Shown: in pieces, positions 1 through 64,000 of the stretch
Numbering within the stretch: position 1 is the stretch's first letter
How the letters are laid out: the number at the start of each line of letters is the position of its first letter
Assembly (NCBI RefSeq): GCF_002135435.1
Contig: NZ_NEGK01000010.1
Location: 62,001-126,000, forward strand
Reading direction: 5' to 3'
Length of the DNA stretch: 64,000 bases
Source: Acinetobacter sp. ANC 3813
Lineage (GTDB): Bacteria > Pseudomonadota > Gammaproteobacteria > Pseudomonadales > Moraxellaceae
The notes under the pieces: generated by a model
What the model was told of the DNA's origin: nothing
Seen by the model: only the letters and a program-made list of their open reading frames with translations
Database searches by the model: none
Translations under genes and position numbers: made by a program

Positions 1-761
1 GGCAGGTTCTTATGATGCGATTCTTTCATTAAAACTGACGGCGGCAGCATGTTGTTTAGTACTGGCAAGCCTTCATCTTTCAGCTGCTGCACCACTTCTC
101 GCGGCAATTTTGCCTGCGCCTGATATTGATTAACCACAATGCCTTCAATTTCCAAACGGCTGTTATGGTCATCCTGCGTTTCCAGCACATTTTCAATTAA
201 AGTTTGCAGCGCGCGCTTTGAAAAGACATCACAGTCAAATGGAATCAGCACACGATCTGCAGCAATTAATGCAGACAAGGTAAAAAAGTTAAATGCAGGC
301 GGCGTATCAATAAAAACACGGTCATATTTGCCATGCAGCTGCTGCAGCGCATCACGCAGTTTATAAATTTTATGTTTAGACTCTAAAGCATGCGCCAATG
401 CCCCTAAACTGGGACTGGCAGGAATGACATCTAAATTTTTGAATGGCGACTGATGCACATAGCTTTCTAAGCCTTTAGAGCGGTTTTTTAGAATTGAGCC
501 AATCGCATTGCCTAGTAAGCCTTTGCTTTGCTGCGCGCCCAGCACTTCCTCAAAATAATTTTCAACATTGGGTTCTAAAGCCGGTTTGTCTGCAGAATAG
601 GTTGCATCATCGCCCAATAAATATTGGCTGGAATTGGCCTGCGGATCTAAATCAATCACCAGCGTTTTCAGCCCTTGATTCGCGCTGATCGCTGCCAAAT
701 TTACGGTAATGCTGGATTTTCCCACACCGCCTTTTTGGTTAAATACCACTCGTGTATGCAT
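1..761 (-). CDS. ParA/Soj-family ATPase (3' end outside window)
   Basis: A P-loop ATPase of the ParA/MinD family, acting in DNA or cargo positioning in the cytoplasm. The reading frame runs from ATG at 759-761 off the left window edge, so the C-terminus is missing. A deviant Walker A motif (KGGVGKSS) lies about ten residues in, followed by the Walker A' region (LVIDLDPQ, around residue 40) and the Walker B-like VFIDTPPAF; all three were read from the reverse complement. No ParB gene is visible, but the downstream side is outside the window. It could be the chromosomal Soj or a solitary ParA. The family call is firm, the role is not. Confidence 0.85.
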   Translation of the reverse strand, partial: MHTRVVFNQKGGVGKSSITVNLAAISANQGLKTLVIDLDPQANSSQYLLGDDATYSADKPALEPNVENYFEEVLGAQQSKGLLGNAIGSILKNRSKGLESYVHQSPFKNLDVIPASPSLGALAHALESKHKIYKLRDALQQLHGKYDRVFIDTPPAFNFFTLSALIAADRVLIPFDCDVFSKRALQTLIENVLETQDDHNSRLEIEGIVVNQYQAQAKLPREVVQQLKDEGLPVLNNMLPPSVLMKESHHKNL

Positions 762-919
762 TGCTCCCCCGTCTTATCTCTTTATTATTTCGACGCGTCC
801 CAGTCTACCTGAGAAGCGCCGCTGAAAAATTTATTATGTCTAACAATTACACTGTCTATTTATTCAGCGCTGGCGAACTCAAGCTAAGCGCCAGCCCTAC
901 AAAAACTCAGCTTAATGCA

Positions 920-1312
920 TTAGCCAAAATTTGGCTTAATGATCACCAAGCCAATAATTGCGGCCAATGAAACAACAGCAAGAAATAAGCCAGCACGGCG
1001 CTGCTGCAGCTGTACAGTATCAGTTTTACGGTATGCCTTGCTTAATGATGACAGCATGACCAAGAACAGCACCACTTTGGCATAAAACCATGGCTGTACA
1101 TCAAAGTTTTTCATCACCAATAGCGCAATGCCTGTCGCTGCAATCAGCGTCATGGACAAATGCTGCAGCGCAACAAAAAAAGTGCGTCCAGCTGGATTCG
1201 GCATATTGCCCTGCACACCTTTAAATAAGGTAAATGCTCGGCTGAATATCGCCAAACACGCCAAAGTCACCACAGACATATGGATGATTTTAATCAGCAA
1301 TTGAGTTTCCAT
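920..1312 (-). CDS. SirB2-family inner membrane protein
   Basis: A 130-residue integral membrane protein with four hydrophobic segments (about residues 6-26, 45-66, 73-92 and 108-126) and few charged loops. The length and pattern, including the histidine/methionine-rich first helix and the 'ALQHLSMTLIAATG' stretch, match the SirB2 family. That family was named for an invasion-gene regulator in Salmonella, but its biochemical role is unclear. It lies 16 bp after bolA on the same strand and is probably co-transcribed with it. Confidence 0.75.
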   Translation of the reverse strand: METQLLIKIIHMSVVTLACLAIFSRAFTLFKGVQGNMPNPAGRTFFVALQHLSMTLIAATGIALLVMKNFDVQPWFYAKVVLFLVMLSSLSKAYRKTDTVQLQQRRAGLFLAVVSLAAIIGLVIIKPNFG

Positions 1313-1328
1313 CGCAGTTCAATATCCT

Positions 1329-1637
1329 TTATGGCTTTGGCGCATGCGCGCATTCTGGGCTTGAAGTATCCTGCCCTTTCCATTCTTCCGGCAAGAAAGC
1401 GTGAATGGCTAAGGCATGAATATTGCCGGGACCCAGTAAATCACCAGCGGCAGCATAGACTTTTTGATGGCGCTGCACCAAACGCAATCCTGCAAAAGAT
1501 TCACTCACAATAACGGCTTTAAAATGTGATTCTTTGCCTGGGAAATAGCCGCCATGGCCTGCAGATTCATTCACCACCTCTAAATGACTAGGCGAAAGCT
1601 GCTGTAATCGTTCAATGAGTTGCTGTTCCAAGCTCAA
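1329..1637 (-). CDS. BolA-family protein
   Basis: A small BolA/IbaG-like protein. The family acts with monothiol glutaredoxins in iron-sulfur handling and as a stress or morphology regulator. The GHGGYFPGKESHFKAVIVSESF stretch (given here for recognition) and the later H-x-x-V-Y and IHALAIHAF segments are the hallmark BolA class II fold, with conserved His residues. There is no ATG at the N-terminus. I chose the TTG at 1635-1637 because a GGAG ribosome-binding site lies 7 bases upstream, giving about 102 residues; an earlier TTG at 1661 would add 8 residues. It is probably the first gene of a bolA-sirB2 unit. Confidence 0.82.
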   Translation of the reverse strand: MSLEQQLIERLQQLSPSHLEVVNESAGHGGYFPGKESHFKAVIVSESFAGLRLVQRHQKVYAAAGDLLGPGNIHALAIHAFLPEEWKGQDTSSPECAHAPKP

Positions 1638-1835
1638 GGCTGCGCTCCAAAATTTAATCAAAACTGATTTGAGTATACCGTGTTCTGCCCCTTGATTAGA
1701 TGACAGCAGTCAAAATTTAATTGCCTCTAAGCTGTCTAAAACATCCGAAATTGCTTTGTTTTGCTTAAATATTTAGCATTCTGCGCGAAATTGTTTTTAT
1801 TTTATGCAATTGAAGCAAGGTTTTTCATAAAGTTA

Positions 1836-1863
1836 TTGACCTTCGAAATGCTTACTGTATTAT
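1836..1863 (+). promoter_or_regulatory. sigma70 promoter of the tRNA-Gly cluster
   Basis: TTGACC at 1836-1841 and TATTAT at 1858-1863 are separated by 16 bp, ending about 10 bases before the first tRNA. No other promoter is visible between the three tRNA copies, so one transcript for all three is likely. Confidence 0.65.
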
Positions 1864-1873
1864 ACGTGGCTAT

Positions 1874-1949
1874 GCGGGAATAGCTCAGTTGGTAGAGCAT
1901 AACCTTGCCAAGGTTGGGGTCGGGAGTTCGAGTCTCCTTTCCCGCTCAA
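1874..1949 (+). tRNA. tRNA-Gly (GCC), copy 1
   Basis: The acceptor stem GCGGGAA pairs with TTCCCGC, and the D-loop (AGCTCAGTTGGTAGAGC) and T-loop (GGAGTTCGAGTCTCC) are intact. The anticodon loop reads CTTGCCAAG, giving anticodon GCC for glycine. The body is identical to copies 2 and 3. The three bases after the discriminator are CAA rather than CCA, so the 3' CCA of this copy is not genome-encoded. Confidence 0.97.
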
Positions 1950-1993
1950 AATTTTTTCATTCGGTTTTTTATTTAAAAAATTGGATAGACTCC

Positions 1994-2069
1994 GCGGGAA
2001 TAGCTCAGTTGGTAGAGCATAACCTTGCCAAGGTTGGGGTCGGGAGTTCGAGTCTCCTTTCCCGCTCCA
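1994..2069 (+). tRNA. tRNA-Gly (GCC), copy 2
   Basis: A 76-base cloverleaf identical in its body to copy 1, with anticodon GCC and an encoded CCA at 2067-2069. It is separated from copy 1 by an AT-rich spacer of about 45 bases that resembles the next spacer, which points to tandem duplication of a roughly 120-bp unit. Confidence 0.97.
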
Positions 2070-2115
2070 AATTTTTTTCGATTCAGTTTTTTAGTAAAAA
2101 AACAGGATAGACTCC

Positions 2116-2191
2116 GCGGGAATAGCTCAGTTGGTAGAGCATAACCTTGCCAAGGTTGGGGTCGGGAGTTCGAGTCTCCTTTCCCGCTCCA
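2116..2191 (+). tRNA. tRNA-Gly (GCC), copy 3
   Basis: Third identical copy, anticodon GCC, encoded CCA at 2189-2191. It is followed within 10 bases by an intrinsic terminator. It is the copy nearest the AT-rich orphan gene, so it would be the natural target if this tRNA serves as an integration site. Confidence 0.97.
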
Positions 2192-2200
2192 AATTCAAAA

Positions 2201-2231
2201 AGCCCTCATCTAAAGATGGGGGCTTTTTTAT
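2201..2231 (+). terminator. intrinsic terminator after the tRNA-Gly cluster
   Basis: AGCCCTCATC, loop TAAA, GATGGGGGCT (one G-U pair) followed by a T run. The minus strand also ends in a T run, so it can also terminate the gene at 2286-2954 from the other side. Confidence 0.88.
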
Positions 2232-2285
2232 TGTTGATTTTATTAGTATCAGCTGATTTCTTCCCACTCAAAAATCAGCTTCACA

Positions 2286-2954
2286 TTATAAAAACTTCTT
2301 CTCCCGTACCGAAATATATGCATATAAAAAAATTCCACCCAAATAAAAGAAAATAAAAAATATTTTAATGTAATTTTCTTTTTTATATTTATCTTCAAAG
2401 TATGCTTCATTAAAAACCTCAGAGTCATAACGAATATAAAACGCATAATTTCTAGAGAAAAAATTACTTTCAATATATTTTACATATATTTTTCTGCCAA
2501 TATCATTATAAAATGGACACCCAATCTCTGTGATCGAACATTCAACTAAAATATTAGTTCCTGATTTTATGTTTTTTAAATACAAACTCTTCCGTGATGA
2601 AGGTTCAATTAAGCTATCTCGCCCAGTTAAGCTTCCCATTTGGCGTGTTTTAATTCTTAGCTCTTGAATTACATAAGATCCTTCTTCTATTTTCCCCACA
2701 TCATAATAATAATTTGGATTTTTATAAAACAACGATACAACTGAATAAAAACAAGAGCCAATCAATACAAAAAAAATCAACCAAAATTGTATTTTATTAT
2801 TATCCACATATGCTAATAATGCGTAAAAAACACCTATATTAAATATTAAAAAATATGTAAAATATTCATCGAATAAAAAAACAATAAAGAGAATTTGAAA
2901 AATATAAAAAATAGGATTTTTTTTATTTATTAAAAACTCTTTCACATTACTCAT
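2286..2954 (-). CDS. AT-rich orphan membrane protein, function unknown
   Basis: I do not recognise this 222-residue protein. Three hydrophobic helices fill the first third (about residues 13-30, 33-50 and 56-75). A hydrophilic domain of about 115 residues follows, with a Cys pair (CSITEIGC), and then a last helix near residues 195-215 with a basic tail. The topology suggests an inner-membrane protein with one sizeable soluble domain between helices 3 and 4. Codon use is far more AT-rich than neighbouring housekeeping genes. Its position between a tRNA cluster and metabolic genes suggests a horizontally acquired cargo gene. No mobility gene accompanies it. Confidence 0.6.
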   Translation of the reverse strand: MSNVKEFLINKKNPIFYIFQILFIVFLFDEYFTYFLIFNIGVFYALLAYVDNNKIQFWLIFFVLIGSCFYSVVSLFYKNPNYYYDVGKIEEGSYVIQELRIKTRQMGSLTGRDSLIEPSSRKSLYLKNIKSGTNILVECSITEIGCPFYNDIGRKIYVKYIESNFFSRNYAFYIRYDSEVFNEAYFEDKYKKENYIKIFFIFFYLGGIFLYAYISVREKKFL

Positions 2955-3396
2955 GACTTATCACTCATTTTAAAATTATCTGTTCTTTTGATCTCTATAT
3001 TTTGAAACAGCAAAAAACTTTGATTCACGTAATTTACAGCACCTGAAATCTGTTCCAAAAATTTCATAAGTTCAGCTTTTCTGCTTGAATTAATTTCACT
3101 GTTCTTGGCTGTTTAAAATCATCAAACAGCTATCCCCCAAACTAAGAATCATCCACCATACAAAATCCAAATCATGATCGACCTTAGTTGTACATTTAAA
3201 CATCTTTTTATTTTTCATTAAAATATATTTATCTATTTTTCATACTCTTACATCCAAACACCATGATCAAAAAATAAAGCCTTACTATTGGTAGGTCTTT
3301 GGTAGGTGTATTTTTCTTAAGCGCCATTCAATACTCATTTTACGGTGAGCATCACCCATAACAATGACGACAAATAATGGTAGAAGGAATCGCACC
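2955..3396. other. AT-rich intergenic stretch with upstream region of the Fe alcohol dehydrogenase
   Basis: About 440 bases without a convincing gene. The left two thirds are AT-rich with no repeat of the tRNA 3' end that I can see. The right end holds the TTGGTAGGT direct repeat at 3288-3307 and the adh ribosome-binding site (AGAAGGA at 3382-3388). Confidence 0.6.
3288..3307 (+). promoter_or_regulatory. direct repeat TTGGTAGGT x2, putative activator site
   Basis: TTGGTAGGT occurs at 3288-3296 and again at 3299-3307, exactly 11 bp (one helical turn) apart, about 90 bp upstream of adh. The heptamer GGTAGGT recurs, inverted, upstream of the aldehyde dehydrogenase at 7001-7007. This is consistent with a shared regulator, plausibly the GAF-domain protein encoded between the two genes. 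The regulatory link is inference. Confidence 0.45.
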
Positions 3397-4608
3397 ATGG
3401 CTTTTAAAAATATTGCAGATCAAACTAACGGTTTTTACATCCCTTGTGTTTCACTTTTCGGTCCGGGCTGTGCCAAAGAAATTGGCGGCAAAGCGCAAAA
3501 TCTGGGCGCTAAGAAAGCCCTGATCGTGACCGATGCAGGTTTATTTAAATTTGGCGTGGCGGATACCATTGCAGGCTATCTCAAAGACGCAGGCGTCGAC
3601 AGCCACATTTTCCCTGGCGCAGAACCCAATCCAACAGATATTAACGTCCACAATGGCGTAAAAGAATATAACGAGCAAGGCTGTGATTTTATTGTGTCAT
3701 TAGGCGGCGGTTCTTCACATGACTGCGCTAAAGGTATTGGCTTAGTCACAGCTGGCGGCGGACACATCCGCGATTACGAAGGCATCGATAAAAGCACCGT
3801 GCCAATGACCCCGCTGATTGCGATTAACACCACAGCAGGTACAGCTTCAGAAATGACCCGTTTCTGCATTATTACCAATACTGACACACATGTAAAAATG
3901 GCCATTGTGGACTGGCGCTGCACCCCACTCATCGCGATTGATGATCCAAAACTCATGATCGCAAAACCTGCGGCTTTAACAGCAGCGACTGGTATGGATG
4001 CTCTGACGCATGCAGTTGAAGCGTATGTGTCTACAGCGGCAAACCCAATTACCGATGCCTGTGCAGAAAAAGCCATCAGCATGATCAGTGAATGGCTCAG
4101 CCCAGCGGTTGCAAATGGTGAAAACCTCGAAGCGCGTGATGCCATGAGCTATGCACAGTATCTTGCGGGTATGGCTTTTAACAATGCATCACTGGGTTAT
4201 GTGCATGCAATGGCGCATCAATTAGGCGGTTTCTACAACTTGCCGCACGGTGTCTGCAATGCGGTACTGCTGCCGCATGTTTGCGAATTCAATTTAATTG
4301 CCTGCCCTGACCGTTATGCGCGTATTGCACAGTTGATGGGCGTGAATACAGATGGACTAACCGTTAGTGAAGCAGCCTTTGCCGCTATTGATGCAATTCG
4401 TGAATTATCAGCATCTATTGGCATTCCTTCTAGCTTGTCAGAGCTGGGTGTAAAAGAACAAGACCTTGGCGTCATGTCTGAAAATGCGCAAAAAGATGCC
4501 TGCATGCTAACCAACCCACGTAAAGCGACGCATGCGCAAGTGGTCGATATATTTAAAGCAGCGCTTAAGCCAAGCGCATCTGTACTGAGCTTTAAAGCAG
4601 CTGGCTAA
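3397..4608 (+). CDS. iron-containing (group III) alcohol dehydrogenase
   Basis: NAD-dependent oxidation of alcohols to aldehydes in the cytoplasm, about 403 residues, the usual size of the family. The N-terminal nucleotide-binding part contains the GGGSSHDCAKG loop. The C-terminal metal domain has D-A-L-T-H (in ATGMDALTHAVEAYVS) and the family signature HAMAHQLGGFYNLPHG, which supplies the iron-binding histidines. An upstream ATG at 3364 would add 11 residues, but the ATG at 3397 follows AGAAGGA at good spacing. It closes with a strong terminator. Together with the aldehyde dehydrogenase at 7120 it would convert a primary alcohol to the acid. Confidence 0.93.
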   Translation: MAFKNIADQTNGFYIPCVSLFGPGCAKEIGGKAQNLGAKKALIVTDAGLFKFGVADTIAGYLKDAGVDSHIFPGAEPNPTDINVHNGVKEYNEQGCDFIVSLGGGSSHDCAKGIGLVTAGGGHIRDYEGIDKSTVPMTPLIAINTTAGTASEMTRFCIITNTDTHVKMAIVDWRCTPLIAIDDPKLMIAKPAALTAATGMDALTHAVEAYVSTAANPITDACAEKAISMISEWLSPAVANGENLEARDAMSYAQYLAGMAFNNASLGYVHAMAHQLGGFYNLPHGVCNAVLLPHVCEFNLIACPDRYARIAQLMGVNTDGLTVSEAAFAAIDAIRELSASIGIPSSLSELGVKEQDLGVMSENAQKDACMLTNPRKATHAQVVDIFKAALKPSASVLSFKAAG

Positions 4609-4633
4609 GCTCCTAAAGACTCTCCCATCCAAC

Positions 4634-4682
4634 AGCACTTTAAGCGCGAAAAATTCACCATACGCTTAAAGTGCTTTTTTCT
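4634..4682 (+). terminator. intrinsic terminator after adh
   Basis: AGCACTTTAAGCG pairs with CGCTTAAAGTGCT (13 bp, no mismatch) and is followed by TTTTTTCT. It separates adh from the following hydrolase gene. Confidence 0.88.
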
Positions 4683-4753
4683 TTGCTGTTGACAAAATTC
4701 CACTGTTCATCAAGGATGAGAGGCATCCGCGGCAATAATAAACAGAGCAAAAT

Positions 4754-5722
4754 ATGTCAGCAGTCCAAACCTCTCCAACTTACCAGCCAGACCATCTTGG
4801 CGCAGGCTATGAACAAGCAACTTTACATTTTCCAGATGATTTTGAAGGCCCAGTCACTGCGACCTTAATCCGAAAAAAAGCGGGCACACCTGTAAAAAAA
4901 GCCGTTTTGTACATCCACGGTTTTATTGATTATTTTTTTCAAACCGAAATGGCGGAGCAGTTTAACCAGCATGGTTTTGATTTTTATGCGCTGGATTTAC
5001 GAAAATACGGACGCTCTATTTTGCCGCATCAAAAATATTATAATCTGCGCGACATTAGCGAATATGATGCAGAAATTGATCAAGCGCTCGAGATTATTGC
5101 CGCCGAAGGCCATGATGCAGTCTTGCTCTGCGGCCACTCTACTGGCGGCTTAACCACAACCTTATATGCAGCGCATCATCCCAATCATCCACTGATCAAA
5201 GCGCTTTGGGCCAACAGCCCTTTTTACGATTTCAATATGAATCCAATTAAACGCAAGTTTGGCGTGCCGCAGCTGAGCCGAATCGGAAAATTATTTCCAG
5301 ACTTGCAATTTCCCAGTGAGCTGAATAAATGGTACACCGCGAGTCTGCATCAGGATTTAAAGGGCGAATGGGACTTTAGCTTAGACTGGAAAAAAACCAA
5401 ATACCCGATGGTTCGCTTAAGCTTTGTCACAGCCATTCATGAAGCGCAAAAAGAGATTCACCGCGGCGTAAAAATAGATGTTCCCGTTCTAGTGATGCAC
5501 TCGCATCAAACCAAGAACCCGCGAAAATGGAGCAAAGATGCGCAAAGCAGCGATGTGATTTTAGGTGTAAAAGACATTCAAAAATACGCAAAAAAAATTC
5601 ACGGCGATGTCACCCTCCAAAGCATTCATAATGGCCTGCATGATCTCGTGCTGTCCGAAAAAACTGTCCGTGACACTGTCTATCAGCAGCTGTTTAGCTG
5701 GCTCGCGGCTAAAGGGCTGTAA
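4754..5722 (+). CDS. alpha/beta hydrolase (serine aminopeptidase / monoacylglycerol-lipase-like)
   Basis: A 322-residue alpha/beta hydrolase with the nucleophile elbow GHSTGG (Ser about residue 127), an oxyanion-side HGF motif near residue 54, and a C-terminal acid and His (GLHDLV). The layout matches the Hydrolase_4 group of monoglyceride lipases and lysophospholipases. No signal peptide is seen, so it is probably cytoplasmic. It lies between the alcohol dehydrogenase and its presumed regulator, converging on the latter with a 4-bp gap. The substrate is unknown; an ester that releases an alcohol would fit the neighbourhood, but that is inference. Confidence 0.85.
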   Translation: MSAVQTSPTYQPDHLGAGYEQATLHFPDDFEGPVTATLIRKKAGTPVKKAVLYIHGFIDYFFQTEMAEQFNQHGFDFYALDLRKYGRSILPHQKYYNLRDISEYDAEIDQALEIIAAEGHDAVLLCGHSTGGLTTTLYAAHHPNHPLIKALWANSPFYDFNMNPIKRKFGVPQLSRIGKLFPDLQFPSELNKWYTASLHQDLKGEWDFSLDWKKTKYPMVRLSFVTAIHEAQKEIHRGVKIDVPVLVMHSHQTKNPRKWSKDAQSSDVILGVKDIQKYAKKIHGDVTLQSIHNGLHDLVLSEKTVRDTVYQQLFSWLAAKGL

Positions 5723-5726
5723 CGCA

Positions 5727-6902
5727 TCAGCTGCCGTACTGTTTTTGCTTCAGCAGCTTTTGATAGGCTGGATGCTGCTGCGGCATTAGCTCAATCAGAC
5801 GCTCTACCGCATCAATAGCTTCCGGAAAGCGCGCGACATGGCGCAGCAGCACATCAGAGTCATTGGCATTAAAAATTGCATCACTGAGGCGCGATTCTAA
5901 ACAGTCACGCCAAGCGCATAAAAACGGGCTTTCAGTTTTGGCTAAAAACACACCTGAGCACAGCTTCAGCGCAGACTCGGTATAGCCTGCATCCAGCGCC
6001 TGCTCTGCCTGCAAAAAATCTGCTTCGACATTGGCTAAAATCCGATAAGGGCGTGAACCCAGCATGCCGCCCAGCACATCACGCAGCTGTGACATTTCCG
6101 CCTTTAAGGTGCCAATACTGACTTTGCGTTCACCGTATAGCGCCTGATGCAGCGTATCCAGCGTCATGCCCTGCGGACACAGTGCGAGAATGGTTAAAAT
6201 TTCAATTTGCCGCGGTGTCATCACCAGCATTTTGCCGTTAAACAGCACCTGCGAGGCTGCAAAAGCGCGGATATAGAGCTGCTGCTGATGCTGTTCCAAT
6301 AGCGCGGCCTGCACGATGGACGCGCAGCGCTCAGCGGCCAATAAACCCAAACTATTGTGATGCTGCCATGTGGTCGACAGATCAATCACCCCGAGCACCT
6401 GTTTAGAGTACGGATCAATAATGGGCGCCGCATAGCAGACCCAGTCATGAATGGAAGCCATATAATGTTCATTGGAAAAGACGCAGCTGGACTGCTGGGT
6501 TTTCAGCGACAGCGCCAAAGCATTGGTGCCGACCAGCTCTTCTTTCCATTGCCCGCCCTGCATAAAGTGCACGCTTTCAGCTGCGCTTTGCATTTGCCTG
6601 CTGGACGCACTCCAGACAATCGTACTGCCGACATCACCCACCGCCACCACCATCGACGACTGCTCAGCAATATGTTTTAAATCTTCCGCACAGCGGTTTA
6701 AAGCATGCTGCAGCGCATCCGGCGCCTGCCGCTTTTCCTGCTGCAGCGGCGCTGCAATTCTGTCTTTAGGAATGGCAGCAGAACGTGATCTATGCCACGA
6801 ACTGTGAATGCTCTGACCCAGCTGTTCCGCATGCTGGGCAGAAAGACTATTGCTCTGCCTAAACCTTTCTATTTGTTCGCGTTTTTCAATTAAACTTTTC
6901 AT
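5727..6902 (-). CDS. GAF-domain transcriptional regulator with C-terminal winged-helix region
   Basis: The N-terminal part (helical segment with SWHRS, about residues 30-45, then a GAF-type sensor to about 190 containing VVAVGDVGSTIVWSAS and GTNALALSL) resembles the sensor half of AcoR-type activators. The AAA+ sigma54-interaction domain that normally follows is absent. Instead a segment of about 80 residues beginning TPRQIEILTILALCPQG has the look of an OmpR/BTAD-type winged helix, followed by an alpha-helical tail. Start: ATG at 6902 has AGGA 8 bases upstream; ATG at 6911 is also possible. Placed between adh and aldB, it is the likely regulator of both. AcoR-like naming in databases would be misleading. 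Confidence 0.75.
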   Translation of the reverse strand: MKSLIEKREQIERFRQSNSLSAQHAEQLGQSIHSSWHRSRSAAIPKDRIAAPLQQEKRQAPDALQHALNRCAEDLKHIAEQSSMVVAVGDVGSTIVWSASSRQMQSAAESVHFMQGGQWKEELVGTNALALSLKTQQSSCVFSNEHYMASIHDWVCYAAPIIDPYSKQVLGVIDLSTTWQHHNSLGLLAAERCASIVQAALLEQHQQQLYIRAFAASQVLFNGKMLVMTPRQIEILTILALCPQGMTLDTLHQALYGERKVSIGTLKAEMSQLRDVLGGMLGSRPYRILANVEADFLQAEQALDAGYTESALKLCSGVFLAKTESPFLCAWRDCLESRLSDAIFNANDSDVLLRHVARFPEAIDAVERLIELMPQQHPAYQKLLKQKQYGS

Positions 6903-6993
6903 CCCTGCCATCCTAAAGTTTTACAACTGGGGTGGTTTTTTATGCTTCCGTCCTCTTGCTCTTGTAACTTTTTTGTCAGCGGCTTGTAAACCG

Positions 6994-7082
6994 ACCTGCA
7001 ACCTACCTTTTTCCAACCTTATATTAGGTATGCTAGTTAAATAATGTACAGAAGTACCTTATACCAAAGCCGTATGCTTTGG
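6994..7082 (+). promoter_or_regulatory. putative control region of aldB
   Basis: This upstream region carries ACCTACC at 7001-7007 (inverse of the GGTAGGT repeats before adh), a related ACCTGC at 6994-6999, a small inverted repeat ACCT-TATATT-AGGT near 7017-7030, and a perfect inverted repeat CCAAAGC-CGTAT-GCTTTGG at 7064-7082. I could not find a -24/-12 sigma54 promoter. The ribosome-binding site AAAGGAAT precedes the start at 7120. Confidence 0.4.
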
Positions 7083-7119
7083 GATAAAGAACAACAAAAT
7101 TAAGCAAAGGAATATTCAT

Positions 7120-8631
7120 ATGCGTTATCTCGATCCTAATCAGCCCGGTTCAAAAATCCAGTTCAAATCTCAATACGAAAACTTTATTGGCGGCAAATGG
7201 GTAGCGCCAGTCAAAGGTGAATACTTTGACAATATCTCTCCTGTTGACGGCAAAGCCTTTACCAAAATTCCGCGCTCTTCCGCAGAAGATATTGAACTGG
7301 CGCTGGATGCCGCGCATGCAGCCAAAGCCTCATGGAACAGTGCATCTCCAACTGTGCGCTCAAATGTATTGCTAAAAATTGCCGACCGTCTAGAAGCCAA
7401 CTTAGAAATGCTGGCCGTGGCGGAAACATGGGACAACGGCAAACCCGTACGTGAAACATTAGCGGCAGACATTCCGCTCGCCATTGACCATTTCCGCTAC
7501 TTTGCAGGCTGTATCCGCGCGCAGGAGGGTGGCATCTCAGAAATTGACGAAAACACCATTGCCTATCATTTCCACGAACCTTTAGGCGTGGTTGGGCAAA
7601 TTATTCCTTGGAATTTCCCAATATTAATGGCGGCTTGGAAACTGGCGCCTGCCCTAGCTGCAGGCAACTGCATTGTCTTAAAACCTGCTGAGCAAACGCC
7701 TGTCGGCATTTTGCTGGTGGCAGAGCTGATTCAAGATATTTTACCAGCAGGTGTGCTGAATATTGTGAACGGTTACGGCGTCGAAGTTGGCCGCCCGCTG
7801 GCCACCAATCCGCGTATTGCGAAAATTGCCTTCACAGGTTCAACGCAAGTTGGGCAAATGATCATGCAATATGCGACTGAAAATATCATTCCAGTAACTT
7901 TAGAACTTGGCGGCAAATCACCAAACGTGTTCTTTGAAGACATTATGGACAAAGACGATGAGTTCTTAGATAAAGCGCTGGAAGGCTTTGCGATGTTTGC
8001 CTTAAACCAAGGTGAAATCTGTACCTGTCCTTCTCGCGCCTTAGTACAAGAAAGCATTGCTGATAAGTTCTTAGAAATGGCGGTAGAGCGTGTGAAACGC
8101 ATCAAGACGGGTCATCCGCTGGATACCGAGACCATGATTGGCGCGCAGGCATCTCAAGAACAGCAAGAAAAAATCTTGGGCTGTATTGCCACAGGTAAAA
8201 ACGAAGGCGCGCAGCTGATTACCGGCGGCGATCCACGCAATGAAGTGGGCACAGGTTTCTATATTGAACCCACCATTTTCAAAGGCACCAATGACATGAA
8301 GATTTTCCAAGAAGAAATCTTTGGCCCAGTGCTTTCAGTTGCAACCTTTAAAGACTTTGATGATGCAATTAAAATTGCCAATGACACCATTTATGGTCTA
8401 GGCGCAGGTGTCTGGTCACGTTCAGCGCATACCTCTTACCGTGCTGGCCGCGCGATTCAAGCAGGCCGCGTATGGACCAACTGTTACCACATTTATCCTG
8501 CTCATGCGGCATTTGGCGGCTACAAAAAATCAGGTATCGGCCGTGAAAACCATAAAATGATGCTTGATCACTATCAACAAACCAAAAACTTGCTGGTCAG
8601 CTATGATACCAAGCCGATGGGCTTCTTCTAA
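7120..8631 (+). CDS. aldB: NAD(P)-dependent aldehyde dehydrogenase, AldB/ExaC type
   Basis: Oxidises short aldehydes such as acetaldehyde to the acid. It has 503 residues, typical of the family, and reads very close to E. coli AldB from memory ([12 protein letters not shown] start, [33 protein letters not shown]). The general-base Glu is in LELGGKSPN and the nucleophilic Cys in [11 protein letters not shown] (about residue 300). The C-terminal substrate-site segment [19 protein letters not shown] is intact. A bidirectional terminator follows. It likely forms a two-step alcohol-to-acid route with adh, although the genes are separately transcribed. Confidence 0.93.
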
Positions 8632-8653
8632 ATCCAGCTGATCTAATCAAAAT

Positions 8654-8682
8654 AAAAAAGCGGACGTCAGTCCGCTTTTTTA
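8654..8682 (+). terminator. bidirectional intrinsic terminator
   Basis: AAAAAAGCGGAC-GTCA-GTCCGCTTTTTT, symmetrical, between the convergent aldB and the HCCA-isomerase-like gene. It can serve both strands. Confidence 0.9.
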
Positions 8683-8702
8683 TTTCAGATTATTCTGATG
8701 CA

Positions 8703-9296
8703 TTAATTTTTCGATAGCGCTGCTTCCACAAAATGCAGATGATCTACGCCCCAATACAGCTCATCATTGACAAAGCAGCTCGGCGCGCCAAACACCCCAC
8801 GCTCAATCGCTTCCTGCGTAATCACCTTCAGCTCGGATTTGACTTTTTCATCATCCAGCCATACCTGTACTTGCGCTGCCTCCAAACCCAACTCCTGAGC
8901 CAGATGCATCAATTCAGCCGCATCATTTAAGTTGCGCGGATGGCCAAACATGGCATCAAACAGTGCCGTCAAAACCCGCTGAAAATTTTCCGGCTGATAC
9001 AGCTGTACAGCAGTAATCAAACGCATCAGCATTAAGGTATTGATCGGAAAATACGGATTCATCTGCACAGGGATATTCCACAGCTGAGCCCAGCGCTGCA
9101 AATCAACCATCGAATAGCGCGCCTTGGCTGGCACCGCCATTGGGCTGCTGTTGCCAGTGGCTTTAAACACGCCGCCCAAGAGCATCGGTTTCCAAATGAT
9201 TTCAGCCTGATGCTGCGCGGCGATTTGCTGGATGCGGTGAAAACCCAAAAAGCTGTAAGGGCTGCCCAAATCAAAATAAAATTCAACTACTTTCAT
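8703..9296 (-). CDS. DsbA-family 2-hydroxychromene-2-carboxylate isomerase-like (GST kappa)
   Basis: A 197-residue thioredoxin-fold protein starting with FYFDLGSPYSFLG. The Ser in SPYS replaces the redox Cys pair and is the glutathione-activating residue in NahD-type HCCA isomerases. A helical insert and the closing GVFGAPSCFV (cis-Pro loop) complete the fold. NahD acts in naphthalene degradation, but no other aromatic-degradation gene is present, so the true substrate is unknown. It lies 49 bp downstream of the SDR gene on the same strand; both are plausibly controlled by the TetR protein at 10194. Confidence 0.85.
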   Translation of the reverse strand: MKVVEFYFDLGSPYSFLGFHRIQQIAAQHQAEIIWKPMLLGGVFKATGNSSPMAVPAKARYSMVDLQRWAQLWNIPVQMNPYFPINTLMLMRLITAVQLYQPENFQRVLTALFDAMFGHPRNLNDAAELMHLAQELGLEAAQVQVWLDDEKVKSELKVITQEAIERGVFGAPSCFVNDELYWGVDHLHFVEAALSKN

Positions 9297-9345
9297 CTTT
9301 TATGTCCGATTGATTTTCTTTGTCCATTAAGTTCTTTTAATCCCA

Positions 9346-10086
9346 TTACCAGCGCTCCATCCACGGTCTGAGATCTAATTCATGCGTCCACGCATCCCGC
9401 GGCTGCTGCGCCAAATGCCAATAATTTTCAGCAATATGCGCAGGATTCAAAATCCCGTCCTGCTCTTTTTTTGTATACATCTGTGGAAATGTATCTTTAA
9501 TAAAATCGGTATCAATCGCGCCATCCACCACCACATGCGCCACATGAATATTCAACGGGCCTAATTCACGCGCCATGCTTTGCGCCAATGCGCGCAGTGC
9601 ATGCTTCGCTCCCGCAAAAGAAGCAAAGTGCGATGCGCCGCGCAGCCCTGCTGTTGCGCCGGTAAAAATAATTGTGCCGCGTTCACGCGCAGCCATGCGT
9701 TTAGCCGCTTCACGTCCTGTCAAAAAAGCGCCAAAGCAGGCCATTTCCCAAATTTTAAAATATTTACGCGCCGTTTCTTCCAAAATACTGCAGGGCACAT
9801 TGGCGCCAATATTAAAAACCAAGACTTCGATTGGGCCAATTTCAGTCTCGATGTGTTCCATCAGTTCAATGACCTGTTCTTCTTTACGCGCATCCGAAGC
9901 AAATCCGTATGCAGTTCCTCCTGCAGTTTGAATTTCATCAATCAAGGGCTGCAATTTATCCGCGCTGCGCCGCGTCATGCAGGCGATATAGCCGCCGCGC
10001 GCAAAACGTTTGGCTATTGCACCTCCCGTTGCATCCCCTGCGCCAATCACCAAGGCCACTTTGGCTTGCGTATCCTGCTGCGCCAT
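9346..10086 (-). CDS. atypical short-chain dehydrogenase/reductase (catalytic Ser and Tyr replaced)
   Basis: An SDR with Rossmann fold. The cofactor loop is GAGDATGGAIA, and FNIGANVP stands for the usual NNAG. At the active site, where classical SDRs have Ser and then YxxxK 13 residues later, this protein reads FTGATAGLRG ... FAGAK. The Tyr is Phe, the Ser position is Ala, and only the Lys remains. Start: ATG at 10086 has AAAAAGG 9 bases upstream; ATG at 10095 overlaps that ribosome-binding site. It is divergent from a TetR gene. Either it is an enzyme with another mechanism or a non-catalytic binding protein. Confidence 0.85.
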   Translation of the reverse strand: MAQQDTQAKVALVIGAGDATGGAIAKRFARGGYIACMTRRSADKLQPLIDEIQTAGGTAYGFASDARKEEQVIELMEHIETEIGPIEVLVFNIGANVPCSILEETARKYFKIWEMACFGAFLTGREAAKRMAARERGTIIFTGATAGLRGASHFASFAGAKHALRALAQSMARELGPLNIHVAHVVVDGAIDTDFIKDTFPQMYTKKEQDGILNPAHIAENYWHLAQQPRDAWTHELDLRPWMERW

Positions 10087-10121
10087 ATTTTGCATCCTTT
10101 TTTATCTTTTTATTCATAAGA

Positions 10122-10133
10122 TAACGATCGTTA
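10122..10133. promoter_or_regulatory. 12-bp palindrome, putative TetR operator
   Basis: TAACGATCGTTA is a perfect palindrome in the 107-bp divergent region between the SDR and TetR genes. A good -10 (TATAAT at 10152-10157) for tetR puts the palindrome across its -35 zone, which fits autorepression and control of the SDR gene. Confidence 0.55.
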
Positions 10134-10193
10134 CCATAACAGATACTATGTTATAATTTTGATTCTGTCAAATGCTGAACAGGCTGCTTAAAG

Positions 10194-10781
10194 ATGCGCT
10201 ATGCTGCGGGTTATAAACAACAAAAACGTCAAGAATTACTGCACATCAGCGGCCAGCTGGCTAAACAGCATGGCTTTGCCGCCACAGGCGTAGACAGTTT
10301 TATGAAAGCCGCCGGCGTGACCAGTGGCGCGTTTTACTCGCATTTTTCTTCGAAGCAGGATTTGCTGAAAGCCCTGATCACATCAGAATTGCAGCGCAGC
10401 TGCAGCATGTGGCAAAGCAATCCTGCTGACAATGCCGCAGACTGGATTGATTTTGAACTTGAACGCTATCTGACGCTGGCGCATCTGAACCGGCCTGATC
10501 ATGGCTGCGCGCTGCCCGCGCTTGCCAGTGAAATCAGCCGCGCAGATGAGGCGGTGAAACAGGCCTACCAGCAGGAATTAATGCGCGGGCATGCCTTATT
10601 TGCCGCACAATTGGGCAGCGAAGAAAAAGCTTGGGCAATGCTGTCACAGCTGGCAGGCGCCATTTTAATTGCCCGCGCCATACCCGACCCAGCACTGCAG
10701 CAGAACATTTTAGAAGCCAATAAAACCATGATGCGGGCTTATTTGCTCAATTCAGCCTATGAACCAGATCTTCAAAGATAA
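10194..10781 (+). CDS. TetR/AcrR-family transcriptional regulator
   Basis: 195 residues. The N-terminal helix-turn-helix is clear (ISGQLAKQHGFAATGVDSFMKAAGVTSGAFYSHFSSKQDLLKA, quoted in parts: GFAATGVDSFMKAAGV then SGAFYSHF). The C-terminal helical ligand domain, containing GCALPALASEISR, is of the kind often annotated TetR_C for AefR-like regulators. It is divergent from the atypical SDR and HCCA-isomerase-like genes, which are its likely targets. A hairpin with long arms (10796-10835) follows and may terminate it. Confidence 0.9.
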   Translation: MRYAAGYKQQKRQELLHISGQLAKQHGFAATGVDSFMKAAGVTSGAFYSHFSSKQDLLKALITSELQRSCSMWQSNPADNAADWIDFELERYLTLAHLNRPDHGCALPALASEISRADEAVKQAYQQELMRGHALFAAQLGSEEKAWAMLSQLAGAILIARAIPDPALQQNILEANKTMMRAYLLNSAYEPDLQR

Positions 10782-11104
10782 AAAACACTGCTTCTAAAAT
10801 GCTCCTATTGGTAAAAAACTGTTTTTAAGCATTTTCTTGCTCTGCTGCAAATGTAGAGCCTACTGTTAGGCCTTGATCTTATATCTTAGGCATTTTTTAT
10901 GCTTATCAATCGTTTAAAGATTATGCACAAATAACGTTTTTTAAAATGCTGGCGACTTTAAAAGTCCGTCTGGACTGTGTATAACAATGAACCTGAAAGG
11001 AAAAATCATAAGCATAGGCAAAACGGTCAAAAAAACGTTAGACTATGCAGCTATCTCTACAAGTTTAATGTCTTCACAGAAGACGAAAAAGAAGGTGAAG
11101 GCTG
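10782..11104 (+). promoter_or_regulatory. ribB: long upstream region of ribB
   Basis: 323 bases without a gene. AAAATGCT and AGCATTTT (10796-10835) flank a loop and could end the tetR transcript. Other short inverted repeats are GCCTA-CTGT-TAGGC (10858-10871) and AGTCC-GTCT-GGACT (10963-10976). TATAAC at 10980-10985 is a possible -10. I looked for the conserved core of an FMN riboswitch and did not find it. Confidence 0.4.
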
Positions 11105-12220
11105 ATGCCGCTCAATACAGTTGAAGAGCTCGTCGCAGATATTCGTGCAGGTAAAATGGTCATCCTCATGGATGATGAAGACCGTGAAAATGAAGGTGAT
11201 TTAGTCATCGCAGCGACACACGTCCGTGCTGAAGACATTAACTTCATGATTACCCATGCCCGCGGTTTAGTGTGCTTAACCTTGAGCCGCGAACGCTGTG
11301 AACAGCTGAAACTGCCGCTGATGGTAGATGCGAACGGCGCACAGCACGGCACAAACTTCACCTTATCGATTGAAGCAGCCCATGGCATTTCTACAGGCAT
11401 TTCACCTGCAGAGCGCGCGCACACGATTCAAACTGCTGTAGCGGCGCATGCTAAGGCTTCAGATATTGTACAGCCAGGGCATATCTTCCCGCTCATGGCG
11501 CAGCCGGGCGGCGTACTGCACCGTGCTGGCCATACTGAAGCAGGCTGTGACTTATCGCGCTTAGCAGGCTTAGAGCCTGCTTCCGTCATTTGTGAAATTA
11601 TTAATGAAGACGGCACCATGGCGCGCCGTCCTGACCTCGAAGTTTTTGCTGAAAAGCACGGCTTAAAAATGGGTACAATTGCGGATCTGATTCATTACCG
11701 CATGACCAATGAGCAAACCGTTGAACGTATTGACCAGCAAACACTGGATACCGAATACGGCACCTTTGAATTGTTCCGCTACCGTGAAATTGGCAATCCG
11801 GACATTCACTTGGCTTTGGTCAAAGGCGAACCGAAACAAGGCGTGACCACTGTACGCGTACACGGTTTCAGCCCAGCCCGTGACTTGCTGAAAATCAACA
11901 AGCAAGACGGCGAACCGGCATGGAATCTAGACAAAGCGCTCAAAGCAATTGCCAGCAGTGACCGCGGTGTATTGGTCTGGATTGGCCAGCGCCATTTGCA
12001 GGACTTGGGCCCAGCCCTAGACAGCCTAGCTGCGCCAAAACCGACAAAGTCTAGCGCAGCGCTTTCACAGCAGTACCAAACCATTGGTGTCGGCGCGCAA
12101 ATTTTACGTGACTTGGGTGTTGAGAAAATGAAACTGCTCAGCTCGCCATTACGCTTTAACGCATTATCAGGTTTTAATTTAGAAGTGGTGGAATATATCA
12201 CCGCTAATCAAACATCTTAA
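11105..12220 (+). CDS. ribB: 3,4-dihydroxy-2-butanone-4-phosphate synthase with degenerate GTP cyclohydrolase II domain (RibBX type)
   Basis: Makes the four-carbon precursor of lumazine for riboflavin synthesis. Residues 1-200 are a complete RibB domain: MDDEDRENEGDL acidic loop, HARGLVCL, GTNFTLSIEA and RAGHTEA. The remaining 170 residues align with GTP cyclohydrolase II in position, but the zinc-binding Cys set expected after the start of that domain is absent (the segment reads VRVHGFSPARDLL). It is therefore probably not a bifunctional RibBA, although it is often annotated so. It is followed by ribH 18 bp downstream. Confidence 0.93.
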   Translation: MPLNTVEELVADIRAGKMVILMDDEDRENEGDLVIAATHVRAEDINFMITHARGLVCLTLSRERCEQLKLPLMVDANGAQHGTNFTLSIEAAHGISTGISPAERAHTIQTAVAAHAKASDIVQPGHIFPLMAQPGGVLHRAGHTEAGCDLSRLAGLEPASVICEIINEDGTMARRPDLEVFAEKHGLKMGTIADLIHYRMTNEQTVERIDQQTLDTEYGTFELFRYREIGNPDIHLALVKGEPKQGVTTVRVHGFSPARDLLKINKQDGEPAWNLDKALKAIASSDRGVLVWIGQRHLQDLGPALDSLAAPKPTKSSAALSQQYQTIGVGAQILRDLGVEKMKLLSSPLRFNALSGFNLEVVEYITANQTS

Positions 12221-12238
12221 GAAATAATCGAGGTTGCT

Positions 12239-12709
12239 ATGGCAGTTCGCCGTATTGAAGGTATGTTGAATCTCGCAAACGAAGACCGTTATGCGATTTT
12301 AGTTGGCCGTTTTAACAGCTTTGTTGTTGAACATCTGCTGGAAGGCGCAATTGATACATTGAAACGTCATGGCGTATCAGAGGATAATATCACTGTTGTT
12401 CATGCACCAGGCGCATGGGAACTTCCAGTGGTTGCTAAGAAATTAGCAGAAACTGATCGTTTTGACGCAGTGATTGCGCTCGGCGCAGTAATCCGCGGCA
12501 GCACGCCTCACTTCGATTTCGTTGCAGGCGAATGCGCCAAAGGTCTAGGCGTAGTTGGCCTGAACACTGGCTTGCCGGTCATCAACGGTGTATTGACTAC
12601 GGACAGCATTGAACAAGCGATTGAACGCTCGGGTACAAAAGCAGGCAATAAAGGCAGCGAAGCTGCATTGACTGCTATTGAAATGGTTAACTTGTTAAAG
12701 GCTATTTAA
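12239..12709 (+). CDS. ribH: 6,7-dimethyl-8-ribityllumazine synthase
   Basis: Condenses dihydroxybutanone phosphate with the pyrimidine intermediate to lumazine, the penultimate riboflavin step. 156 residues. Typical motifs are [38 protein letters not shown] (catalytic His in TPHFD) and [15 protein letters not shown], followed by AGNKGSEAA. It lies directly downstream of ribB, and nusB starts 4 bp after its stop. Confidence 0.97.
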
Positions 12710-12713
12710 CGCT

Positions 12714-13163
12714 ATGTCGCAAACACTTCAAGCAACTTATGCAGCAAAACGCAAAGCACGCCGTTTTGCTGTACAAGGAATTTATGAATGGCAGATGAGC
12801 CACAATCCAGTGCATGAGATTGAAGCGCGCACTCGCGTGGAAAATGCCATGCACAAAGTGGATCTCGGCTATTATCATGAATTGTTGACACAAGTGGTTG
12901 CCAATCATGAAGCATTGGATGCGCTCTTAATCCCTGTTCTAGACCGCGAACTTAGCGCGCTGGACGGGGTAGAACTGGCAGCGCTTCGTCTTGGCGCGTA
13001 TGAACTCAAAGAACATCTTGAAATTCCATACCGCGTTGTTTTAGACGAAGCGATTGAACTGGCTAAACATTTTGGCGGTGCAGACAGCCATAAATACATC
13101 AATGGTGTATTGGACCGTTTAGCCACTTCACTGCGCGCAGCAGAAAAACAGCAAGCAAACTGA
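12714..13163 (+). CDS. nusB: transcription antitermination factor NusB
   Basis: An RNA-binding subunit of the rRNA antitermination complex with NusE/S10. The 149-residue all-helical protein has the standard signatures: [16 protein letters not shown] at the start, [19 protein letters not shown] in the middle, and [30 protein letters not shown] near the end (quoted in pieces). The ribH-nusB-thiL order is common in gammaproteobacteria. Confidence 0.97.
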
Positions 13164-13187
13164 TTTTTTAGATGTTGAATTGCTGCT

Positions 13188-14105
13188 ATGGCTGAGTTTT
13201 CCATCATCGACACCTATTTCAACCGCAAGAATGCAAATTCTGTAGACTTAGGTGTTGGTGATGACTCAGCCCTGCTCACCCCTCCGCCGCATCAGCAATT
13301 GGTGATCTGCGCCGACACATCGGTTGCAGGAAGGCATTTCCCTCTTGATACACACCCGCATGCCATCGGCTGGAAATCTGTTGCAGTCAATCTGTCAGAT
13401 ATTGCCGCCATGGGCGCAAAACCGCACAGTATTTTACTGGCCTTGAGCTTAGACCAAATTGATCATGCTTGGCTGAAAGAATTCAGTCAGGGACTCTATG
13501 ACTGCTGCGATCAATTTGGCGTAAGTTTAATTGGCGGCGATACCACACAAAGCCCGCATTTAACCATTACCGTTACCGCTTTGGGCTGGATTGAATCAGG
13601 CCAAGCCGTCACCCGTTCTGGCGCACAGCCAGGCGATTTAATTTGTGTCAGCGGCACCGTCGGCGATGCCGCTTATGGCCTGCAGCATTTAGGCCATCCG
13701 CTGCAAAAACGCCTGGACTATCCAACACCGCGCTGTCAGCTGGGTCAACAGCTGAAAGGCTTAGCCACCAGCATGATTGATATTTCAGATGGATTGGCGC
13801 AAGATTTGGGGCACATTTTAGAGGCATCGAATACCGGTGCAGAAATCTATTTGGAAAATCTGCCTGTCTCGGCTGAAGTTGCACAATTAGAACAAGAAAA
13901 AAAATATCAGCTGGCTTTAGCCGGTGGCGATGACTATGAATTATGCTTTACAATAAGCCCCAACAACTATCAGTTACTGATACAGCAAAAAATAGATGTA
14001 AATCTTACAATTATTGGACAAATTACCCAAAATTTGGGATTAACTTATTTACAGAATGGCGTAAATTGTTCCATTCAATTTCATGGGTACCAACACTTTG
14101 CATAA
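13188..14105 (+). CDS. thiL: thiamine-monophosphate kinase
   Basis: Phosphorylates thiamine phosphate to thiamine diphosphate with ATP. 305 residues of the AIR-synthase/ThiL fold: LGVGDDSALL at the N-terminus, VAVNLSDIAAMGAKP, LIGGDTTQSP, MIDISDGLAQDL and LAGGDDYELCF, all family-defining acidic Mg/ATP sites. Its 3' end overlaps the start of pgpA by 23 bases, so translation is probably coupled. Confidence 0.97.
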   Translation: MAEFSIIDTYFNRKNANSVDLGVGDDSALLTPPPHQQLVICADTSVAGRHFPLDTHPHAIGWKSVAVNLSDIAAMGAKPHSILLALSLDQIDHAWLKEFSQGLYDCCDQFGVSLIGGDTTQSPHLTITVTALGWIESGQAVTRSGAQPGDLICVSGTVGDAAYGLQHLGHPLQKRLDYPTPRCQLGQQLKGLATSMIDISDGLAQDLGHILEASNTGAEIYLENLPVSAEVAQLEQEKKYQLALAGGDDYELCFTISPNNYQLLIQQKIDVNLTIIGQITQNLGLTYLQNGVNCSIQFHGYQHFA

Positions 14106-14604
14106 ACCCGAAATTCATTTCCAGCACATGACATGGTTTGAACGCTGTGTCGTGTTTTGCGGTGTAGGCTTTGGTTCAGGGCTTGCGCCTAAAGCGCCGG
14201 GCACTTTTGGATCGGCTTTTGCTTTGCTGTTCATTCCTGCATGGCTCGCAATTGGCTACGTCAACACCATTATTGCCATTGCTGTTATGTCCCTCATCGG
14301 CATTTACATCTGCGGGAAAACTGCGCAGGTCATGGGAGTACATGACGATGGCAGAATTGTTTGGGATGAGTTTGCTGGACAATCCATCACCTTTCTGCCG
14401 CTGCTGTATCTGGGCAATATGAACTGGCTTTGGGTCCTGATCGGATTTGGCTTATTCCGCCTGTTCGATGTTTGGAAGCCTTGGCCAATCCGTGTGGTTG
14501 ACCGTCAGGTGGGCGGCGGCTTCGGCATTATGCTGGACGATATCATTGCCGGTATTTGGGCCGCGCTTTGTATTTGTGTTTATTTTTATTTCACGTCTAT
14601 ATGA
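14083..14604 (+). CDS. pgpA: phosphatidylglycerophosphatase A
   Basis: Dephosphorylates phosphatidylglycerol phosphate at the inner membrane. 173 residues with the PgpA signatures GVGFGSGLAPKAPGTFGSA, VWDEFAGQ and FRLFDVWKPWPI, and hydrophobic segments between them. The start at 14083 lies inside thiL; an internal ATG at 14128 (MTWFERC) would avoid the overlap and is also plausible. Confidence 0.95.
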   Translation: MGTNTLHKPEIHFQHMTWFERCVVFCGVGFGSGLAPKAPGTFGSAFALLFIPAWLAIGYVNTIIAIAVMSLIGIYICGKTAQVMGVHDDGRIVWDEFAGQSITFLPLLYLGNMNWLWVLIGFGLFRLFDVWKPWPIRVVDRQVGGGFGIMLDDIIAGIWAALCICVYFYFTSI

Positions 14605-14625
14605 TACATATTCCTAGGATTTACC

Positions 14626-15990
14626 ATGTCTACTAGCGTAATCATTCTTGCCGCAGGCAAAGGAACCCGTATGCGTTCCAGCTTGCCCAAAGTACTTCAG
14701 CCCTTAGCTGGCCGTCCATTGCTAGGGCATGTAATCGAGACTGCAAAAAAACTTCAAGCCAATAATATTATTACCATTTATGGACATGGCGGCGACCTCG
14801 TACAACAAGAATTCAGTCAAGAACAAGTACAGTGGGTTGAGCAGGCAGAACAGCTGGGCACAGGCCATGCTGTTAAAGTGACTTTGCCTGTTTTACCTCA
14901 AACTGGCCAATCCCTGATTTTATCCGGTGACGTGCCGTGCATCAGCACCGATACACTGCAAAAACTGCTGGATGCTGCGCAAAATACCGGAATTGCTCTT
15001 GTGACGCTAACGGTTGCTGATGCAACAGGTTATGGCCGCATTGTTCGTAACAACGGTAAAATTCAAGCCATCATTGAACATAAAGATGCCTCTGAAGAAC
15101 AGCGTAAAATTAAAGAGTTCAATACGGGTATTTACTGTGTCAGCAATGCCAAACTGCATGAGTGGCTGCCTAAATTATCCAATGACAATGCACAGGGTGA
15201 ATACTATCTGACTGATATTGTCGCGATGGCAATTGCAGATGGCCTTGAAGTTGCTTCTGTAGAACCTGAACGCGCATTTGAAGTCGAAGGTGTGAATGAC
15301 CGCGTACAATTGGCGGCTTTGGAGCGTGAATTCCAAGCCTATCAAGCGAAACTACTGATGCAGCAAGGCGTGCATTTAATCGACCCAAACCGCTTTGATT
15401 TGCGCGGGCAGCTGACCGCCGGTACGGATGTGCGTATTGATATTAACGTGATTATTGAAGGCGAATGTGAATTCGGTGATCACGTTGAAATTGGCGCAGG
15501 CTGTGTCATTAAAAATACCAAAATTGCAGCAGGCACTAAAGTGCAGCCGTATAGCGTATTTGACAGCGCAATCGTGGGTGAAAACACCCAAATCGGCCCA
15601 TTCGCACGCCTGCGCCCAGGTGCAAAACTGGCTGCTGATGTGCATATCGGCAACTTTGTCGAAGTGAAAAACTCGAGCATTGGCCTAGGCTCAAAAGCCA
15701 ATCATTTCACTTATTTGGGCGATGCCGAAGTTGGCGCTGGCTCGAATATCGGTGCAGGCACCATTACCTGCAACTATGACGGCGCAAACAAATTCAAAAC
15801 CATTATTGGCGATGCCGCTTTTATTGGCTCTAACAGCTCGCTGGTCGCGCCTGTTAAAATTGGCAACGGCGCAACAGTCGGCGCTGGCTCAACCATTACC
15901 CGTGATGTCGCAGACAATTGCTTAGCCGTAGAACGTTCTCAGCAATTTGTCAAAGCAGATTATCCGCGTCCGCAAAAGATTAAGAAATAA
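14626..15990 (+). CDS. glmU: bifunctional GlcNAc-1-P uridyltransferase / GlcN-1-P acetyltransferase
   Basis: Makes UDP-GlcNAc, the precursor of peptidoglycan, lipid A and the amino sugars of the capsule. 454 residues. The N-terminal pyrophosphorylase has [17 protein letters not shown] and SGDVPC. The C-terminal left-handed beta helix shows imperfect hexapeptide repeats and [14 protein letters not shown]. It lies 12 bp ahead of glmS, with which it shares a terminator. Confidence 0.98.
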
Positions 15991-16002
15991 GAGGGTTTTA
16001 CT

Positions 16003-17841
16003 ATGTGTGGTATTGTCGGCGGAATTGCTGAACGCAGCATTACAGAAATTTTAATTGAAGGCTTAAAACGCCTTGAATACCGCGGCTATGATTCTGCTGG
16101 CTTAGCATTGATTAACAGCGGGCATGTCCTTCGCGAACGCCGCGTCGGCAAAGTGGCCAATCTTGAAGAAGCTGTGAATGAATCCCATATTGCAGGCTCT
16201 TTAGGCATTGCGCATACGCGCTGGGCGACGCACGGCAAACCGACTGAAAATAATGCGCATCCGCATATTTCAGGCAATGTGGCTGTGGTGCACAACGGCA
16301 TTATCGAAAACTATCAAGAACTGAAAGATGATCTTGAAGCTTTAGGCTATGTTTTCACTTCACAAACAGATACCGAAGTTGTTGCGCATTTAGTCAATGA
16401 TGCACTGAAATCAACACTAAGCCTGCTGGAAGCTGTACGTCAAGTTGTGCCGCAGCTGAAAGGCGCGTATGCGCTGGGTATTGTGCATACTGACCATCCT
16501 AATGAATTGATCACTGTACGTGAAGGCTCTCCATTGGTGATTGGTGTCGGCATTGGTGAAAATTTTATCAGCTCGGATCAATTGGCATTGTTACCAATTA
16601 CCAACCGTTTTATTTACCTTGAAGAAGGCGACATTGCCCGCTTAACGCGCACCAGCATTGAAGTATTTGTTGATGGCAACCGCGTTGAACGCCCAGTGAA
16701 AGAACTGGATGCAACGGTCAGCAATGCCTCTAAAGGTGAATATAAGCATTACATGCTGAAAGAAATCTATGAACAGCCTGAAGCGATTCAGCAAACGATT
16801 TCTCAAGCGCTGAATGGCAACAGCCTGCGTGCAGACTTCATGCAAAATGCAGAAGCGGATTTCAGCAAAATTCAGCAAGTGCAAATTATTGCCTGCGGCA
16901 CCAGCTACCATGCCGGCATGATTGCCAAATACTGGTTTGAACAGCTGATTGATGTGCCTGCGCAAGTCGAAATTGCCAGCGAATTCCGTTACCGCTCACC
17001 AGTCATTGTAAACAATACACTGTATGTCTGCATTTCCCAATCAGGTGAAACGGCTGATACTTTAGCTGCCCTGCGCGATACACAAAAACGTGCGGCTGCC
17101 AAAGGCACAGATATTACGACAATGACCATCTGCAACGTTGCAACATCGTCTATGGTGCGTGAGACGCATTACAGCCTGCTGACTTTGGCTGGTCCTGAAA
17201 TTGGCGTAGCATCTACCAAAGCCTTTACAACGCAATTAGCCGCGTTAATGCTGCTGGTGCTGAAAATCGGCCAAGTCAAAAACAGCATTAGCACTGAACA
17301 GATCGAAACCATCACTGCAGAATTGTGGCATACACCCAAAGTGATTTTGGATACGCTACAAAAAAATGATTCGATCCTCCGCCTGTCTGAATTGTTTAAA
17401 GAAAAGCAGCACTGCTTATTCTTAGGCCGCGGCACGCAGTTCCCAATTGCCCTTGAAGGTGCACTGAAGCTGAAAGAAATTTCGTATATTCATGCCGAAG
17501 GCTATGCAGCGGGCGAATTGAAGCATGGCCCATTGGCTTTGGTCGACAATGACATGCCTGTCGTGATTCTTGCACCGCAAGATGACATGCTGGACAAACT
17601 GAAATCCAATATGGAAGAAGTACAGGCACGCGGCGGCGAACTATTTGTCTTCGCAGATGAAAACAGCGGAGTCAGCACTAAGGACCGTCAGCACGTGGTT
17701 CACGTGCCAAGCGTCAGCGCTGTTCTAGCGCCGATCGTTTACAGCATTCCAGTACAGCTGCTGTCGTATCATGTTGCCGTATTGCGCGGCACCGATGTCG
17801 ACCAGCCGCGAAACTTGGCAAAATCGGTCACGGTTGAATAA
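16003..17841 (+). CDS. glmS: glutamine-fructose-6-phosphate aminotransferase
   Basis: First step of the hexosamine route: fructose-6-P plus glutamine gives glucosamine-6-P. 612 residues, full length. Cys2 (MCGIVGG) is the glutaminase nucleophile, with RWATHG and HNGIIENY in the same domain. Two SIS domains follow (CGTSYHAG, SQSGETADT) and the C-terminus ends PRNLAKSVTVE as expected. It is co-transcribed with glmU. No glmS ribozyme was seen or expected in this lineage. Confidence 0.98.
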   Translation: MCGIVGGIAERSITEILIEGLKRLEYRGYDSAGLALINSGHVLRERRVGKVANLEEAVNESHIAGSLGIAHTRWATHGKPTENNAHPHISGNVAVVHNGIIENYQELKDDLEALGYVFTSQTDTEVVAHLVNDALKSTLSLLEAVRQVVPQLKGAYALGIVHTDHPNELITVREGSPLVIGVGIGENFISSDQLALLPITNRFIYLEEGDIARLTRTSIEVFVDGNRVERPVKELDATVSNASKGEYKHYMLKEIYEQPEAIQQTISQALNGNSLRADFMQNAEADFSKIQQVQIIACGTSYHAGMIAKYWFEQLIDVPAQVEIASEFRYRSPVIVNNTLYVCISQSGETADTLAALRDTQKRAAAKGTDITTMTICNVATSSMVRETHYSLLTLAGPEIGVASTKAFTTQLAALMLLVLKIGQVKNSISTEQIETITAELWHTPKVILDTLQKNDSILRLSELFKEKQHCLFLGRGTQFPIALEGALKLKEISYIHAEGYAAGELKHGPLALVDNDMPVVILAPQDDMLDKLKSNMEEVQARGGELFVFADENSGVSTKDRQHVVHVPSVSAVLAPIVYSIPVQLLSYHVAVLRGTDVDQPRNLAKSVTVE

Positions 17842-17853
17842 TAAATTTTGATT

Positions 17854-17877
17854 AAGGGCTGGATTTCCAGCCCTTTT
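17854..17877 (+). terminator. intrinsic terminator after glmUS
   Basis: AAGGGCTGGA-TT-TCCAGCCCTT followed by TTCC. It lies just before pgm. Confidence 0.8.
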
Positions 17878-17901
17878 CCTGTCTGATCCTTGAGAATACT
17901 T

Positions 17902-19275
17902 ATGACCAAATTGACTTGCTTTAAAGCTTATGACATCCGTGGAAAACTCGGTACAGAATTAAACGAAGATATCGCCTATAAAATTGGCCGTGCGTATGGC
18001 CAAATTTATCAGCCTAAAAAAATTGTAATTGGCTGTGATATCCGTTTAAGCAGTGAAGGCTTAAAACAAGCGACCATCAAAGGTCTGAATGATGCGGGTG
18101 TCAATGTCCTTGACCTTGGTATGACAGGCACAGAAGAAGTCTATTTCGGCGCCTTCCATCTAAACGTGCAAGGCGGAATTGAAGTCACAGCCAGCCATAA
18201 TCCTATGGATTATAACGGCATGAAGCTGGTGCGGGAAAATGCCCGGCCGATCAGTGCTGATACAGGCTTAAAAGAGATTCAGGCTTTGGCTGAAGCGGGT
18301 GAATTCAATGATGTTGCTGTAAAAGGCAGCACAGAAAAGTACAATATTTTGCCTGAATTCGTCGATCATCTGATGGGCTATATTGACCCTGCAAAAATTC
18401 GCCCACTCAAACTGGTCGTGAATGCCGGCAATGGTGCAGCAGGCCATGTGATTGATGCCATCGAAGATAAATTTAAAGCGCTCAGCATGCCTGTAGAATT
18501 TATTAAAATTCATCATGAAGCAGATGGCACATTCCCCAATGGCATTCCCAACCCAATCTTGATTGAAAACCGTGACAGCACCAGCAAGGCTGTACTTGAA
18601 CATCAGGCAGACATGGGCATTGCATGGGATGGCGACTTTGACCGCTGTTTCCTGTTTGATGAAAAAGGCCAATTTATTGAAGGCTACTATATTGTCGGCC
18701 TCTTGGCGCAAGCTTTCCTGCTGAAGCAATCTGGTGAAAAAATTGTGCATGACCCGCGCTTGGTGTGGAATACCCTAGATATTGTTGATCAATACCAAGG
18801 CCAAACGGTACAGTCAAAATCTGGGCATGCCTTCATTAAAGATGTCATGCGTGAACATAATGCTGTCTATGGCGGGGAAATGTCTGCCCATCATTACTTC
18901 CGAGACTTCGCCTACTGTGACAGCGGCATGATTCCATGGCTGTTAGCCATTGCGGTATTGTCTGAAACCCAGCAAAACCTCTCTGCACTGGTTGAAGGCA
19001 TGATTGCCAAGTTCCCGTGCTCTGGCGAAATCAACTTTAAAGTGGCGGATACTCAAGTCACTATTCAAAAGATTTTTGATCACTTTGCAGATCAAAAACC
19101 TGAAATCGATCAAACAGATGGTGTAAGTTTGGATTTTGGCGCATGGCGCTTCAATGTCCGCGCATCCAATACTGAGCCATTATTGCGTCTTAATATTGAA
19201 AGCCGAAGAGATCAAAGTCCTAAGCCGATGCGTGAATATATAGAGTTACTGCATCAAATCATTACAAAATCATAA
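17902..19275 (+). CDS. pgm: phosphomannomutase/phosphoglucomutase
   Basis: Interconverts hexose 6- and 1-phosphates and supplies glucose-1-P for GalU. The phosphoserine is in [13 protein letters not shown], the metal loop is DGDFDRC, the sugar-specificity loop [10 protein letters not shown], and the phosphate-binding loop [14 protein letters not shown] at 17890 is in frame, but ATG at 17902 has a purine-rich GAGAA upstream. It marks the conserved edge of the Acinetobacter capsule locus and is transcribed towards the convergent biosynthesis operon. Confidence 0.96.
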
Positions 19276-19287
19276 TATTTATAATCT

Positions 19288-19322
19288 AAGAAAAGGTTAG
19301 ATTAAAAAGCTAACCTTTTCTT
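19288..19322. terminator. hairpin after pgm (likely bidirectional terminator)
   Basis: AAGAAAAGGTTAG pairs perfectly with CTAACCTTTTCTT around a 9-base loop. T-rich stretches on both strands suggest it could stop pgm transcription and also late readthrough of the opposing capsule operon. Confidence 0.65.
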
Positions 19323-19340
19323 TAAGTTTATATCAACACC

Positions 19341-20192
19341 ATGAGCATCCATATGAAAAATTTAATTTTTTTTCTTGTTTTATTTTCAAGCAATGCTTAC
19401 TGTTTTGATATTTACCAATATATTAAATGGAAAAATTATACGGATAGTAATGGAAATTTGATTTCCAATTCAAATCAATTTCAGAACTATTTAAAGCAAC
19501 AGAATATTAAACCCATTGACGTTGTTTATCATAATAGATTCTTAACCAATGGAATCCCTGATGCTCAAAAGATTAAAATTATAGCTGAGAAAGCGTCGAA
19601 ATACCCCAATATCCCAATTTCATTTGATATTGAAGTTGGAGACAGATTTCAACCTAAAACGGTTCTTCCTACTATTCAAAAAACCCTTAGTCTATATCAT
19701 AAATTCGGGGGTAAAGCTCCTGTAGGCGTCTACGGCGTACTCCCTCAAGGACTCCCACGTACAGAAATTGTAGATAATGAAAAACGCCAAAAGTTCATAA
19801 ATTTGAATCAAGCTTATGAGACTGTTGCTTCTCAAGTTAATTTTCTCAACCCAGTTATATATAATTTTAATATCAGAGATTTCAATGATTGGAAAAACCG
19901 AGTTGACTTACAAATCAGCGAAGCAAAAAAATATGCAAAAAAATATAACTTAAAAATTATACCTTATTTTTCAATTACATATATCACAAAAGAAAAAAGG
20001 GGAGAAAAAATTATTGAGCCTTTAACAGAACAAGAAGCCTCAAAAAGGCTAAATTATATTAAGTCAAAAGGAGTAGATGGAATAATAATATGGGATACCA
20101 ATATTGGCACCCTAGCGGACTCTAGTGCTCCCATATTTAATTCACAACACGGGAGCTCGAAAGCACTTTTAAATTTTAGCAGATCTAATTGA
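19341..20192 (+). CDS. secreted protein with TIM-barrel-like pattern, function unknown
   Basis: 283 residues (or 279 from the ATG at 19353) with a clear signal peptide (KNLIFFLVLFSSNAYC). The mature part alternates predicted strands and helices: IDVVYHNRF, ISFDIEVGD, PVGVYGVLPQ, NPVIYNF, KIIPYFSITYI and GIIIWDT, with acidic residues at strand ends (DIE, WD). That is what a glycosidase-type (beta/alpha)8 barrel looks like. The GIP ... DIE ... GVYG spacing reminds me of GH56 hyaluronidase-like proteins, a weak resemblance. Base composition is much lower in GC than pgm. It occupies the accessory slot between pgm and galE in capsule loci and overlaps the galE stop by 8 bp. A capsule-acting enzyme is a hypothesis. 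Confidence 0.7.
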   Translation: MSIHMKNLIFFLVLFSSNAYCFDIYQYIKWKNYTDSNGNLISNSNQFQNYLKQQNIKPIDVVYHNRFLTNGIPDAQKIKIIAEKASKYPNIPISFDIEVGDRFQPKTVLPTIQKTLSLYHKFGGKAPVGVYGVLPQGLPRTEIVDNEKRQKFINLNQAYETVASQVNFLNPVIYNFNIRDFNDWKNRVDLQISEAKKYAKKYNLKIIPYFSITYITKEKRGEKIIEPLTEQEASKRLNYIKSKGVDGIIIWDTNIGTLADSSAPIFNSQHGSSKALLNFSRSN

Positions 20193-21201
20193 AACCAGTA
20201 GGATTTTGCTTTTGCCAATTCCAGCTGTCTGCCAGCATATCCTTCAAACTATACTGCGGTTTCCAGCCAAGTTCTGACAGTGCACGCGTGTTGTCTGCAA
20301 AAGAGGTAGCAACATCACCCTCACGGCGCGGTGAAAATTCAAATGGAATTTCGATGCCATTGACTTGTTCAAAAGTATTTTTCAGTTCTAAAACTGAAGA
20401 GCCTTTACCCGTTCCAATATTCCACACTCGGCAGCCTGTTTGATTCAAGCGATTATTCAATGCGCATAAGTGTGCATTGGCTAAATCCACCACATGAATA
20501 TAATCCCGCACCCCAGTACCGTCTGCAGTATCATAATCATTGCCAAAAATAGAGAGCTTCTCACGGCGTCCAACCGCAACCTGCGTTAAATAAGGCATTA
20601 AATTATTCGGAATACCTTGAGGATCTTCACCAATGCGGCTGCTTTTATGTGCACCGACTGGATTGAAATAACGCAGTAATGCAATCGACCAGCGTTCATC
20701 CGCCTGCTGAAGTTTCTGCAAAATCTGCTCAACCATTAACTTGGTATAGCCATAATTATTGCTTGGCGTGCCAGTCGGCATAGTCTCATTTAAAGGCGAA
20801 ACATTCGCTTCGTCATAGACGGTAGCAGATGAGCTGAACACCAGCTTAAAAACACCTGCTTTCTCCATGGCATTAAACAATGAGAGCGAGCCTGCAATAT
20901 TGTTGTCAAAGTACAGCTGCGGAAATTTTTGACTTTCGCCAACAGCTTTCAAACCTGCAAAATGAATCACTGCATCAATAGCATACGTTTGAAATAAACG
21001 GTCCAAAGCCGCTGAATCTCGAATATCGCCTTGTACAAATGTCATCACTTTCGTTGCGATGTCCTGCACTCTCAGCAAGGCTTCTTCTGAACTGTTGCAT
21101 AGATTATCCAGTACAATCACTTCATGGTCCGCAGCTAAAAGCTCTATACAAGTATGTGAACCGATATAGCCAGCCCCGCCCGTCACTAAAATTTTAGCCA
21201 T
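20185..21201 (-). CDS. galE: UDP-glucose 4-epimerase (GalE/Gne1)
   Basis: Interconverts UDP-Glc/UDP-Gal and, in the Gne1 type, UDP-GlcNAc/UDP-GalNAc. A 338-residue extended SDR with NAD loop [18 protein letters not shown], catalytic Y-x-x-x-K in [11 protein letters not shown], and C-terminal RRAGD-equivalent RREGDVA. It is the last gene of the minus-strand capsule cluster; its start overlaps the gpi stop by 8 bp. In A. baumannii nomenclature this position is gne1. Confidence 0.94.
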
Positions 21202-22867
21202 GCGTTTTTCTCAACAAAATATTCAATAAACCTTGTGTGGAAGCATCCAGCGCTGATAGATCATGCTGTTCCCCATTCAAAATTGGCAGCAGCTGATTGG
21301 CAATTTCTTTGCCTTTTTCTACGCCCCATTGATCAAAGGGATTAATATTCCACAGCACAGATTGTACGAACACTTTATGTTCATACATTGCAATCAGCAT
21401 CCCCAAGCTGTAAGGATTGAGTTCCTGCATTAAAATTGTAGTGCTCGGCTGATTGCCTTCATATTTTTTGTAGTCAGGCAAATCAGATAATTCTGCCTGA
21501 TCTAAAGCCTGATTGCCAAAGGCCAGCAACCGCGACTGCGCCAAACAGTTTGATAAAGCCAAATGATGCTGATCAATCAGCGCTTCAGCATTGTCTACAT
21601 AGGTAAATTGCTTGGCATTATAACGCTGTACAGGCGCAATAAAATCACTGCTGACGGCTTGCGTGCCTTGATGCAGCAGCTGATAGAAGGCATGCTGTGC
21701 ATTGGGTCCAACTTCCCCCCAAACAATCGGGCAAGTATCCCATTCGACCCGATCTCCACTGCGCTGAATAGACTTGCCATTTGATTCCATTTCCAGCTGC
21801 TGCAGATAAGAAGCAAAGTATTTCAAACGCCCATCATAAGGCAGCACCGCATGCGTTTGAATATCTAAAAAATTGTTATTCCAAGCACCAAGCAAGCCCA
21901 TTAGCACAGGAATATTTTTTTCAAAGGGCGCTGTTTGAAAGTGCTGGTCCATGGCATAAGCACCAGCTAGCAAATGTTTAAACCCATCTACACCAATGGT
22001 TAAAGCAATCGGAAAACCAATACATGACCAGAGAGAGTATCGGCCACCAACCCAATCCCAAAGCAAAAACTGCTTTTCTGGCGCAATACCCCAAGCTGTC
22101 ATTTTGTCAGGTTTGGTCGAGACCCCAATAAAATGATGCTTTAAAACCTTCGGCTCTTGACCCAAAGTTTTTTCCAGCCAAATACGGGCTGTTTGCGCAT
22201 TGGATAGTGTATCAATGGTTCCAAAAGATTTTGAAGAAATCACAAAGAGTGTCGTTTCAGGCCGCAATTTATGCAAAATATCCGAAAGCTGGCTGCCGTC
22301 AATGGTCGAGACAAAGTGCATATTCAGTTTTTTTTGCGTCGCCTGCTTAAAGTCAGAGAGTGCATGCACTACCATCAGCGGGCCTAAATCAGACCCCCCT
22401 ACACCAATGTTCACGACATCCTGAATCACCTCGCCTGTAGCGCCGCGGCATTGGCCATCATGAATTTTTCGAACCAAATCAAACATGCGCTGAAATTGCG
22501 CATGCACTTGCTGCGCAATTTCAGGATGTTCCTGATCATTTTCCGGCAAGCGTAATGCCCAATGCATTGCGGAACGGTTTTCTGTGCAATTGACTTCTTG
22601 CGTTGAAAACAGACGCTTAATCCAAGGGTTTAAATCTTGTGCATGCGCCCATTGCACCAAGGTTTTTAACACCTTTTGATCAACACGGTGCTTGCTGAAA
22701 TCGAAAACGATCGGCTCTAAATTGACTGAAAAATCAGCGAAACGTTCTGAGTTTTCAGCAAATAAGGCCGTTAAATGTTTCAGTTCAAATTCTTTTTTTA
22801 ATTCATTTAACTCAGAGATGACTGCTTGAGTTTCTTCAACTAGATATGGATAAGTTTGAATTGCCAT
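21194..22867 (-). CDS. gpi: glucose-6-phosphate isomerase
   Basis: Interconverts glucose-6-P and fructose-6-P, linking glycolysis to GlmS and Pgm. 557 residues, full length. Motifs include [24 protein letters not shown], the GGRYSLWS loop and the catalytic Glu region ESNGKS. The C-terminal part reads [10 protein letters not shown]. Start and stop overlap neighbouring genes, indicating tight coupling with ugd and galE. Confidence 0.97.
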
Positions 22868-24126
22868 TAACGCCCCACTCCCATATAAGCAAAGCCCTGT
22901 TCCTTCACGTAATTTGGATTATAAATATTACGGCCATCCAAAATCAGCGGATGACGCATGTTCTTTAATAAAGCTGAATAATTTGGACTAGAATACTGTT
23001 TCCATGCGGTTAATACACATAAAGCATGCGCCTCATTTACCGCATCATATTGATCTGTGCAGTAAATGAGGTCTGAACGGTGACCATAAATCTTTTCTAT
23101 TTCCGCAAGCGCCTGCGGATCATGCAGTTTGACTGTGACACCCTGCGCCCACAATGCTTTTAGCATGGGATGTATGGGGGATTGCTGCACCCGCGCTGTA
23201 TTTTCCTTAAAAGAAGCACCCCAAATTGCCACGGTTTTTCCCGTCAAATTGCCATGGTAATAATTCCACAATTTGGCAAACAAAACTTCTTTCTGCTGTT
23301 CATTAATATCCCATACCTGAGAGAGAAGCTGACTCTTAGCGCCACTGCCCGTTACGGTATCGACCAATGTTAGAATATCATGCGAAAAGTTTTCTCCGCC
23401 AAAACCAGCGCCAGGATAGAGGTAAGATGCCCCTATACGGCTGTCGGCCGCCATGCCTTGACGCACAAACTCAATATCAATACCCAGTTTCTCAGCGACA
23501 ATCGCTAAATCATTGATATAACTGATGCGAGTGGCCAGCATCCCCGAAATACTCAGCTTGGTAAATTCAGCATCAAGAATTGGCATAAAAAGATACTGAT
23601 TCGGCCTTGGATATATAGGACGCAGCAATTCTTTTACTTTGATCTGCACATGTTCGAAATCACAGCCTACGATCAGCTGCTCTGCTTGGCTAAAGCTAGC
23701 CAAACTGTTCCCTTCCTGAACAATGTCCGGCAAATAGATCCAATCATCTTCCGGCAGATATTGTTTAAACTTTTCCGTACCATGCAAACCCAGCGTTGAA
23801 GCATTGATCATCAGCTTAGGGTGAATAATCTGACGCTGGCCAAGCTCTTTCAGGATTTCTATACCAAAATCTTGTTCTGTAGGATTAAAGCTATAAACAT
23901 AAGCATCAGTATCAACAGGCACATCCTGAAGAGTACAGTGCGTCAAAAAGCCATTTTTCTCTTGTGCGCTGAGCAGGTCTTGAAGTGTTTTATCTTGAGC
24001 ATAAATATGTTCAGCAGAATGATGGCTTTTTAAAAAATTACACCAAAAAATCTCATGCCCGCAGTCTGCCAGCAAACCCGATAGCACACCTGAATATAGT
24101 GTCCTGCCAAATACTGCAATCTTCAT
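22867..24126 (-). CDS. ugd: UDP-glucose 6-dehydrogenase-like protein lacking the canonical catalytic Cys
   Basis: Annotated by position and overall fold as Ugd (UDP-Glc to UDP-GlcA). 419 residues with Rossmann N-domain, helical linker and C-terminal UDP domain ([21 protein letters not shown]). Two key sites are unusual. The glycine-rich cofactor loop reads FGRTLYSG instead of G-x-G-x-x-G. The nucleophile motif GGxCxxKD reads [10 protein letters not shown], so the Cys position is Asn; I verified this on the nucleotides near 23360-23405. From memory, galU-linked Ugd proteins in other Acinetobacter look similar, so it may be a lineage trait. Confidence 0.85.
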
Positions 24127-24142
24127 GACTTCTAATCTCAGC

Positions 24143-25018
24143 TTACAGCTTAAGTTCTTGGATTAATGCTTTGAACTCATTGCCTAATTTAGGATGAGCA
24201 ACACCGTAATGCAAAACAGCTTTCAGATAGCCAATTTTACTGCCGCAGTCAAATGTTTGACCTTTCATTCTATAGGCTTCGACCTGATCTGTTTGCTGCA
24301 GCATAGCAATCGCATCTGTCAGCTGAATTTCATTACCAGCGCCTTTAGGTGTCTGCTCAAGCAGCTGCATGATTTTTGCTGGCAATACATAGCGCCCAAC
24401 CACTGACAGATTTGAGGGTGCAGTACCAACTGGAGGTTTTTCTACAATGCCTTGCATAACAATACTTTTGCCTTCTTCAGGAACAACTGAAACGTCAACA
24501 ATACCATATTGGTCAACCAAATCATCTGGAACTGCTTCCACCATAATTTGTGAGGCCTGAGAAACATTAAAGCGGCCAATCATCAATGCTAGATCATTTT
24601 CCACATCATTAGATTGAACAAGCACATCAGGAAGCAAGACAGCAAAATCATCATCGCCGACAATGGCTTTTGCGCATAATACAGCATGGCCTAAACCTAA
24701 AGGCTGCGGCTGACGCACACTCACAACACTGACATGCGGCGGTAAAATTTCAGTGATCTCTTTTAACAGGTCATCTTTCTTTTTATTGGCTAAGGTCGTT
24801 TCCAGTTCAAAATTTCGATCAAAATAATTTTCAATCGATGCTTTAGAGCTATGGGTAACCAAAATAATTTGTTCAATGCCTGCAGCTACTGCTTCTTTCA
24901 CAACATATTCAATTGCTGGACGGTCTACGACTGTGACCATTTCTTTTGGAATGGATTTGCTTGCAGGTAAAAAACGGGTGCCTAAACCTGCAACGGGGAG
25001 AATAGCTTTCTTAATCAT
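24143..25018 (-). CDS. galU: UTP-glucose-1-phosphate uridylyltransferase
   Basis: Makes UDP-glucose from glucose-1-P. 291 residues. N-terminal LPVAGLGTRFLPASKSIPKEM, central EAVAAGIEQIILVTHSSK, and LLPDVLV with the metal-binding Asp. GIVEKPP and GNEIQLTDAI are family-typical. It begins the conserved galU-ugd-gpi-galE block that feeds UDP-Glc, UDP-GlcA and UDP-Gal(NAc) to the capsule. Confidence 0.97.
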   Translation of the reverse strand: MIKKAILPVAGLGTRFLPASKSIPKEMVTVVDRPAIEYVVKEAVAAGIEQIILVTHSSKASIENYFDRNFELETTLANKKKDDLLKEITEILPPHVSVVSVRQPQPLGLGHAVLCAKAIVGDDDFAVLLPDVLVQSNDVENDLALMIGRFNVSQASQIMVEAVPDDLVDQYGIVDVSVVPEEGKSIVMQGIVEKPPVGTAPSNLSVVGRYVLPAKIMQLLEQTPKGAGNEIQLTDAIAMLQQTDQVEAYRMKGQTFDCGSKIGYLKAVLHYGVAHPKLGNEFKALIQELKL

Positions 25019-25047
25019 AATCTAGATACTTATTTACAGCGATAAAT

Positions 25048-25677
25048 TTAAATTTTGTTTTCGTGCGCAGTTTTCGGCTTTTCAATAGGTGTGCTGGTAA
25101 ATCTCTCTGCACCAACCATCTGATCAGGGGAATTAATACCTTCTTTTGTAACCATCACCTTAACTGTCTTAAACATAATCTTAAAATCAATCAAAATTGT
25201 CTGCTTTTCGACATATTCAACATCTAAGTCAAATTTCTCTTCCCATGACAAATTATTCCGTCCGCTCACCTGTGCCAAACCCGTCATACCTGGTTTAACT
25301 TCATGCCGACGCATTTGATGAGGGGTATAATGTTCTAAAAAATCTTTCATTTGCGGACGCGGGCCAACAATGCTCATATCTCCTTTTAGCACATTAATCA
25401 GCTGAGGCATTTCATCCAGACTTGTTGAACGCAATTTATGGCCAAAAGGAGTAATGCGTTGATCATCTGGTAATGGATTACCCTGCTTATCTACAGAATC
25501 AAGCATTGATCTAAACTTTATCATTTTGAAAATTTTAGCATTTTTCCCTGGACGCTCTTGATAAAAAAAGACCGGAGACCCTAAATTTTTACGAACTTTG
25601 CAACAAACAAACAAAAAAATAGGAGATAAAATTATTAAAGCAAAAGTTGCAATAAAAATATCTAAAGAGCGTTTCAT
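25048..25677 (-). CDS. initiating sugar-phosphate transferase (ItrA-type), capsule module A
   Basis: A polyprenyl-P hexose-1-P transferase that puts the first sugar on undecaprenyl phosphate at the inner membrane. 209 residues: one re-entrant N-terminal hydrophobic segment (DIFIATFALIILSPIFLFV), then KVRKNLGSPVFFYQ, KIFKMIKFRSM, LRSTSLDEMPQLINVLKGDMS, VGPRP and KPGMTGLAQVSGRN. It lies just before galU, where A. baumannii loci carry itrA. A second enzyme of this family is encoded at 38337-38957, which is unusual within one locus. The C-terminal tail is about 30 residues longer than the catalytic core needs. Confidence 0.92.
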   Translation of the reverse strand: MKRSLDIFIATFALIILSPIFLFVCCKVRKNLGSPVFFYQERPGKNAKIFKMIKFRSMLDSVDKQGNPLPDDQRITPFGHKLRSTSLDEMPQLINVLKGDMSIVGPRPQMKDFLEHYTPHQMRRHEVKPGMTGLAQVSGRNNLSWEEKFDLDVEYVEKQTILIDFKIMFKTVKVMVTKEGINSPDQMVGAERFTSTPIEKPKTAHENKI

Positions 25678-25728
25678 TTCACCCCCTCAGGTTCAAAAAA
25701 ACATATTTGATTAATCTACTTTTTTAAA

Positions 25729-25761
25729 ATTAGATTTTGTTAAATTCTAACAAAATCTAAT
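25729..25761 (-). terminator. 14-bp perfect hairpin between GT2 and itrA (candidate terminator/attenuator)
   Basis: ATTAGATTTTGTTA pairs with TAACAAAATCTAAT around AATTC. On the minus strand it is followed by only three to four T's, so it would be a weak terminator. It lies in the only sizeable gap (101 bp) between the AT-rich module and the itrA-galU block, and may separate two transcription units or dampen expression. Confidence 0.5.
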
Positions 25762-25778
25762 ATAATAATTCGAAAAAA

Positions 25779-26555
25779 TTACAATTTTAAAACTTTTGAA
25801 AGTGCTTTAAACTTGCTGCGAATGATACCTCTAATTGCATAATGAGAAAAATAGTAAATACTTTTAAATACATTAAGTTTTTCAATATTTCTATATAAAT
25901 ACCAATTATATTGAGCTGCTTTTAATTTATTAGCTGAAATCGAATCTTTACGAACAGTATAACCTGCTAAATCAAGAGGTAAGCAATAAGCATAAGGCAC
26001 AATTTTTAAAATTTTTAACCATAACGCAAAATCTTGGCGTTTTCTAATCAGTGGAAAATATACCTTTCCAATTATATTCGTATCATACATTGCTGTTAAG
26101 CAACCGATCACACATGTTTTCAATAATTCATGATAATTAACTTTTAATGGAAAATTTAAGTTATTTAATAAATTACCGTCCTCATCAACTTGATGGTATT
26201 GGGTATATGTTAAAGCATAATCATTATTTAACATAAAATTAACTTGCTCAAAAAGTTTTTCCGGCAACCAAGTATCGTCACTATCTAAAAATGCAATAAA
26301 ACGACCATTTGCGGCTTCAATACCGGTATTTCGTGCAACAGCAGCACCAGAGTTTTTCTCTAGTTTTATTAATTTAATTCGCTGGTCAATCTGAATAAAA
26401 TTATTAACAATTAAACAAGAATCATCACTTGAAGCATCGTCAACAATAATTAACTCCCAATCACTATAGGACTGATTTATAACAGATTCTATTGTTTTAT
26501 TTAAAAAACCAGATGAGTTGAAAGATGGGGTGATTATTGATACTAAATTATGCAT
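25779..26555 (-). CDS. GT2-family glycosyltransferase
   Basis: A capsule glycosyltransferase, 258 residues, GT-A fold: VSIITPSFNSSGFL start, LIIVDDASSDDS, GAAVARNTGIEAANGRFIAFLDSDDTW, with the D-x-D metal site in LDSDD. It is cytoplasmic and membrane-associated through basic residues at the C-terminus. Part of the AT-rich run of three GT2 genes. Donor and linkage cannot be told from sequence. Confidence 0.9.
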   Translation of the reverse strand: MHNLVSIITPSFNSSGFLNKTIESVINQSYSDWELIIVDDASSDDSCLIVNNFIQIDQRIKLIKLEKNSGAAVARNTGIEAANGRFIAFLDSDDTWLPEKLFEQVNFMLNNDYALTYTQYHQVDEDGNLLNNLNFPLKVNYHELLKTCVIGCLTAMYDTNIIGKVYFPLIRKRQDFALWLKILKIVPYAYCLPLDLAGYTVRKDSISANKLKAAQYNWYLYRNIEKLNVFKSIYYFSHYAIRGIIRSKFKALSKVLKL

Positions 26556-26557
26556 AA

Positions 26558-27307
26558 TTAACGTCTTGAAAAAAACCCTTTAAAAATAACCTTCAAAAAG
26601 GAAAGAAAACCTATTTCAGAATATTTAAATTTTTTTAAAGAAAATATAAAACAAATAGGAATACCATATAAACCAAAGACTCTTTTTATCATTGCACCTT
26701 TAGCTTCAATTAAAGACAACTTATTAAATTGACCTCCAGAAGACTCTTTTGGATGATAAACAATAACTTCAGGAACAAATCCTATCTTAAGTCCACAATT
26801 TAATGCATCAGCAAGAAAAATGTATTCTTCACTTGTAGCAAACTTGCTGCCTAACCCAAAATTTTCATCGAATTTAATGTTTTTATTAACAATAGCTTCT
26901 CTACGAAATGCAACTTCAACAGATGACACTTTTGCTAAAGATAACTTAGAATGCCAAAAAAATTCATCTTTATAATTTTTAAAACTCTCACCATCAGGTG
27001 TTTCTACTTTAAAAGTTAAAATATCAGCTTCTGGATACTTAACAAAAGATCTTGTCACAATATTTAAGGTTTCAGAGTCAAAATAAACATCATTATCACT
27101 CAATAGGCATATATCTGCACTTGCATTTTCAATGCACTTGTTTCTACTTTTTGATAAGCCAGTTTCAAAATAATTCTTAAATCCATCAACCTTATGCTCT
27201 TCAATTAGGCATTGATTAACAATTATTGGCTCGTAAGGTAACATACCTTTTTTAATAAATAATGGTTGTACGCCATACATTGTCGAACATAAAACTTGAA
27301 TTTTCAT
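26558..27307 (-). CDS. GT2-like glycosyltransferase
   Basis: 249 residues, divergent GT-A protein: MKIQVLCSTMYG start, SRNKCIENASADICLLSDNDVYF with a D-x-D site, and E-E-Y in FATSEEYIFLADAL as the acidic catalytic segment. It differs from the other two GT2s in lacking the usual SIIxPxYN start. It overlaps wzy by 4 bp (ATGA-type), and the next gene follows after 2 bp, so it is an operon member. Confidence 0.82.
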   Translation of the reverse strand: MKIQVLCSTMYGVQPLFIKKGMLPYEPIIVNQCLIEEHKVDGFKNYFETGLSKSRNKCIENASADICLLSDNDVYFDSETLNIVTRSFVKYPEADILTFKVETPDGESFKNYKDEFFWHSKLSLAKVSSVEVAFRREAIVNKNIKFDENFGLGSKFATSEEYIFLADALNCGLKIGFVPEVIVYHPKESSGGQFNKLSLIEAKGAMIKRVFGLYGIPICFIFSLKKFKYSEIGFLSFLKVIFKGFFSRR

Positions 27308-28569
27308 ATACCACTACCTTTTTTAATAAGATTATCCTTAGAGTTATAAAGATATAGATAAAAAATCACTAAAAGTAACAACTTATTATAAGAAACAGCA
27401 AACAAAATAATTTCACCTTTGTAATGCAGTAAAAAAGATAGAACACCAATTAAAAGGACTAATTTTTTTTCATCTTGACTATTTAGTTTGAAATACACAA
27501 ACAGCAAAAAAAAGGCAAAAGCGAAGTAAAATATTATTGAGTTGATCGCTCCATAAAATAGAGTAAACCTCATATATCCCGCATCTGTACGCATATAATA
27601 AGCATTACCATCCATATATTTTGCATCACCAATCAACAATTGTTTTTCACTCAAAGGGAAATACATTTTCTGCAATATATCTGTTGAGCTAGATCTAAGC
27701 TCACCATAATCTATATAATTAAAAATAGGCTCCATACTATAATTATATAAAACAGATAGAGCTGCTGGCTCAATTACTGAGTTTCGTATACTAATCAAAT
27801 ACGATAAAATAAAGACTAATGAAATAAAAGTTAGGAAGATTAATCTTAATATTTTAGTTCTATTTAAATACAGTGCCCAAAAAAACAACCCAGCAAAAAC
27901 ACCCAATAATGAGACTCGACCTGCACTAATTGATGCAATCAGCCCCAATGAAATAACTAAAAGAAAATATATACCACCAATGTAATTCTTCTTATAGCTA
28001 TAGAATGTTAATAAAACAAATAATGCCATTACAACAGAAAATCCAAAAGCAGCACTATCAGCAAGACCTAAACCTCTAGCTCCAGAATAGCTATCGAGCA
28101 TACGCTCAGTTAAAGCACTATCTTTAGTATATGTCATTATAAAATCAGAAAAAGTTGGATTTAAAAGCATTGCCAACACAATTAGTGATTGTATAAAAAA
28201 AATACTAGATAGGAAGACAAAAAAATCTTTCTTATTATAGTTTTCTGAAAAATATATACTTAAAATATAAGTTGCAACTACTGATAGAATCACATTTGTT
28301 TTAGTAATTAATATTGAAAAATCATAAACACCTGAATACGCACCCCATAAACCACAAATTACAAAATCATAGATCAGAAATAATACGATATAGAAAAAAG
28401 GCTTGCTTGATTTTAACAACCTCTTACCATAGAAGAAAAAACCTAAAAAACACAGTAAAGCAGTTAAAATTTGAGCTAAAGAACCTATTGGAGTCTTCAT
28501 TCCAAAAATAAAAAAGAAAGTTATAAAAAAAACAATATAACATTTATAATTTTTAAAAATAAAATTCAT
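27304..28569 (-). CDS. wzy: Wzy-type polysaccharide polymerase
   Basis: 421 residues, very hydrophobic, about 10-12 transmembrane helices. A long periplasmic loop (about residues 265-330; YSMEPIFNYIDYGELRSS and GNAYYMRTDAGYMR) carries an Arg-rich YMRF segment, as is typical of Wzy. Base composition is the most AT-rich of the locus, normal for wzy. It is the only recognisable polymerase gene in the whole region although there are two flippases. Assignment rests on topology and context. Confidence 0.82.
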   Translation of the reverse strand: MNFIFKNYKCYIVFFITFFFIFGMKTPIGSLAQILTALLCFLGFFFYGKRLLKSSKPFFYIVLFLIYDFVICGLWGAYSGVYDFSILITKTNVILSVVATYILSIYFSENYNKKDFFVFLSSIFFIQSLIVLAMLLNPTFSDFIMTYTKDSALTERMLDSYSGARGLGLADSAAFGFSVVMALFVLLTFYSYKKNYIGGIYFLLVISLGLIASISAGRVSLLGVFAGLFFWALYLNRTKILRLIFLTFISLVFILSYLISIRNSVIEPAALSVLYNYSMEPIFNYIDYGELRSSSTDILQKMYFPLSEKQLLIGDAKYMDGNAYYMRTDAGYMRFTLFYGAINSIIFYFAFAFFLLFVYFKLNSQDEKKLVLLIGVLSFLLHYKGEIILFAVSYNKLLLLVIFYLYLYNSKDNLIKKGSGI

Positions 28570-28591
28570 AAGATTCCACGATTCAAAGCAA

Positions 28592-29461
28592 TCATCCTTT
28601 AAATTTATATTTAAGGAAAGACAACAGATAAACTAAATTACCTTTTACATCACAAATATTAAAAAACAATTTCACAAAAACATCTTTTAAATCAACTTTA
28701 GACTTATCATAATAAAACAAATGATTATTTAATGCTGATTTATACACTTTATCATTAATACAATGCTTTTCCATAAAAAGCTTCTTGGTATCAATAATTT
28801 TATTAATATTTTGATTACTTATACGATTCAACTCATGGCTTCTATCAACATAATATGTCGCCTTTCTCAATTTAAATATATCACCTAAACTGCTAAGTCT
28901 AAACCATAATTCTAAATCTTGCCAAGCCCTAAATTTTTCATCAAATCCGCCCAGTTTTCTAAATACTTCAGTTTTAGTAAAAACTTGATTTCCAACATAA
29001 TTAGCAAAATACAGATCTCGTGTTTTAATCACTCTTTTTGACAGCAAATAACTTACATATTCATGCAATTTACTCTTCTTAGTATCGCTATAATTTGGTG
29101 TAAACAATGCCACACAATCTTTAGGCTTTATAGCCCAACTTTTAACAAATAGCTCAACTCTTTGAGAAGTAAAGTAATCATCATCATCAAGACCCGTTAT
29201 GTACTCCCCACTAGCAGTATTTATAGCCATATTTCTGCTAACACATGCACCACTATTTTTATCTTTAAATATTAATATTATTCGAGAATCTTCTTTTTGT
29301 ATTTCTTTTAAAAAATTCCGCGTATTATCTGTGGAAAGATCATCCACAATAATAATTTCCAAATTTTTATAAGTTTGATTCCTAACAGAATCAATTGCAC
29401 GCTTTAATAACTCACATCTATTATATGTAGGTATATACACGCTAACTAATGGCTGATTCAT
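28592..29461 (-). CDS. GT2-family glycosyltransferase
   Basis: 289 residues, GT-A fold: VSVYIPTYNRCELLKRAI, IIIVDDLSTDNT, GACVSRNMAINTASGEYITGLDDDDYF (D-x-D in LDDDD), and WQDLELWFRLS as the catalytic ED region. AT-rich like its neighbours. It lies between wzy and the pyruvyl transferase. Specificity unknown. Confidence 0.92.
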   Translation of the reverse strand: MNQPLVSVYIPTYNRCELLKRAIDSVRNQTYKNLEIIIVDDLSTDNTRNFLKEIQKEDSRIILIFKDKNSGACVSRNMAINTASGEYITGLDDDDYFTSQRVELFVKSWAIKPKDCVALFTPNYSDTKKSKLHEYVSYLLSKRVIKTRDLYFANYVGNQVFTKTEVFRKLGGFDEKFRAWQDLELWFRLSSLGDIFKLRKATYYVDRSHELNRISNQNINKIIDTKKLFMEKHCINDKVYKSALNNHLFYYDKSKVDLKDVFVKLFFNICDVKGNLVYLLSFLKYKFKG

Positions 29462-29490
29462 TACAAAAATCCTTAAACAACTTTAAGATA

Positions 29491-30633
29491 TTAATTAACC
29501 ACCTGATTAATTTTTTGACCTATTGATATCCACATTTCTTCAATTTCATTTTTTAATCTCAATGCAGCTTGTGATATTTCTTGCTTTCTTTTATCCCTAA
29601 ATGTCTCATCTGCAAATTTCTCAATTTGCAATTCAAGAGAATTTATATCACCCAAGTCATCAATTAATCCATCTCTATTAGAAAAATCCTGAAATAATTC
29701 TGGATATTTGTGCGACCATCCAGCTCCTATACATGGTACCCCTTGCGACATAGAGCTAACTAGTGCATGAAATCTTGATCCAATTACAAATTCGGCTTTA
29801 CCCAATATATATTTTAAAACTTTGGGATTTTCATGCTGTACAACACCTATATTATTAGCTATTTCACCTAATGCACTAACAACTTTACAATCTTCTTGAG
29901 CATCATGAATAACAAATAACGGTGTTAAATTATTTTTTTTAATATGTAAAATTGATGTAGCAAGAAAATTTAAATATTTTTCAGGACTATCAGACTTATC
30001 TAACATTCTAATATTTGGAACTATAGCTACAAATTTTTCTGGAAGCTTTACCGCGTTATCTTCTTGAGGTGAAATAGCAATAGTAAAATCAGGAGCTTTC
30101 TTTATTAAATTTGCACTTTTATCTACAACTTTATTTGCATAGTTAAATGATTGATTATCCCTAGCAAAAACCATTTCAGCACGTTGAAAGAGTCTTTTCA
30201 CTAAATCATATACAGCTTTGTCATTAAATGATCCTAAAGCTTGTGGAAGCATAATAAATAACTGAGAATCTCTATATCCTTCGTTTAACTTGCCCAATAA
30301 TCTTTTTCCTGGATTTACTCCCCATTGATCAGAAAAAGCAAAACCTGAGGCATCAAAAATTACATTTACATTTTTAGGGTTGATAATCCTTTTATTAAGA
30401 AAAGAAGTTAACAAGGTTAAAAGTGGTTTTCTTTGCCGCGATTCAATACGTGATGATGTATAAAAGCCATATTTATTAATTTCTTTATATGTACCAAAAG
30501 TAGAACCAACAATAATTTTAGAGTTAGGGTACATAAGCTTTATTTTATCTGAAATCGCTATAGCCATTAGTTCAGCCCCTCTATTATGAGTTCCTGTACC
30601 ATGTATCTCAAAAACTATTTCCTTATTACTCAT
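29491..30633 (-). CDS. polysaccharide pyruvyl transferase (CsaB/WcaK family)
   Basis: Transfers pyruvate from phosphoenolpyruvate to a sugar as an acidic ketal. 380 residues: HGTGTHNRGAELMA at the N-terminus is the glycine-rich entry motif of the family. Later come MLPQALGSF, MVFARDNQS (RE/D motif) and the C-terminal IGSRFHALVSSMSQGVPCIG with the conserved HA. It overlaps the preceding nitroreductase-like gene by one base. It implies a pyruvylated, hence anionic, repeat unit. Confidence 0.9.
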   Translation of the reverse strand: MSNKEIVFEIHGTGTHNRGAELMAIAISDKIKLMYPNSKIIVGSTFGTYKEINKYGFYTSSRIESRQRKPLLTLLTSFLNKRIINPKNVNVIFDASGFAFSDQWGVNPGKRLLGKLNEGYRDSQLFIMLPQALGSFNDKAVYDLVKRLFQRAEMVFARDNQSFNYANKVVDKSANLIKKAPDFTIAISPQEDNAVKLPEKFVAIVPNIRMLDKSDSPEKYLNFLATSILHIKKNNLTPLFVIHDAQEDCKVVSALGEIANNIGVVQHENPKVLKYILGKAEFVIGSRFHALVSSMSQGVPCIGAGWSHKYPELFQDFSNRDGLIDDLGDINSLELQIEKFADETFRDKRKQEISQAALRLKNEIEEMWISIGQKINQVVN

Positions 30634-31709
30634 TACTCTGCACCTAAATTATTATATGTACGTATTTGACTTAAAGGTTTTTTTGTTGAGTTAGCCACCA
30701 TCCCTTCTGGATCAGGATGACCAAAAGCAATCAACATTATCGGACGCTCATCTGCAGCTAAGTTTAACAATTTTGCCATTTTAGTTTCCAGTTTAGGAAC
30801 ATCTGGCCAGTTTAAACAACATGAGCCTACACCCTGTACTTCCAATGCATTGATGAACGACATAATTGCCAGAGAGCCATCGATATAAATCAAATGGCGG
30901 TCTCGCTCATGATAATAATTCCGTAATTTTCCAACTACGACCGCAAGACAGGGAATTTGCTCTCCAAAACCTGCAGTGCCCATAGGAAGCTTAGCTAATT
31001 CTGATACCAATTGCTTATCATCAAATATACGGAACTCGTATGGTTGTCTATTGCAAGCAGTGGGTGAATAAGCGGCCACATCAATTGCTCTGTCAATAAT
31101 TTCACGTGATACTGGAGCATCTTCAAACCAACGTACAGAACGGCGGTATTTAGCTAAAGTCAATAATTGATCATAACTAATATCTGGTGTTGTGGTCGTT
31201 GAGCGTAAATAGGGGATTTTAGATTGTACATTGTCATCTTGCGGTACAGATAAAGAGGCTTTAATAACAAGATCTCTTAATGGATCAATTACTGGGTGAC
31301 TTGGAGTAATAGCCATATACTCCTGCAAGACATCACATGCCCATGCCAATTCACGAGCCTCAACCACATTAGACTCAACAGCGCGTATATAGGCATCTAC
31401 CGTTTCTTCTATGTAGTTCAAACCAAATGGGACACGACGTGGCCGCATCAATAAGCCTTTTTCAAGCCTATGGGTATTACGGCGCAATAAGCTGGTATTA
31501 AAAATTGGATTTTTGAGCGATTGAGCATAAATTTTTTTGCCAGTCAATACCGCACGATGCTCCCATCCAAATCGCCATTGGAATGCATAATACAAATTGG
31601 ACAAAAAGATACTATTGGCTGCGATATTAGTAGCAATATCATCTATTTTTTCCAATATTGCTTTAATAAATTTTTTGAGGGATTGGAACAATTTTTTTGG
31701 TAGACTCAT
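30633..31709 (-). CDS. nitroreductase-fold protein paired with pyruvyl transferase
   Basis: 358 residues. The C-terminal two thirds are an FMN-dependent nitroreductase fold: AKYRRSVRWFEDAPVSREIIDRAI, YSPTACNRQPYEFRI, and GVGSCCLNWP with IAFGHPDPEG. About 150 residues precede it, with FNTSLLRRNTHRLEKGL, a segment common to exopolysaccharide-linked members. It is tightly coupled on both sides (4-bp overlap with wzx, 1-bp with the pyruvyl transferase). Nitroreductase-like genes often sit beside pyruvyl transferase genes in polysaccharide clusters, but their role there is not established. Confidence 0.82.
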   Translation of the reverse strand: MSLPKKLFQSLKKFIKAILEKIDDIATNIAANSIFLSNLYYAFQWRFGWEHRAVLTGKKIYAQSLKNPIFNTSLLRRNTHRLEKGLLMRPRRVPFGLNYIEETVDAYIRAVESNVVEARELAWACDVLQEYMAITPSHPVIDPLRDLVIKASLSVPQDDNVQSKIPYLRSTTTTPDISYDQLLTLAKYRRSVRWFEDAPVSREIIDRAIDVAAYSPTACNRQPYEFRIFDDKQLVSELAKLPMGTAGFGEQIPCLAVVVGKLRNYYHERDRHLIYIDGSLAIMSFINALEVQGVGSCCLNWPDVPKLETKMAKLLNLAADERPIMLIAFGHPDPEGMVANSTKKPLSQIRTYNNLGAE

Positions 31710-33178
31710 TTGACTATCGTCCCTATTATTTTCAAATATTGCTGTAAGATATTTCTGCCTTTTGGCAAAACCAAAACTACCATAACAAATAAAATCAGAT
31801 ACATAAGACCACTAATAAGCAAATGCATTAACGGCTGGTTAATGTCTGTCATCCAGTACAATTGCACCCAATGCATCAAGGCTGCTGCCACAATCGAGGC
31901 AATAGCTGGAATTGCAATTGATGAAAAAAAGTCACTCGGATTAACAGGAGTATCTTTAAAGAAGAAATAGAGTGATGGGTAGATCAATAAGTAGTTAGCA
32001 ATGGCATAAGCAGCTGCTACGCCTTCTGCACTCCAGCGCACTCCAATAATAAAAGCAATGCTAACCACAATTGCATTGACCACACCCCATAGCACGTATA
32101 ATCGAGATTTACCTAAGCTAAGTAGGACCAACCCCCTCAATGTACCAACTGGCTGGATAAAACCACTGATACCAAGTAATACAAAAATCGGTACAAGCTG
32201 TTCCCAACCTTTACCCATGGCAACAGTGACTACGTTTGAAGCATTCACAACCAAAAAAGCCATTAATGGCATGGATAAAAAAGCCAGCAAAGTAGCAATT
32301 TTTTGGTAATAGGCTCTAAATGCTATTGGCTCATTTTGTAATTTACTAAGTACAGGATACGCAACCGAATTAATCGGTTGTCTTAAACTAGCAATCGGCA
32401 ACATCATCATTTGGTAGCCGCGACTGTATAACCCTAAAGTCACTGCCCCCCATACTTTTCCAATCAGGATATTGTCTAAGTTGCGATGGAAATAATTCAC
32501 TAATTCAAAAATAGTAACATTCGCACCAAAGCCTATGAGCTCCCGCATGCCTTCTGTCTTTTTAGGGCGGCTGGGGCGAAATTTTGAACCAAAAAAATAC
32601 ATCACTGTAGTAATTATTGCCCCAATGACTGTACCCCAGGCTAATGCCCAAAAACCATAACCGCATATAGCCATTACAATTGAAACCACCAAGGTGGCCA
32701 CCGCCCCAGCTATATCTGCAAGAACTTTAGGCTTAAAGCGCAATTCACGTTGCATTAAAGCAGAATGTTGCGCCCCAGCGCTAGAAATCAAAAAAGTACT
32801 GGACAATACCATAAGAACAGCTTGTAACTCGGGACGCTCATAAAACCAGCTGATTAAGGGAGCACACAACATGGTTATAATTGTTAATAAACCGCCAACA
32901 GCAACATTTAACCAGAATAATGCATTGGTTTGATCATAAGTTAAATCGCCCTTTTGAATGGATGCAGTTGATAACCCCATATCGCGAAACAATTGCATAA
33001 ATGAAGTAATCACCACCACCATAGCAATCAGACCAAAATCATCTGGCGACAGCAAACGAGAAAGAATGATAATCGATGCAAGCTGTAGCGCGATTTTAAT
33101 TAATTGGGCCACCATTGTTAAGGCACCACTCTTAACCGCTTTTTTTCCTAAGTCTGACCTGGAAACTTTTTCCGTCAT
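31706..33178 (-). CDS. Wzx/WzxC-type flippase, module A
   Basis: Moves undecaprenyl-linked repeat units across the inner membrane. 490 residues, MOP superfamily with about 12-14 helices; early motifs are KSGALTMVAQLIKIALQLAS, ILSRLLSPDDFGLIAMV and FRDMGLSTASIQKGDLT, characteristic of the WzxC/AmsL branch. GC is higher than in the genes that follow it, so the module itself is mosaic. A second flippase gene lies at 44337-45509. Confidence 0.9.
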   Translation of the reverse strand: MTEKVSRSDLGKKAVKSGALTMVAQLIKIALQLASIIILSRLLSPDDFGLIAMVVVITSFMQLFRDMGLSTASIQKGDLTYDQTNALFWLNVAVGGLLTIITMLCAPLISWFYERPELQAVLMVLSSTFLISSAGAQHSALMQRELRFKPKVLADIAGAVATLVVSIVMAICGYGFWALAWGTVIGAIITTVMYFFGSKFRPSRPKKTEGMRELIGFGANVTIFELVNYFHRNLDNILIGKVWGAVTLGLYSRGYQMMMLPIASLRQPINSVAYPVLSKLQNEPIAFRAYYQKIATLLAFLSMPLMAFLVVNASNVVTVAMGKGWEQLVPIFVLLGISGFIQPVGTLRGLVLLSLGKSRLYVLWGVVNAIVVSIAFIIGVRWSAEGVAAAYAIANYLLIYPSLYFFFKDTPVNPSDFFSSIAIPAIASIVAAALMHWVQLYWMTDINQPLMHLLISGLMYLILFVMVVLVLPKGRNILQQYLKIIGTIVK

Positions 33179-33183
33179 GGCAA

Positions 33184-34353
33184 TCAGTCTGCACCAAACA
33201 AATCGCGAGTATAGATTTTTTCAATCACATCATCTAAATCGCCAACCATACGGTTTGTGATAATGATATCTGCTTGCTGTTTAAACTCATTTAAGTCATT
33301 AATGACTTGAGAATAAAAAAATGTTGTTTCTTTTAAATTGGGCTCATAAACGATAACTTGAATACCTTTTGCTTTTAATCGCTTCATTACACCCTGAATA
33401 GCAGATTGTCTAAAATTATCACTTCCTGCTTTCATTACTAAACGATAAATACCAACTGTTTTTGGCTGCTTAATTATAATTTGCTCAGCAATAAAGTCTT
33501 TACGTGTCGTATTTGACTGGATAATAGCCGAGATTAAACTTTGTGGTACATCTTGATAATTTGCCAGCAACTGTTTGGTATCTTTCGGTAAGCAATAACC
33601 GCCATAACCAAAAGATGGATTATTATAATGTGCCCCAATGCGCGGATCTAAACCAACTGCCTGAATAATATCTTTGGCATTTAAACCACGAAGTGCACAA
33701 TAACTATCTAATTCATTAAAGTAAGCTACACGCATAGCCAAATACGTATTCGAAAATAATTTAACTGCTTCTGCTTCTGTTGCATCCATGAGCAGAACTT
33801 CAACATCTTTTTTCAAACATGCTGACTGAAATAATTGACCTATTTTAGCACCAACATCCGATTTATCACCAACGACAATGCGTGATGGATACAAATTATC
33901 AAATAAAGCCTTACCTTCACGCAGAAACTCTGGAGAAAATACAATTGTTAAATTTGAAAATAAGTTCTGCATTTTTGCAGTAAAACCCACAGGAATAGTC
34001 GATTTAATTACAATAATTGCCTGACTATGAATCTGATTGAGATCTTTTAAAACTTGCTCAATTGAACTTGTATCAAAATAATTGGTTTTTTCATCGTAAT
34101 TCGTTGGAGTAGCAATAATAATATATTCAGCACCTAAATATGCCTTATTCGTATCCAATGTAACATTAAAATTAATTTCTTTCTTTAAAAGATATTGCTC
34201 GATTATTTCATCTTGTATAGGTGATTCTAGTTTTTCCAATAATCTAACGCGGTTTTCATCTATATCTAATGCTGTTACATGATGCTGTACTGCAAAAAGC
34301 ATCGCATTCGAAAGGCCAACATAGCCAGTACCTACAACTGTTATTTTAGACAT
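33184..34353 (-). CDS. UDP-glucose 6-dehydrogenase (canonical), module A
   Basis: 389 residues, E. coli Ugd type. Cofactor loop [29 protein letters not shown], and the nucleophile motif [14 protein letters not shown] with Cys intact. The C-terminal [15 protein letters not shown] is also typical. It would produce UDP-glucuronate independently of the odd Ugd at 22867. It is the first gene of module A, after a 220-bp AT-rich gap. Confidence 0.95.
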
Positions 34354-34454
34354 CTATTGTCACCGCTCTTATTTCAAAATAGACACACATTTTCCAACTA
34401 ATCCATGTGCAACTATTTATATAATGTTTTATACTGAAAATTAGTAAAATACTT

Positions 34455-34475
34455 ATAATCATTCAAAATGATTAT
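34455..34475. promoter_or_regulatory. perfect 9-bp inverted repeat at the junction of the two capsule modules
   Basis: ATAATCATT-CAA-AATGATTAT in the AT-rich 220-bp gap between the dehydratase gene and the module-A ugd. It is operator-like rather than terminator-like, with no T run on the minus strand. A promoter for module A probably lies here, but no clear -35/-10 pair could be fixed. Confidence 0.4.
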
Positions 34476-34573
34476 TAAGTTTAGAATTTAACGGACAAGA
34501 TTATACATATTTTTTTTATTAAAACTTAAAAAATCTATATCCATTTATATAAATAAACAATTTAATATAAAAA

Positions 34574-36433
34574 TCACGATTTATTTTTCTTACAAACATA
34601 CCCATCCACATGTTTTTCAAGAATATTCCAAATATTTTCAGAACTCTCACTCATACATTCAATCTCAAAATTTTGATAAATATTACGCATTTCATTTATT
34701 CCATAAAACTTCTCAAAAGATTTTAAAATCCTTTCATGTCCAGTTTTTTCTACATTTTCAGAATCAATTAATAACTCTTCATATAATTTTTCACCAGGAC
34801 GCAAACCCGTAAATTGAATCGCAATATCACCAATGCCTTTATCATCAATCGGTTTAAACCCGCTTAATCGGATCATTTGTTTCGCCAAATCTGCAATTTT
34901 AACCGACTCACCCATATCCAATAAAAATACATCACCGCCAGTTCCCATAGCACCTGCCTGAATCACCAGCTGTGCTGCCTCAGGAATCGTCATAAAATAA
35001 CGGGTTACTTCTGGGTGCGTTACGGTAACAGGTCCGCCCTGCGCAATCTGTCTTTTAAACAAAGGAACGACAGAACCTGACGATCCCAGTACATTGCCAA
35101 AGCGAACGATGCTGATTTGTGTTTTTTGCTGCTCTGCGGCTAAGGCCTGACAATACAATTCCGCCATGCGTTTAGACGCCCCCATCACATTGGTCGGACG
35201 GACTGCTTTATCTGTAGAAATCAAAACAAAGGTTTCAACACCCTGCTTTACCGCAGCATCGACACTGCGCGCTGTGCCTATTGAAGTATTATAAATGCCT
35301 TCAAAAGGGTTAGCCTCCACCAGCGGCACATGCTTATAGGCTGCCGCATGGTAAACCGTTTGCACGCCATATTGTTGCAAAATGCGTTCCAGCTTAGGCT
35401 GATTGGTCACAGAGCCTAAAATCGGCACAATTTCCACACCTTTGCCCTGCATTTCACGGTCAATGGAATACAGTGCAAATTCGGACATTTCAAACAGCAC
35501 CAGCATTTTAGGCTGATGTTTGACAATCTGCCGGCACAGCTCAGAACCAATCGAACCTCCTGCTCCTGTTACCATCACCACTTTGTTTTTAATGTTTTTT
35601 TCCAGCAGCTCAGATTTGGGGGGCACTGGATCGCGGCCTAAAAGATCAATAATATCCACTTCTCGGATATCTGACACCTGCACTTGCCCATCAACCAATT
35701 GAGTTACCCCCGGCAACTCCATGATTTTCACATCCGCAGATTCAAAAACTTCAATGATGTCTTTTTTACGGGCGCGTCCGACAGAAGGCATGGCCAGTAA
35801 AATTTCTTCAATGCCAAATTTACCCAGTTTTTTAAGCGCGCTCTTCGGCGCAAAAATTTTCAAGCCGCTTAAGGACTGTCCCTGCAGCGAGGCTTTATCA
35901 TCAATAAAACACACCGGCAGATAGTCATCTGAGCGTTTCAGCGCTTCTGCAATTTGCTGTCCAGCCAGCCCTGCGCCATAAATCGCAACCCGTTTGCGGT
36001 TCTGCTTTTTCACAAAAGTTCTAAGCGTGGCATAGCGGATGACCGCGCGGCTCCACCACATCCATGAAAACAGCACAAAACCGTACATCAGCGGAATGCT
36101 CATGGGAATAAACGCTGCATCCAGCTTTTTCAGCGCATATAAAGCGACAATTTGAATAAAGGTCGCAATTGATATCCGCAGCAGATAATCTTCATTAAAC
36201 GAACGCACAATCGCGCTGTAAATGCCCAGCAAAGCAAAAATGGCCACGCCAAAAATGCCGACATAGGCATACCAAAAATCCAGCCCAGGCATAACGGCCA
36301 CATCTGGCTTGGCTAAACGGATGGCATAAACCAGCCACATCATTAGGGGTAAAACACAAATATCCATCACCACCAAAACAATCTGTTTTTGACGGCGCGG
36401 CAATGATGCAATCGCTCGAATGATGTTTTTCAC
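34574..36433 (-). CDS. gdr: UDP-GlcNAc 4,6-dehydratase (PglF/WbpM/WeeK family)
   Basis: First step to a 2,4-diamino-2,4,6-trideoxyhexose. 619 residues: four N-terminal transmembrane helices (to about residue 135), a first Rossmann region (VAIYGAGLAGQQIAEAL), then the catalytic extended SDR domain (VTGAGGSIGSELCRQI, YHAAAYKHVPLVE, LISTDKAVRPTNVMGASKR with Met in place of Tyr as usual for this family, and PGEKLYEELL). It runs with the three downstream genes in the weeK-J-I-H order of emulsan-type loci. Confidence 0.95.
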   Translation of the reverse strand: MKNIIRAIASLPRRQKQIVLVVMDICVLPLMMWLVYAIRLAKPDVAVMPGLDFWYAYVGIFGVAIFALLGIYSAIVRSFNEDYLLRISIATFIQIVALYALKKLDAAFIPMSIPLMYGFVLFSWMWWSRAVIRYATLRTFVKKQNRKRVAIYGAGLAGQQIAEALKRSDDYLPVCFIDDKASLQGQSLSGLKIFAPKSALKKLGKFGIEEILLAMPSVGRARKKDIIEVFESADVKIMELPGVTQLVDGQVQVSDIREVDIIDLLGRDPVPPKSELLEKNIKNKVVMVTGAGGSIGSELCRQIVKHQPKMLVLFEMSEFALYSIDREMQGKGVEIVPILGSVTNQPKLERILQQYGVQTVYHAAAYKHVPLVEANPFEGIYNTSIGTARSVDAAVKQGVETFVLISTDKAVRPTNVMGASKRMAELYCQALAAEQQKTQISIVRFGNVLGSSGSVVPLFKRQIAQGGPVTVTHPEVTRYFMTIPEAAQLVIQAGAMGTGGDVFLLDMGESVKIADLAKQMIRLSGFKPIDDKGIGDIAIQFTGLRPGEKLYEELLIDSENVEKTGHERILKSFEKFYGINEMRNIYQNFEIECMSESSENIWNILEKHVDGYVCKKNKS

Positions 36434-36495
36434 AAATAGCTCAAATGGAGATTAGGTAAAATAAATAAAGGCGTAAATTATACGCCTTTTCGGGA

Positions 36496-37665
36496 TCAAA
36501 TACTGCCGATCACCTGCTGAATGGCATTGACCATTTTCTGTATGCTCTGCTCGGACAGGGTTGGATGCACCAAGAACATTAGACTCGACTCACCCAGCTG
36601 CTTGGCCTGCGGCAAAGGCCGTGCCGGACGCCAAGGCGTGCCGTCAAAGGCTTTTTCCAAATACACTTCTGAACATGAGCCGCTAAAACACGGCGCGCCC
36701 AAGGCATTGATTTCCGCCATAATACGGTCACGCGACCAGCCTTCTGGCAAAGCATCCACATTGACTTGCACATAGCATTTATAGGCCGCATGCACATAAT
36801 CTGCTGACTGTTTTGCCACTGTAAAATAAGGACTCTGTTCAAAGACTGCCTGAATGCAGGCCATATTGGCATTGCGCTGTGCTGTCCATGCTGGCATTTG
36901 TTTGAGCTGCAAGCGGCCAATGACGGCTTGCATTTCCATCATGCGCCAGTTGGTGCCAAATGAATCATGCAGCCAGCGGAACCCCGGCGGGTGCTGCGTG
37001 TTATAGACGCTGTCATAGTTTTTGCCGTGGTCTTTATACGACCACATTTTTTTCCATAGCATTTCATCATTGGTGGTAACCATGCCGCCTTCGCCGCCTG
37101 TGGTCATAATTTTATCTTGGCAAAATGACCATGCGCCAATGTGGCCAATAGAACCCGCAGATTTGCCTTTGTACATCGCGCCATGCGCCTGCGCGCAGTC
37201 TTCAATCACATAGATGCCGCGTTCTTGCGCCAGCTGCATGATCGGGTCCATATCGCACATCCAGCCGGCCAAATGCACACAAATAATAGCTTTGGTCTTG
37301 GGCGTAATCACCGCTTCAATGGTACGGCGTGAGATATTCTGTGAATCCAGTTCTACATCTGCAAAAATAGGATTGGCGCCTGCAGTGACAATTGAACTGG
37401 CCGAAGCCAAAAAAGTGCGTGAGGTGACAATCACATCATCCCCCGCGCCAATGCCTAAAGCTTTTAAAGCCAAATCCAGCGCAACTGTGCCATTGGCAAC
37501 CGCAACGGCATGCGCTGTTCCTGCAAAGTGCGCAAACTCCTTTTCAAATTCACGGCATTCCTGACCTGTCCAATAATTGACTTTATTCGACAATAGAACC
37601 TTTGAAACCGCGTCAGCTTCCGCTTGGGTAAAACTTGGCCACGGCTCAAATGCAGTGTTTAACAT
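36496..37665 (-). CDS. pglE: DegT/DnrJ/EryC1 aminotransferase (PglE-like)
   Basis: A PLP enzyme that aminates the 4-keto intermediate made by the dehydratase. 389 residues: NGTVALDLALKALGIGAGDDV, VIEDCAQAHGAMYKGK, and the PLP lysine in WSFCQDKIMTTGGEGG. It ends with the usual small domain. It is located directly upstream (in transcription) of the dehydratase gene and after the acetyltransferase gene. Equivalent to weeJ in emulsan-type clusters. Confidence 0.93.
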   Translation of the reverse strand: MLNTAFEPWPSFTQAEADAVSKVLLSNKVNYWTGQECREFEKEFAHFAGTAHAVAVANGTVALDLALKALGIGAGDDVIVTSRTFLASASSIVTAGANPIFADVELDSQNISRRTIEAVITPKTKAIICVHLAGWMCDMDPIMQLAQERGIYVIEDCAQAHGAMYKGKSAGSIGHIGAWSFCQDKIMTTGGEGGMVTTNDEMLWKKMWSYKDHGKNYDSVYNTQHPPGFRWLHDSFGTNWRMMEMQAVIGRLQLKQMPAWTAQRNANMACIQAVFEQSPYFTVAKQSADYVHAAYKCYVQVNVDALPEGWSRDRIMAEINALGAPCFSGSCSEVYLEKAFDGTPWRPARPLPQAKQLGESSLMFLVHPTLSEQSIQKMVNAIQQVIGSI

Positions 37666-37681
37666 GGAATTTTCCTAAGAG

Positions 37682-38344
37682 TTATTTCTGTTTGGCAGGC
37701 ATAATCCGCGCAGGATTACCCGCCACCGTTGCACCCGCAGGCACGCTTTTGGTCACGACCGCGCCCATGCCGACCACAGCGCCGCGGCCGATGACCAAGG
37801 GCTGATCAGGTATGCCCTGCTTAATCACAGCGCCTGCGCCAATATAAGCATGATCTTCAATATGAATATTGCCGTTGCATTTTACGCCGGGCGCGAAAGT
37901 CACGAAATCCCCAATCACGCAGTCATGCTCAACATAGCTGTATAAATTGGCGTGAAAACACTTGCCGATTTTAATATTTGAGGTGATGCTGACAAAAGGG
38001 CTTAATGCTGCGCCAATGGCAATATCCGCCTGATCCATCAATACAATATTGTCTGCATAAATGGACCAGAGCGAAATGCCGTCCGCCTCTAGACGCAGCG
38101 CGATTTTTTCACGGACACGGCTGTTGGCAATCGCAATCTGTGCGTATTTTTCAGATGCAGGCTCATTTAAAAACGCTTGATAGTTCATGGCGCGGTGACC
38201 ATTCACTGCGGCAATCGAATCCAGCGCATCATCAATAAAGACAATTTCTGAAGTATTCTGTTCACGTGCTAATTGCTGGCGAGCCACAGGCATTAAACTG
38301 CGCCCGCAGCCCGAAGCGCCATAGATGGCATACAGCTTAGTCAT
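37682..38344 (-). CDS. pglD: PglD/NeuD-type sugar O/N-acetyltransferase
   Basis: Acetylates the 4-amino group to give the diacetamido sugar. 220 residues: an N-terminal nucleotide-sugar domain opening with YAIYGASGCGRSLMPVA, then a left-handed beta helix with hexapeptide repeats and the catalytic His in YSYVEHDCVIGDFVTFAPG, ending AGNPARIM. Overlaps the PglC-like gene by 8 bp. WeeI equivalent. Confidence 0.93.
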   Translation of the reverse strand: MTKLYAIYGASGCGRSLMPVARQQLAREQNTSEIVFIDDALDSIAAVNGHRAMNYQAFLNEPASEKYAQIAIANSRVREKIALRLEADGISLWSIYADNIVLMDQADIAIGAALSPFVSITSNIKIGKCFHANLYSYVEHDCVIGDFVTFAPGVKCNGNIHIEDHAYIGAGAVIKQGIPDQPLVIGRGAVVGMGAVVTKSVPAGATVAGNPARIMPAKQK

Positions 38345-38957
38345 CTTTATGCTCCGGCGTGCCTCTAAATTTGCTCATGGTGGCTTCACCTTCGGCACTG
38401 ATGTCATCTTTGGACAGCACTTTTTGCACTGTTTTCAGCATAATCTTAAAGTCCAGCCACAGTGAGCGGTTTTCGACATACCATGTGTCCAGCTCAAACT
38501 TTTTTTCCCAAGAAATGGCATTGCGGCCATTCACCTGCGCATAGCCGGTAATCCCTGGGCGCACATTATGGCGCTTGGCTTGCTCAGCATTGTATAAAGG
38601 CAAATATTCCATCAGCAGCGGACGCGGGCCCACAATGCTCATTTCACCCTTAATAACATTCCACAGTTCCGGCATTTCATCCAAACTACTTGAACGCAGC
38701 ATTTGTCCAAAGGGTGTCAAGCGCTCACTGTCCGGCAGCGGATTGCCTGCCGCATCCACTGCATCTTTCATGCTGCGGAATTTAATCATTTCAAAGGGTT
38801 TGCCATCTAAACCTGGGCGCACCTGACGGAATAAAACTGGCGAACCTAGATTCTTGCGGACCTTATAGGCCACCAAAGCATAGACAGGAGACAGCAGCAC
38901 TAGCGCAGATGAAGCAATCACAATATCCAATACGCGCTTTAACATTGATTCTCTCAT
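38337..38957 (-). CDS. PglC/ItrB-type initiating sugar-phosphate transferase, module B
   Basis: Transfers a (diacetamido)trideoxyhexose-1-P to undecaprenyl phosphate. 206 residues with a short N-terminal membrane segment (LDIVIASSALVLLSPVYALV), KVRKNLGSPVLFRQVRPG, FEMIKFRSMKDAVD, SSSLDEMPELWNVIKGEMS and RPGITGYAQVNGRNAISW. It is grouped with pglD-pglE-gdr, which make its substrate. It is clearly a paralogue of the enzyme at 25048-25677, so the locus has two first-sugar enzymes. Confidence 0.92.
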   Translation of the reverse strand: MRESMLKRVLDIVIASSALVLLSPVYALVAYKVRKNLGSPVLFRQVRPGLDGKPFEMIKFRSMKDAVDAAGNPLPDSERLTPFGQMLRSSSLDEMPELWNVIKGEMSIVGPRPLLMEYLPLYNAEQAKRHNVRPGITGYAQVNGRNAISWEKKFELDTWYVENRSLWLDFKIMLKTVQKVLSKDDISAEGEATMSKFRGTPEHKDD

Positions 38958-39119
38958 TTCTTTTGCCGCGCTTTTTGCAGAATTGGTCCGCTCAAAGCAT
39001 CATTTATTCACTACATCATCCACGGTTTAAAGTGATGATGCGAACCGCCGCGCTCTACTTTAAAAGCTCTGCCCGCTGGCTGAACATTTTAACGCAGAGG
39101 TGCTGGCTTATATCATAAC

Positions 39120-39659
39120 TTAAATATCTGTCCAGCGTCTGTTGACCGAACTGCCTGGATTATTCATGCTCAGCACTTTGGCATAATTGCCTGCTGCCGT
39201 GGCATTTTCAGGAATATCCTTGGTTACTACGCTGCCCGCGCCAATGGTGGCATTGCTACCAATTTTGACCTGTTCAATGATGCAGACATTGGGCCCTATA
39301 TAAACATTGTCGCCAATTTCCGCGGCTTTTCGCCCACCATTGGCGCCAATGGTGGTAAATTGCGATAAGTTCACATTGTTGCCAATCACCGTGGTGGGAT
39401 TGACCACCAAAGGCCCGCCATGCCCAATAAACAAACCATAGCCGATTTCGGTGCTGGTATGAATATCAATGCCGTACTGCTTTTTTTTATAATAATAAAT
39501 GGGATAAGCCAGTTTCGCCCAAATGCTCTGAGCGCTGGCCAAACGCAGCCAAAAGGAAAAATTAAAGCCGCGGTTAAAAAAATAGGTTTTTAAAAATGAT
39601 TTATAACTGAGATTTCCCGTATAGCGGTATAAATCACTTTTTATATATTTTAAGGTCAT
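39120..39659 (-). CDS. serine-acetyltransferase-like hexapeptide acetyltransferase
   Basis: 179 residues with an LbH/SAT core: IDIHTSTEIGYGLFIGHGGPLVVNPTTVIGNNVNLSQFTTIG has the GHGG and N-V-N-L pattern of the CysE/WcaB group, followed by hexapeptide coils and GAGSVVTKDIPENATAAGNYAKV. It lacks the N-terminal CysE domain, so it is a polysaccharide acetyltransferase rather than cysteine biosynthesis. One of three acyltransferases in module B. Confidence 0.87.
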   Translation of the reverse strand: MTLKYIKSDLYRYTGNLSYKSFLKTYFFNRGFNFSFWLRLASAQSIWAKLAYPIYYYKKKQYGIDIHTSTEIGYGLFIGHGGPLVVNPTTVIGNNVNLSQFTTIGANGGRKAAEIGDNVYIGPNVCIIEQVKIGSNATIGAGSVVTKDIPENATAAGNYAKVLSMNNPGSSVNRRWTDI

Positions 39660-39691
39660 CTAGATCGCCTCTTAAATTAAGTGAATCGCCT

Positions 39692-40831
39692 TTAATGGAT
39701 ATCCATTTCAGCCATCATGTGCTTATTCACTTGATGCACATCATATTTATTCAGCGCAATTTCCCGCGAACGCTGCCCCATATATTCAATCAATTTCGGA
39801 TCTTGAATAAAATACTGTATGCACTGCACCAGCTCATCGACTGATTTCACTGCCACCAAATAGCCATTCACGCCATTGGCCACGGTTTCACGGCAGCCTG
39901 GCGCATCGGTGGTAATCACTGCGCGGCCCATCGCCATGGCTTCCAGCACTGTCCGCGGCGTGCCCTCACGATAGGATGGCAAGACATACACCGAGCTGGC
40001 GGCAATCGCAGGACGTACATCACTGAGCTTACCCCAGTAATGAATTGCGCCTTCTGCAATCCACTGATCCAGTTCTGCTTGGGCAATGGCTGAGGGATTA
40101 TCATCAATCCAGCCCACCAAATGAAACTCCGCTTCTGGGTGTCTTGCTTTGATGATGCGTGCCGCTTCAGCATATTCACGTACGCCTTTGTCACCGAGCA
40201 ATCGTGCGATCAGCAGAAAAGAGGCTTTGACCACACCCGCATCATTATTAGGCAAAGGCATCACATCAAAATCCTGTACATTTACCCCTGAACCATTCAC
40301 CACCACTGTAGATGTGTGGGCGGTCAGCAGCTGCATGTCTTGAAACAGCTTGAGGTCATCTGGATTTTGAAAAAAGACTTTATGCGCATGTTTCAGCGCT
40401 TGGGCATACAGACTATGCACCAATTTTTGAAATACGCTGCGCTGACCCGATTCAATATTTTGAAAGGCATAGCCCAAACCTGTAATGAGTGCAAAGCGCT
40501 TTGGCGCGCGCGCCAGCCAAGCCGCCAGCGTGCCGTAAATGACAGGCTTAATGGTATAGGACAGCACAGCATCCGGCTGAATTTGACGAATCTGCCGATA
40601 GATATTTTTGAGGAGTTTTAAATCCGCCAGCGGATTGGTGCCCGTGCGCTGCATTGGAATTTCATGCAGGTGATAACCCAAAGCTTGCAGTTTTTGCTGT
40701 TCTTCCGGAAAGCTTGCAAACTCAGGCGCCATGATATGAATCTCATAGCCTTGGGCAGCAATGGCTTCCAATAATTTACCGCGAAAATTCAGCACGGAGG
40801 GCAAAAAACTGCTGATCATTAAAAATTTCAT
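39692..40831 (-). CDS. GT4-family glycosyltransferase (PglA-like)
   Basis: 380 residues, GT-B fold: ISSFLPSVLNFRGKLLEAI, the second-domain start (FLLIARLLGDKGVREYAEAA), and the E-x7-E motif in YREGTPRTVLEAMAMGRAVITTDAPGCRE. Members beside PglC-type initiators often add the second sugar (Gal or GalNAc). Start: ATG at 40831 overlaps the upstream stop as ATGA and has GGAG 9 bases upstream; ATG at 40846 would add 5 residues. Confidence 0.92.
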   Translation of the reverse strand: MKFLMISSFLPSVLNFRGKLLEAIAAQGYEIHIMAPEFASFPEEQQKLQALGYHLHEIPMQRTGTNPLADLKLLKNIYRQIRQIQPDAVLSYTIKPVIYGTLAAWLARAPKRFALITGLGYAFQNIESGQRSVFQKLVHSLYAQALKHAHKVFFQNPDDLKLFQDMQLLTAHTSTVVVNGSGVNVQDFDVMPLPNNDAGVVKASFLLIARLLGDKGVREYAEAARIIKARHPEAEFHLVGWIDDNPSAIAQAELDQWIAEGAIHYWGKLSDVRPAIAASSVYVLPSYREGTPRTVLEAMAMGRAVITTDAPGCRETVANGVNGYLVAVKSVDELVQCIQYFIQDPKLIEYMGQRSREIALNKYDVHQVNKHMMAEMDIH

Positions 40832-41922
40832 GCCTGTTGGCTCCACACCTGCATATATTGGCGGCTGACGGTTTCAATACTGAAATTCTGTTCAACCCGT
40901 TCACGCGTCGCCTGTTTTAAGGCGTGTTTTTCTGCTTCTGATTTTTGCACATAAGCCAAAATTGCATCGGCTAAAGCTTGTGCATTACGCGGCGGCACAA
41001 TTGATCCTAAGTCCTGCACAATATATTGCGCATCACCGACATCAGTACTGATGCAAGGCAGACCTGATGCCATGGCTTCAACCAAGACATTCGGAAAACC
41101 TTCGGTAATCGAAGTCATGAGGAATGCATCGATGGATTGATAAAAAGCGGGCATATCCGAGATTTGATCAAGCAACTGTACTTTTTGGCTGTCCAGTTGA
41201 TACTCCTCAAATAAGGCTTTGACTTCCACGTTATCTAAACTCGCGCCACTACCTGCAATTTTAAAGATGATATTTTCACCTCTTAATAAGCTCATAGTTT
41301 CAAACAAATAAGGATAGCCCTTTGCAGGATGATAACGCCCAGCAAAGCCAATCACCGTCGGCTGATGCAATTGGGGATTGGGCTGGAATTTATCTAAAAA
41401 CACCCCATTGGCAATCACTTGGCTGTTGCCATTTTTAAAACCAAAGGCCTGATGCTGCTCTAATGAAGAATGCGCACAATAAATAATGCTGTTGGGCTGT
41501 TTGGATAAAATTTTACTTAAGCCCAAAGCAATTTTGGTGCTGATGGATTCGTCTTTCGGGGAAGCAAGCGAATGATGAATGCCCCATACTACCTTTGGTT
41601 TTTTCGCTAAGCCAATGGTGCTCAAACTGGTCAATGCATTGGCATGATACATCCAGCATTGCGCCGTTGCTGGCTGCAGTTTTTTGAGCAATGAACGTAG
41701 CTTGCTCACCGTACCCAGCGTATTAATACCATTCCAGCCCAGCGCATAATGTGCCTGACAGCGATCAAGCGTGCTTTGATACACCTCAGAAGTTTTCATT
41801 AAAGCAATGATCACATGTTCGTATTGGTGTTCAGTGTATTGAATCAAACGCGCCAGCATCATTTCAGCCCCGCCCACGCCTGCAAAATTGGTGATCACAT
41901 GCACCATCAATGGTTTGCTCAT
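40828..41922 (-). CDS. GT4-family glycosyltransferase
   Basis: 364 residues: N-terminal NFAGVGGAEMMLARL is the acceptor-side glycine motif. The donor domain starts VIGFAGRYHPAKGYPYLFE, and SITEGFPNVLVEAMASGLPCISTDVGDA holds the E-x7-E motif. It overlaps both neighbours by 4 bp, as expected of a tightly coupled capsule operon. Confidence 0.93.
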   Translation of the reverse strand: MSKPLMVHVITNFAGVGGAEMMLARLIQYTEHQYEHVIIALMKTSEVYQSTLDRCQAHYALGWNGINTLGTVSKLRSLLKKLQPATAQCWMYHANALTSLSTIGLAKKPKVVWGIHHSLASPKDESISTKIALGLSKILSKQPNSIIYCAHSSLEQHQAFGFKNGNSQVIANGVFLDKFQPNPQLHQPTVIGFAGRYHPAKGYPYLFETMSLLRGENIIFKIAGSGASLDNVEVKALFEEYQLDSQKVQLLDQISDMPAFYQSIDAFLMTSITEGFPNVLVEAMASGLPCISTDVGDAQYIVQDLGSIVPPRNAQALADAILAYVQKSEAEKHALKQATRERVEQNFSIETVSRQYMQVWSQQA

Positions 41923-43052
41923 TCTGCAGACTCCATCATGTTCAAGTACTGCTTCAGAACCGTTGCTTTGTGGAATTGCTGAATATGGGCTTCAAAATCA
42001 GCTACTGAATACTGTACATAATCAGAAAAAATTGCCTGTTGCATGGCTTGCGTCAAACCTGCTTGATCATTGCATTCAACTAATAAACCAAACTTGGAGG
42101 TTTCTAAAATTTCCATCGGCCCACTTGGACAGTTGGTACTCACTACTTTCACTTTGGAAGCAAGTGCCTGAATCAGTACACCCGGTAGACCTTCCCAATT
42201 TGAGCTTAAAACAAACAGCGATGCATATTTAAAATAGGCATAGGGGTTGGAGTCAAAGCCAGGTAAATCTACCACGTCTTTTAAACCTAAGCCCGATACC
42301 AAAGCTTCGAACTCAGTACGCAGTTCCCCTTCCCCTAAAATAATCAGGCGCGTATCCGCATGCTGATCATGTAAAGCTTTAAAAGAACGAATTAGAAAAC
42401 CAAAGTTTTTTGCTTCAGTCAGGCGACCTACCGCCAAAATCACTTTATTAGTTTGATTCAGTGGGTTGCTATTAAAAAAACGATGTATGACAGGCGCTTT
42501 GAGTTTTTCAAAATAGGCATCATCCAGTACAGGGTTATAAATGGTGCTCAAATTGTTTTTTTTATAAGCATAATATTCACGAAAATCTGTTTCTACACCT
42601 TTGGAGACACAGATCACTTGCTGTGCCATCGGATAGGTCCAATCCACCAAGGTTTTCAGCACAAACTTAGCAAAACCCTGCAATTTCATATTTTTTGATG
42701 GCGTGGACACTTCACGAAAAATCAAACGTGTATTGACGCCTGCCAGCTTTTTGGCAATGCCCGCCACAATATTGGTATGAGTTTGCGTTGCCACTAAGCA
42801 ATCATACTGTTCAACTTTCAGCTTCATTTTTAACGGTTTGATGCTATTCATCACTCGACCGCAATTAAAATTCACCAATTGAATTTTCGGGCTGACTTCA
42901 GGCAAGAGTTTGGCTTTGTCATCGGTTACATCGCATACACCCAAATGAATATTCAGGCCTTGCTCGGCAAAGCTATTCGCCAGTTGAATGACCGTACGTT
43001 CTGCACCGCCACCGCCCAAGCTTGGCAAAAAGAACATGACTTTATTCAACAT
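41919..43052 (-). CDS. GT4-family glycosyltransferase
   Basis: 377 residues: FFLPSLGGGGAERTVIQLA at the start, VILAVGRLTEAKNFGFLIRSF opening the donor domain, and SNWEGLPGVLIQALASKVKVVSTNCPSGP with an E-x7-Q/E variant of the catalytic motif. Start at 43052 has AGG 8 bases upstream. First of three consecutive GT4 genes, so module B would build about four sugars including the primer. Confidence 0.93.
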   Translation of the reverse strand: MLNKVMFFLPSLGGGGAERTVIQLANSFAEQGLNIHLGVCDVTDDKAKLLPEVSPKIQLVNFNCGRVMNSIKPLKMKLKVEQYDCLVATQTHTNIVAGIAKKLAGVNTRLIFREVSTPSKNMKLQGFAKFVLKTLVDWTYPMAQQVICVSKGVETDFREYYAYKKNNLSTIYNPVLDDAYFEKLKAPVIHRFFNSNPLNQTNKVILAVGRLTEAKNFGFLIRSFKALHDQHADTRLIILGEGELRTEFEALVSGLGLKDVVDLPGFDSNPYAYFKYASLFVLSSNWEGLPGVLIQALASKVKVVSTNCPSGPMEILETSKFGLLVECNDQAGLTQAMQQAIFSDYVQYSVADFEAHIQQFHKATVLKQYLNMMESAE

Positions 43053-43083
43053 AATCAGACCTAGTTTTTAAAATGGGAGAATA

Positions 43084-43659
43084 TTAATGCGGTGTTTTAG
43101 AAGCTTGAATAGCCATGGCGCGTTCAACCCGCTCACGATAATCCATGATGCCTGCAAGATCACTATCACTCACACAAGTACTTTGAATTTTGGCTTGATA
43201 ATCGACAAAACTCGACACCACTTTGGCAGGTACACCAATAGCTACACTATTATCAGGAATGTCTTTGGTGACCACTGAACCTGCGCCAATCACCACATTT
43301 GATCCAATGCTCACGCCCGGCATGACAATGGTATTGACCCCAATAAACACATGCGAGCCGACTTGAATCGAGGCAAAGCGCTGATAGCGTTTGCCTTGCG
43401 TATCTTTCACCAAACAGGTACTGCCGTCATGGGTAATAAACTTCACCCCTGAGGTCACGGTGACATGATCACCAATGGAGACTAAAAAGGGTTCTGAGCC
43501 CCAGCTTTTAATATAGATTCGGCAGTTTTCACCCACTTTCACCCCTTTTTTACGCGCATAAGCCACACTGCCCTTTGCCATAAAATAAGCAAGATCGAAC
43601 AGCTGTCGAAAAGCAGAAACCATAAAAGCCATATGCAGTACCTGAATGAGGCGGGTCAA
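43084..43659 (-). CDS. hexapeptide-repeat acyltransferase
   Basis: 191 residues with an LbH fold of the maltose O-acetyltransferase type: FITHDGS supplies the catalytic His, and IGVNTIVMPGVSIGSNVVIGAGSVVTKDIPDNSVAIGVPAKVV forms the C-terminal coils (in parts). A short helical N-terminus precedes it. Probably O- or N-acetylates a sugar in the repeat unit; which one is unknown. Confidence 0.88.
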   Translation of the reverse strand: MTRLIQVLHMAFMVSAFRQLFDLAYFMAKGSVAYARKKGVKVGENCRIYIKSWGSEPFLVSIGDHVTVTSGVKFITHDGSTCLVKDTQGKRYQRFASIQVGSHVFIGVNTIVMPGVSIGSNVVIGAGSVVTKDIPDNSVAIGVPAKVVSSFVDYQAKIQSTCVSDSDLAGIMDYRERVERAMAIQASKTPH

Positions 43660-43743
43660 CTTAAAAGGAGAAAAATAAGTCAGCTATTTTACGCTGAAAA
43701 TACACTTTTCGATATGGATGCCAAAATCACTATAAAAAGGAGG

Positions 43744-44355
43744 CTACAGCGATTTGATTTTTTTAGCAGGAATGCCGACATACACCCCGGATTCATCCAA
43801 AGGCTTCGACACCAGACTGCAAGCGCCAATCACTGAATCATTTGGAATCGTCACGCCATCGAGCACCGTGACACGCGCGCCAAGCCAAATATTTTCACCC
43901 AGACACACGCCTTGTTTAGTGATGGCATCTTTCACCAATAAATCAGGTTCGCCAAATTTATGATTGCTGGCAATCAGGATGCTTTGCGTGCCAATACGCG
44001 TGTTGTCGCCAATGCTCACACCGCCGCAGCCATTGATAAACGACTTGGAATTGATACTGACATCATGCCCAATACTGATCTTGCCACCAAAACATTTAAT
44101 ATAGCAGTTTTCCCCAATAAAACTGTTGTCGGCAATCTCCAGTACTGCGCCTTGCTCGACAATTAAACTGACATGATCGCCAATATAAACATTTTTACCA
44201 ATCTTGACCTGACCGCTAATATCCACCGTACAGCCTTTGCCGAAATAGCGGAATTGCGTGCCGAATGCCTCGTTATAAAATTGCTTGCGGCATTGTGCAG
44301 ACAACCAATTCATCAGTTTTAAAAGTTTAAAAAACATCAGCCTTTGTTTCTCCAC
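43744..44355 (-). CDS. hexapeptide-repeat acyltransferase
   Basis: 203 residues: many imperfect hexapeptide coils (IGKNVYIGDHVSLIVEQG, IGHDVSINSKSFINGCGG, IGDNTRIGTQSILIASNHKF with the likely catalytic His, IWLGARVTVLDGVTI) and the usual VGIPAKKIKSL end. It overlaps the wzx stop by 19 bp if it starts at 44355, or begins at an in-frame ATG at 44337. Confidence 0.88.
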   Translation of the reverse strand: MEKQRLMFFKLLKLMNWLSAQCRKQFYNEAFGTQFRYFGKGCTVDISGQVKIGKNVYIGDHVSLIVEQGAVLEIADNSFIGENCYIKCFGGKISIGHDVSINSKSFINGCGGVSIGDNTRIGTQSILIASNHKFGEPDLLVKDAITKQGVCLGENIWLGARVTVLDGVTIPNDSVIGACSLVSKPLDESGVYVGIPAKKIKSL

Positions 44356-45509
44356 ACCACATATAAAATGGCAAAGTTATAAAAAATCAGCGCAATCGGC
44401 ACAGCCAGCAGCATTAAAACCTTATCATCCAAACACAAATACAGCCCAGCGAATAATGCAAATTTAATGAGCAATTCTACGATTTGCAAACGGAATAAGA
44501 TTTGGCTATTGCGCTTGGCAATTAAATAGGCTGAGCTTGGCGGATTACAAAAAACTGCCCAATAGCCCAAAGCCAAAATTTGGAAATAGGTTGAAATACC
44601 GACCCATTCACTGCCAAAAACCCATAAATAGAGCGATTCAGGCAAGATAAAGAAAATTGCAAAAAGAGGCAGTGAAACCAAACTCAGCAATACACTGCTT
44701 TTCAGTGCGGCGTGATTGGATTCAGTATTTTTAAATTTACGAATGAAAAACTGACGTAAAGTCTGTGAAATCAGATTGATCGGAACACGTAAGGTACGCT
44801 CGACAATGGCATAGAACCCCATCGCTTGCACACCAACAAAATGCGACACCACATAGTAGGGTAAGTTATGCGAAAAACTATTCAGCAAGGCATGTGGTGT
44901 ATTGCTATAGATAAAATCTTTGTAGTTTTTAAACGCCCACCAACTGACTTGGTAAAGCTGATATTTCAATATGAAAAGCAACATCGCCACGATCATCAAG
45001 ATCGAGCTGAGATTATAGCTATTCAGCAAACTGATCTGCATAAACAGCGGCAAACTCAGCTGCACCGCTAACACAATTGCACTTCTAAAAATATTTAAGC
45101 CTGCGCAAAAATATTCTTTATGCGCAGCAAATTGATAGTTATAAATGCTTTGAATCAAGGTATTGGCAAGTACGCCCGTTGCCACAGCAAATGCCATTTC
45201 AACATTTAAAATCAAGCTGATGACAATGCCGCTGATGGCTGCAATTACCGTTGAGAAAACAGCACCCTCAAAAATCAGGCTTTTTTTATCCTGTTCTTCG
45301 GCAACCAACAGCGCTTGATCCAAACGTAAATTGGCTACTGTTGAAAGCACACTGACCACCGCCAAGGCAATGCCATACGCGCCAAAGTCCTGCACGGAAT
45401 ATAGACGCGTTAAAACAGGAAGTGCGATAAATGTCATTATCGCACCTGCCAATAAACTCAATGTAATCAGTCCAATGGACTGATATTTTGCGAAGAGTTT
45501 CGCAATCAT
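44337..45509 (-). CDS. wzx: Wzx-type flippase, module B
   Basis: 390 residues, about 12 transmembrane helices, MOP superfamily: LSLLAGAIMTFIALPVLTRLYSVQDFGAYGIAL is the typical first-helix pair (quoted as landmark in parts), and YVVSHFVGVQAMGFYAIVERTL follows. It exports the repeat unit of module B. It is shorter than and not closely similar to the flippase at 31706-33178. Confidence 0.9.
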   Translation of the reverse strand: MIAKLFAKYQSIGLITLSLLAGAIMTFIALPVLTRLYSVQDFGAYGIALAVVSVLSTVANLRLDQALLVAEEQDKKSLIFEGAVFSTVIAAISGIVISLILNVEMAFAVATGVLANTLIQSIYNYQFAAHKEYFCAGLNIFRSAIVLAVQLSLPLFMQISLLNSYNLSSILMIVAMLLFILKYQLYQVSWWAFKNYKDFIYSNTPHALLNSFSHNLPYYVVSHFVGVQAMGFYAIVERTLRVPINLISQTLRQFFIRKFKNTESNHAALKSSVLLSLVSLPLFAIFFILPESLYLWVFGSEWVGISTYFQILALGYWAVFCNPPSSAYLIAKRNSQILFRLQIVELLIKFALFAGLYLCLDDKVLMLLAVPIALIFYNFAILYVVWRNKG

Positions 45510-45519
45510 CAGTTCAAGA

Positions 45520-46542
45520 TCATTTTAAATTATTGACGTACCATCGCATGGCCAATTGAATGCCTTCCGCAATTTTAAACTGCGGCGCATAACCCAAATA
45601 CTGCTCAATTTTGGCAATGCTGGCTTGCGAATGCCGCACATCACCCGCTCGAAATTCACGATAGACAGGATCACGCTCAAAGTTCACCGCATTTTCAGCC
45701 AAGGCCACTTGAATCGCACGGTACAAGTCGTTCAGTGTGGTACGGTCACCCACCGCCACGTTATAGACCTGATTTTTGGCATCATCAGAAGCTGTCGCCG
45801 CCAAAATATTGGCTTGCACCGTATTATCAATAAAGCAGAAATCACGGCTGGTTTCACCATCACCATTGATGAAGACATCCTCTCCCGCAATCATCGATGC
45901 CGTCCATTTTGGAATCACTGCAGCATAGGCGCCGTTTGGATCTTGGCGCTGGCCGAATACATTGAAGTAGCGCAGACCAATGGCTTTAAAACCGTAGCTG
46001 CGTGCAAACACATCCGCATACAGTTCATTGACATATTTAGTCACTGCATACGGTGACAATGGGTTGCCAATGTTTTCTTCCACTTTTGGCAATGCAGGAT
46101 GATCGCCATAAGTCGAACTGCTGGCTGCATAGGTAAAGCTTGAAACACCCGCATCGCGCGCAGCGGTCAGCATATTCAAGAAACCGCTGATATTGGTTTC
46201 ATTGGTGGTGATCGGATCGGCAATTGAACGCGGCACAGAACCCAGCGCTGCTTCATGCAAGACATAATCCACGCCTGCACAGGCTTTTTGGCAATCTTCG
46301 AATTTGCGGATATCACCTTCAATAAAGCTGAATTTCGCCCATTGCTCAGCGGTCACTAAGCTTTGCACTTCATCGAGGTTATGTGGATGACCTGTCGCGA
46401 AATTGTCTAAGCCCACAACTTTTTGATTCAGCTTCAGCAAAGTTTCAAGAAGGTTCGAGCCAATAAAGCCTGCAACACCTGTGACTAACCAAATTTTTGG
46501 GTTTTGATTTAATTGCTCACATATAGTTTGATATTGGCTCAT
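45520..46542 (-). CDS. wbpP: UDP-GlcNAc 4-epimerase (WbpP/TviC type)
   Basis: 340-residue extended [40 protein letters not shown], catalytic Y-x-x-x-K in [12 protein letters not shown], and [21 protein letters not shown]. This subgroup prefers N-acetylated sugars and works with the adjacent Gna/WbpO dehydrogenase to give UDP-GalNAcA. Follows gna by 20 bp. Confidence 0.94.
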
Positions 46543-46562
46543 TCTCTTCTGTTTCCTTAAAA

Positions 46563-47840
46563 TTATAAACGAATGTCAGATTCAGCTTGGTCTAACACAT
46601 ATTTTAAATCATATAAAATGTGTGCTTTTTTACCTAATGCACGAATTTTCTCTGCACCCATTTTTTTAAACTGTTCATGCGCAACAGCTAAGATTACTGC
46701 ATCATAAGCGTCCGCTTCCACAGACTGCACAGGGCTGATGCCGTATTCATGCTCTGCCTCTGCCGCATCGACCCATGGATCATAAACGTCGACATTGGCA
46801 TGATATTCTTTCAACTCATTTACAATGTCGATAATGCGGGTATTGCGGATATCTGGGCAGTTTTCTTTAAAGCTTAAGCCTAAAATTAAGACTTTAGCGC
46901 CTTCCACTTGAATGCGTTTCTTCAGCATCGCTTTGACCAGCTGAGTCACCACATAAGCGCCCATGCTGTCATTTAAGCGGCGCCCTGCCAGAATAATTTC
47001 TGGGTGATAGCCAATCGCCTGCGCTTTATGGGTCAAATAGTACGGATCGACACCAATACAGTGCCCACCGACCAAGCCTGGACGGAACGGTAAAAAGTTC
47101 CATTTGGTACCTGCAGCCTGCAGCACAGCTTCGGTATCAATGCCCATTTTATTGAAAATCAACGCCAATTCATTAATTAATGCAATATTGACATCACGCT
47201 GGGTGTTTTCAATCACCTTCGCCGCTTCTGCGACTTTAATGCTGGCGGCTTTATGGGTGCCCGCTTCAATAATCAAGTTATAAACCTGATCCACATAATC
47301 AGCCACTTCAAGCGTTGAACCTGAGGTAATTTTTAATATATTGGTGACACGGTGCAGTTTATCGCCTGGATTAATACGTTCAGGACTATAGCCTGCATAA
47401 AAATCCTGATTGAATGTTAGGCCTGATACTTTTTCTAATACCGGAATACAGGTTTCTTCTGTGGCGCCCGGATAAACTGTTGATTCATAAACAACAATAT
47501 CGCCTTTCTTTAACACCTTGCCTATGCTTTCTGAAGCTTTAATCAAAGGTGTTAAATCTGGCTGCTTATATTCATCAATTGGGGTCGGTACAGTCACAAT
47601 AAAAAAGTTGCAGCTGCTTAAATCTTGTAAATTTGCACTGTAGCTTAATTGAGCAGCCTGCTTTAACTCTTCCGGAGACACTTCCAATGTATGGTCTTGA
47701 CCGTTTCGAAGCTCATCAATGCGTTTTTGATGAATATCAAAACCGACTACCGGCACTTTCTTACCAAATTCAACTGCTAACGGCAAACCCACATAGCCAA
47801 GTCCAATAATTGCTATTTTTAGTTCAGAGAGTTGTAACAT
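46563..47840 (-). CDS. gna: UDP-N-acetyl-hexosamine 6-dehydrogenase (Gna/TviB/WbpO)
   Basis: Oxidises UDP-GlcNAc or UDP-GalNAc to the uronate. 425 residues: [66 protein letters not shown], and the Cys nucleophile in [13 protein letters not shown]. First gene of the minus-strand capsule cluster, divergent from wza. Third nucleotide-sugar dehydrogenase in the window. Confidence 0.95.
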
Positions 47841-48237
47841 ATAGACGCCTTGCCATCGATGCAGAGTGATTCATCGTTAGATTGAAATAGCCCTATAATA
47901 TAGCAGAAATCACTCTTCAAGTGATGCTGTAAATGCCGACTGAAAGTAGCAGATACGTCCGGCAAGCATAGATCGCCAGCTTTTATTTACAAAAATATAT
48001 TAAAAAAAAGCATTTTGATTATTTTAATTTTCAATTATTTGAATATTAAAACGCATTTCAAACAATAATAAAGCGGCCGTTCACACAAAATCAAAAATCT
48101 TATGAAACAATAAAATCTTATGTTATATTAAGCAACAGTAATGGTTAAAAAATTATACCATTTTAAATATATATTTTGGCTATATTAGCCTGTCTGATGA
48201 AGACTGAATTATTTTTATAAATAGGATTTGATTTAGC
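47841..48237. promoter_or_regulatory. divergent promoter region between gna and wza
   Basis: 397 bases without a gene, AT-rich. For gna, an extended -10 (TGCTATATT on the minus strand, around 47898-47906) is visible. Just upstream of it lies an inverted repeat ATCACT-CTTCA-AGTGAT (47909-47925) that could be an operator. For wza, TATATT at 48181-48186 lies in a small inverted repeat GGCT-ATATT-AGCC. No JUMPstart or ops element (GGCGGTAG) was found. Confidence 0.55.
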
Positions 48238-49338
48238 GTGAACTTCTACCGTTATAGTTTAATTGCTGCTCTGTCTTTAGGAGTCACGGGCTGTGCTATT
48301 ACTTCAGGCCTGCAAACCTATGATCTGCCCAGCGAAGGCGTTTTCCAGACAGACCTCGGCACTCAAGTCAATGTTGTAAAGTTGACTCAGGAAACTTTAG
48401 CTGCGGTTCAGCCAGCTCAAATCAATCAGCAAAGCTATGCACATTTATTCCAAGCCGGACATAAAAATTACCGATTAAGTTCAGGCGATATATTGTCTAT
48501 TTATTTATGGGCTTATCCTGAAATTACTCCGCCTACCAATACAATAAGCAATGAAGGCGCGATTAAATCTAACGGTTATCAAATCGATCAAAACGGCTAT
48601 ATTCAATTTCCAGTGATCGGACGTTATAAAGCAGCCGGAAAAACTTTAAATCAAGTTAATCAGGAACTGCGCAGCCATCTTTCACGCTATTTAAAAACGC
48701 CAGATGTCGTTGCACGTGTCTTATCCTATCAGGGGCAACGTTTTTCTGTGCAAGGAAATGTCATGAAAGGCGGTCAATTTGCGCTCAGTGACCAGCCCAT
48801 CAGTTTATATACTGCTTTAGGCATGGCTGGCGGCATCAATACTCAATATGGTGACAATACCGCCATCACTTTAGTCCGCCAAGGCCAAACCTATAACCTG
48901 AACAGTATTGAACTGGAAAAAGCAGGCTATTCGCTGCATAACCTGCTCATGCAACCGAATGACACGCTGTACGTTAACTCGCGTGAAAATCAAAAAATTT
49001 ATGTGATGGGCGAGTCTGGCAAAAATCAATCTTTGCCGATGCGTGACCAAGGCATGACGCTGAGCGATGCGTTAGGCGAAAGTTTAGGCATAAATCCAGT
49101 TTCTGCAAGCCGCGGTAAAATTTATGTAGTACGCAGCAGTCCAAATAATCCAATGACTGAAATTTATCATCTGAATTTAACCAGTATTGGTGATTTTGGC
49201 CTTGCTAATCAATTTAAGCTGCGCAGCAATGACATTATCTACGTTGATGCTTCAGGCTTGGCTCGCTGGCAACGAATTGTCAACCAAGTTATTCCTTTCT
49301 CTAACATGATTTATAATATGGATCGTTTGGGGCAATAA
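48238..49338 (+). CDS. wza: outer-membrane polysaccharide export lipoprotein Wza
   Basis: Forms the octameric export channel. 366 residues, GTG start with AGGAT 9-10 bases upstream. Signal peptide with lipobox (SLGVTGC, Cys19). Poly_export domain starts near residue 80 (YRLSSGDILSIYLWAYPEI), followed by two SLBB domains (VQGNVMKGGQF; VMGESGKNQSLPM), and a C-terminal amphipathic helix. Stop and wzb start overlap. Export partner of Wzc. Confidence 0.96.
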   Translation: MNFYRYSLIAALSLGVTGCAITSGLQTYDLPSEGVFQTDLGTQVNVVKLTQETLAAVQPAQINQQSYAHLFQAGHKNYRLSSGDILSIYLWAYPEITPPTNTISNEGAIKSNGYQIDQNGYIQFPVIGRYKAAGKTLNQVNQELRSHLSRYLKTPDVVARVLSYQGQRFSVQGNVMKGGQFALSDQPISLYTALGMAGGINTQYGDNTAITLVRQGQTYNLNSIELEKAGYSLHNLLMQPNDTLYVNSRENQKIYVMGESGKNQSLPMRDQGMTLSDALGESLGINPVSASRGKIYVVRSSPNNPMTEIYHLNLTSIGDFGLANQFKLRSNDIIYVDASGLARWQRIVNQVIPFSNMIYNMDRLGQ

Positions 49339-49766
49339 TGCAGATTAACAATATTTTAGTCGTCTGCATTGGCAATATTTGTAGAAGCCCCATGGCCGAA
49401 TATTTTTTAAAACAGGAATATCCGCATTTAAAAATTCATTCTGCCGGCATTTCTGGACTGATTGGCCATGGCGCTGATAACAAGGCGCAGTTATGCATGC
49501 AGCGTCTAGGCATCGATATGTCAGAACACGTTGCGCGCAAACTGAACAGTGAACTGATTAAACAGGCAGATTTGATTTTGGTCATGAGCCAAAATCAGCA
49601 AAAATATCTTGAGCAGACTTGGCCCTTTGCTAAAGGCAAAACTTTCCGCCTCGGGCACTGGCAAGGCAGAAATGTGGCAGATCCCTATCGGCATGATCAA
49701 TCTGTATTTGATGAGACTTGTCAGCAAATTCAACAGTCGGTTGCAGACTGGCAAAAACATATTTAA
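49338..49766 (+). CDS. wzb: low-molecular-weight protein tyrosine phosphatase Wzb
   Basis: Dephosphorylates the Wzc tyrosine tail. 142 residues: P-loop VCIGNICRSPMAE (C-x5-R) at residues 9-16 and the general-acid Asp in ADPYRHDQSVF near residue 113. It overlaps the wza stop by one base and precedes wzc by 19 bp, as in other capsule loci. Confidence 0.97.
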   Translation: MQINNILVVCIGNICRSPMAEYFLKQEYPHLKIHSAGISGLIGHGADNKAQLCMQRLGIDMSEHVARKLNSELIKQADLILVMSQNQQKYLEQTWPFAKGKTFRLGHWQGRNVADPYRHDQSVFDETCQQIQQSVADWQKHI

Positions 49767-49785
49767 CTAAATTTAAAAGACAATT

Positions 49786-51972
49786 ATGAGCCAAAATACG
49801 AATACAGAAGATACCATTGATTTAAAAGAGCTGTTTTTTTCTTTAATTGCTCAATGGAAACTCATAGCGCTTTGCGTCATTTTAAGTTTAGTTTGCGCCT
49901 TGCTGTATTTGCGTACAACATCCGATACCTATTCTGTTGATGCTTTAGTGCAAGTAGAAGAAAGCAAAGGCGCCTCAGCTGCGCTATTGGGCGATTTGTC
50001 CAATATGATTGATCAAAAGCAGCCAGCGCAAGCAGAAATTGAAATTTTAAAATCACGTTTGGTTTTAGGCTCAGTCATTCAAAATCTGAATTTAGATCTC
50101 AAAATTTCTGGCACAGAAAATTCATTCATCGATCGCTTATTTGCACCGCATGATTACACTACAGAATATCTTCATAAATCTGTACTGTTTAAAGATGATG
50201 AGAGATCTTTTGATGTTCGCAAATTTGATATCCCTGCTGCTTATAAAGATAAAGCTTTAGAACTGCGTTTTGAAGAAAACTCTCTCACTTTAACAAATCC
50301 AAAAACAAAAGCAGTAGTTTTCAAAGGCAATATCAATGTCAACAATCAGCTGCGCACAGCTGATGGCTTATGGCAAGTGTCTATTTTCAGCCAAGATCAG
50401 CTCAAAGATGTTTATCAGATTGAGAAACAGTCTCTGCCAGCCGCAGTAGACAGTATTTTATCCAATTACTCAGTAGCTGAAAAAGGCAAAATGACTGGTG
50501 TGCTTGGCCTGAATTATCAAGGTCAGGATAAAGAACATATTACTAAAGTATTGAATTCGATACTGGCTGCTTATAGTCAGCAGAATATTGAACGCCGGTC
50601 TGCAGAAAGTGCGCAAACATTAAAATTCTTGGATGAGCAGCTGCCTGAGCTGAAAGCGCAACTAGATGTAGCAGAACGTGAATTCAACAAATTCCGTATT
50701 AAATACAATACGGTTGATGTCACTAAAGAGTCCGAACTCTACCTTACTCAAAGTGTCACTTTAGAAACACAAAAGGCGGAACTGGAACAGAAAGTTGCTG
50801 AAGCTGGCGCCAAATACACCAGTGAACACCCAGTGATGCAGCAAATGAATGCGCAGCTGAACGCATTGAATACTAAAATTACAGATTTAGAAGGCACATT
50901 AAAACAGTTGCCAGATTTACAGCGCCGTTATTTGCAGCTGTATCGTGAAGTTGAAGTGAAGACTCAGCTGTATACTGCCCTGCTGAATTCATATCAGCAA
51001 TTGCGTATCGCCAAAGCAGGTGAAATCGGCAACGTGCGTATTGTCGATACGGCTGTTGAACCAATTAAACCAATTGCGCCGAAAAAATTAATCATACTCA
51101 TCCTTTCAATCTTTGTCGGCGGTTTCTTAGGGACGTTATTAGCCTTGCTGCGCAATATGATGCGTTCAGGAATCAAAGACTCGACACAAATTGAAAATGA
51201 ACTGGACCTGCCAGTTTATGCCACAGTTCCACGCTCACCCATTCAAGAAAGCCGTATCAAACTGCTGAAAAAGAAAAAGCATATTCCAGTGCTTGCAATT
51301 AAAAATGGCGAAGATATTGCAATTGAAAGCCTGCGCAGCATGCGTACAGCAATTCATTTTGCCTTAAGCTCAGCCAAAAACAACCTGATTATGATTTCTG
51401 GCCCAGCGCCAGAAGTGGGTAAATCATTTATCTCGACCAATTTGGCGGCTATCTTGGCGCAGAGCAATAAACGCGTACTGATTGTGGACGCTGATATGCG
51501 CCGCGGCTATCTGCATAAATATTTCAACAATGACAATCAGCCTGGTTTAGCAGATTACCTCAATGGTTTACAAGAATTAGATGCCATTGTCAAACCAACT
51601 GAAATTGCTGGCTTGAGTGTGATTACCCGCGGTAAAAACCCAACCAATCCGTCAGAGTTGCTCAGCTCAGCAAAATTTGCCGCGCTGCTGGAACAGCTGT
51701 CACCCATGTTTGATCACATCATCATTGACACACCGCCCGTTCTGGCTGTAACAGACGGCATTATTATTTCGCAATTTACCGGCGTAAACCTTGTCATTGC
51801 CCGTTATGCGAAAACACAAATGAAAGAGCTGGAATTGACACTCAACCGTTTTGAACAAGTCGGTGTTAAAGTAAATGGCGTCATTCTGAATGATATTCAA
51901 AGCACGGCAAGCGGCTATGGATATGGCTATAACTACTCTTATGGCTATACGGCCGCTAAAGATCAGGATTAA
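49786..51972 (+). CDS. wzc: capsule co-polymerase / tyrosine autokinase Wzc
   Basis: Controls chain length and export together with Wza. 728 residues: Wzz domain with transmembrane helices near residues 25-45 and 430-450, a periplasmic coiled-coil between them, then a BY-kinase domain with Walker A GPAPEVGKSF, Walker A' LIVDADMRRGYL and Walker B IIIDTPPV. The C-terminal tail SGYGYGYNYSYGYTAAKD has six tyrosines as phosphorylation sites. A terminator follows at once. Confidence 0.97.
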   Translation: MSQNTNTEDTIDLKELFFSLIAQWKLIALCVILSLVCALLYLRTTSDTYSVDALVQVEESKGASAALLGDLSNMIDQKQPAQAEIEILKSRLVLGSVIQNLNLDLKISGTENSFIDRLFAPHDYTTEYLHKSVLFKDDERSFDVRKFDIPAAYKDKALELRFEENSLTLTNPKTKAVVFKGNINVNNQLRTADGLWQVSIFSQDQLKDVYQIEKQSLPAAVDSILSNYSVAEKGKMTGVLGLNYQGQDKEHITKVLNSILAAYSQQNIERRSAESAQTLKFLDEQLPELKAQLDVAEREFNKFRIKYNTVDVTKESELYLTQSVTLETQKAELEQKVAEAGAKYTSEHPVMQQMNAQLNALNTKITDLEGTLKQLPDLQRRYLQLYREVEVKTQLYTALLNSYQQLRIAKAGEIGNVRIVDTAVEPIKPIAPKKLIILILSIFVGGFLGTLLALLRNMMRSGIKDSTQIENELDLPVYATVPRSPIQESRIKLLKKKKHIPVLAIKNGEDIAIESLRSMRTAIHFALSSAKNNLIMISGPAPEVGKSFISTNLAAILAQSNKRVLIVDADMRRGYLHKYFNNDNQPGLADYLNGLQELDAIVKPTEIAGLSVITRGKNPTNPSELLSSAKFAALLEQLSPMFDHIIIDTPPVLAVTDGIIISQFTGVNLVIARYAKTQMKELELTLNRFEQVGVKVNGVILNDIQSTASGYGYGYNYSYGYTAAKDQD

Positions 51973-51992
51973 TGAGAAATCCTTCAAAAAAT

Positions 51993-52017
51993 GCCAGTGT
52001 TCTCACTGGCTTTTTTG
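51993..52017 (+). terminator. intrinsic terminator after wzc
   Basis: GCCAGTG-TTCT-CACTGGC followed by TTTTTTG, 20 bp after the wzc stop. Ends the wza-wzb-wzc unit. Confidence 0.9.
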
Positions 52018-52221
52018 TTTTTTAAGGGATAAATTCAATAACTGTGTTTTTTGGATTATTGTATGAAAAATGTTTTATATATTCAGTGTTTTATAGAATA
52101 ATAACCTTAAGATGACTATGATAAATTTCTGAGCCGCAGTGACTATAAACAAACTGCCGCTGAGAAAAGTCTGCTAAAATTTCGGCAACTTTTTACATAT
52201 AAAATAACTGTGGGAAAATTT

Positions 52222-52935
52222 ATGAGTAAGGCCCTACCCATTGCTGTCGCTGTTCTACTAGGCGGTGCTGCACTTGTTCCAGTTTACTATGCAACTCAAA
52301 AACCTGCAGTGCAGGCTGCTACTGCAACGCAGCCATCTGCAAATGCGTCTGCCGTAGAAAAAATCAGCTATGCATTGGGTTATGAAGTTGCGCATCAAAC
52401 ACCGCCAGAACTGAACATTGACAGTTTTGTGACTGGTGTCCGTGCAGGTCATGCGCGCGCAAAACCTGCATATACTGAAGAAGAGCTGCAAAAAGCATAT
52501 GCTCAATTCCAGCAGGAAATGCAGCAAAAACAGCTTGATCAAACCCAACAGGCAAAAAGCAGCAACGATTCTTTCCTTGCTGAAAATGCAAAGAAACCTG
52601 GCGTGAAAACAACAGCTTCTGGCTTACAGTATCTCATTACCAAAGAAGGTACAGGCAAACAGCCAGCTGCCGACTCAATTGTGACAGTCCACTACAAAGG
52701 CCAGCTAACCGACGGCAAAGTGTTTGACAGCTCAATTGACCGCGGCGAACCGATTGAATTTCCGCTGAACCAAGTCATTCCAGGCTGGACCGAAGGTTTA
52801 CAGCTGATGAAAGAAGGCGGAAAAGCGACTTTGTACATTCCGTCAAACTTGGGTTATGGCGAGCAAGGTGTCCCTGGCACAATTCCTCCAAACAGCACTT
52901 TAATTTTTGATGTAGAACTGATTAAAGTGAAATAA
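52222..52935 (+). CDS. fkpA: FKBP-type peptidyl-prolyl isomerase FkpA
   Basis: A periplasmic folding helper. About 237 residues from ATG at 52222 (a GTG at 52210 is in frame, but GGGAAAA before 52222 fits a ribosome-binding site). Signal peptide/anchor [17 protein letters not shown], helical FKBP_N domain ([12 protein letters not shown] ...), then FKBP_C from [18 protein letters not shown] to [12 protein letters not shown] with [16 protein letters not shown]. It flanks the capsule locus in most Acinetobacter. Confidence 0.94.
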
Positions 52936-52946
52936 CAAAAATGACA

Positions 52947-52977
52947 AGGAGAGCCAATATGCTCTCCTTTTCTTTCT
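52947..52977 (+). terminator. intrinsic terminator between the two FKBP genes
   Basis: AGGAGAGC-CAATAT-GCTCTCCT then TTTCTTTCT. The AAGGAG here mimics a ribosome-binding site, but it is part of the stem. The second FKBP gene begins 15 bp later. Confidence 0.75.
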
Positions 52978-52991
52978 ATTTTGGAAACATT

Positions 52992-53681
52992 ATGAAAATT
53001 CAAATGACCATGCTCTGCCTTGCTTTATGCGCAAGCAGCACCTTTGCCAAAGACGTGAACAATAAAAGCAGCGTATCTGAGCAAGTCGGATACAGCTTTG
53101 GCTACTTGATGGGCCGCAGCAATGCAGATGCCATGAAAGATATGGATATCAATGCATTTATTGAAGGCTTAAAAACGGCATCTCAAGGCAAGGCGTCTGC
53201 GCTGAGCGATGAGGAAATGAGCCGTGTGCTAACACAATATAAAAAACAGGCCGAAGCGAAGCAGCTGATTGAGCTGAAACAGCAAGCCGAAGCCAATGCG
53301 AAAATCGGCGCTGCATTTTTAGCGGAAAATGCAAAAAAAGACGGCATTAAAGTAACCAAATCAGGCTTGCAATATCAAGTCTTAAAACAAGGCAATGGCA
53401 AGACGCCAAAAGCCAATTCAATGGTCAAAGTCGATTATGAAGGCCGCTTGCTGGACGGCACTGTCTTCGACAGTTCAATTGCGCGCAATCAGCCTGCCAG
53501 CTTCCAGCTGAGCCAAGTGATTCAAGGCTGGACTGAAGGCCTGCAGCTCATGAAAGAAGGTTCAAAATACCGCTTTTTCATTCCAGCCAATTTAGCATAT
53601 GCGCAAATCGGTTCAGGTGATGTGATTGCACCCAACAGCACATTGATTTTTGATGTTGAATTGCTCGAAATCACCAAATAA
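52992..53681 (+). CDS. FKBP-type peptidyl-prolyl isomerase (FklB/Mip-like), second copy
   Basis: About 229 residues from ATG at 52992; earlier in-frame starts fall in the terminator hairpin. Signal peptide QMTMLCLALCASSTFA, dimerising helical domain (SEQVGYSFGYLMGRSNADAM), then FKBP_C with KVDYEGRLLDGTVFDSS and [15 protein letters not shown]. Clearly a paralogue of the preceding gene. Near its 3' side a 9-bp hairpin AGCATACAG/CTGTATGCT (53699-53728) lacks a T run. Confidence 0.92.
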   Translation: MKIQMTMLCLALCASSTFAKDVNNKSSVSEQVGYSFGYLMGRSNADAMKDMDINAFIEGLKTASQGKASALSDEEMSRVLTQYKKQAEAKQLIELKQQAEANAKIGAAFLAENAKKDGIKVTKSGLQYQVLKQGNGKTPKANSMVKVDYEGRLLDGTVFDSSIARNQPASFQLSQVIQGWTEGLQLMKEGSKYRFFIPANLAYAQIGSGDVIAPNSTLIFDVELLEITK

Positions 53682-53878
53682 ATCATTACAAAATTTTCAG
53701 CATACAGCGCAGGACCGCACTGTATGCTCTTAACGCACTGCCATTTTTCAACATCATATTTTTTACAGTTTTTTCCACAGTTTTTTCTTCTGACTTTTAA
53801 TGATTATATGCATGATCATGATTAAAATCATCTCATTATGCTTTAATCATAAACGACCACTTAGATAGGGACAGCGAC

Positions 53879-54616
53879 ATGGCACTGAAAATCAAAACAC
53901 GTGAAATTGAATATACTGCAGCCGATGGCGCTAAGCTGATTGGCTACTTTGCAGCGCCGGAAACTGATGCTGCAGTCCCTGGTGTCATTGTTGCGCCAGA
54001 ATGGTGGGGCCGCAATGAATACACAGAGCAACGTGCACGTGAGTTGGCGGAACATGGCTATGCAGCTCTTGCCATAGATATGTATGGCGATAAAAAAGTA
54101 ACCACGGCGTCAAGTGAAGCTTATGCATGGATGATGCAGACTTTTGAAGACCCTGACACGATTGTGAATCGCGCATCAGCAGCTTTAAGCACACTCGCGC
54201 AGCAAGAAGAAGTCAATGCAGATCAGCTGGCGGCCATCGGCTTCTGTTATGGCGGTAAAGTCATTTTAGATTTAGCGCGTTCAGGCGCAAACCTGCAGGC
54301 TGTGGCAACTTTTCATGCCAATTTATCACCTAAAGCGCCTGCGCAAGAAGGGGCTGTTAAAGCTGAAATCCTTGTTCTGCACGGCGAACTGGACAGCATG
54401 GTCAGTTTAGATGATGTTGCTGCATTTAAAGCCGAAATGCATGCCGCTAAAGTAGAACATGAAGTGATTGTTTTTGAAGATGCCAAGCATGGATTTAGTA
54501 ATCCGCTAGCAGATGAGCGCGCCAAAGCCAATGGTGTTGATTTAGGCTATAGCGCAGCCGCTGAAAAAGCCAGTCTGGAAGCCATGTACGAACTGCTGGA
54601 CCGTAAATTAAAGTAA
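53879..54616 (+). CDS. dienelactone hydrolase family protein
   Basis: 245-residue alpha/beta hydrolase with Cys nucleophile elbow GFCYGGK (about residue 122), Asp in HGELDSMVS and His in DAKHGFS, the DLH triad. No aromatic-degradation neighbours, so the substrate is unknown. No signal peptide. Own upstream region of 197 bp with several short AT-rich inverted repeats. Confidence 0.92.
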   Translation: MALKIKTREIEYTAADGAKLIGYFAAPETDAAVPGVIVAPEWWGRNEYTEQRARELAEHGYAALAIDMYGDKKVTTASSEAYAWMMQTFEDPDTIVNRASAALSTLAQQEEVNADQLAAIGFCYGGKVILDLARSGANLQAVATFHANLSPKAPAQEGAVKAEILVLHGELDSMVSLDDVAAFKAEMHAAKVEHEVIVFEDAKHGFSNPLADERAKANGVDLGYSAAAEKASLEAMYELLDRKLK

Positions 54617-54663
54617 TCATCCTGCGTTCTTACGCAGTAAATTCTGATTTGGAGGATTTAAAA

Positions 54664-55023
54664 ATGACTGAGAATAACTGCCCATACTGCAATTATGATG
54701 ACTTTGATGTCATTGCTCAAAATGAGTTTGGTGTGATCTTGCCGGAACCTCACAGCCTGTCTAAAGGTCACAGTGTCATTATCCCTCTGCGTCACGTCAG
54801 CTCCTTTTTCGATATTACCGACAAAGAACGGAAAAGCTTAATGTCGCTACTGGAACAGGCGCGCAATGAATTAACGCTGCGCCATCATCCAACAGGCTTT
54901 CATATCGGCTTTAATGACGGCAAAGTTTTTGGCGAAACCACCGAACATGTGCACATTCACATTATTCCACGCTATGAAAATCAAACCTTAGCGCTGGATG
55001 AACGCTGGGGCTTCGCGGGCTAA
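54664..55023 (+). CDS. HIT-family nucleotide hydrolase
   Basis: About 119 residues. The histidine triad HVHIHIIPR is at the C-terminal end, with CPYC near the N-terminus (possible zinc pair). The start is ATG at 54664 with GGAGGA upstream; a TTG at 54649 is in frame but would overlap that site. Likely a nucleoside phosphoramidate or dinucleotide hydrolase. Confidence 0.9.
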   Translation: MTENNCPYCNYDDFDVIAQNEFGVILPEPHSLSKGHSVIIPLRHVSSFFDITDKERKSLMSLLEQARNELTLRHHPTGFHIGFNDGKVFGETTEHVHIHIIPRYENQTLALDERWGFAG

Positions 55024-55032
55024 GCGCTTCAC

Positions 55033-55058
55033 AAAAAAGGATCTTCGGATCCTTTTTT
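55033..55058 (+). terminator. intrinsic terminator with UUCG loop
   Basis: AAAAAAGGATC-TTCG-GATCCTTTTTT directly after the HIT gene, symmetrical and very stable. Confidence 0.92.
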
Positions 55059-55158
55059 ATTTCAGCGCCAGCATCTTTGAATATTCCGCTTTTGCTGGAA
55101 GCGGCTTAAATATTTCCATGTATACTGACGCAGTTTTTTCTATTTACCGTGCAATTTT

Positions 55159-56187
55159 ATGTTTGTATTTTCAGATGCCCTGCTGGCTTGGTTTGATGTG
55201 CACGGACGCCATGATTTGCCGTGGCAGGTTGCAGATGATCCTTATAAAGTCTGGGTCTCTGAGATTATGCTGCAGCAGACCCAAGTCAAAACGGTACTGC
55301 AATATTTTGAACGTTTCATGGAGCGTTTTCCTACGGTCCAGGATTTAGGCCAAGCGCAATGGGATGATGTCGCGCCTTATTGGGCGGGCTTAGGCTACTA
55401 CGCCCGCGCGCGCAATCTGCATAAAGCTGCAGGCATCGTCACTCGGCAAGGTCATTTTCCAGAAAATTTAGAGCAGTGGATTGAACTGCCAGGCATTGGG
55501 CCATCGACCGCGGGCGCACTGATGTCGCTTGGACTGCGCCAATACGGCGTCATTATGGATGGCAATGTCAAACGTGTCTTGGCGCGCTTCTTCGCCATTG
55601 AAAATGATCTGTCCAAACCGCAGCATGAACGTGAAATGTGGGCCTTGGCTGAACAGCTTTGCCCAGAACAGCGCAATCATGATTATACCCAAGCCATTAT
55701 GGACTTAGGCGCAACCGTCTGTACCCCTAAAAAACCGCTGTGCCTGTATTGTCCAATGCAGCAGCAGTGCAAAGCGCATCAGCAAGGCCTCGAAACAGAA
55801 CTGCCTTTTAAAAAGCCGAAAAAAGCCGTGCCCATTAAACAAGCCGAAGTGATGCTGATCCGCTGTGAAGATGAATGGCTGTGGATCCAGCGCCCCAGCA
55901 GCGGACTTTGGGGCGGGCTTTGGTGTCTGCCCATTTTTGATCAGCCGCAGGAATTATTGCAGCAATCGCAAAGTCTAGGCTTAAAGCCAATCCAGCAGCG
56001 CACGCAAATTTCACATAGCTTTACCCACTTTACCTGGCTGCTGGATGCTGCTGTCTTTGAATTGCCTGCAGAGCAAAAAGAACATGCCGCTATTGAGCTG
56101 AATGGGCAATGGCTCAGTCCAGAGCAAGCGGTTGCGCTGGGCATTCCGACCGCCATGAAAAAATTGATCTCTGCCGTCAATCTATGA
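55159..56187 (+). CDS. mutY: A/G-specific adenine glycosylase
   Basis: Removes adenine mispaired with 8-oxoguanine. 342 residues: HDLPWQ and SEIMLQQTQVKTV at the N-terminus, HhH motif LPGIGPSTAGAL, catalytic Asp in VIMDGNVKRVL, 4Fe-4S ligands C-x6-C-x2-C-x5-C (CTPKKPLCLYCPMQQQC), and a C-terminal NUDIX-like domain (GLWGGLWCLP). Confidence 0.97.
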   Translation: MFVFSDALLAWFDVHGRHDLPWQVADDPYKVWVSEIMLQQTQVKTVLQYFERFMERFPTVQDLGQAQWDDVAPYWAGLGYYARARNLHKAAGIVTRQGHFPENLEQWIELPGIGPSTAGALMSLGLRQYGVIMDGNVKRVLARFFAIENDLSKPQHEREMWALAEQLCPEQRNHDYTQAIMDLGATVCTPKKPLCLYCPMQQQCKAHQQGLETELPFKKPKKAVPIKQAEVMLIRCEDEWLWIQRPSSGLWGGLWCLPIFDQPQELLQQSQSLGLKPIQQRTQISHSFTHFTWLLDAAVFELPAEQKEHAAIELNGQWLSPEQAVALGIPTAMKKLISAVNL

Positions 56188-56236
56188 CATAGTCCATATA
56201 GGCCCGCAAGGCAGCTGAAAATAAACATAGAAGGAA

Positions 56237-56785
56237 ATGTGTGTGCTTCGCTTGATTGCCCTGTTTATTGCTGGATTTCAAATCATCTTACTGGCTGCCT
56301 GCACCACTGCGCCAAAACGCCCGCCGTCATCCACCCTCCCTGCAGATCAGGTTCAAAAGCTCAAATCTATGCGTCTTTCCAGCACATTGCCTGTGCCTGT
56401 GGCAGATGTGCCGCGCAAGATACTGAAAGACACCTGGGGCGCCTCACGCAGTCAAGGCCGCAGCCATGAAGGCATTGATATTCTGGCTCCACGTGGAACA
56501 AAAGTGTACAGCGCAACTGAAGGCCTGATCGCAGACTTACGCAATAACAATTTGGGTGGTAAAGTGATTTGGGTGATGGGACCTGGCGGATCATGGCATT
56601 ACTATGCGCATTTAGACGGTCACAAACGCGGCCTGAATGTCGGTGACCGCATTAAAAAAGGTGATCTGATCGGCTATGTCGGCAATACAGGCAATGCGCG
56701 CAGCACCGCTCCGCACCTGCATTACGGCATTTACCTTAACGGCAAAGGACGCGGTGCAGTCAACCCATACCCATATTTACGTTAA
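56237..56785 (+). CDS. M23-family (LytM) lipoprotein, probable peptidoglycan endopeptidase
   Basis: 182 residues with a lipobox signal peptide (ILLAAC, Cys23). Peptidase_M23 domain from about residue 70: SHEGIDILAPRGTKVYSA (first His/Asp), HYYAHLDGHK, and HLHYGIYL at the end, so the zinc ligands H-x3-D and H-x-H are present and the enzyme should be active, not a degenerate EnvC/NlpD type. Outer-membrane anchored, acting on the cell wall. Followed 16 bp later by a small gene. Confidence 0.9.
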   Translation: MCVLRLIALFIAGFQIILLAACTTAPKRPPSSTLPADQVQKLKSMRLSSTLPVPVADVPRKILKDTWGASRSQGRSHEGIDILAPRGTKVYSATEGLIADLRNNNLGGKVIWVMGPGGSWHYYAHLDGHKRGLNVGDRIKKGDLIGYVGNTGNARSTAPHLHYGIYLNGKGRGAVNPYPYLR

Positions 56786-56800
56786 TTTTAGGAAATATTC

Positions 56801-57046
56801 ATGTCAGAAGCATTGATCAACCGTCTAGTCGAATTTGCTGAATCAGGCAATCAGCAAAAAATAGTCTTAGCTGGGCAAAACCATCAAGGCTGGATTATGG
56901 AAATTACCGAAGAAGCCCTGCTGATCAGCACAGGCTATGCCGACAAAGCCGGCAAAGATGTTTGGATCCAATTTACAGATTTACCGCAGGCGGAATTATT
57001 TTATTGGGATAACAAAGCTGACCAATGGACTGCCTTCCAGCTCTAA
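56801..57046 (+). CDS. small conserved-looking protein of unknown function
   Basis: 81 residues, not recognised. Predicted beta-rich with alternating strands (KIVLAGQNHQGWIMEI, EALLISTGYA, KDVWIQFTDL, AELFYWDN), resembling a small barrel or SH3/OB-like fold, with an N-terminal helix. No signal peptide. AGGAAAT upstream. Its position between the M23 gene and tag, with normal codon use, indicates a real gene. Confidence 0.65.
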   Translation: MSEALINRLVEFAESGNQQKIVLAGQNHQGWIMEITEEALLISTGYADKAGKDVWIQFTDLPQAELFYWDNKADQWTAFQL

Positions 57047-57069
57047 TCTCGCCTTTCTGGAGCCTCAAC

Positions 57070-57651
57070 ATGACAACTCAACGCTGCGGCTGGTGCTCCA
57101 GTGATCCGCTTTATATTGCTTATCATGATTTGGAATGGGGACGCCCTGTACACGATGAGGCGCATTTATTTGAAATGCTGTGTTTGGAAGGACAGCAGGC
57201 TGGACTGTCGTGGATTACGGTTTTAAAAAAGCGCGAGGCCTATCGGCAGCATTTTTTTCAGCACAGTATCAAAGATATTGCTCAGCTCAGCGATGAAGCC
57301 TTAGCAGACATTGTGCAAGACACCAGTATCATTCGGCATATCGGCAAACTTAAAGCCATCCGCAGCAATGCTCAGGCTTGGCTGCAGCTGAAACAGGACG
57401 GCATCAATCCCGTTGAATTCCTTTGGTCCTTTACACAGCAAAAAATAATCCATAATGACGTGCCAGACTACCGCATCGCGCCGCCGCAGACCGCTGAAAG
57501 CCAGCACATGTCTAGAACACTGAAAAAGAAAGGCTTCAAATTTGTTGGACCGACCATCTGCTATGCATTTATGCAGGCTGTCGGCATGGTCAATGATCAT
57601 GAAAACCATTGCGCATTCAAGCACGCAAGCACTATAAAAAAGGAATTCTAA
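57070..57651 (+). CDS. tag: DNA-3-methyladenine glycosylase I
   Basis: Base-excision repair of 3-methyladenine. 193 residues from ATG at 57070; the frame is open upstream, but the family starts at [19 protein letters not shown]. Zinc ligands are C6, C9 (RCGWC) and the H/C pair near the end ([10 protein letters not shown]). Catalytic E in DLEWG, and [19 protein letters not shown] are signatures. The next gene begins 1 bp after the stop. Confidence 0.95.
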
Positions 57652-57652
57652 G

Positions 57653-58675
57653 ATGAGTGACAATACCATCCATGCCTACGCCGCCATGCAAGCGGGTGAA
57701 GCATTGCAAGCCTATCAATTTGATGCAGGTGAATTGCTTGCGCACCAAATTGAAGTCAAGGTTGAATATTGCGGCCTATGCCATTCAGACTTGTCCGTCA
57801 TCAATAATGACTGGAAATCTTCGGTTTATCCTGTCGTTGCGGGTCATGAAATTATCGGCACAATTACACAGCTAGGGTCTGAAGCAAAAGGCTTAAAATT
57901 AGGCCAGCGTGTTGGGATTGGCTGGACAGCAGAAAGCTGCCAGCATTGCGACCCTTGCATTGCTGGACAGCAAGTGCAATGTACGGGCGGCAAAACGCCA
58001 ACCATCGTTGGCCATGCAGGCGGCTTTGCCGATAAAGTCCGCGCCGGCTGGCAATGGGCTATTCCGCTGCCGGAGGATTTAGACCCTGAATCTGCTGGGC
58101 CCTTGCTCTGCGGCGGAATTACGGTATTTGATCCAATCTTAAAACATGAGATTCAGGCCATTCACCATGTTGGTGTCATCGGCATTGGCGGGCTTGGCCA
58201 TATGGCTATTAAGCTGCTCAAAGCTTGGGGCTGTGAAATTACCGCTTTTACATCCAGCTTAGATAAAACCGAAGAACTCAAAGCCATGGGCGCTGACCAT
58301 GTGGTCAGCAGCCGTGATACGGATGCGCTGAAAGCGCAGCGCGGCAAATTTGACCTGCTGCTCAGCACAGTGAATGTGACCTTGAACTGGCAGGCTTATC
58401 TATCTGCTTTAGCGCCCAATGGCACCATTCATATGCTTGGCATGGCGCTGGAGCCAATGCAGATTCCTGCGGGCGCGCTTATCAGCGGCGCTAAGTCCGT
58501 CACAGGTTCACCGACAGGCTCACCTGCTGCCCTGCGCCAGCTGTTGAAATTTGCAGCACGAAAAAATATTGCGCCGCAGATTGAACTGTTTCCAATGTCG
58601 CAAATTAATGAGGCCATTGAACGCCTGCATTCAGGCAATGTCCGTTACCGCGTGGTGCTGAAAGCGGATTTTTAA
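57653..58675 (+). CDS. zinc-dependent NAD(P) alcohol dehydrogenase (YahK/cinnamyl type)
   Basis: 340-residue medium-chain dehydrogenase: catalytic zinc Cys/His in [13 protein letters not shown] and the structural zinc Cys set [15 protein letters not shown], Rossmann loop [31 protein letters not shown] suggests NADP preference. Reduces aldehydes such as cinnamaldehyde in the family. A strong terminator follows. Confidence 0.93.
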
Positions 58676-58694
58676 GCTGCGAAAATAAACACTC

Positions 58695-58724
58695 AAAAAG
58701 CCTGCTGCTCCAGCAGGCTTTTTT
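58695..58724 (+). terminator. intrinsic terminator, convergent region
   Basis: AAAAAGCCTGCTG-CTC-CAGCAGGCTTTTTT, symmetrical; serves the alcohol dehydrogenase and probably the convergent MocR gene. Confidence 0.9.
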
Positions 58725-58762
58725 CAGCAGCAAGGAATACGGCAATCCTTTCAAAAAGTTCT

Positions 58763-60205
58763 TCAGGCAGCAGATTGACTCTCCAGCTGCGCCCTGACCC
58801 AATCCGCCAGCAGCAGGATTGCCTGCTGAATTTCTACAGATAATTCATGCCCGGCATTTAACCGGATGCAGTTGTTATAGCGGCTGTCTTCACCGAACAA
58901 AATTCCTGGGATAATATTAATGCCCTGCTCAGCTGCAAAATAATACAGCGCCAAACTGTTGATCTGATCAGGAAACTGCAGCCACATTGCATAATTGCCC
59001 TGCGGATGATTCAGACGAAAATCAATGCCATGAAAAGCCTGTGCGATAAACTGGCGGTACTGCTGCACCTGCAGCTGAAGTTTAGGGCGCAGCGCTGATA
59101 AATGCTGGCGATATGCCCTGCTGAAAATAAAATCCGCCAGCCCCAGCTGTAAAGGCGTATTCACCGAGACATTGCGCAGAATCATGTGTGCATGCATAGG
59201 CTTTAGGCGCGCAGGCAGGCAAAACCAGCCCAGCCGGTAAGATGGCGATAAAGACTTAGATACCGAGCCGCAGTACACCACATAGCCTTGATGATCCCAA
59301 TACTGAATCGGCAGCGGCCGCTGGGTGCTGAAGCTGCATTCGGCATAAATGTCATCTTCAATCACATAGCATTGATATTTGGCTGCCAGCTGGGCAATTT
59401 TTTCTTTGTCTGCATTGCTCAGGCAAAAGCCCAGCGGATTTTGAAAATTTGCAGTTAATAGGCATACTTTAGCGCCTGAATCCCGCATGGCCTGCTCCAG
59501 CCGAACAAGGTCAAAGCCTTCCGTATTGGCTGGAATTTCCACCATTTTCCGCTTCAGCAGCGCGAGCATCTGCAGCTGGCCATTATAATTCGGGGTCGGC
59601 ACAATTACACCATCTCCCTCATTGGTCAAGCTCTGGATCATCACCGCCAGCGTCGGCATGCAGCCATTGCTGACATAAATCTGTTCTGGTGCAATATGAA
59701 AGCCATCTTCAGCCCAATGTGCAGACAAGGCTTCACGCAGACGAATATGGCCCTGACGGTCACTGTAGAGAAAATCTTCAGGCTTGCTGTATTTTAATGC
59801 GCGCTGAATGGACCGGGTGAGTGCTTTCGCGGGAACCAAATTAGGAGAAAGCTGAATTGAACCCAAATGAATCAGCTTGCTGTTGATTGCCGCCTCATGA
59901 ATTTCTATTTGCAGCCCTAAATTAGAAACCTCACGCATTTTCGATTGAAAATCAGGATGCTCCGGCGCCTCAATCGCACAGCCTGAAGATGGCACCTGCA
60001 GCTGGACAAAATAGCCAGATTTGACTTTCACATAAATCAGTCCCTGCGCTTCCAGCAGTTCATAACAGCTTTTTGCGGTATTCAGGCTGATCTTCTGCTG
60101 CTGCGAAAACTGGCGCAGTGAAGGCAGACGCTGGCCTGCCGCTATTTCCCCCGCCTGTATTTTCTGCATCAGCTGCTGCGCCAGCAGCTGATATTGAAAG
60201 ACCAT
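58763..60205 (-). CDS. MocR-type transcriptional regulator (GntR winged helix fused to aminotransferase domain)
   Basis: 480 residues: residues 1-75 are a GntR winged helix (GEIAAGQRLPSLRQFSQQQKISLNTA... then LLEAQGLIYVKVKSGYFV). The remainder is a type I aminotransferase fold with the PLP lysine in SVSKSLSPSYRLGW, the PTPNYNGQ and ANFQNPLGFCLS segments and EDDIYAE. Such proteins are PLP-sensing regulators. Its start region and upstream DNA carry repeats of TATCTGTACCC. Targets unknown; the divergent lipoprotein is the first candidate. Confidence 0.92.
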   Translation of the reverse strand: MVFQYQLLAQQLMQKIQAGEIAAGQRLPSLRQFSQQQKISLNTAKSCYELLEAQGLIYVKVKSGYFVQLQVPSSGCAIEAPEHPDFQSKMREVSNLGLQIEIHEAAINSKLIHLGSIQLSPNLVPAKALTRSIQRALKYSKPEDFLYSDRQGHIRLREALSAHWAEDGFHIAPEQIYVSNGCMPTLAVMIQSLTNEGDGVIVPTPNYNGQLQMLALLKRKMVEIPANTEGFDLVRLEQAMRDSGAKVCLLTANFQNPLGFCLSNADKEKIAQLAAKYQCYVIEDDIYAECSFSTQRPLPIQYWDHQGYVVYCGSVSKSLSPSYRLGWFCLPARLKPMHAHMILRNVSVNTPLQLGLADFIFSRAYRQHLSALRPKLQLQVQQYRQFIAQAFHGIDFRLNHPQGNYAMWLQFPDQINSLALYYFAAEQGINIIPGILFGEDSRYNNCIRLNAGHELSVEIQQAILLLADWVRAQLESQSAA

Positions 60206-60294
60206 ATCTGTACCCTTTTTTTTATATTTACTGTATCTGTACCCAAAACACTAACATATTTAAGCTTTCTGTACAGTTTTTCAATCAGATACAG
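60205..60294. promoter_or_regulatory. repeated MocR-operator-like motifs
   Basis: TATCTGTACCC occurs at 60205-60215 and 60234-60244 as direct repeats 29 bp apart. A palindrome CTGTACAG lies at 60269-60276, and CTGTATCTG (60231-60239) recurs inverted as CAGATACAG (60286-60294). The first copy abuts the regulator's start codon, suggesting autorepression. Confidence 0.55.
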
Positions 60295-60303
60295 GAGAAA
60301 TTC

Positions 60304-60738
60304 ATGAAAACAATAACAATGACTTTCGCTCTATGCAGCCTGAGCTTATGCCTTTTGGCCTGCCAGCCTCAAAAGCCGAATGCCATAGCACAGCAACAGA
60401 ATTTTATCTGCAGCGCATTAATTGATGGATTTTTAAAATCTCAAAAACTGACACATTATCAGTTATGGAAAGTTCAGCCCACGCTCTACAGTGCATCGAG
60501 CCAGCGTTTATATATCTATAGGGCGCAAAGCTCAAACAATATAAATTTGCTGCCGTATCAGCAGAAACTGCGCTTTGCTTGTGAACAGCTGTCCGCACGC
60601 CAGTTTCAGCTGAAACTATCTGATCCGCAGCACGGCAATGCAATCGCGCAGTTAAGCATTGAACTGCCCGAACCGATGCAGCTGAAAACCATGACGGCGT
60701 ATCATCTGCCCAGTCAGCAGCACGTTCAGCCTGAATAG
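60304..60738 (+). CDS. small putative lipoprotein
   Basis: 144 residues from ATG at 60304 with AGGAGAAA upstream. Lipobox signal peptide (LSLCLLAC, Cys20). The mature part is polar and Gln-rich with two further Cys (FICSAL, FACEQL) that could form a disulfide. No family recognised. Divergent from the MocR-type regulator, sharing its repeat-rich region. Confidence 0.65.
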   Translation: MKTITMTFALCSLSLCLLACQPQKPNAIAQQQNFICSALIDGFLKSQKLTHYQLWKVQPTLYSASSQRLYIYRAQSSNNINLLPYQQKLRFACEQLSARQFQLKLSDPQHGNAIAQLSIELPEPMQLKTMTAYHLPSQQHVQPE

Positions 60739-60759
60739 GGCTGAACCGCTTGGATACGG

Positions 60760-61407
60760 CTATTTTAGAACAGCAGGCAGCACAGATTGCGCTTGCGGCC
60801 TTGCCAATTCTGCTTTCATTTTCTGCAGCATTTGATAAGGCTGCTGCTGTACAAACAAGTTCACCACTGAGAGCGGAATGGAGCCTTCTGGATTGGCATA
60901 GCCTGAAGTCGAGACTTTAACTTTTTGCGGACCCAATTCTTGAAAAGACCAATCGCCCTCGTACTGGGTTAAACGCACATAATTGCTGTTCAGCGGATAA
61001 CCTTTTTTTAAGGCCTTATTTTGAATGGTGATCACGCCTTGCGCATCTTTGGACATTTTGCCCTGCACAACTAAATCGCGGTCTTTAAGCGGAAAGGGAA
61101 AATCCAGCACCATATACAGCAGGAACTCGCCTTTCTTATCATCACGGGACAGCAGTTTCATTTGACTCAAAAACGGCACCCAATCCACAGCATGATCAAT
61201 ATTTAAAACCAGTGCCGCCGCCTGTTCAATGGACGCATTCATTGTCGTTTCGGCTTTGTACATCATCACTGGGTTTTGACTGTCCTGATAGGTCCAGACC
61301 TTAATATTATTTTTGTTCAAGCTGAGTTTAGGTGCACCTTCTGCAGGTACAGCCTGCACCGCAGCGCTGAGCGCGGCGGCGCAAGCCAGCAAAATCAGTT
61401 TTTTCAT
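60760..61407 (-). CDS. START-domain secreted protein
   Basis: 215 residues with signal peptide (LILLACAAALSAAVQA). The mature part looks like a START/Bet v1 lipid-binding fold: VWTYQDSQNPVMMYKAETTMNASIEQAAALV, LNIDHAVDWVPF, LVVQGKMSKD and GYANPEGSIPLSVVNLFVQ (each read in pieces). Periplasmic ligand unknown. Converges on the small lipoprotein. Confidence 0.82.
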   Translation of the reverse strand: MKKLILLACAAALSAAVQAVPAEGAPKLSLNKNNIKVWTYQDSQNPVMMYKAETTMNASIEQAAALVLNIDHAVDWVPFLSQMKLLSRDDKKGEFLLYMVLDFPFPLKDRDLVVQGKMSKDAQGVITIQNKALKKGYPLNSNYVRLTQYEGDWSFQELGPQKVKVSTSGYANPEGSIPLSVVNLFVQQQPYQMLQKMKAELARPQAQSVLPAVLK

Positions 61408-61463
61408 TCCATTATTCGTCTTATTTTAGTTTTCTATTTTTTATAGCGGATTTTGACTGAGTT

Positions 61464-62294
<831 letters not shown>

Positions 62295-62485
62295 CTAATG
62301 CTGATTCGAAATTGCTCTTACTATAGCAAAACTCCTGAACGAGACTAAGTTCAACAGATAAAAAATTTATCAAAATGCGCGGCACATCACGCTGTGATTT
62401 ATCAAGTGTGTATCCCTTGCAGCGCTTTTTTTATATCCAGAGTTTTCGATGTATCATAGGCGGGTTTTTTTCACGATGATCAGGC

Positions 62486-64000
62486 ATGAGAAATTTCCTG
62501 TTTGCGCTTGCTGCAATTTTTATGTTTATTGCATGGCTGCATCCTATTCATTACCGGCCTTGGGCAACCTATTTGGGCGAGCTTTACGCATTCTTTGCGC
62601 TGTTTGCCGTCTCTGCAGCATGTCTCAAGCAGAAACTGCTGCTGCCCAAAATAGCCCTGCCTATTTTTGCGCTGGCGCTGGTGCCTTTGCTGCAATTCGC
62701 CTTTGGCCACGTTTATTACTTCAGCATTGCCCTGCTTGGGTTTCTGTATGTCTTTTCATTCTGGCTGGCTATTGCACTGGGCTACAGTTTAAGCGCGGAT
62801 CAGGCCAGCCGTGACAAAACCTTCACCTATTTAAGCTATACCTTTGTGGCGGGCGGCGTGGCTACAGGACTGGTGGCCATTTGCCAATGGCTGAATTTTG
62901 ATGCGTCACTCAGCTTTATGATGATGAACATCAGCGGTACGACCCGTCCTTTTGCCAATTTTGCACAGCCAAACAATATGGGCACCTTTTTGCTCATGTC
63001 TTTGCTGGCCTGCCTGTATTTGTATGAAAAGAAAGCCCTATCAACCAAATGGCTGGTATTGGCCGCACTGCCGATGCTCATTGGCGTTGCGCTGAGCCAA
63101 TCCCGCACCTCATGGGTGGCCTGCATTGCCATTCTGCTGTATCTGTCTTATCAGCAGTACCGCCATGTGATCCGCCTGCCTTGGCGCTATAGCCTCATTT
63201 GGCTGATCTGCTTTGTGGGACTGATTCTTTGCCTGCCTGAAATCAGCAAATGGCTGACCGAAGCATCTGGCATGGACATGATTAAAAGCCGTGATGTCGT
63301 GCAGCGCGCGGGCGGCGATATGTCGCGTTTGGCCATCTGGCAGCAAATGGCGCATGCTGTTGCAGCGCAGCCGTGGTTTGGCTACGGCTGGTATCAAACC
63401 AGTACTGCATTTGTCAGTATTTCAGATACTTTCCCTGGCCCTGTCTGGGTGCGCAGTGCGCATAATTTCATTTTAGATTTTCTGCTGTGGAATGGCGCCG
63501 TGGTTGCTGTGCCATTTTTCGCTTACTTCGGCTACTTAGGCATTGTGCTGCATAAGCGTGCGCAATCTGCAGCTGCAGTCGTGGGTTTGTTAATGGTGGG
63601 GATTTTTGTCATCCATGCCATGCTGGAATTTCCGCAAAACTATGCGTATTTCTTATTACCAATGGGCTTTGTGATAGGCATCATTCTTGCGCAAAAATCG
63701 GATACAGCAGTATTTAGCCTACCGCCTATTGTTCTGCGCTGTGTGTTTGTAATAGGTCTGATTTTGCTGGCTATAATTTACCGCGATTATGATGTGCTGG
63801 TGCCTAAACTGGACCAAACTGCGCGCTATGAAAAAACCCCAGAGAAAATCACCCGTGATGACCGTATCTTGCTGCTGACCGAGTTTGATCATCGAATTAA
63901 CTTTATCCGCATGAATCCTTATCAGCACATGACACAAACTGAACTGGATGATGCTGGCAAACTGGTGCGCAGCTATCCAACCAAATACAACTTCATTAAA
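62486..64000 (+). CDS. PglL/O-antigen-ligase family protein (3' end outside window)
   Basis: Begins ATG at 62486 and stays open for 505 codons to the window end. About ten transmembrane helices. The Wzy_C ligase motif includes RPFANFAQPNNMGTFLL, SQSRTSWVA, GYGWYQ and the SAHNFILDFLLWNG loop with the conserved His. These match bacterial O-oligosaccharyltransferases (PglL) that glycosylate proteins with lipid-linked oligosaccharide, better than WaaL ligases. In Acinetobacter the lipid donor is the capsule repeat unit. The rest of the C-terminus (Wzy_C_2, if any) is not visible. Confidence 0.88.
   Translation, partial: MRNFLFALAAIFMFIAWLHPIHYRPWATYLGELYAFFALFAVSAACLKQKLLLPKIALPIFALALVPLLQFAFGHVYYFSIALLGFLYVFSFWLAIALGYSLSADQASRDKTFTYLSYTFVAGGVATGLVAICQWLNFDASLSFMMMNISGTTRPFANFAQPNNMGTFLLMSLLACLYLYEKKALSTKWLVLAALPMLIGVALSQSRTSWVACIAILLYLSYQQYRHVIRLPWRYSLIWLICFVGLILCLPEISKWLTEASGMDMIKSRDVVQRAGGDMSRLAIWQQMAHAVAAQPWFGYGWYQTSTAFVSISDTFPGPVWVRSAHNFILDFLLWNGAVVAVPFFAYFGYLGIVLHKRAQSAAAVVGLLMVGIFVIHAMLEFPQNYAYFLLPMGFVIGIILAQKSDTAVFSLPPIVLRCVFVIGLILLAIIYRDYDVLVPKLDQTARYEKTPEKITRDDRILLLTEFDHRINFIRMNPYQHMTQTELDDAGKLVRSYPTKYNFIK

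Follow-up and report, generated by a model that had tools for sequence, protein, structure and literature searches.

The capsule (K) loci of Acinetobacter baumannii share with the locus analysed here the wza-wzb-wzc and galU-pgm borders, the Wzx/Wzy logic, and a PglL encoded elsewhere in the genome. A further comparison is afforded by the wee genes for emulsan in A. venetianus RAG-1, which form one cluster, include a wzy and have galU immediately after weeK. In Neisseria, the conserved pgl genes provide PglL with a single short lipid-linked O-glycan. The same is described for the ogcXABEI genes of Burkholderia (PMC12152626). For Acinetobacter, a 2025 review derives O-glycans from capsule K-units, with one K-unit serving both capsule and protein glycosylation (PMC12645811); on this view a single molecule is both capsule unit and protein O-glycan, so that a change of capsule should also alter the glycoproteome. 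This is the known view, and in the open-access literature searched we found no description of a separate O-glycan module in Acinetobacter. For A. baumannii KL8 and KL9 and the serovar-strain clusters PSgc5 and PSgc24, two initiators are described; the second, ItrB2/WbpL, is either a neighbour of the first or accompanied by a sugar-gene block, and is judged functionless (PMC3628348, PMC3726653). KL1 is described as having, next to galU, an initiator together with qhb/gdr genes that serve a QuiNAc4N-type sugar, a point of likeness to the present locus (PMC3628348).

The window analysed here, the whole 64,000-nucleotide stretch of Acinetobacter sp. ANC 3813 (G000 in our comparison set), contains a K locus with two initiators, two wzx flippases and one wzy candidate in place of the single initiator, Wzx and Wzy of a Wzy-dependent Acinetobacter K locus. 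Unlike the A. baumannii arrangement, the module of one of these initiators, WeeH, lacks a wzy; unlike KL8, KL9, PSgc5 and PSgc24, each initiator has its own flippase and glycosyltransferases; and unlike the Burkholderia and Neisseria sets, the one found here lies inside a capsule locus, with capsule-locus borders. These are formed on one side by a single set of wza-wzb-wzc export genes adjoining both modules (48238..51972, + strand; family matches below the curated equivalog cut-offs), PF02563 (Poly_export) being found once in the genome. On the other side lie galU (24143..25018, - strand; TIGR01099 above cut-off) and what is presumably pgm, named from its open reading frame and the usual gene order. 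The weeH-I-J-K order is present, the names being assigned by family matches and by the known order, and the likeness to the emulsan cluster is one of gene names and order. However, galU does not directly follow weeK as it does there: the first-pass annotation had described a weeK-J-I-H/galU order interrupted, on the galU side of the dehydratase gene weeK, by about 9 kb with a second gene set, and an insert of 9556 bases indeed occupies this position. Its GC content is 0.324, lower than in the weeK-side module (0.449) and in the remaining window outside the locus (0.457).

The weeK-side module, here module B (34574-47840, all genes on the - strand), has the order tviB-tviC-wzx-acetyltransferases-three glycosyltransferases-weeH-I-J-K. 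It starts with a tviB/gna-like UDP-GlcNAc 6-dehydrogenase (46563..47840; PRK15182 719 bits, cut-off 592) and a tviC/gne2-like C4 epimerase (45520..46542; PRK15181 E 6e-160, below its cut-off), followed by the flippase WzxB (44337..45509; PF13440 1.5e-17) and the hexapeptide acetyltransferases atB3 (43744..44355; PF00132) and atB2 (43084..43659; PF14602, PF00132). Next come the GT4 glycosyltransferases gtB3, closest to PglJ (41919..43052; NF050063 5e-50, below cut-off), gtB2 (40828..41922; PF13692) and gtB1 (39692..40846; PF13692), and a third hexapeptide acetyltransferase, atB1 (39120..39659; PF00132). The remaining genes are the weeH/pglC initiating transferase (38337..38957), the weeI/pglD-like acetyltransferase (37682..38344; TIGR03570 above cut-off), the weeJ/pglE-like aminotransferase (36496..37665; PF01041 1.6e-94) and, in final position, the weeK/pglF-like 4,6-dehydratase (34574..36433; best family PseB 3e-53, below cut-off). 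The module combines initiator, glycosyltransferases and flippase with no polymerase, the gene content expected of a dedicated PglL O-glycan module. A search for a second, hidden wzy in module B of the window found none, in keeping with the single Wzy originally reported, and there is no space for one, as the largest gap between open reading frames is 163 bases. The C-terminus of WeeK was considered as a recombination scar and dropped, since it is variable in all classes.

Module A (25048-34353, also on the - strand) fills the slot between weeK and galU, the latter being the right slot border. It comprises the UDP-glucose 6-dehydrogenase gene ugdA (33184..34353; PRK15057 1e-177, below cut-off, TIGR03026 above), the flippase WzxA (31706..33178; PF13440 2e-91), a nitroreductase-family protein (30633..31709; PF00881 8e-23), a pyruvyl transferase (29491..30633; PF04230 2e-27), the GT2 glycosyltransferase gtA3 (28592..29461; PF00535), the WzyA candidate polymerase (27304..28569), a GT2-like glycosyltransferase gtA2 (26558..27307; PF00535 23.4 against a cut-off of 23.3 bits), a TuaG-like GT2 glycosyltransferase gtA1 (25779..26555; NF047683 5e-92, below cut-off) and the initiator gene initA (25048..25677). 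WzyA, the single polymerase candidate seen in the locus, is called on 11 hydrophobic segments and position, since no Pfam family matches it at thresholds up to E 10 and its two-sequence fold model, at a pLDDT of 43, is too poor to be of use; an orthologue of 47% identity occurs in G067, whose K locus has one initiator. A promoter at the start of module A finds no support, with 2 consensus matches against 6.4 expected. The flippases and the Wzy, the latter as a candidate, lie where they had been reported, and the three nucleotide-sugar dehydrogenases are likewise present: the TviB-like (46563) and Ugd-like (33184) enzymes exceed the TIGR03026 cut-off, and the one at 22867 falls slightly below it (185.8 against 189.8 bits).

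Across the 3.86 Mb genome, PF02397 matches WeeH and InitA (E 1.5e-63 and 1.4e-64, respectively), both previously placed correctly, and no other protein. Each aligns near full length with the solved PglC chains 8g1n (E 1.5e-68 for WeeH, 9.5e-55 for InitA) and 8e37, as is characteristic of PglC-type monotopic initiators. The alignment keeps an Asp-Glu pair (D93/E94 in WeeH, D88/E89 in InitA), which we take to be the catalytic pair of such initiators. Judged by these sequence features, neither appears inactive, a possibility that had earlier been raised for one of them.

The genome further encodes a PglL-type O-oligosaccharyltransferase, as a dedicated PglL O-glycan module would need (62486..64000 and past the window end, + strand; 548-aa open frame in the genome; PF04932, PF11846 and PF15864 above cut-offs). 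It is one of two Wzy_C proteins over cut-off in this genome, the other being a ligase-like protein on contig C18. The latter was examined as an orphan capsule Wzy and rejected: a type IV pilin gene (PF00114) lies one gene away, and TfpM is its only NCBIfam match (40.8 bits, cut-off 600), on which grounds we read it as a TfpM-kind pilin ligase.

Taken at the level of sequence, these features make it likely that the locus consists of two independent assembly lines in tandem, with module B supplying an unpolymerised protein O-oligosaccharide and module A the capsule. WeeK, WeeJ and WeeI would produce a UDP-QuiNAc4NAc-type sugar that WeeH would put onto undecaprenyl phosphate, and TviB/TviC a UDP-GalNAcA-type sugar; the three glycosyltransferases would elongate and the acetyltransferases decorate one constant short lipid-linked oligosaccharide, to be flipped by WzxB. 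As there is no Wzy, it would remain a single unit, which PglL would transfer to proteins and the TfpM-like ligase probably to pilin. Of the functions considered for the module B product, the use in protein glycosylation proposed earlier for one PglC product has the best support. In module A, sitting in an exchangeable weeK-galU slot, InitA would load the first sugar, WzxA flip and WzyA polymerise, with the common Wza-Wzb-Wzc probably exporting the capsule. The module A unit could be a PglL substrate as well.

The comparison set of 175 Acinetobacter genomes, one per species, bears on this reading. The combination had initially been regarded as an anomaly of one strain, a notion that does not survive comparison: 52 of the 175 genomes have two or three PF02397 initiators, and the slot is filled likewise in relatives. 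WzxB orthologues (62-90% identity) occur in 31 genomes, this one included, with module B gene order nearly unchanged and kept in some 28 of them; for G156, module B is covered from WzxB to weeJ only. In 28 of the 31, module B showed no wzy-like open reading frame, and the other three (G001, G026 and G172) carry one inside it and lack a second initiator; a closely similar module is thus evidently compatible with polymer synthesis. In 18 two-module genomes the slot was followed as far as galU, and among these the median identities per module B gene are 74-89%, with the tviB-like gene at 89%. Gene content of module B varies somewhat: atB1 is present in 7 of these 18 relatives, atB2 was not called in G127, and gtB3 and gtB2 are without close orthologues in G172. 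The slot of two-module relatives holds mostly different genes, with their own initiator, wzx and wzy: with G000 counted in, the slots hold 37 membrane open reading frames resembling wzx or wzy, and for 30 of these no other slot has a partner of at least 50% identity. Module B is also present in genomes without any slot module. Its dN/dS values indicate that it is under purifying selection, with medians of 0.04-0.09 between G000 and 10 two-module genomes.

Such persistence extends to genomes in which a close Wza was sought and not found. With this Wza as query against nine genomes, five one-initiator wzy-less genomes (G027, G072, G112, G162 and G163) gave no match at E 0.001, and the search was also empty in G156 (80% complete) and in G123, which is without WzxB. 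The five retain module B and PglL, and between G027 and G072 dN/dS is 0.03-0.10, low values of the sort anticipated for a dedicated PglL O-glycan module. Four of the five have a different Poly_export protein (open frames 559-563 aa), so that another export route exists there, though not one known to take Wzx-flipped units; in G163 its gene adjoins KpsM-/KpsE-like genes (matches below curated cut-offs), and the protein shares 24% identity with this Wza over 63% of the latter.

The same data serve to weigh other explanations. A Wzy encoded elsewhere might polymerise the module B unit, such that the strain makes two capsules. KL19, KL24 and KL39 of A. baumannii, described as lacking wzy and using one on a genomic island (PMC9676051), offer a precedent; moreover, Wzy proteins are so diverse, WzyA itself being without a Pfam match, that the absence of one elsewhere in the genome cannot be proven. 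However, an orphan Wzy would be required in some 28 genomes, representing as many GTDB species, and the five module-B-only genomes, which lack a match to this Wza, have PglL alone over the Wzy_C cut-off, G000 adding only the pilin-gene-adjacent protein. Further, the wzy-like frame in the WzxB module of G026 (the query used, rather than that of G001) has a homologue in 2 of the 175 genomes searched, G026 itself included, and none in G000. We regard this explanation as unlikely. Somewhat less probable still is that the glycan serves another acceptor, for instance as a lipid-linked or LOS-linked single unit; proteins are a proposed acceptor, which leaves room for this idea, yet PglL_A is found in 31 of 31 WzxB genomes and no Wzy_C-family ligase other than PglL exceeds the cut-off in the five module-B-only genomes.

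The presence of one wzy candidate and one wza-wzb-wzc set beside both modules in the window would suit a single mixed polymer, or a WzyA acting on both units. Nevertheless, a near constant module B is paired with a slot wzy-like frame that changes from one genome to the next in almost all of those read, and module B is kept in genomes without a slot module, making such sharing improbable. A relic of an older capsule locus, whose polymerase was lost when module A arrived, would account for the relatives with an internal wzy-like frame and for the uncalled atB2 of G127. It is hard to reconcile with the gene order preserved in some 28 genomes and with dN/dS values of 0.02-0.17 in the comparisons made, including those between genomes lacking both wzy and this Wza. 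The single higher value is 0.28, for weeJ in the near-identical pair G162/G163 (dN 0.003), and we hold the relic explanation to be the most improbable of the four.

Extending the reading of two separate assembly lines to the genus, we lean towards the view that in many Acinetobacter species the protein O-glycan comes from a constant, polymerase-free module of its own. This module would have arisen more than once, when K loci of the WeeH type lost wzy; it would pass from species to species as a unit, and would be retained when the capsule is exchanged, gives way to an ABC-exported one or disappears. Were this so, the rule that capsule and O-glycan share one pathway would be valid for only part of the genus, the two would be uncoupled by a constant module B next to a capsule slot open to exchange, and a conserved O-glycan would be predicted over some 28 species. 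A WeeH gene by itself would then not reveal the capsule type, the effect of Wzy loss would become directly testable, and natural strains without a Wza-type capsule would permit the O-glycan to be studied alone.

The link between Wzy loss and a second initiator is visible among the 79 callable of 87 WeeH modules read: the module is wzy-less in 28 of 41 genomes with at least two initiators versus 5 of 38 single-initiator genomes (p = 8e-7 by Fisher's test, kinship ignored). Wzy loss is not an obligatory consequence of a second initiator, since 13 two-initiator genomes have a wzy-like frame in the WeeH module. At least two Poly_export (PF02563) genes occur in 11 of these 13 as compared with 3 of the 28 wzy-less two-initiator genomes (p = 7e-6). 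In these counts, open reading frames were called mechanically and membrane frames by a hydropathy rule, by reason of which wzx and wzy are distinguished by number and not family; the initiator and Poly_export counts were transcribed by hand from their tables into the statistics. Eight end-cut loci were left out (G002, G019, G034, G040, G051, G073, G126 and G156), G104, G146 and G160, which touch an end and show two membrane frames, were kept, and the WeeH-type G147 stands outside the count. G002 and G019 appear wzy-less in their maps, and adding both gives 30 of 43 two-initiator loci and a Poly_export count of 4 of 30, G019 having two such genes. The G019 slot holds one long membrane frame plus one of 247 aa. 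G103 and G173 have their slot initiator on the opposite strand, and it shares just 42-43% identity with InitA.

The genome of Acinetobacter sp. ANC 3813 (3.86 Mb in 21 contigs) carries in this window a surface-polysaccharide locus that the first-pass annotation had read as two modules in series with two initiating transferases, two flippases and one polymerase candidate, and all of these were recovered where it had placed them: the initiators WeeH (38337-38957) and InitA (25048-25677), the flippases WzxB (44337-45509) and WzxA (31706-33178), and the WzyA candidate at 27304-28569. Its three nucleotide-sugar dehydrogenases were likewise in place, the third scoring just below the curated cut-off. 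The 13 genes of module B, tviB (47840) through weeK (34574), leave gaps of at most 163 bases. Module A fills the 9556 bases between weeK and galU with ugd, wzx, a nitroreductase-family gene, a pyruvyl transferase gene, three glycosyltransferase genes, the wzy candidate and the initiator gene; its GC content is 0.324, as against 0.449 in module B and 0.457 in the parts of the window that lie outside the locus. No further PF02397 match exists in the genome besides the two initiators, and the possibility raised earlier that one is inactive does not appear to hold, since both align with PglC structures across almost their whole length and keep the Asp-Glu pair. A Pfam search of 27304-28569 matched no family, and its candidacy as a polymerase is based on topology and position. 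Elsewhere in the window, between galE and pgm, a 283-aa ORF (19341-20192) in AT-rich surroundings (GC 0.32 for 19001-20000) looks secreted from a reading of its frame; an NCBIfam search of it gave no match.

Comparison with 175 Acinetobacter genomes, one per species, indicates that module B is the constant part of this locus and the weeK-galU slot the variable part. PF02397 is present in 160 of these genomes, with two or three matches in 52. WzxB has orthologues at 62-90% identity in 31 genomes including that of ANC 3813, and 13 further genomes contain only weak matches; WzyA has a single good relative (47%), which is in G067, a genome with one initiator, located in its K locus; a further, marginal match lies in G174. 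In gene maps of 35 loci, module B order is nearly identical among the WzxB genomes, the exceptions being that atB1 is variable and atB2 was not called in G127; in G172, gtB3 and gtB2 are without a close orthologue. Across the same maps the gene content of the slot mostly differs between genomes, and G117 has its second gene set on the opposite side of module B. Module B genes of two-module genomes have median identities to the window of 74-89% (18 comparisons), whereas in the 19 two-module genomes with a slot readable to galU, 30 of 37 slot membrane ORFs and 61 of 167 other slot genes lack a partner of at least 50% identity in another slot. The shared part of the slot is its initiator, with 13 of the 19 falling in one group at the 50% level and the remaining six in two smaller ones.

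Several smaller features accompany this pattern. The acetyltransferase gene atB1 (39120-39659) is present in 7 of 18 two-module relatives, which suggests that O-acetylation varies on an otherwise constant glycan. The window's trio of wzx, nitroreductase-family gene and pyruvyl transferase gene (29491-33178) recurs at 58-65% identity in the slot of A. bouvetii SFB21, among mostly different neighbours. WeeK occurs in two types, one about 80-86% identical to the window's (34574-36433) in most slot-bearing loci, and another of about 60% identity in most loci with galU directly next to it, with G117, G162 and G163 as exceptions. In G002 and G107, no galU, ugd or pgi was seen beyond the slot initiator in the pieces mapped (L057, L068-L069).

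WeeH-type initiators (at least 74% identity; next matches at most 66%) were found in 88 of the 175 genomes. Of these loci 87 were read, and excluding eight cut by an end left 79 callable. A wzy-like ORF is missing from the WeeH module in 28 of 41 genomes with two or more initiators versus 5 of 38 with one (p = 8e-7, a value made too small by the relatedness of the genomes). A tree built from WeeH and WeeJ for 81 loci (the callable ones plus G002 and G019) requires at least 5 changes of wzy state, compared with about 26 in shuffles. The state is therefore clustered, yet it switched on more than one occasion, and recombination may inflate the number of changes. A flippase other than WzxB is found in 8 of the 28 wzy-less two-initiator loci. 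Among two-initiator genomes, two or more Poly_export (PF02563) genes occur in 11 of the 13 whose WeeH module contains a wzy-like ORF and in 3 of the 28 whose module lacks one; among one-initiator genomes with wzy the figure is 3 of 33. This is the pattern to be predicted if exporters are required by polymer-making modules alone.

Five genomes (G027, G072, G112, G162 and G163) possess module B with one initiator and no slot module, and their gene maps show no wzy-like ORF in it. When the window Wza was searched against nine genomes (E 0.001), only that of ANC 3813 and G117 matched; none of the five module-B-only genomes did, and they appear to lack a close homologue. Four of the five encode a different Poly_export protein (open frames of 559-563 aa), and none was found in G027; that of G163 aligns weakly with the window Wza (24% identity across 63% of Wza). 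In G163, KpsM-like, ATPase, KpsE-family and Poly_export genes stand in a row (L071:14857-19149) about 13 kb past pgm of the K locus, an arrangement which points to an ABC-exported capsule; G026 and G117 also have ORFs of comparable length on that side. PglL, the O-oligosaccharyltransferase, is kept in all five genomes and is in each the sole protein over the Wzy_C cut-off. Between G027 and G072, module B shows dN/dS of 0.03-0.10 at dS 0.5-1.4, like galU, pgi and galE (0.05-0.07); across all comparisons made, values for module B genes go up to 0.17, with a single higher one, 0.28 for weeJ, from the nearly identical genomes G162 and G163. Module B is thus maintained in genomes where no recognisable gene seems to polymerise its product and no window-type Wza seems to export it.

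Gene content, conservation, selection and co-occurrence are direct observations; for the chemistry and destination of the module products, we infer the following. Judging from gene families, WeeK, WeeJ, WeeI and WeeH would supply a QuiNAc4NAc-type first sugar, TviB and TviC a GalNAcA-type sugar, and the three glycosyltransferases would act in the same pathway, so that the product of module B would be one lipid-linked oligosaccharide that WzxB flips and that O-oligosaccharyltransferases use. In ANC 3813 the acceptor enzymes would be PglL (62486 onward) and, on a separate contig, a TfpM-like protein encoded close to a pilin gene, and module A would produce capsule through Wza-Wzb-Wzc (48238-51972). 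On that contig (C18, L013:10789-13864), a Wzy_C protein weakly similar to TfpM and a sulfatase-like membrane protein, the latter by ORF reading, adjoin a type IV pilin gene, and this trio is likely a pilin glycosylation site.

A published review derives Acinetobacter O-glycans from capsule K-units of variable K loci (PMC12645811), and another paper lists 237 A. baumannii K loci, of which three without wzy rely on a wzy elsewhere and two carry two (PMC9676051). KL8 and KL9 are described with two initiators each, one judged a remnant (PMC3628348); another account places weeH in every cluster then known, with wzx and wzy in each set and, in two of them, WbpL as a second initiator with no apparent role (PMC3726653). 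PglC of A. radioresistens is treated as serving both products, its O-glycan part being presumed (PMC8402811), and an account of the A. variabilis K locus calls it Wzy-dependent and notes a PglL homologue and the absence of WaaL (PMC12904642). Searches of one open-access library turned up no description of a wzy-free WeeH module, as judged by titles, abstract starts and the passages cited here.

Between ANC 3813 and ten two-module genomes, the median dS is 0.6-1.3 for WzxB, atB3, atB2 and the three glycosyltransferases versus 2.2-2.6 for galU, pgi and galE (saturated above about 2), a difference that would be compatible with interspecies exchange of module B.
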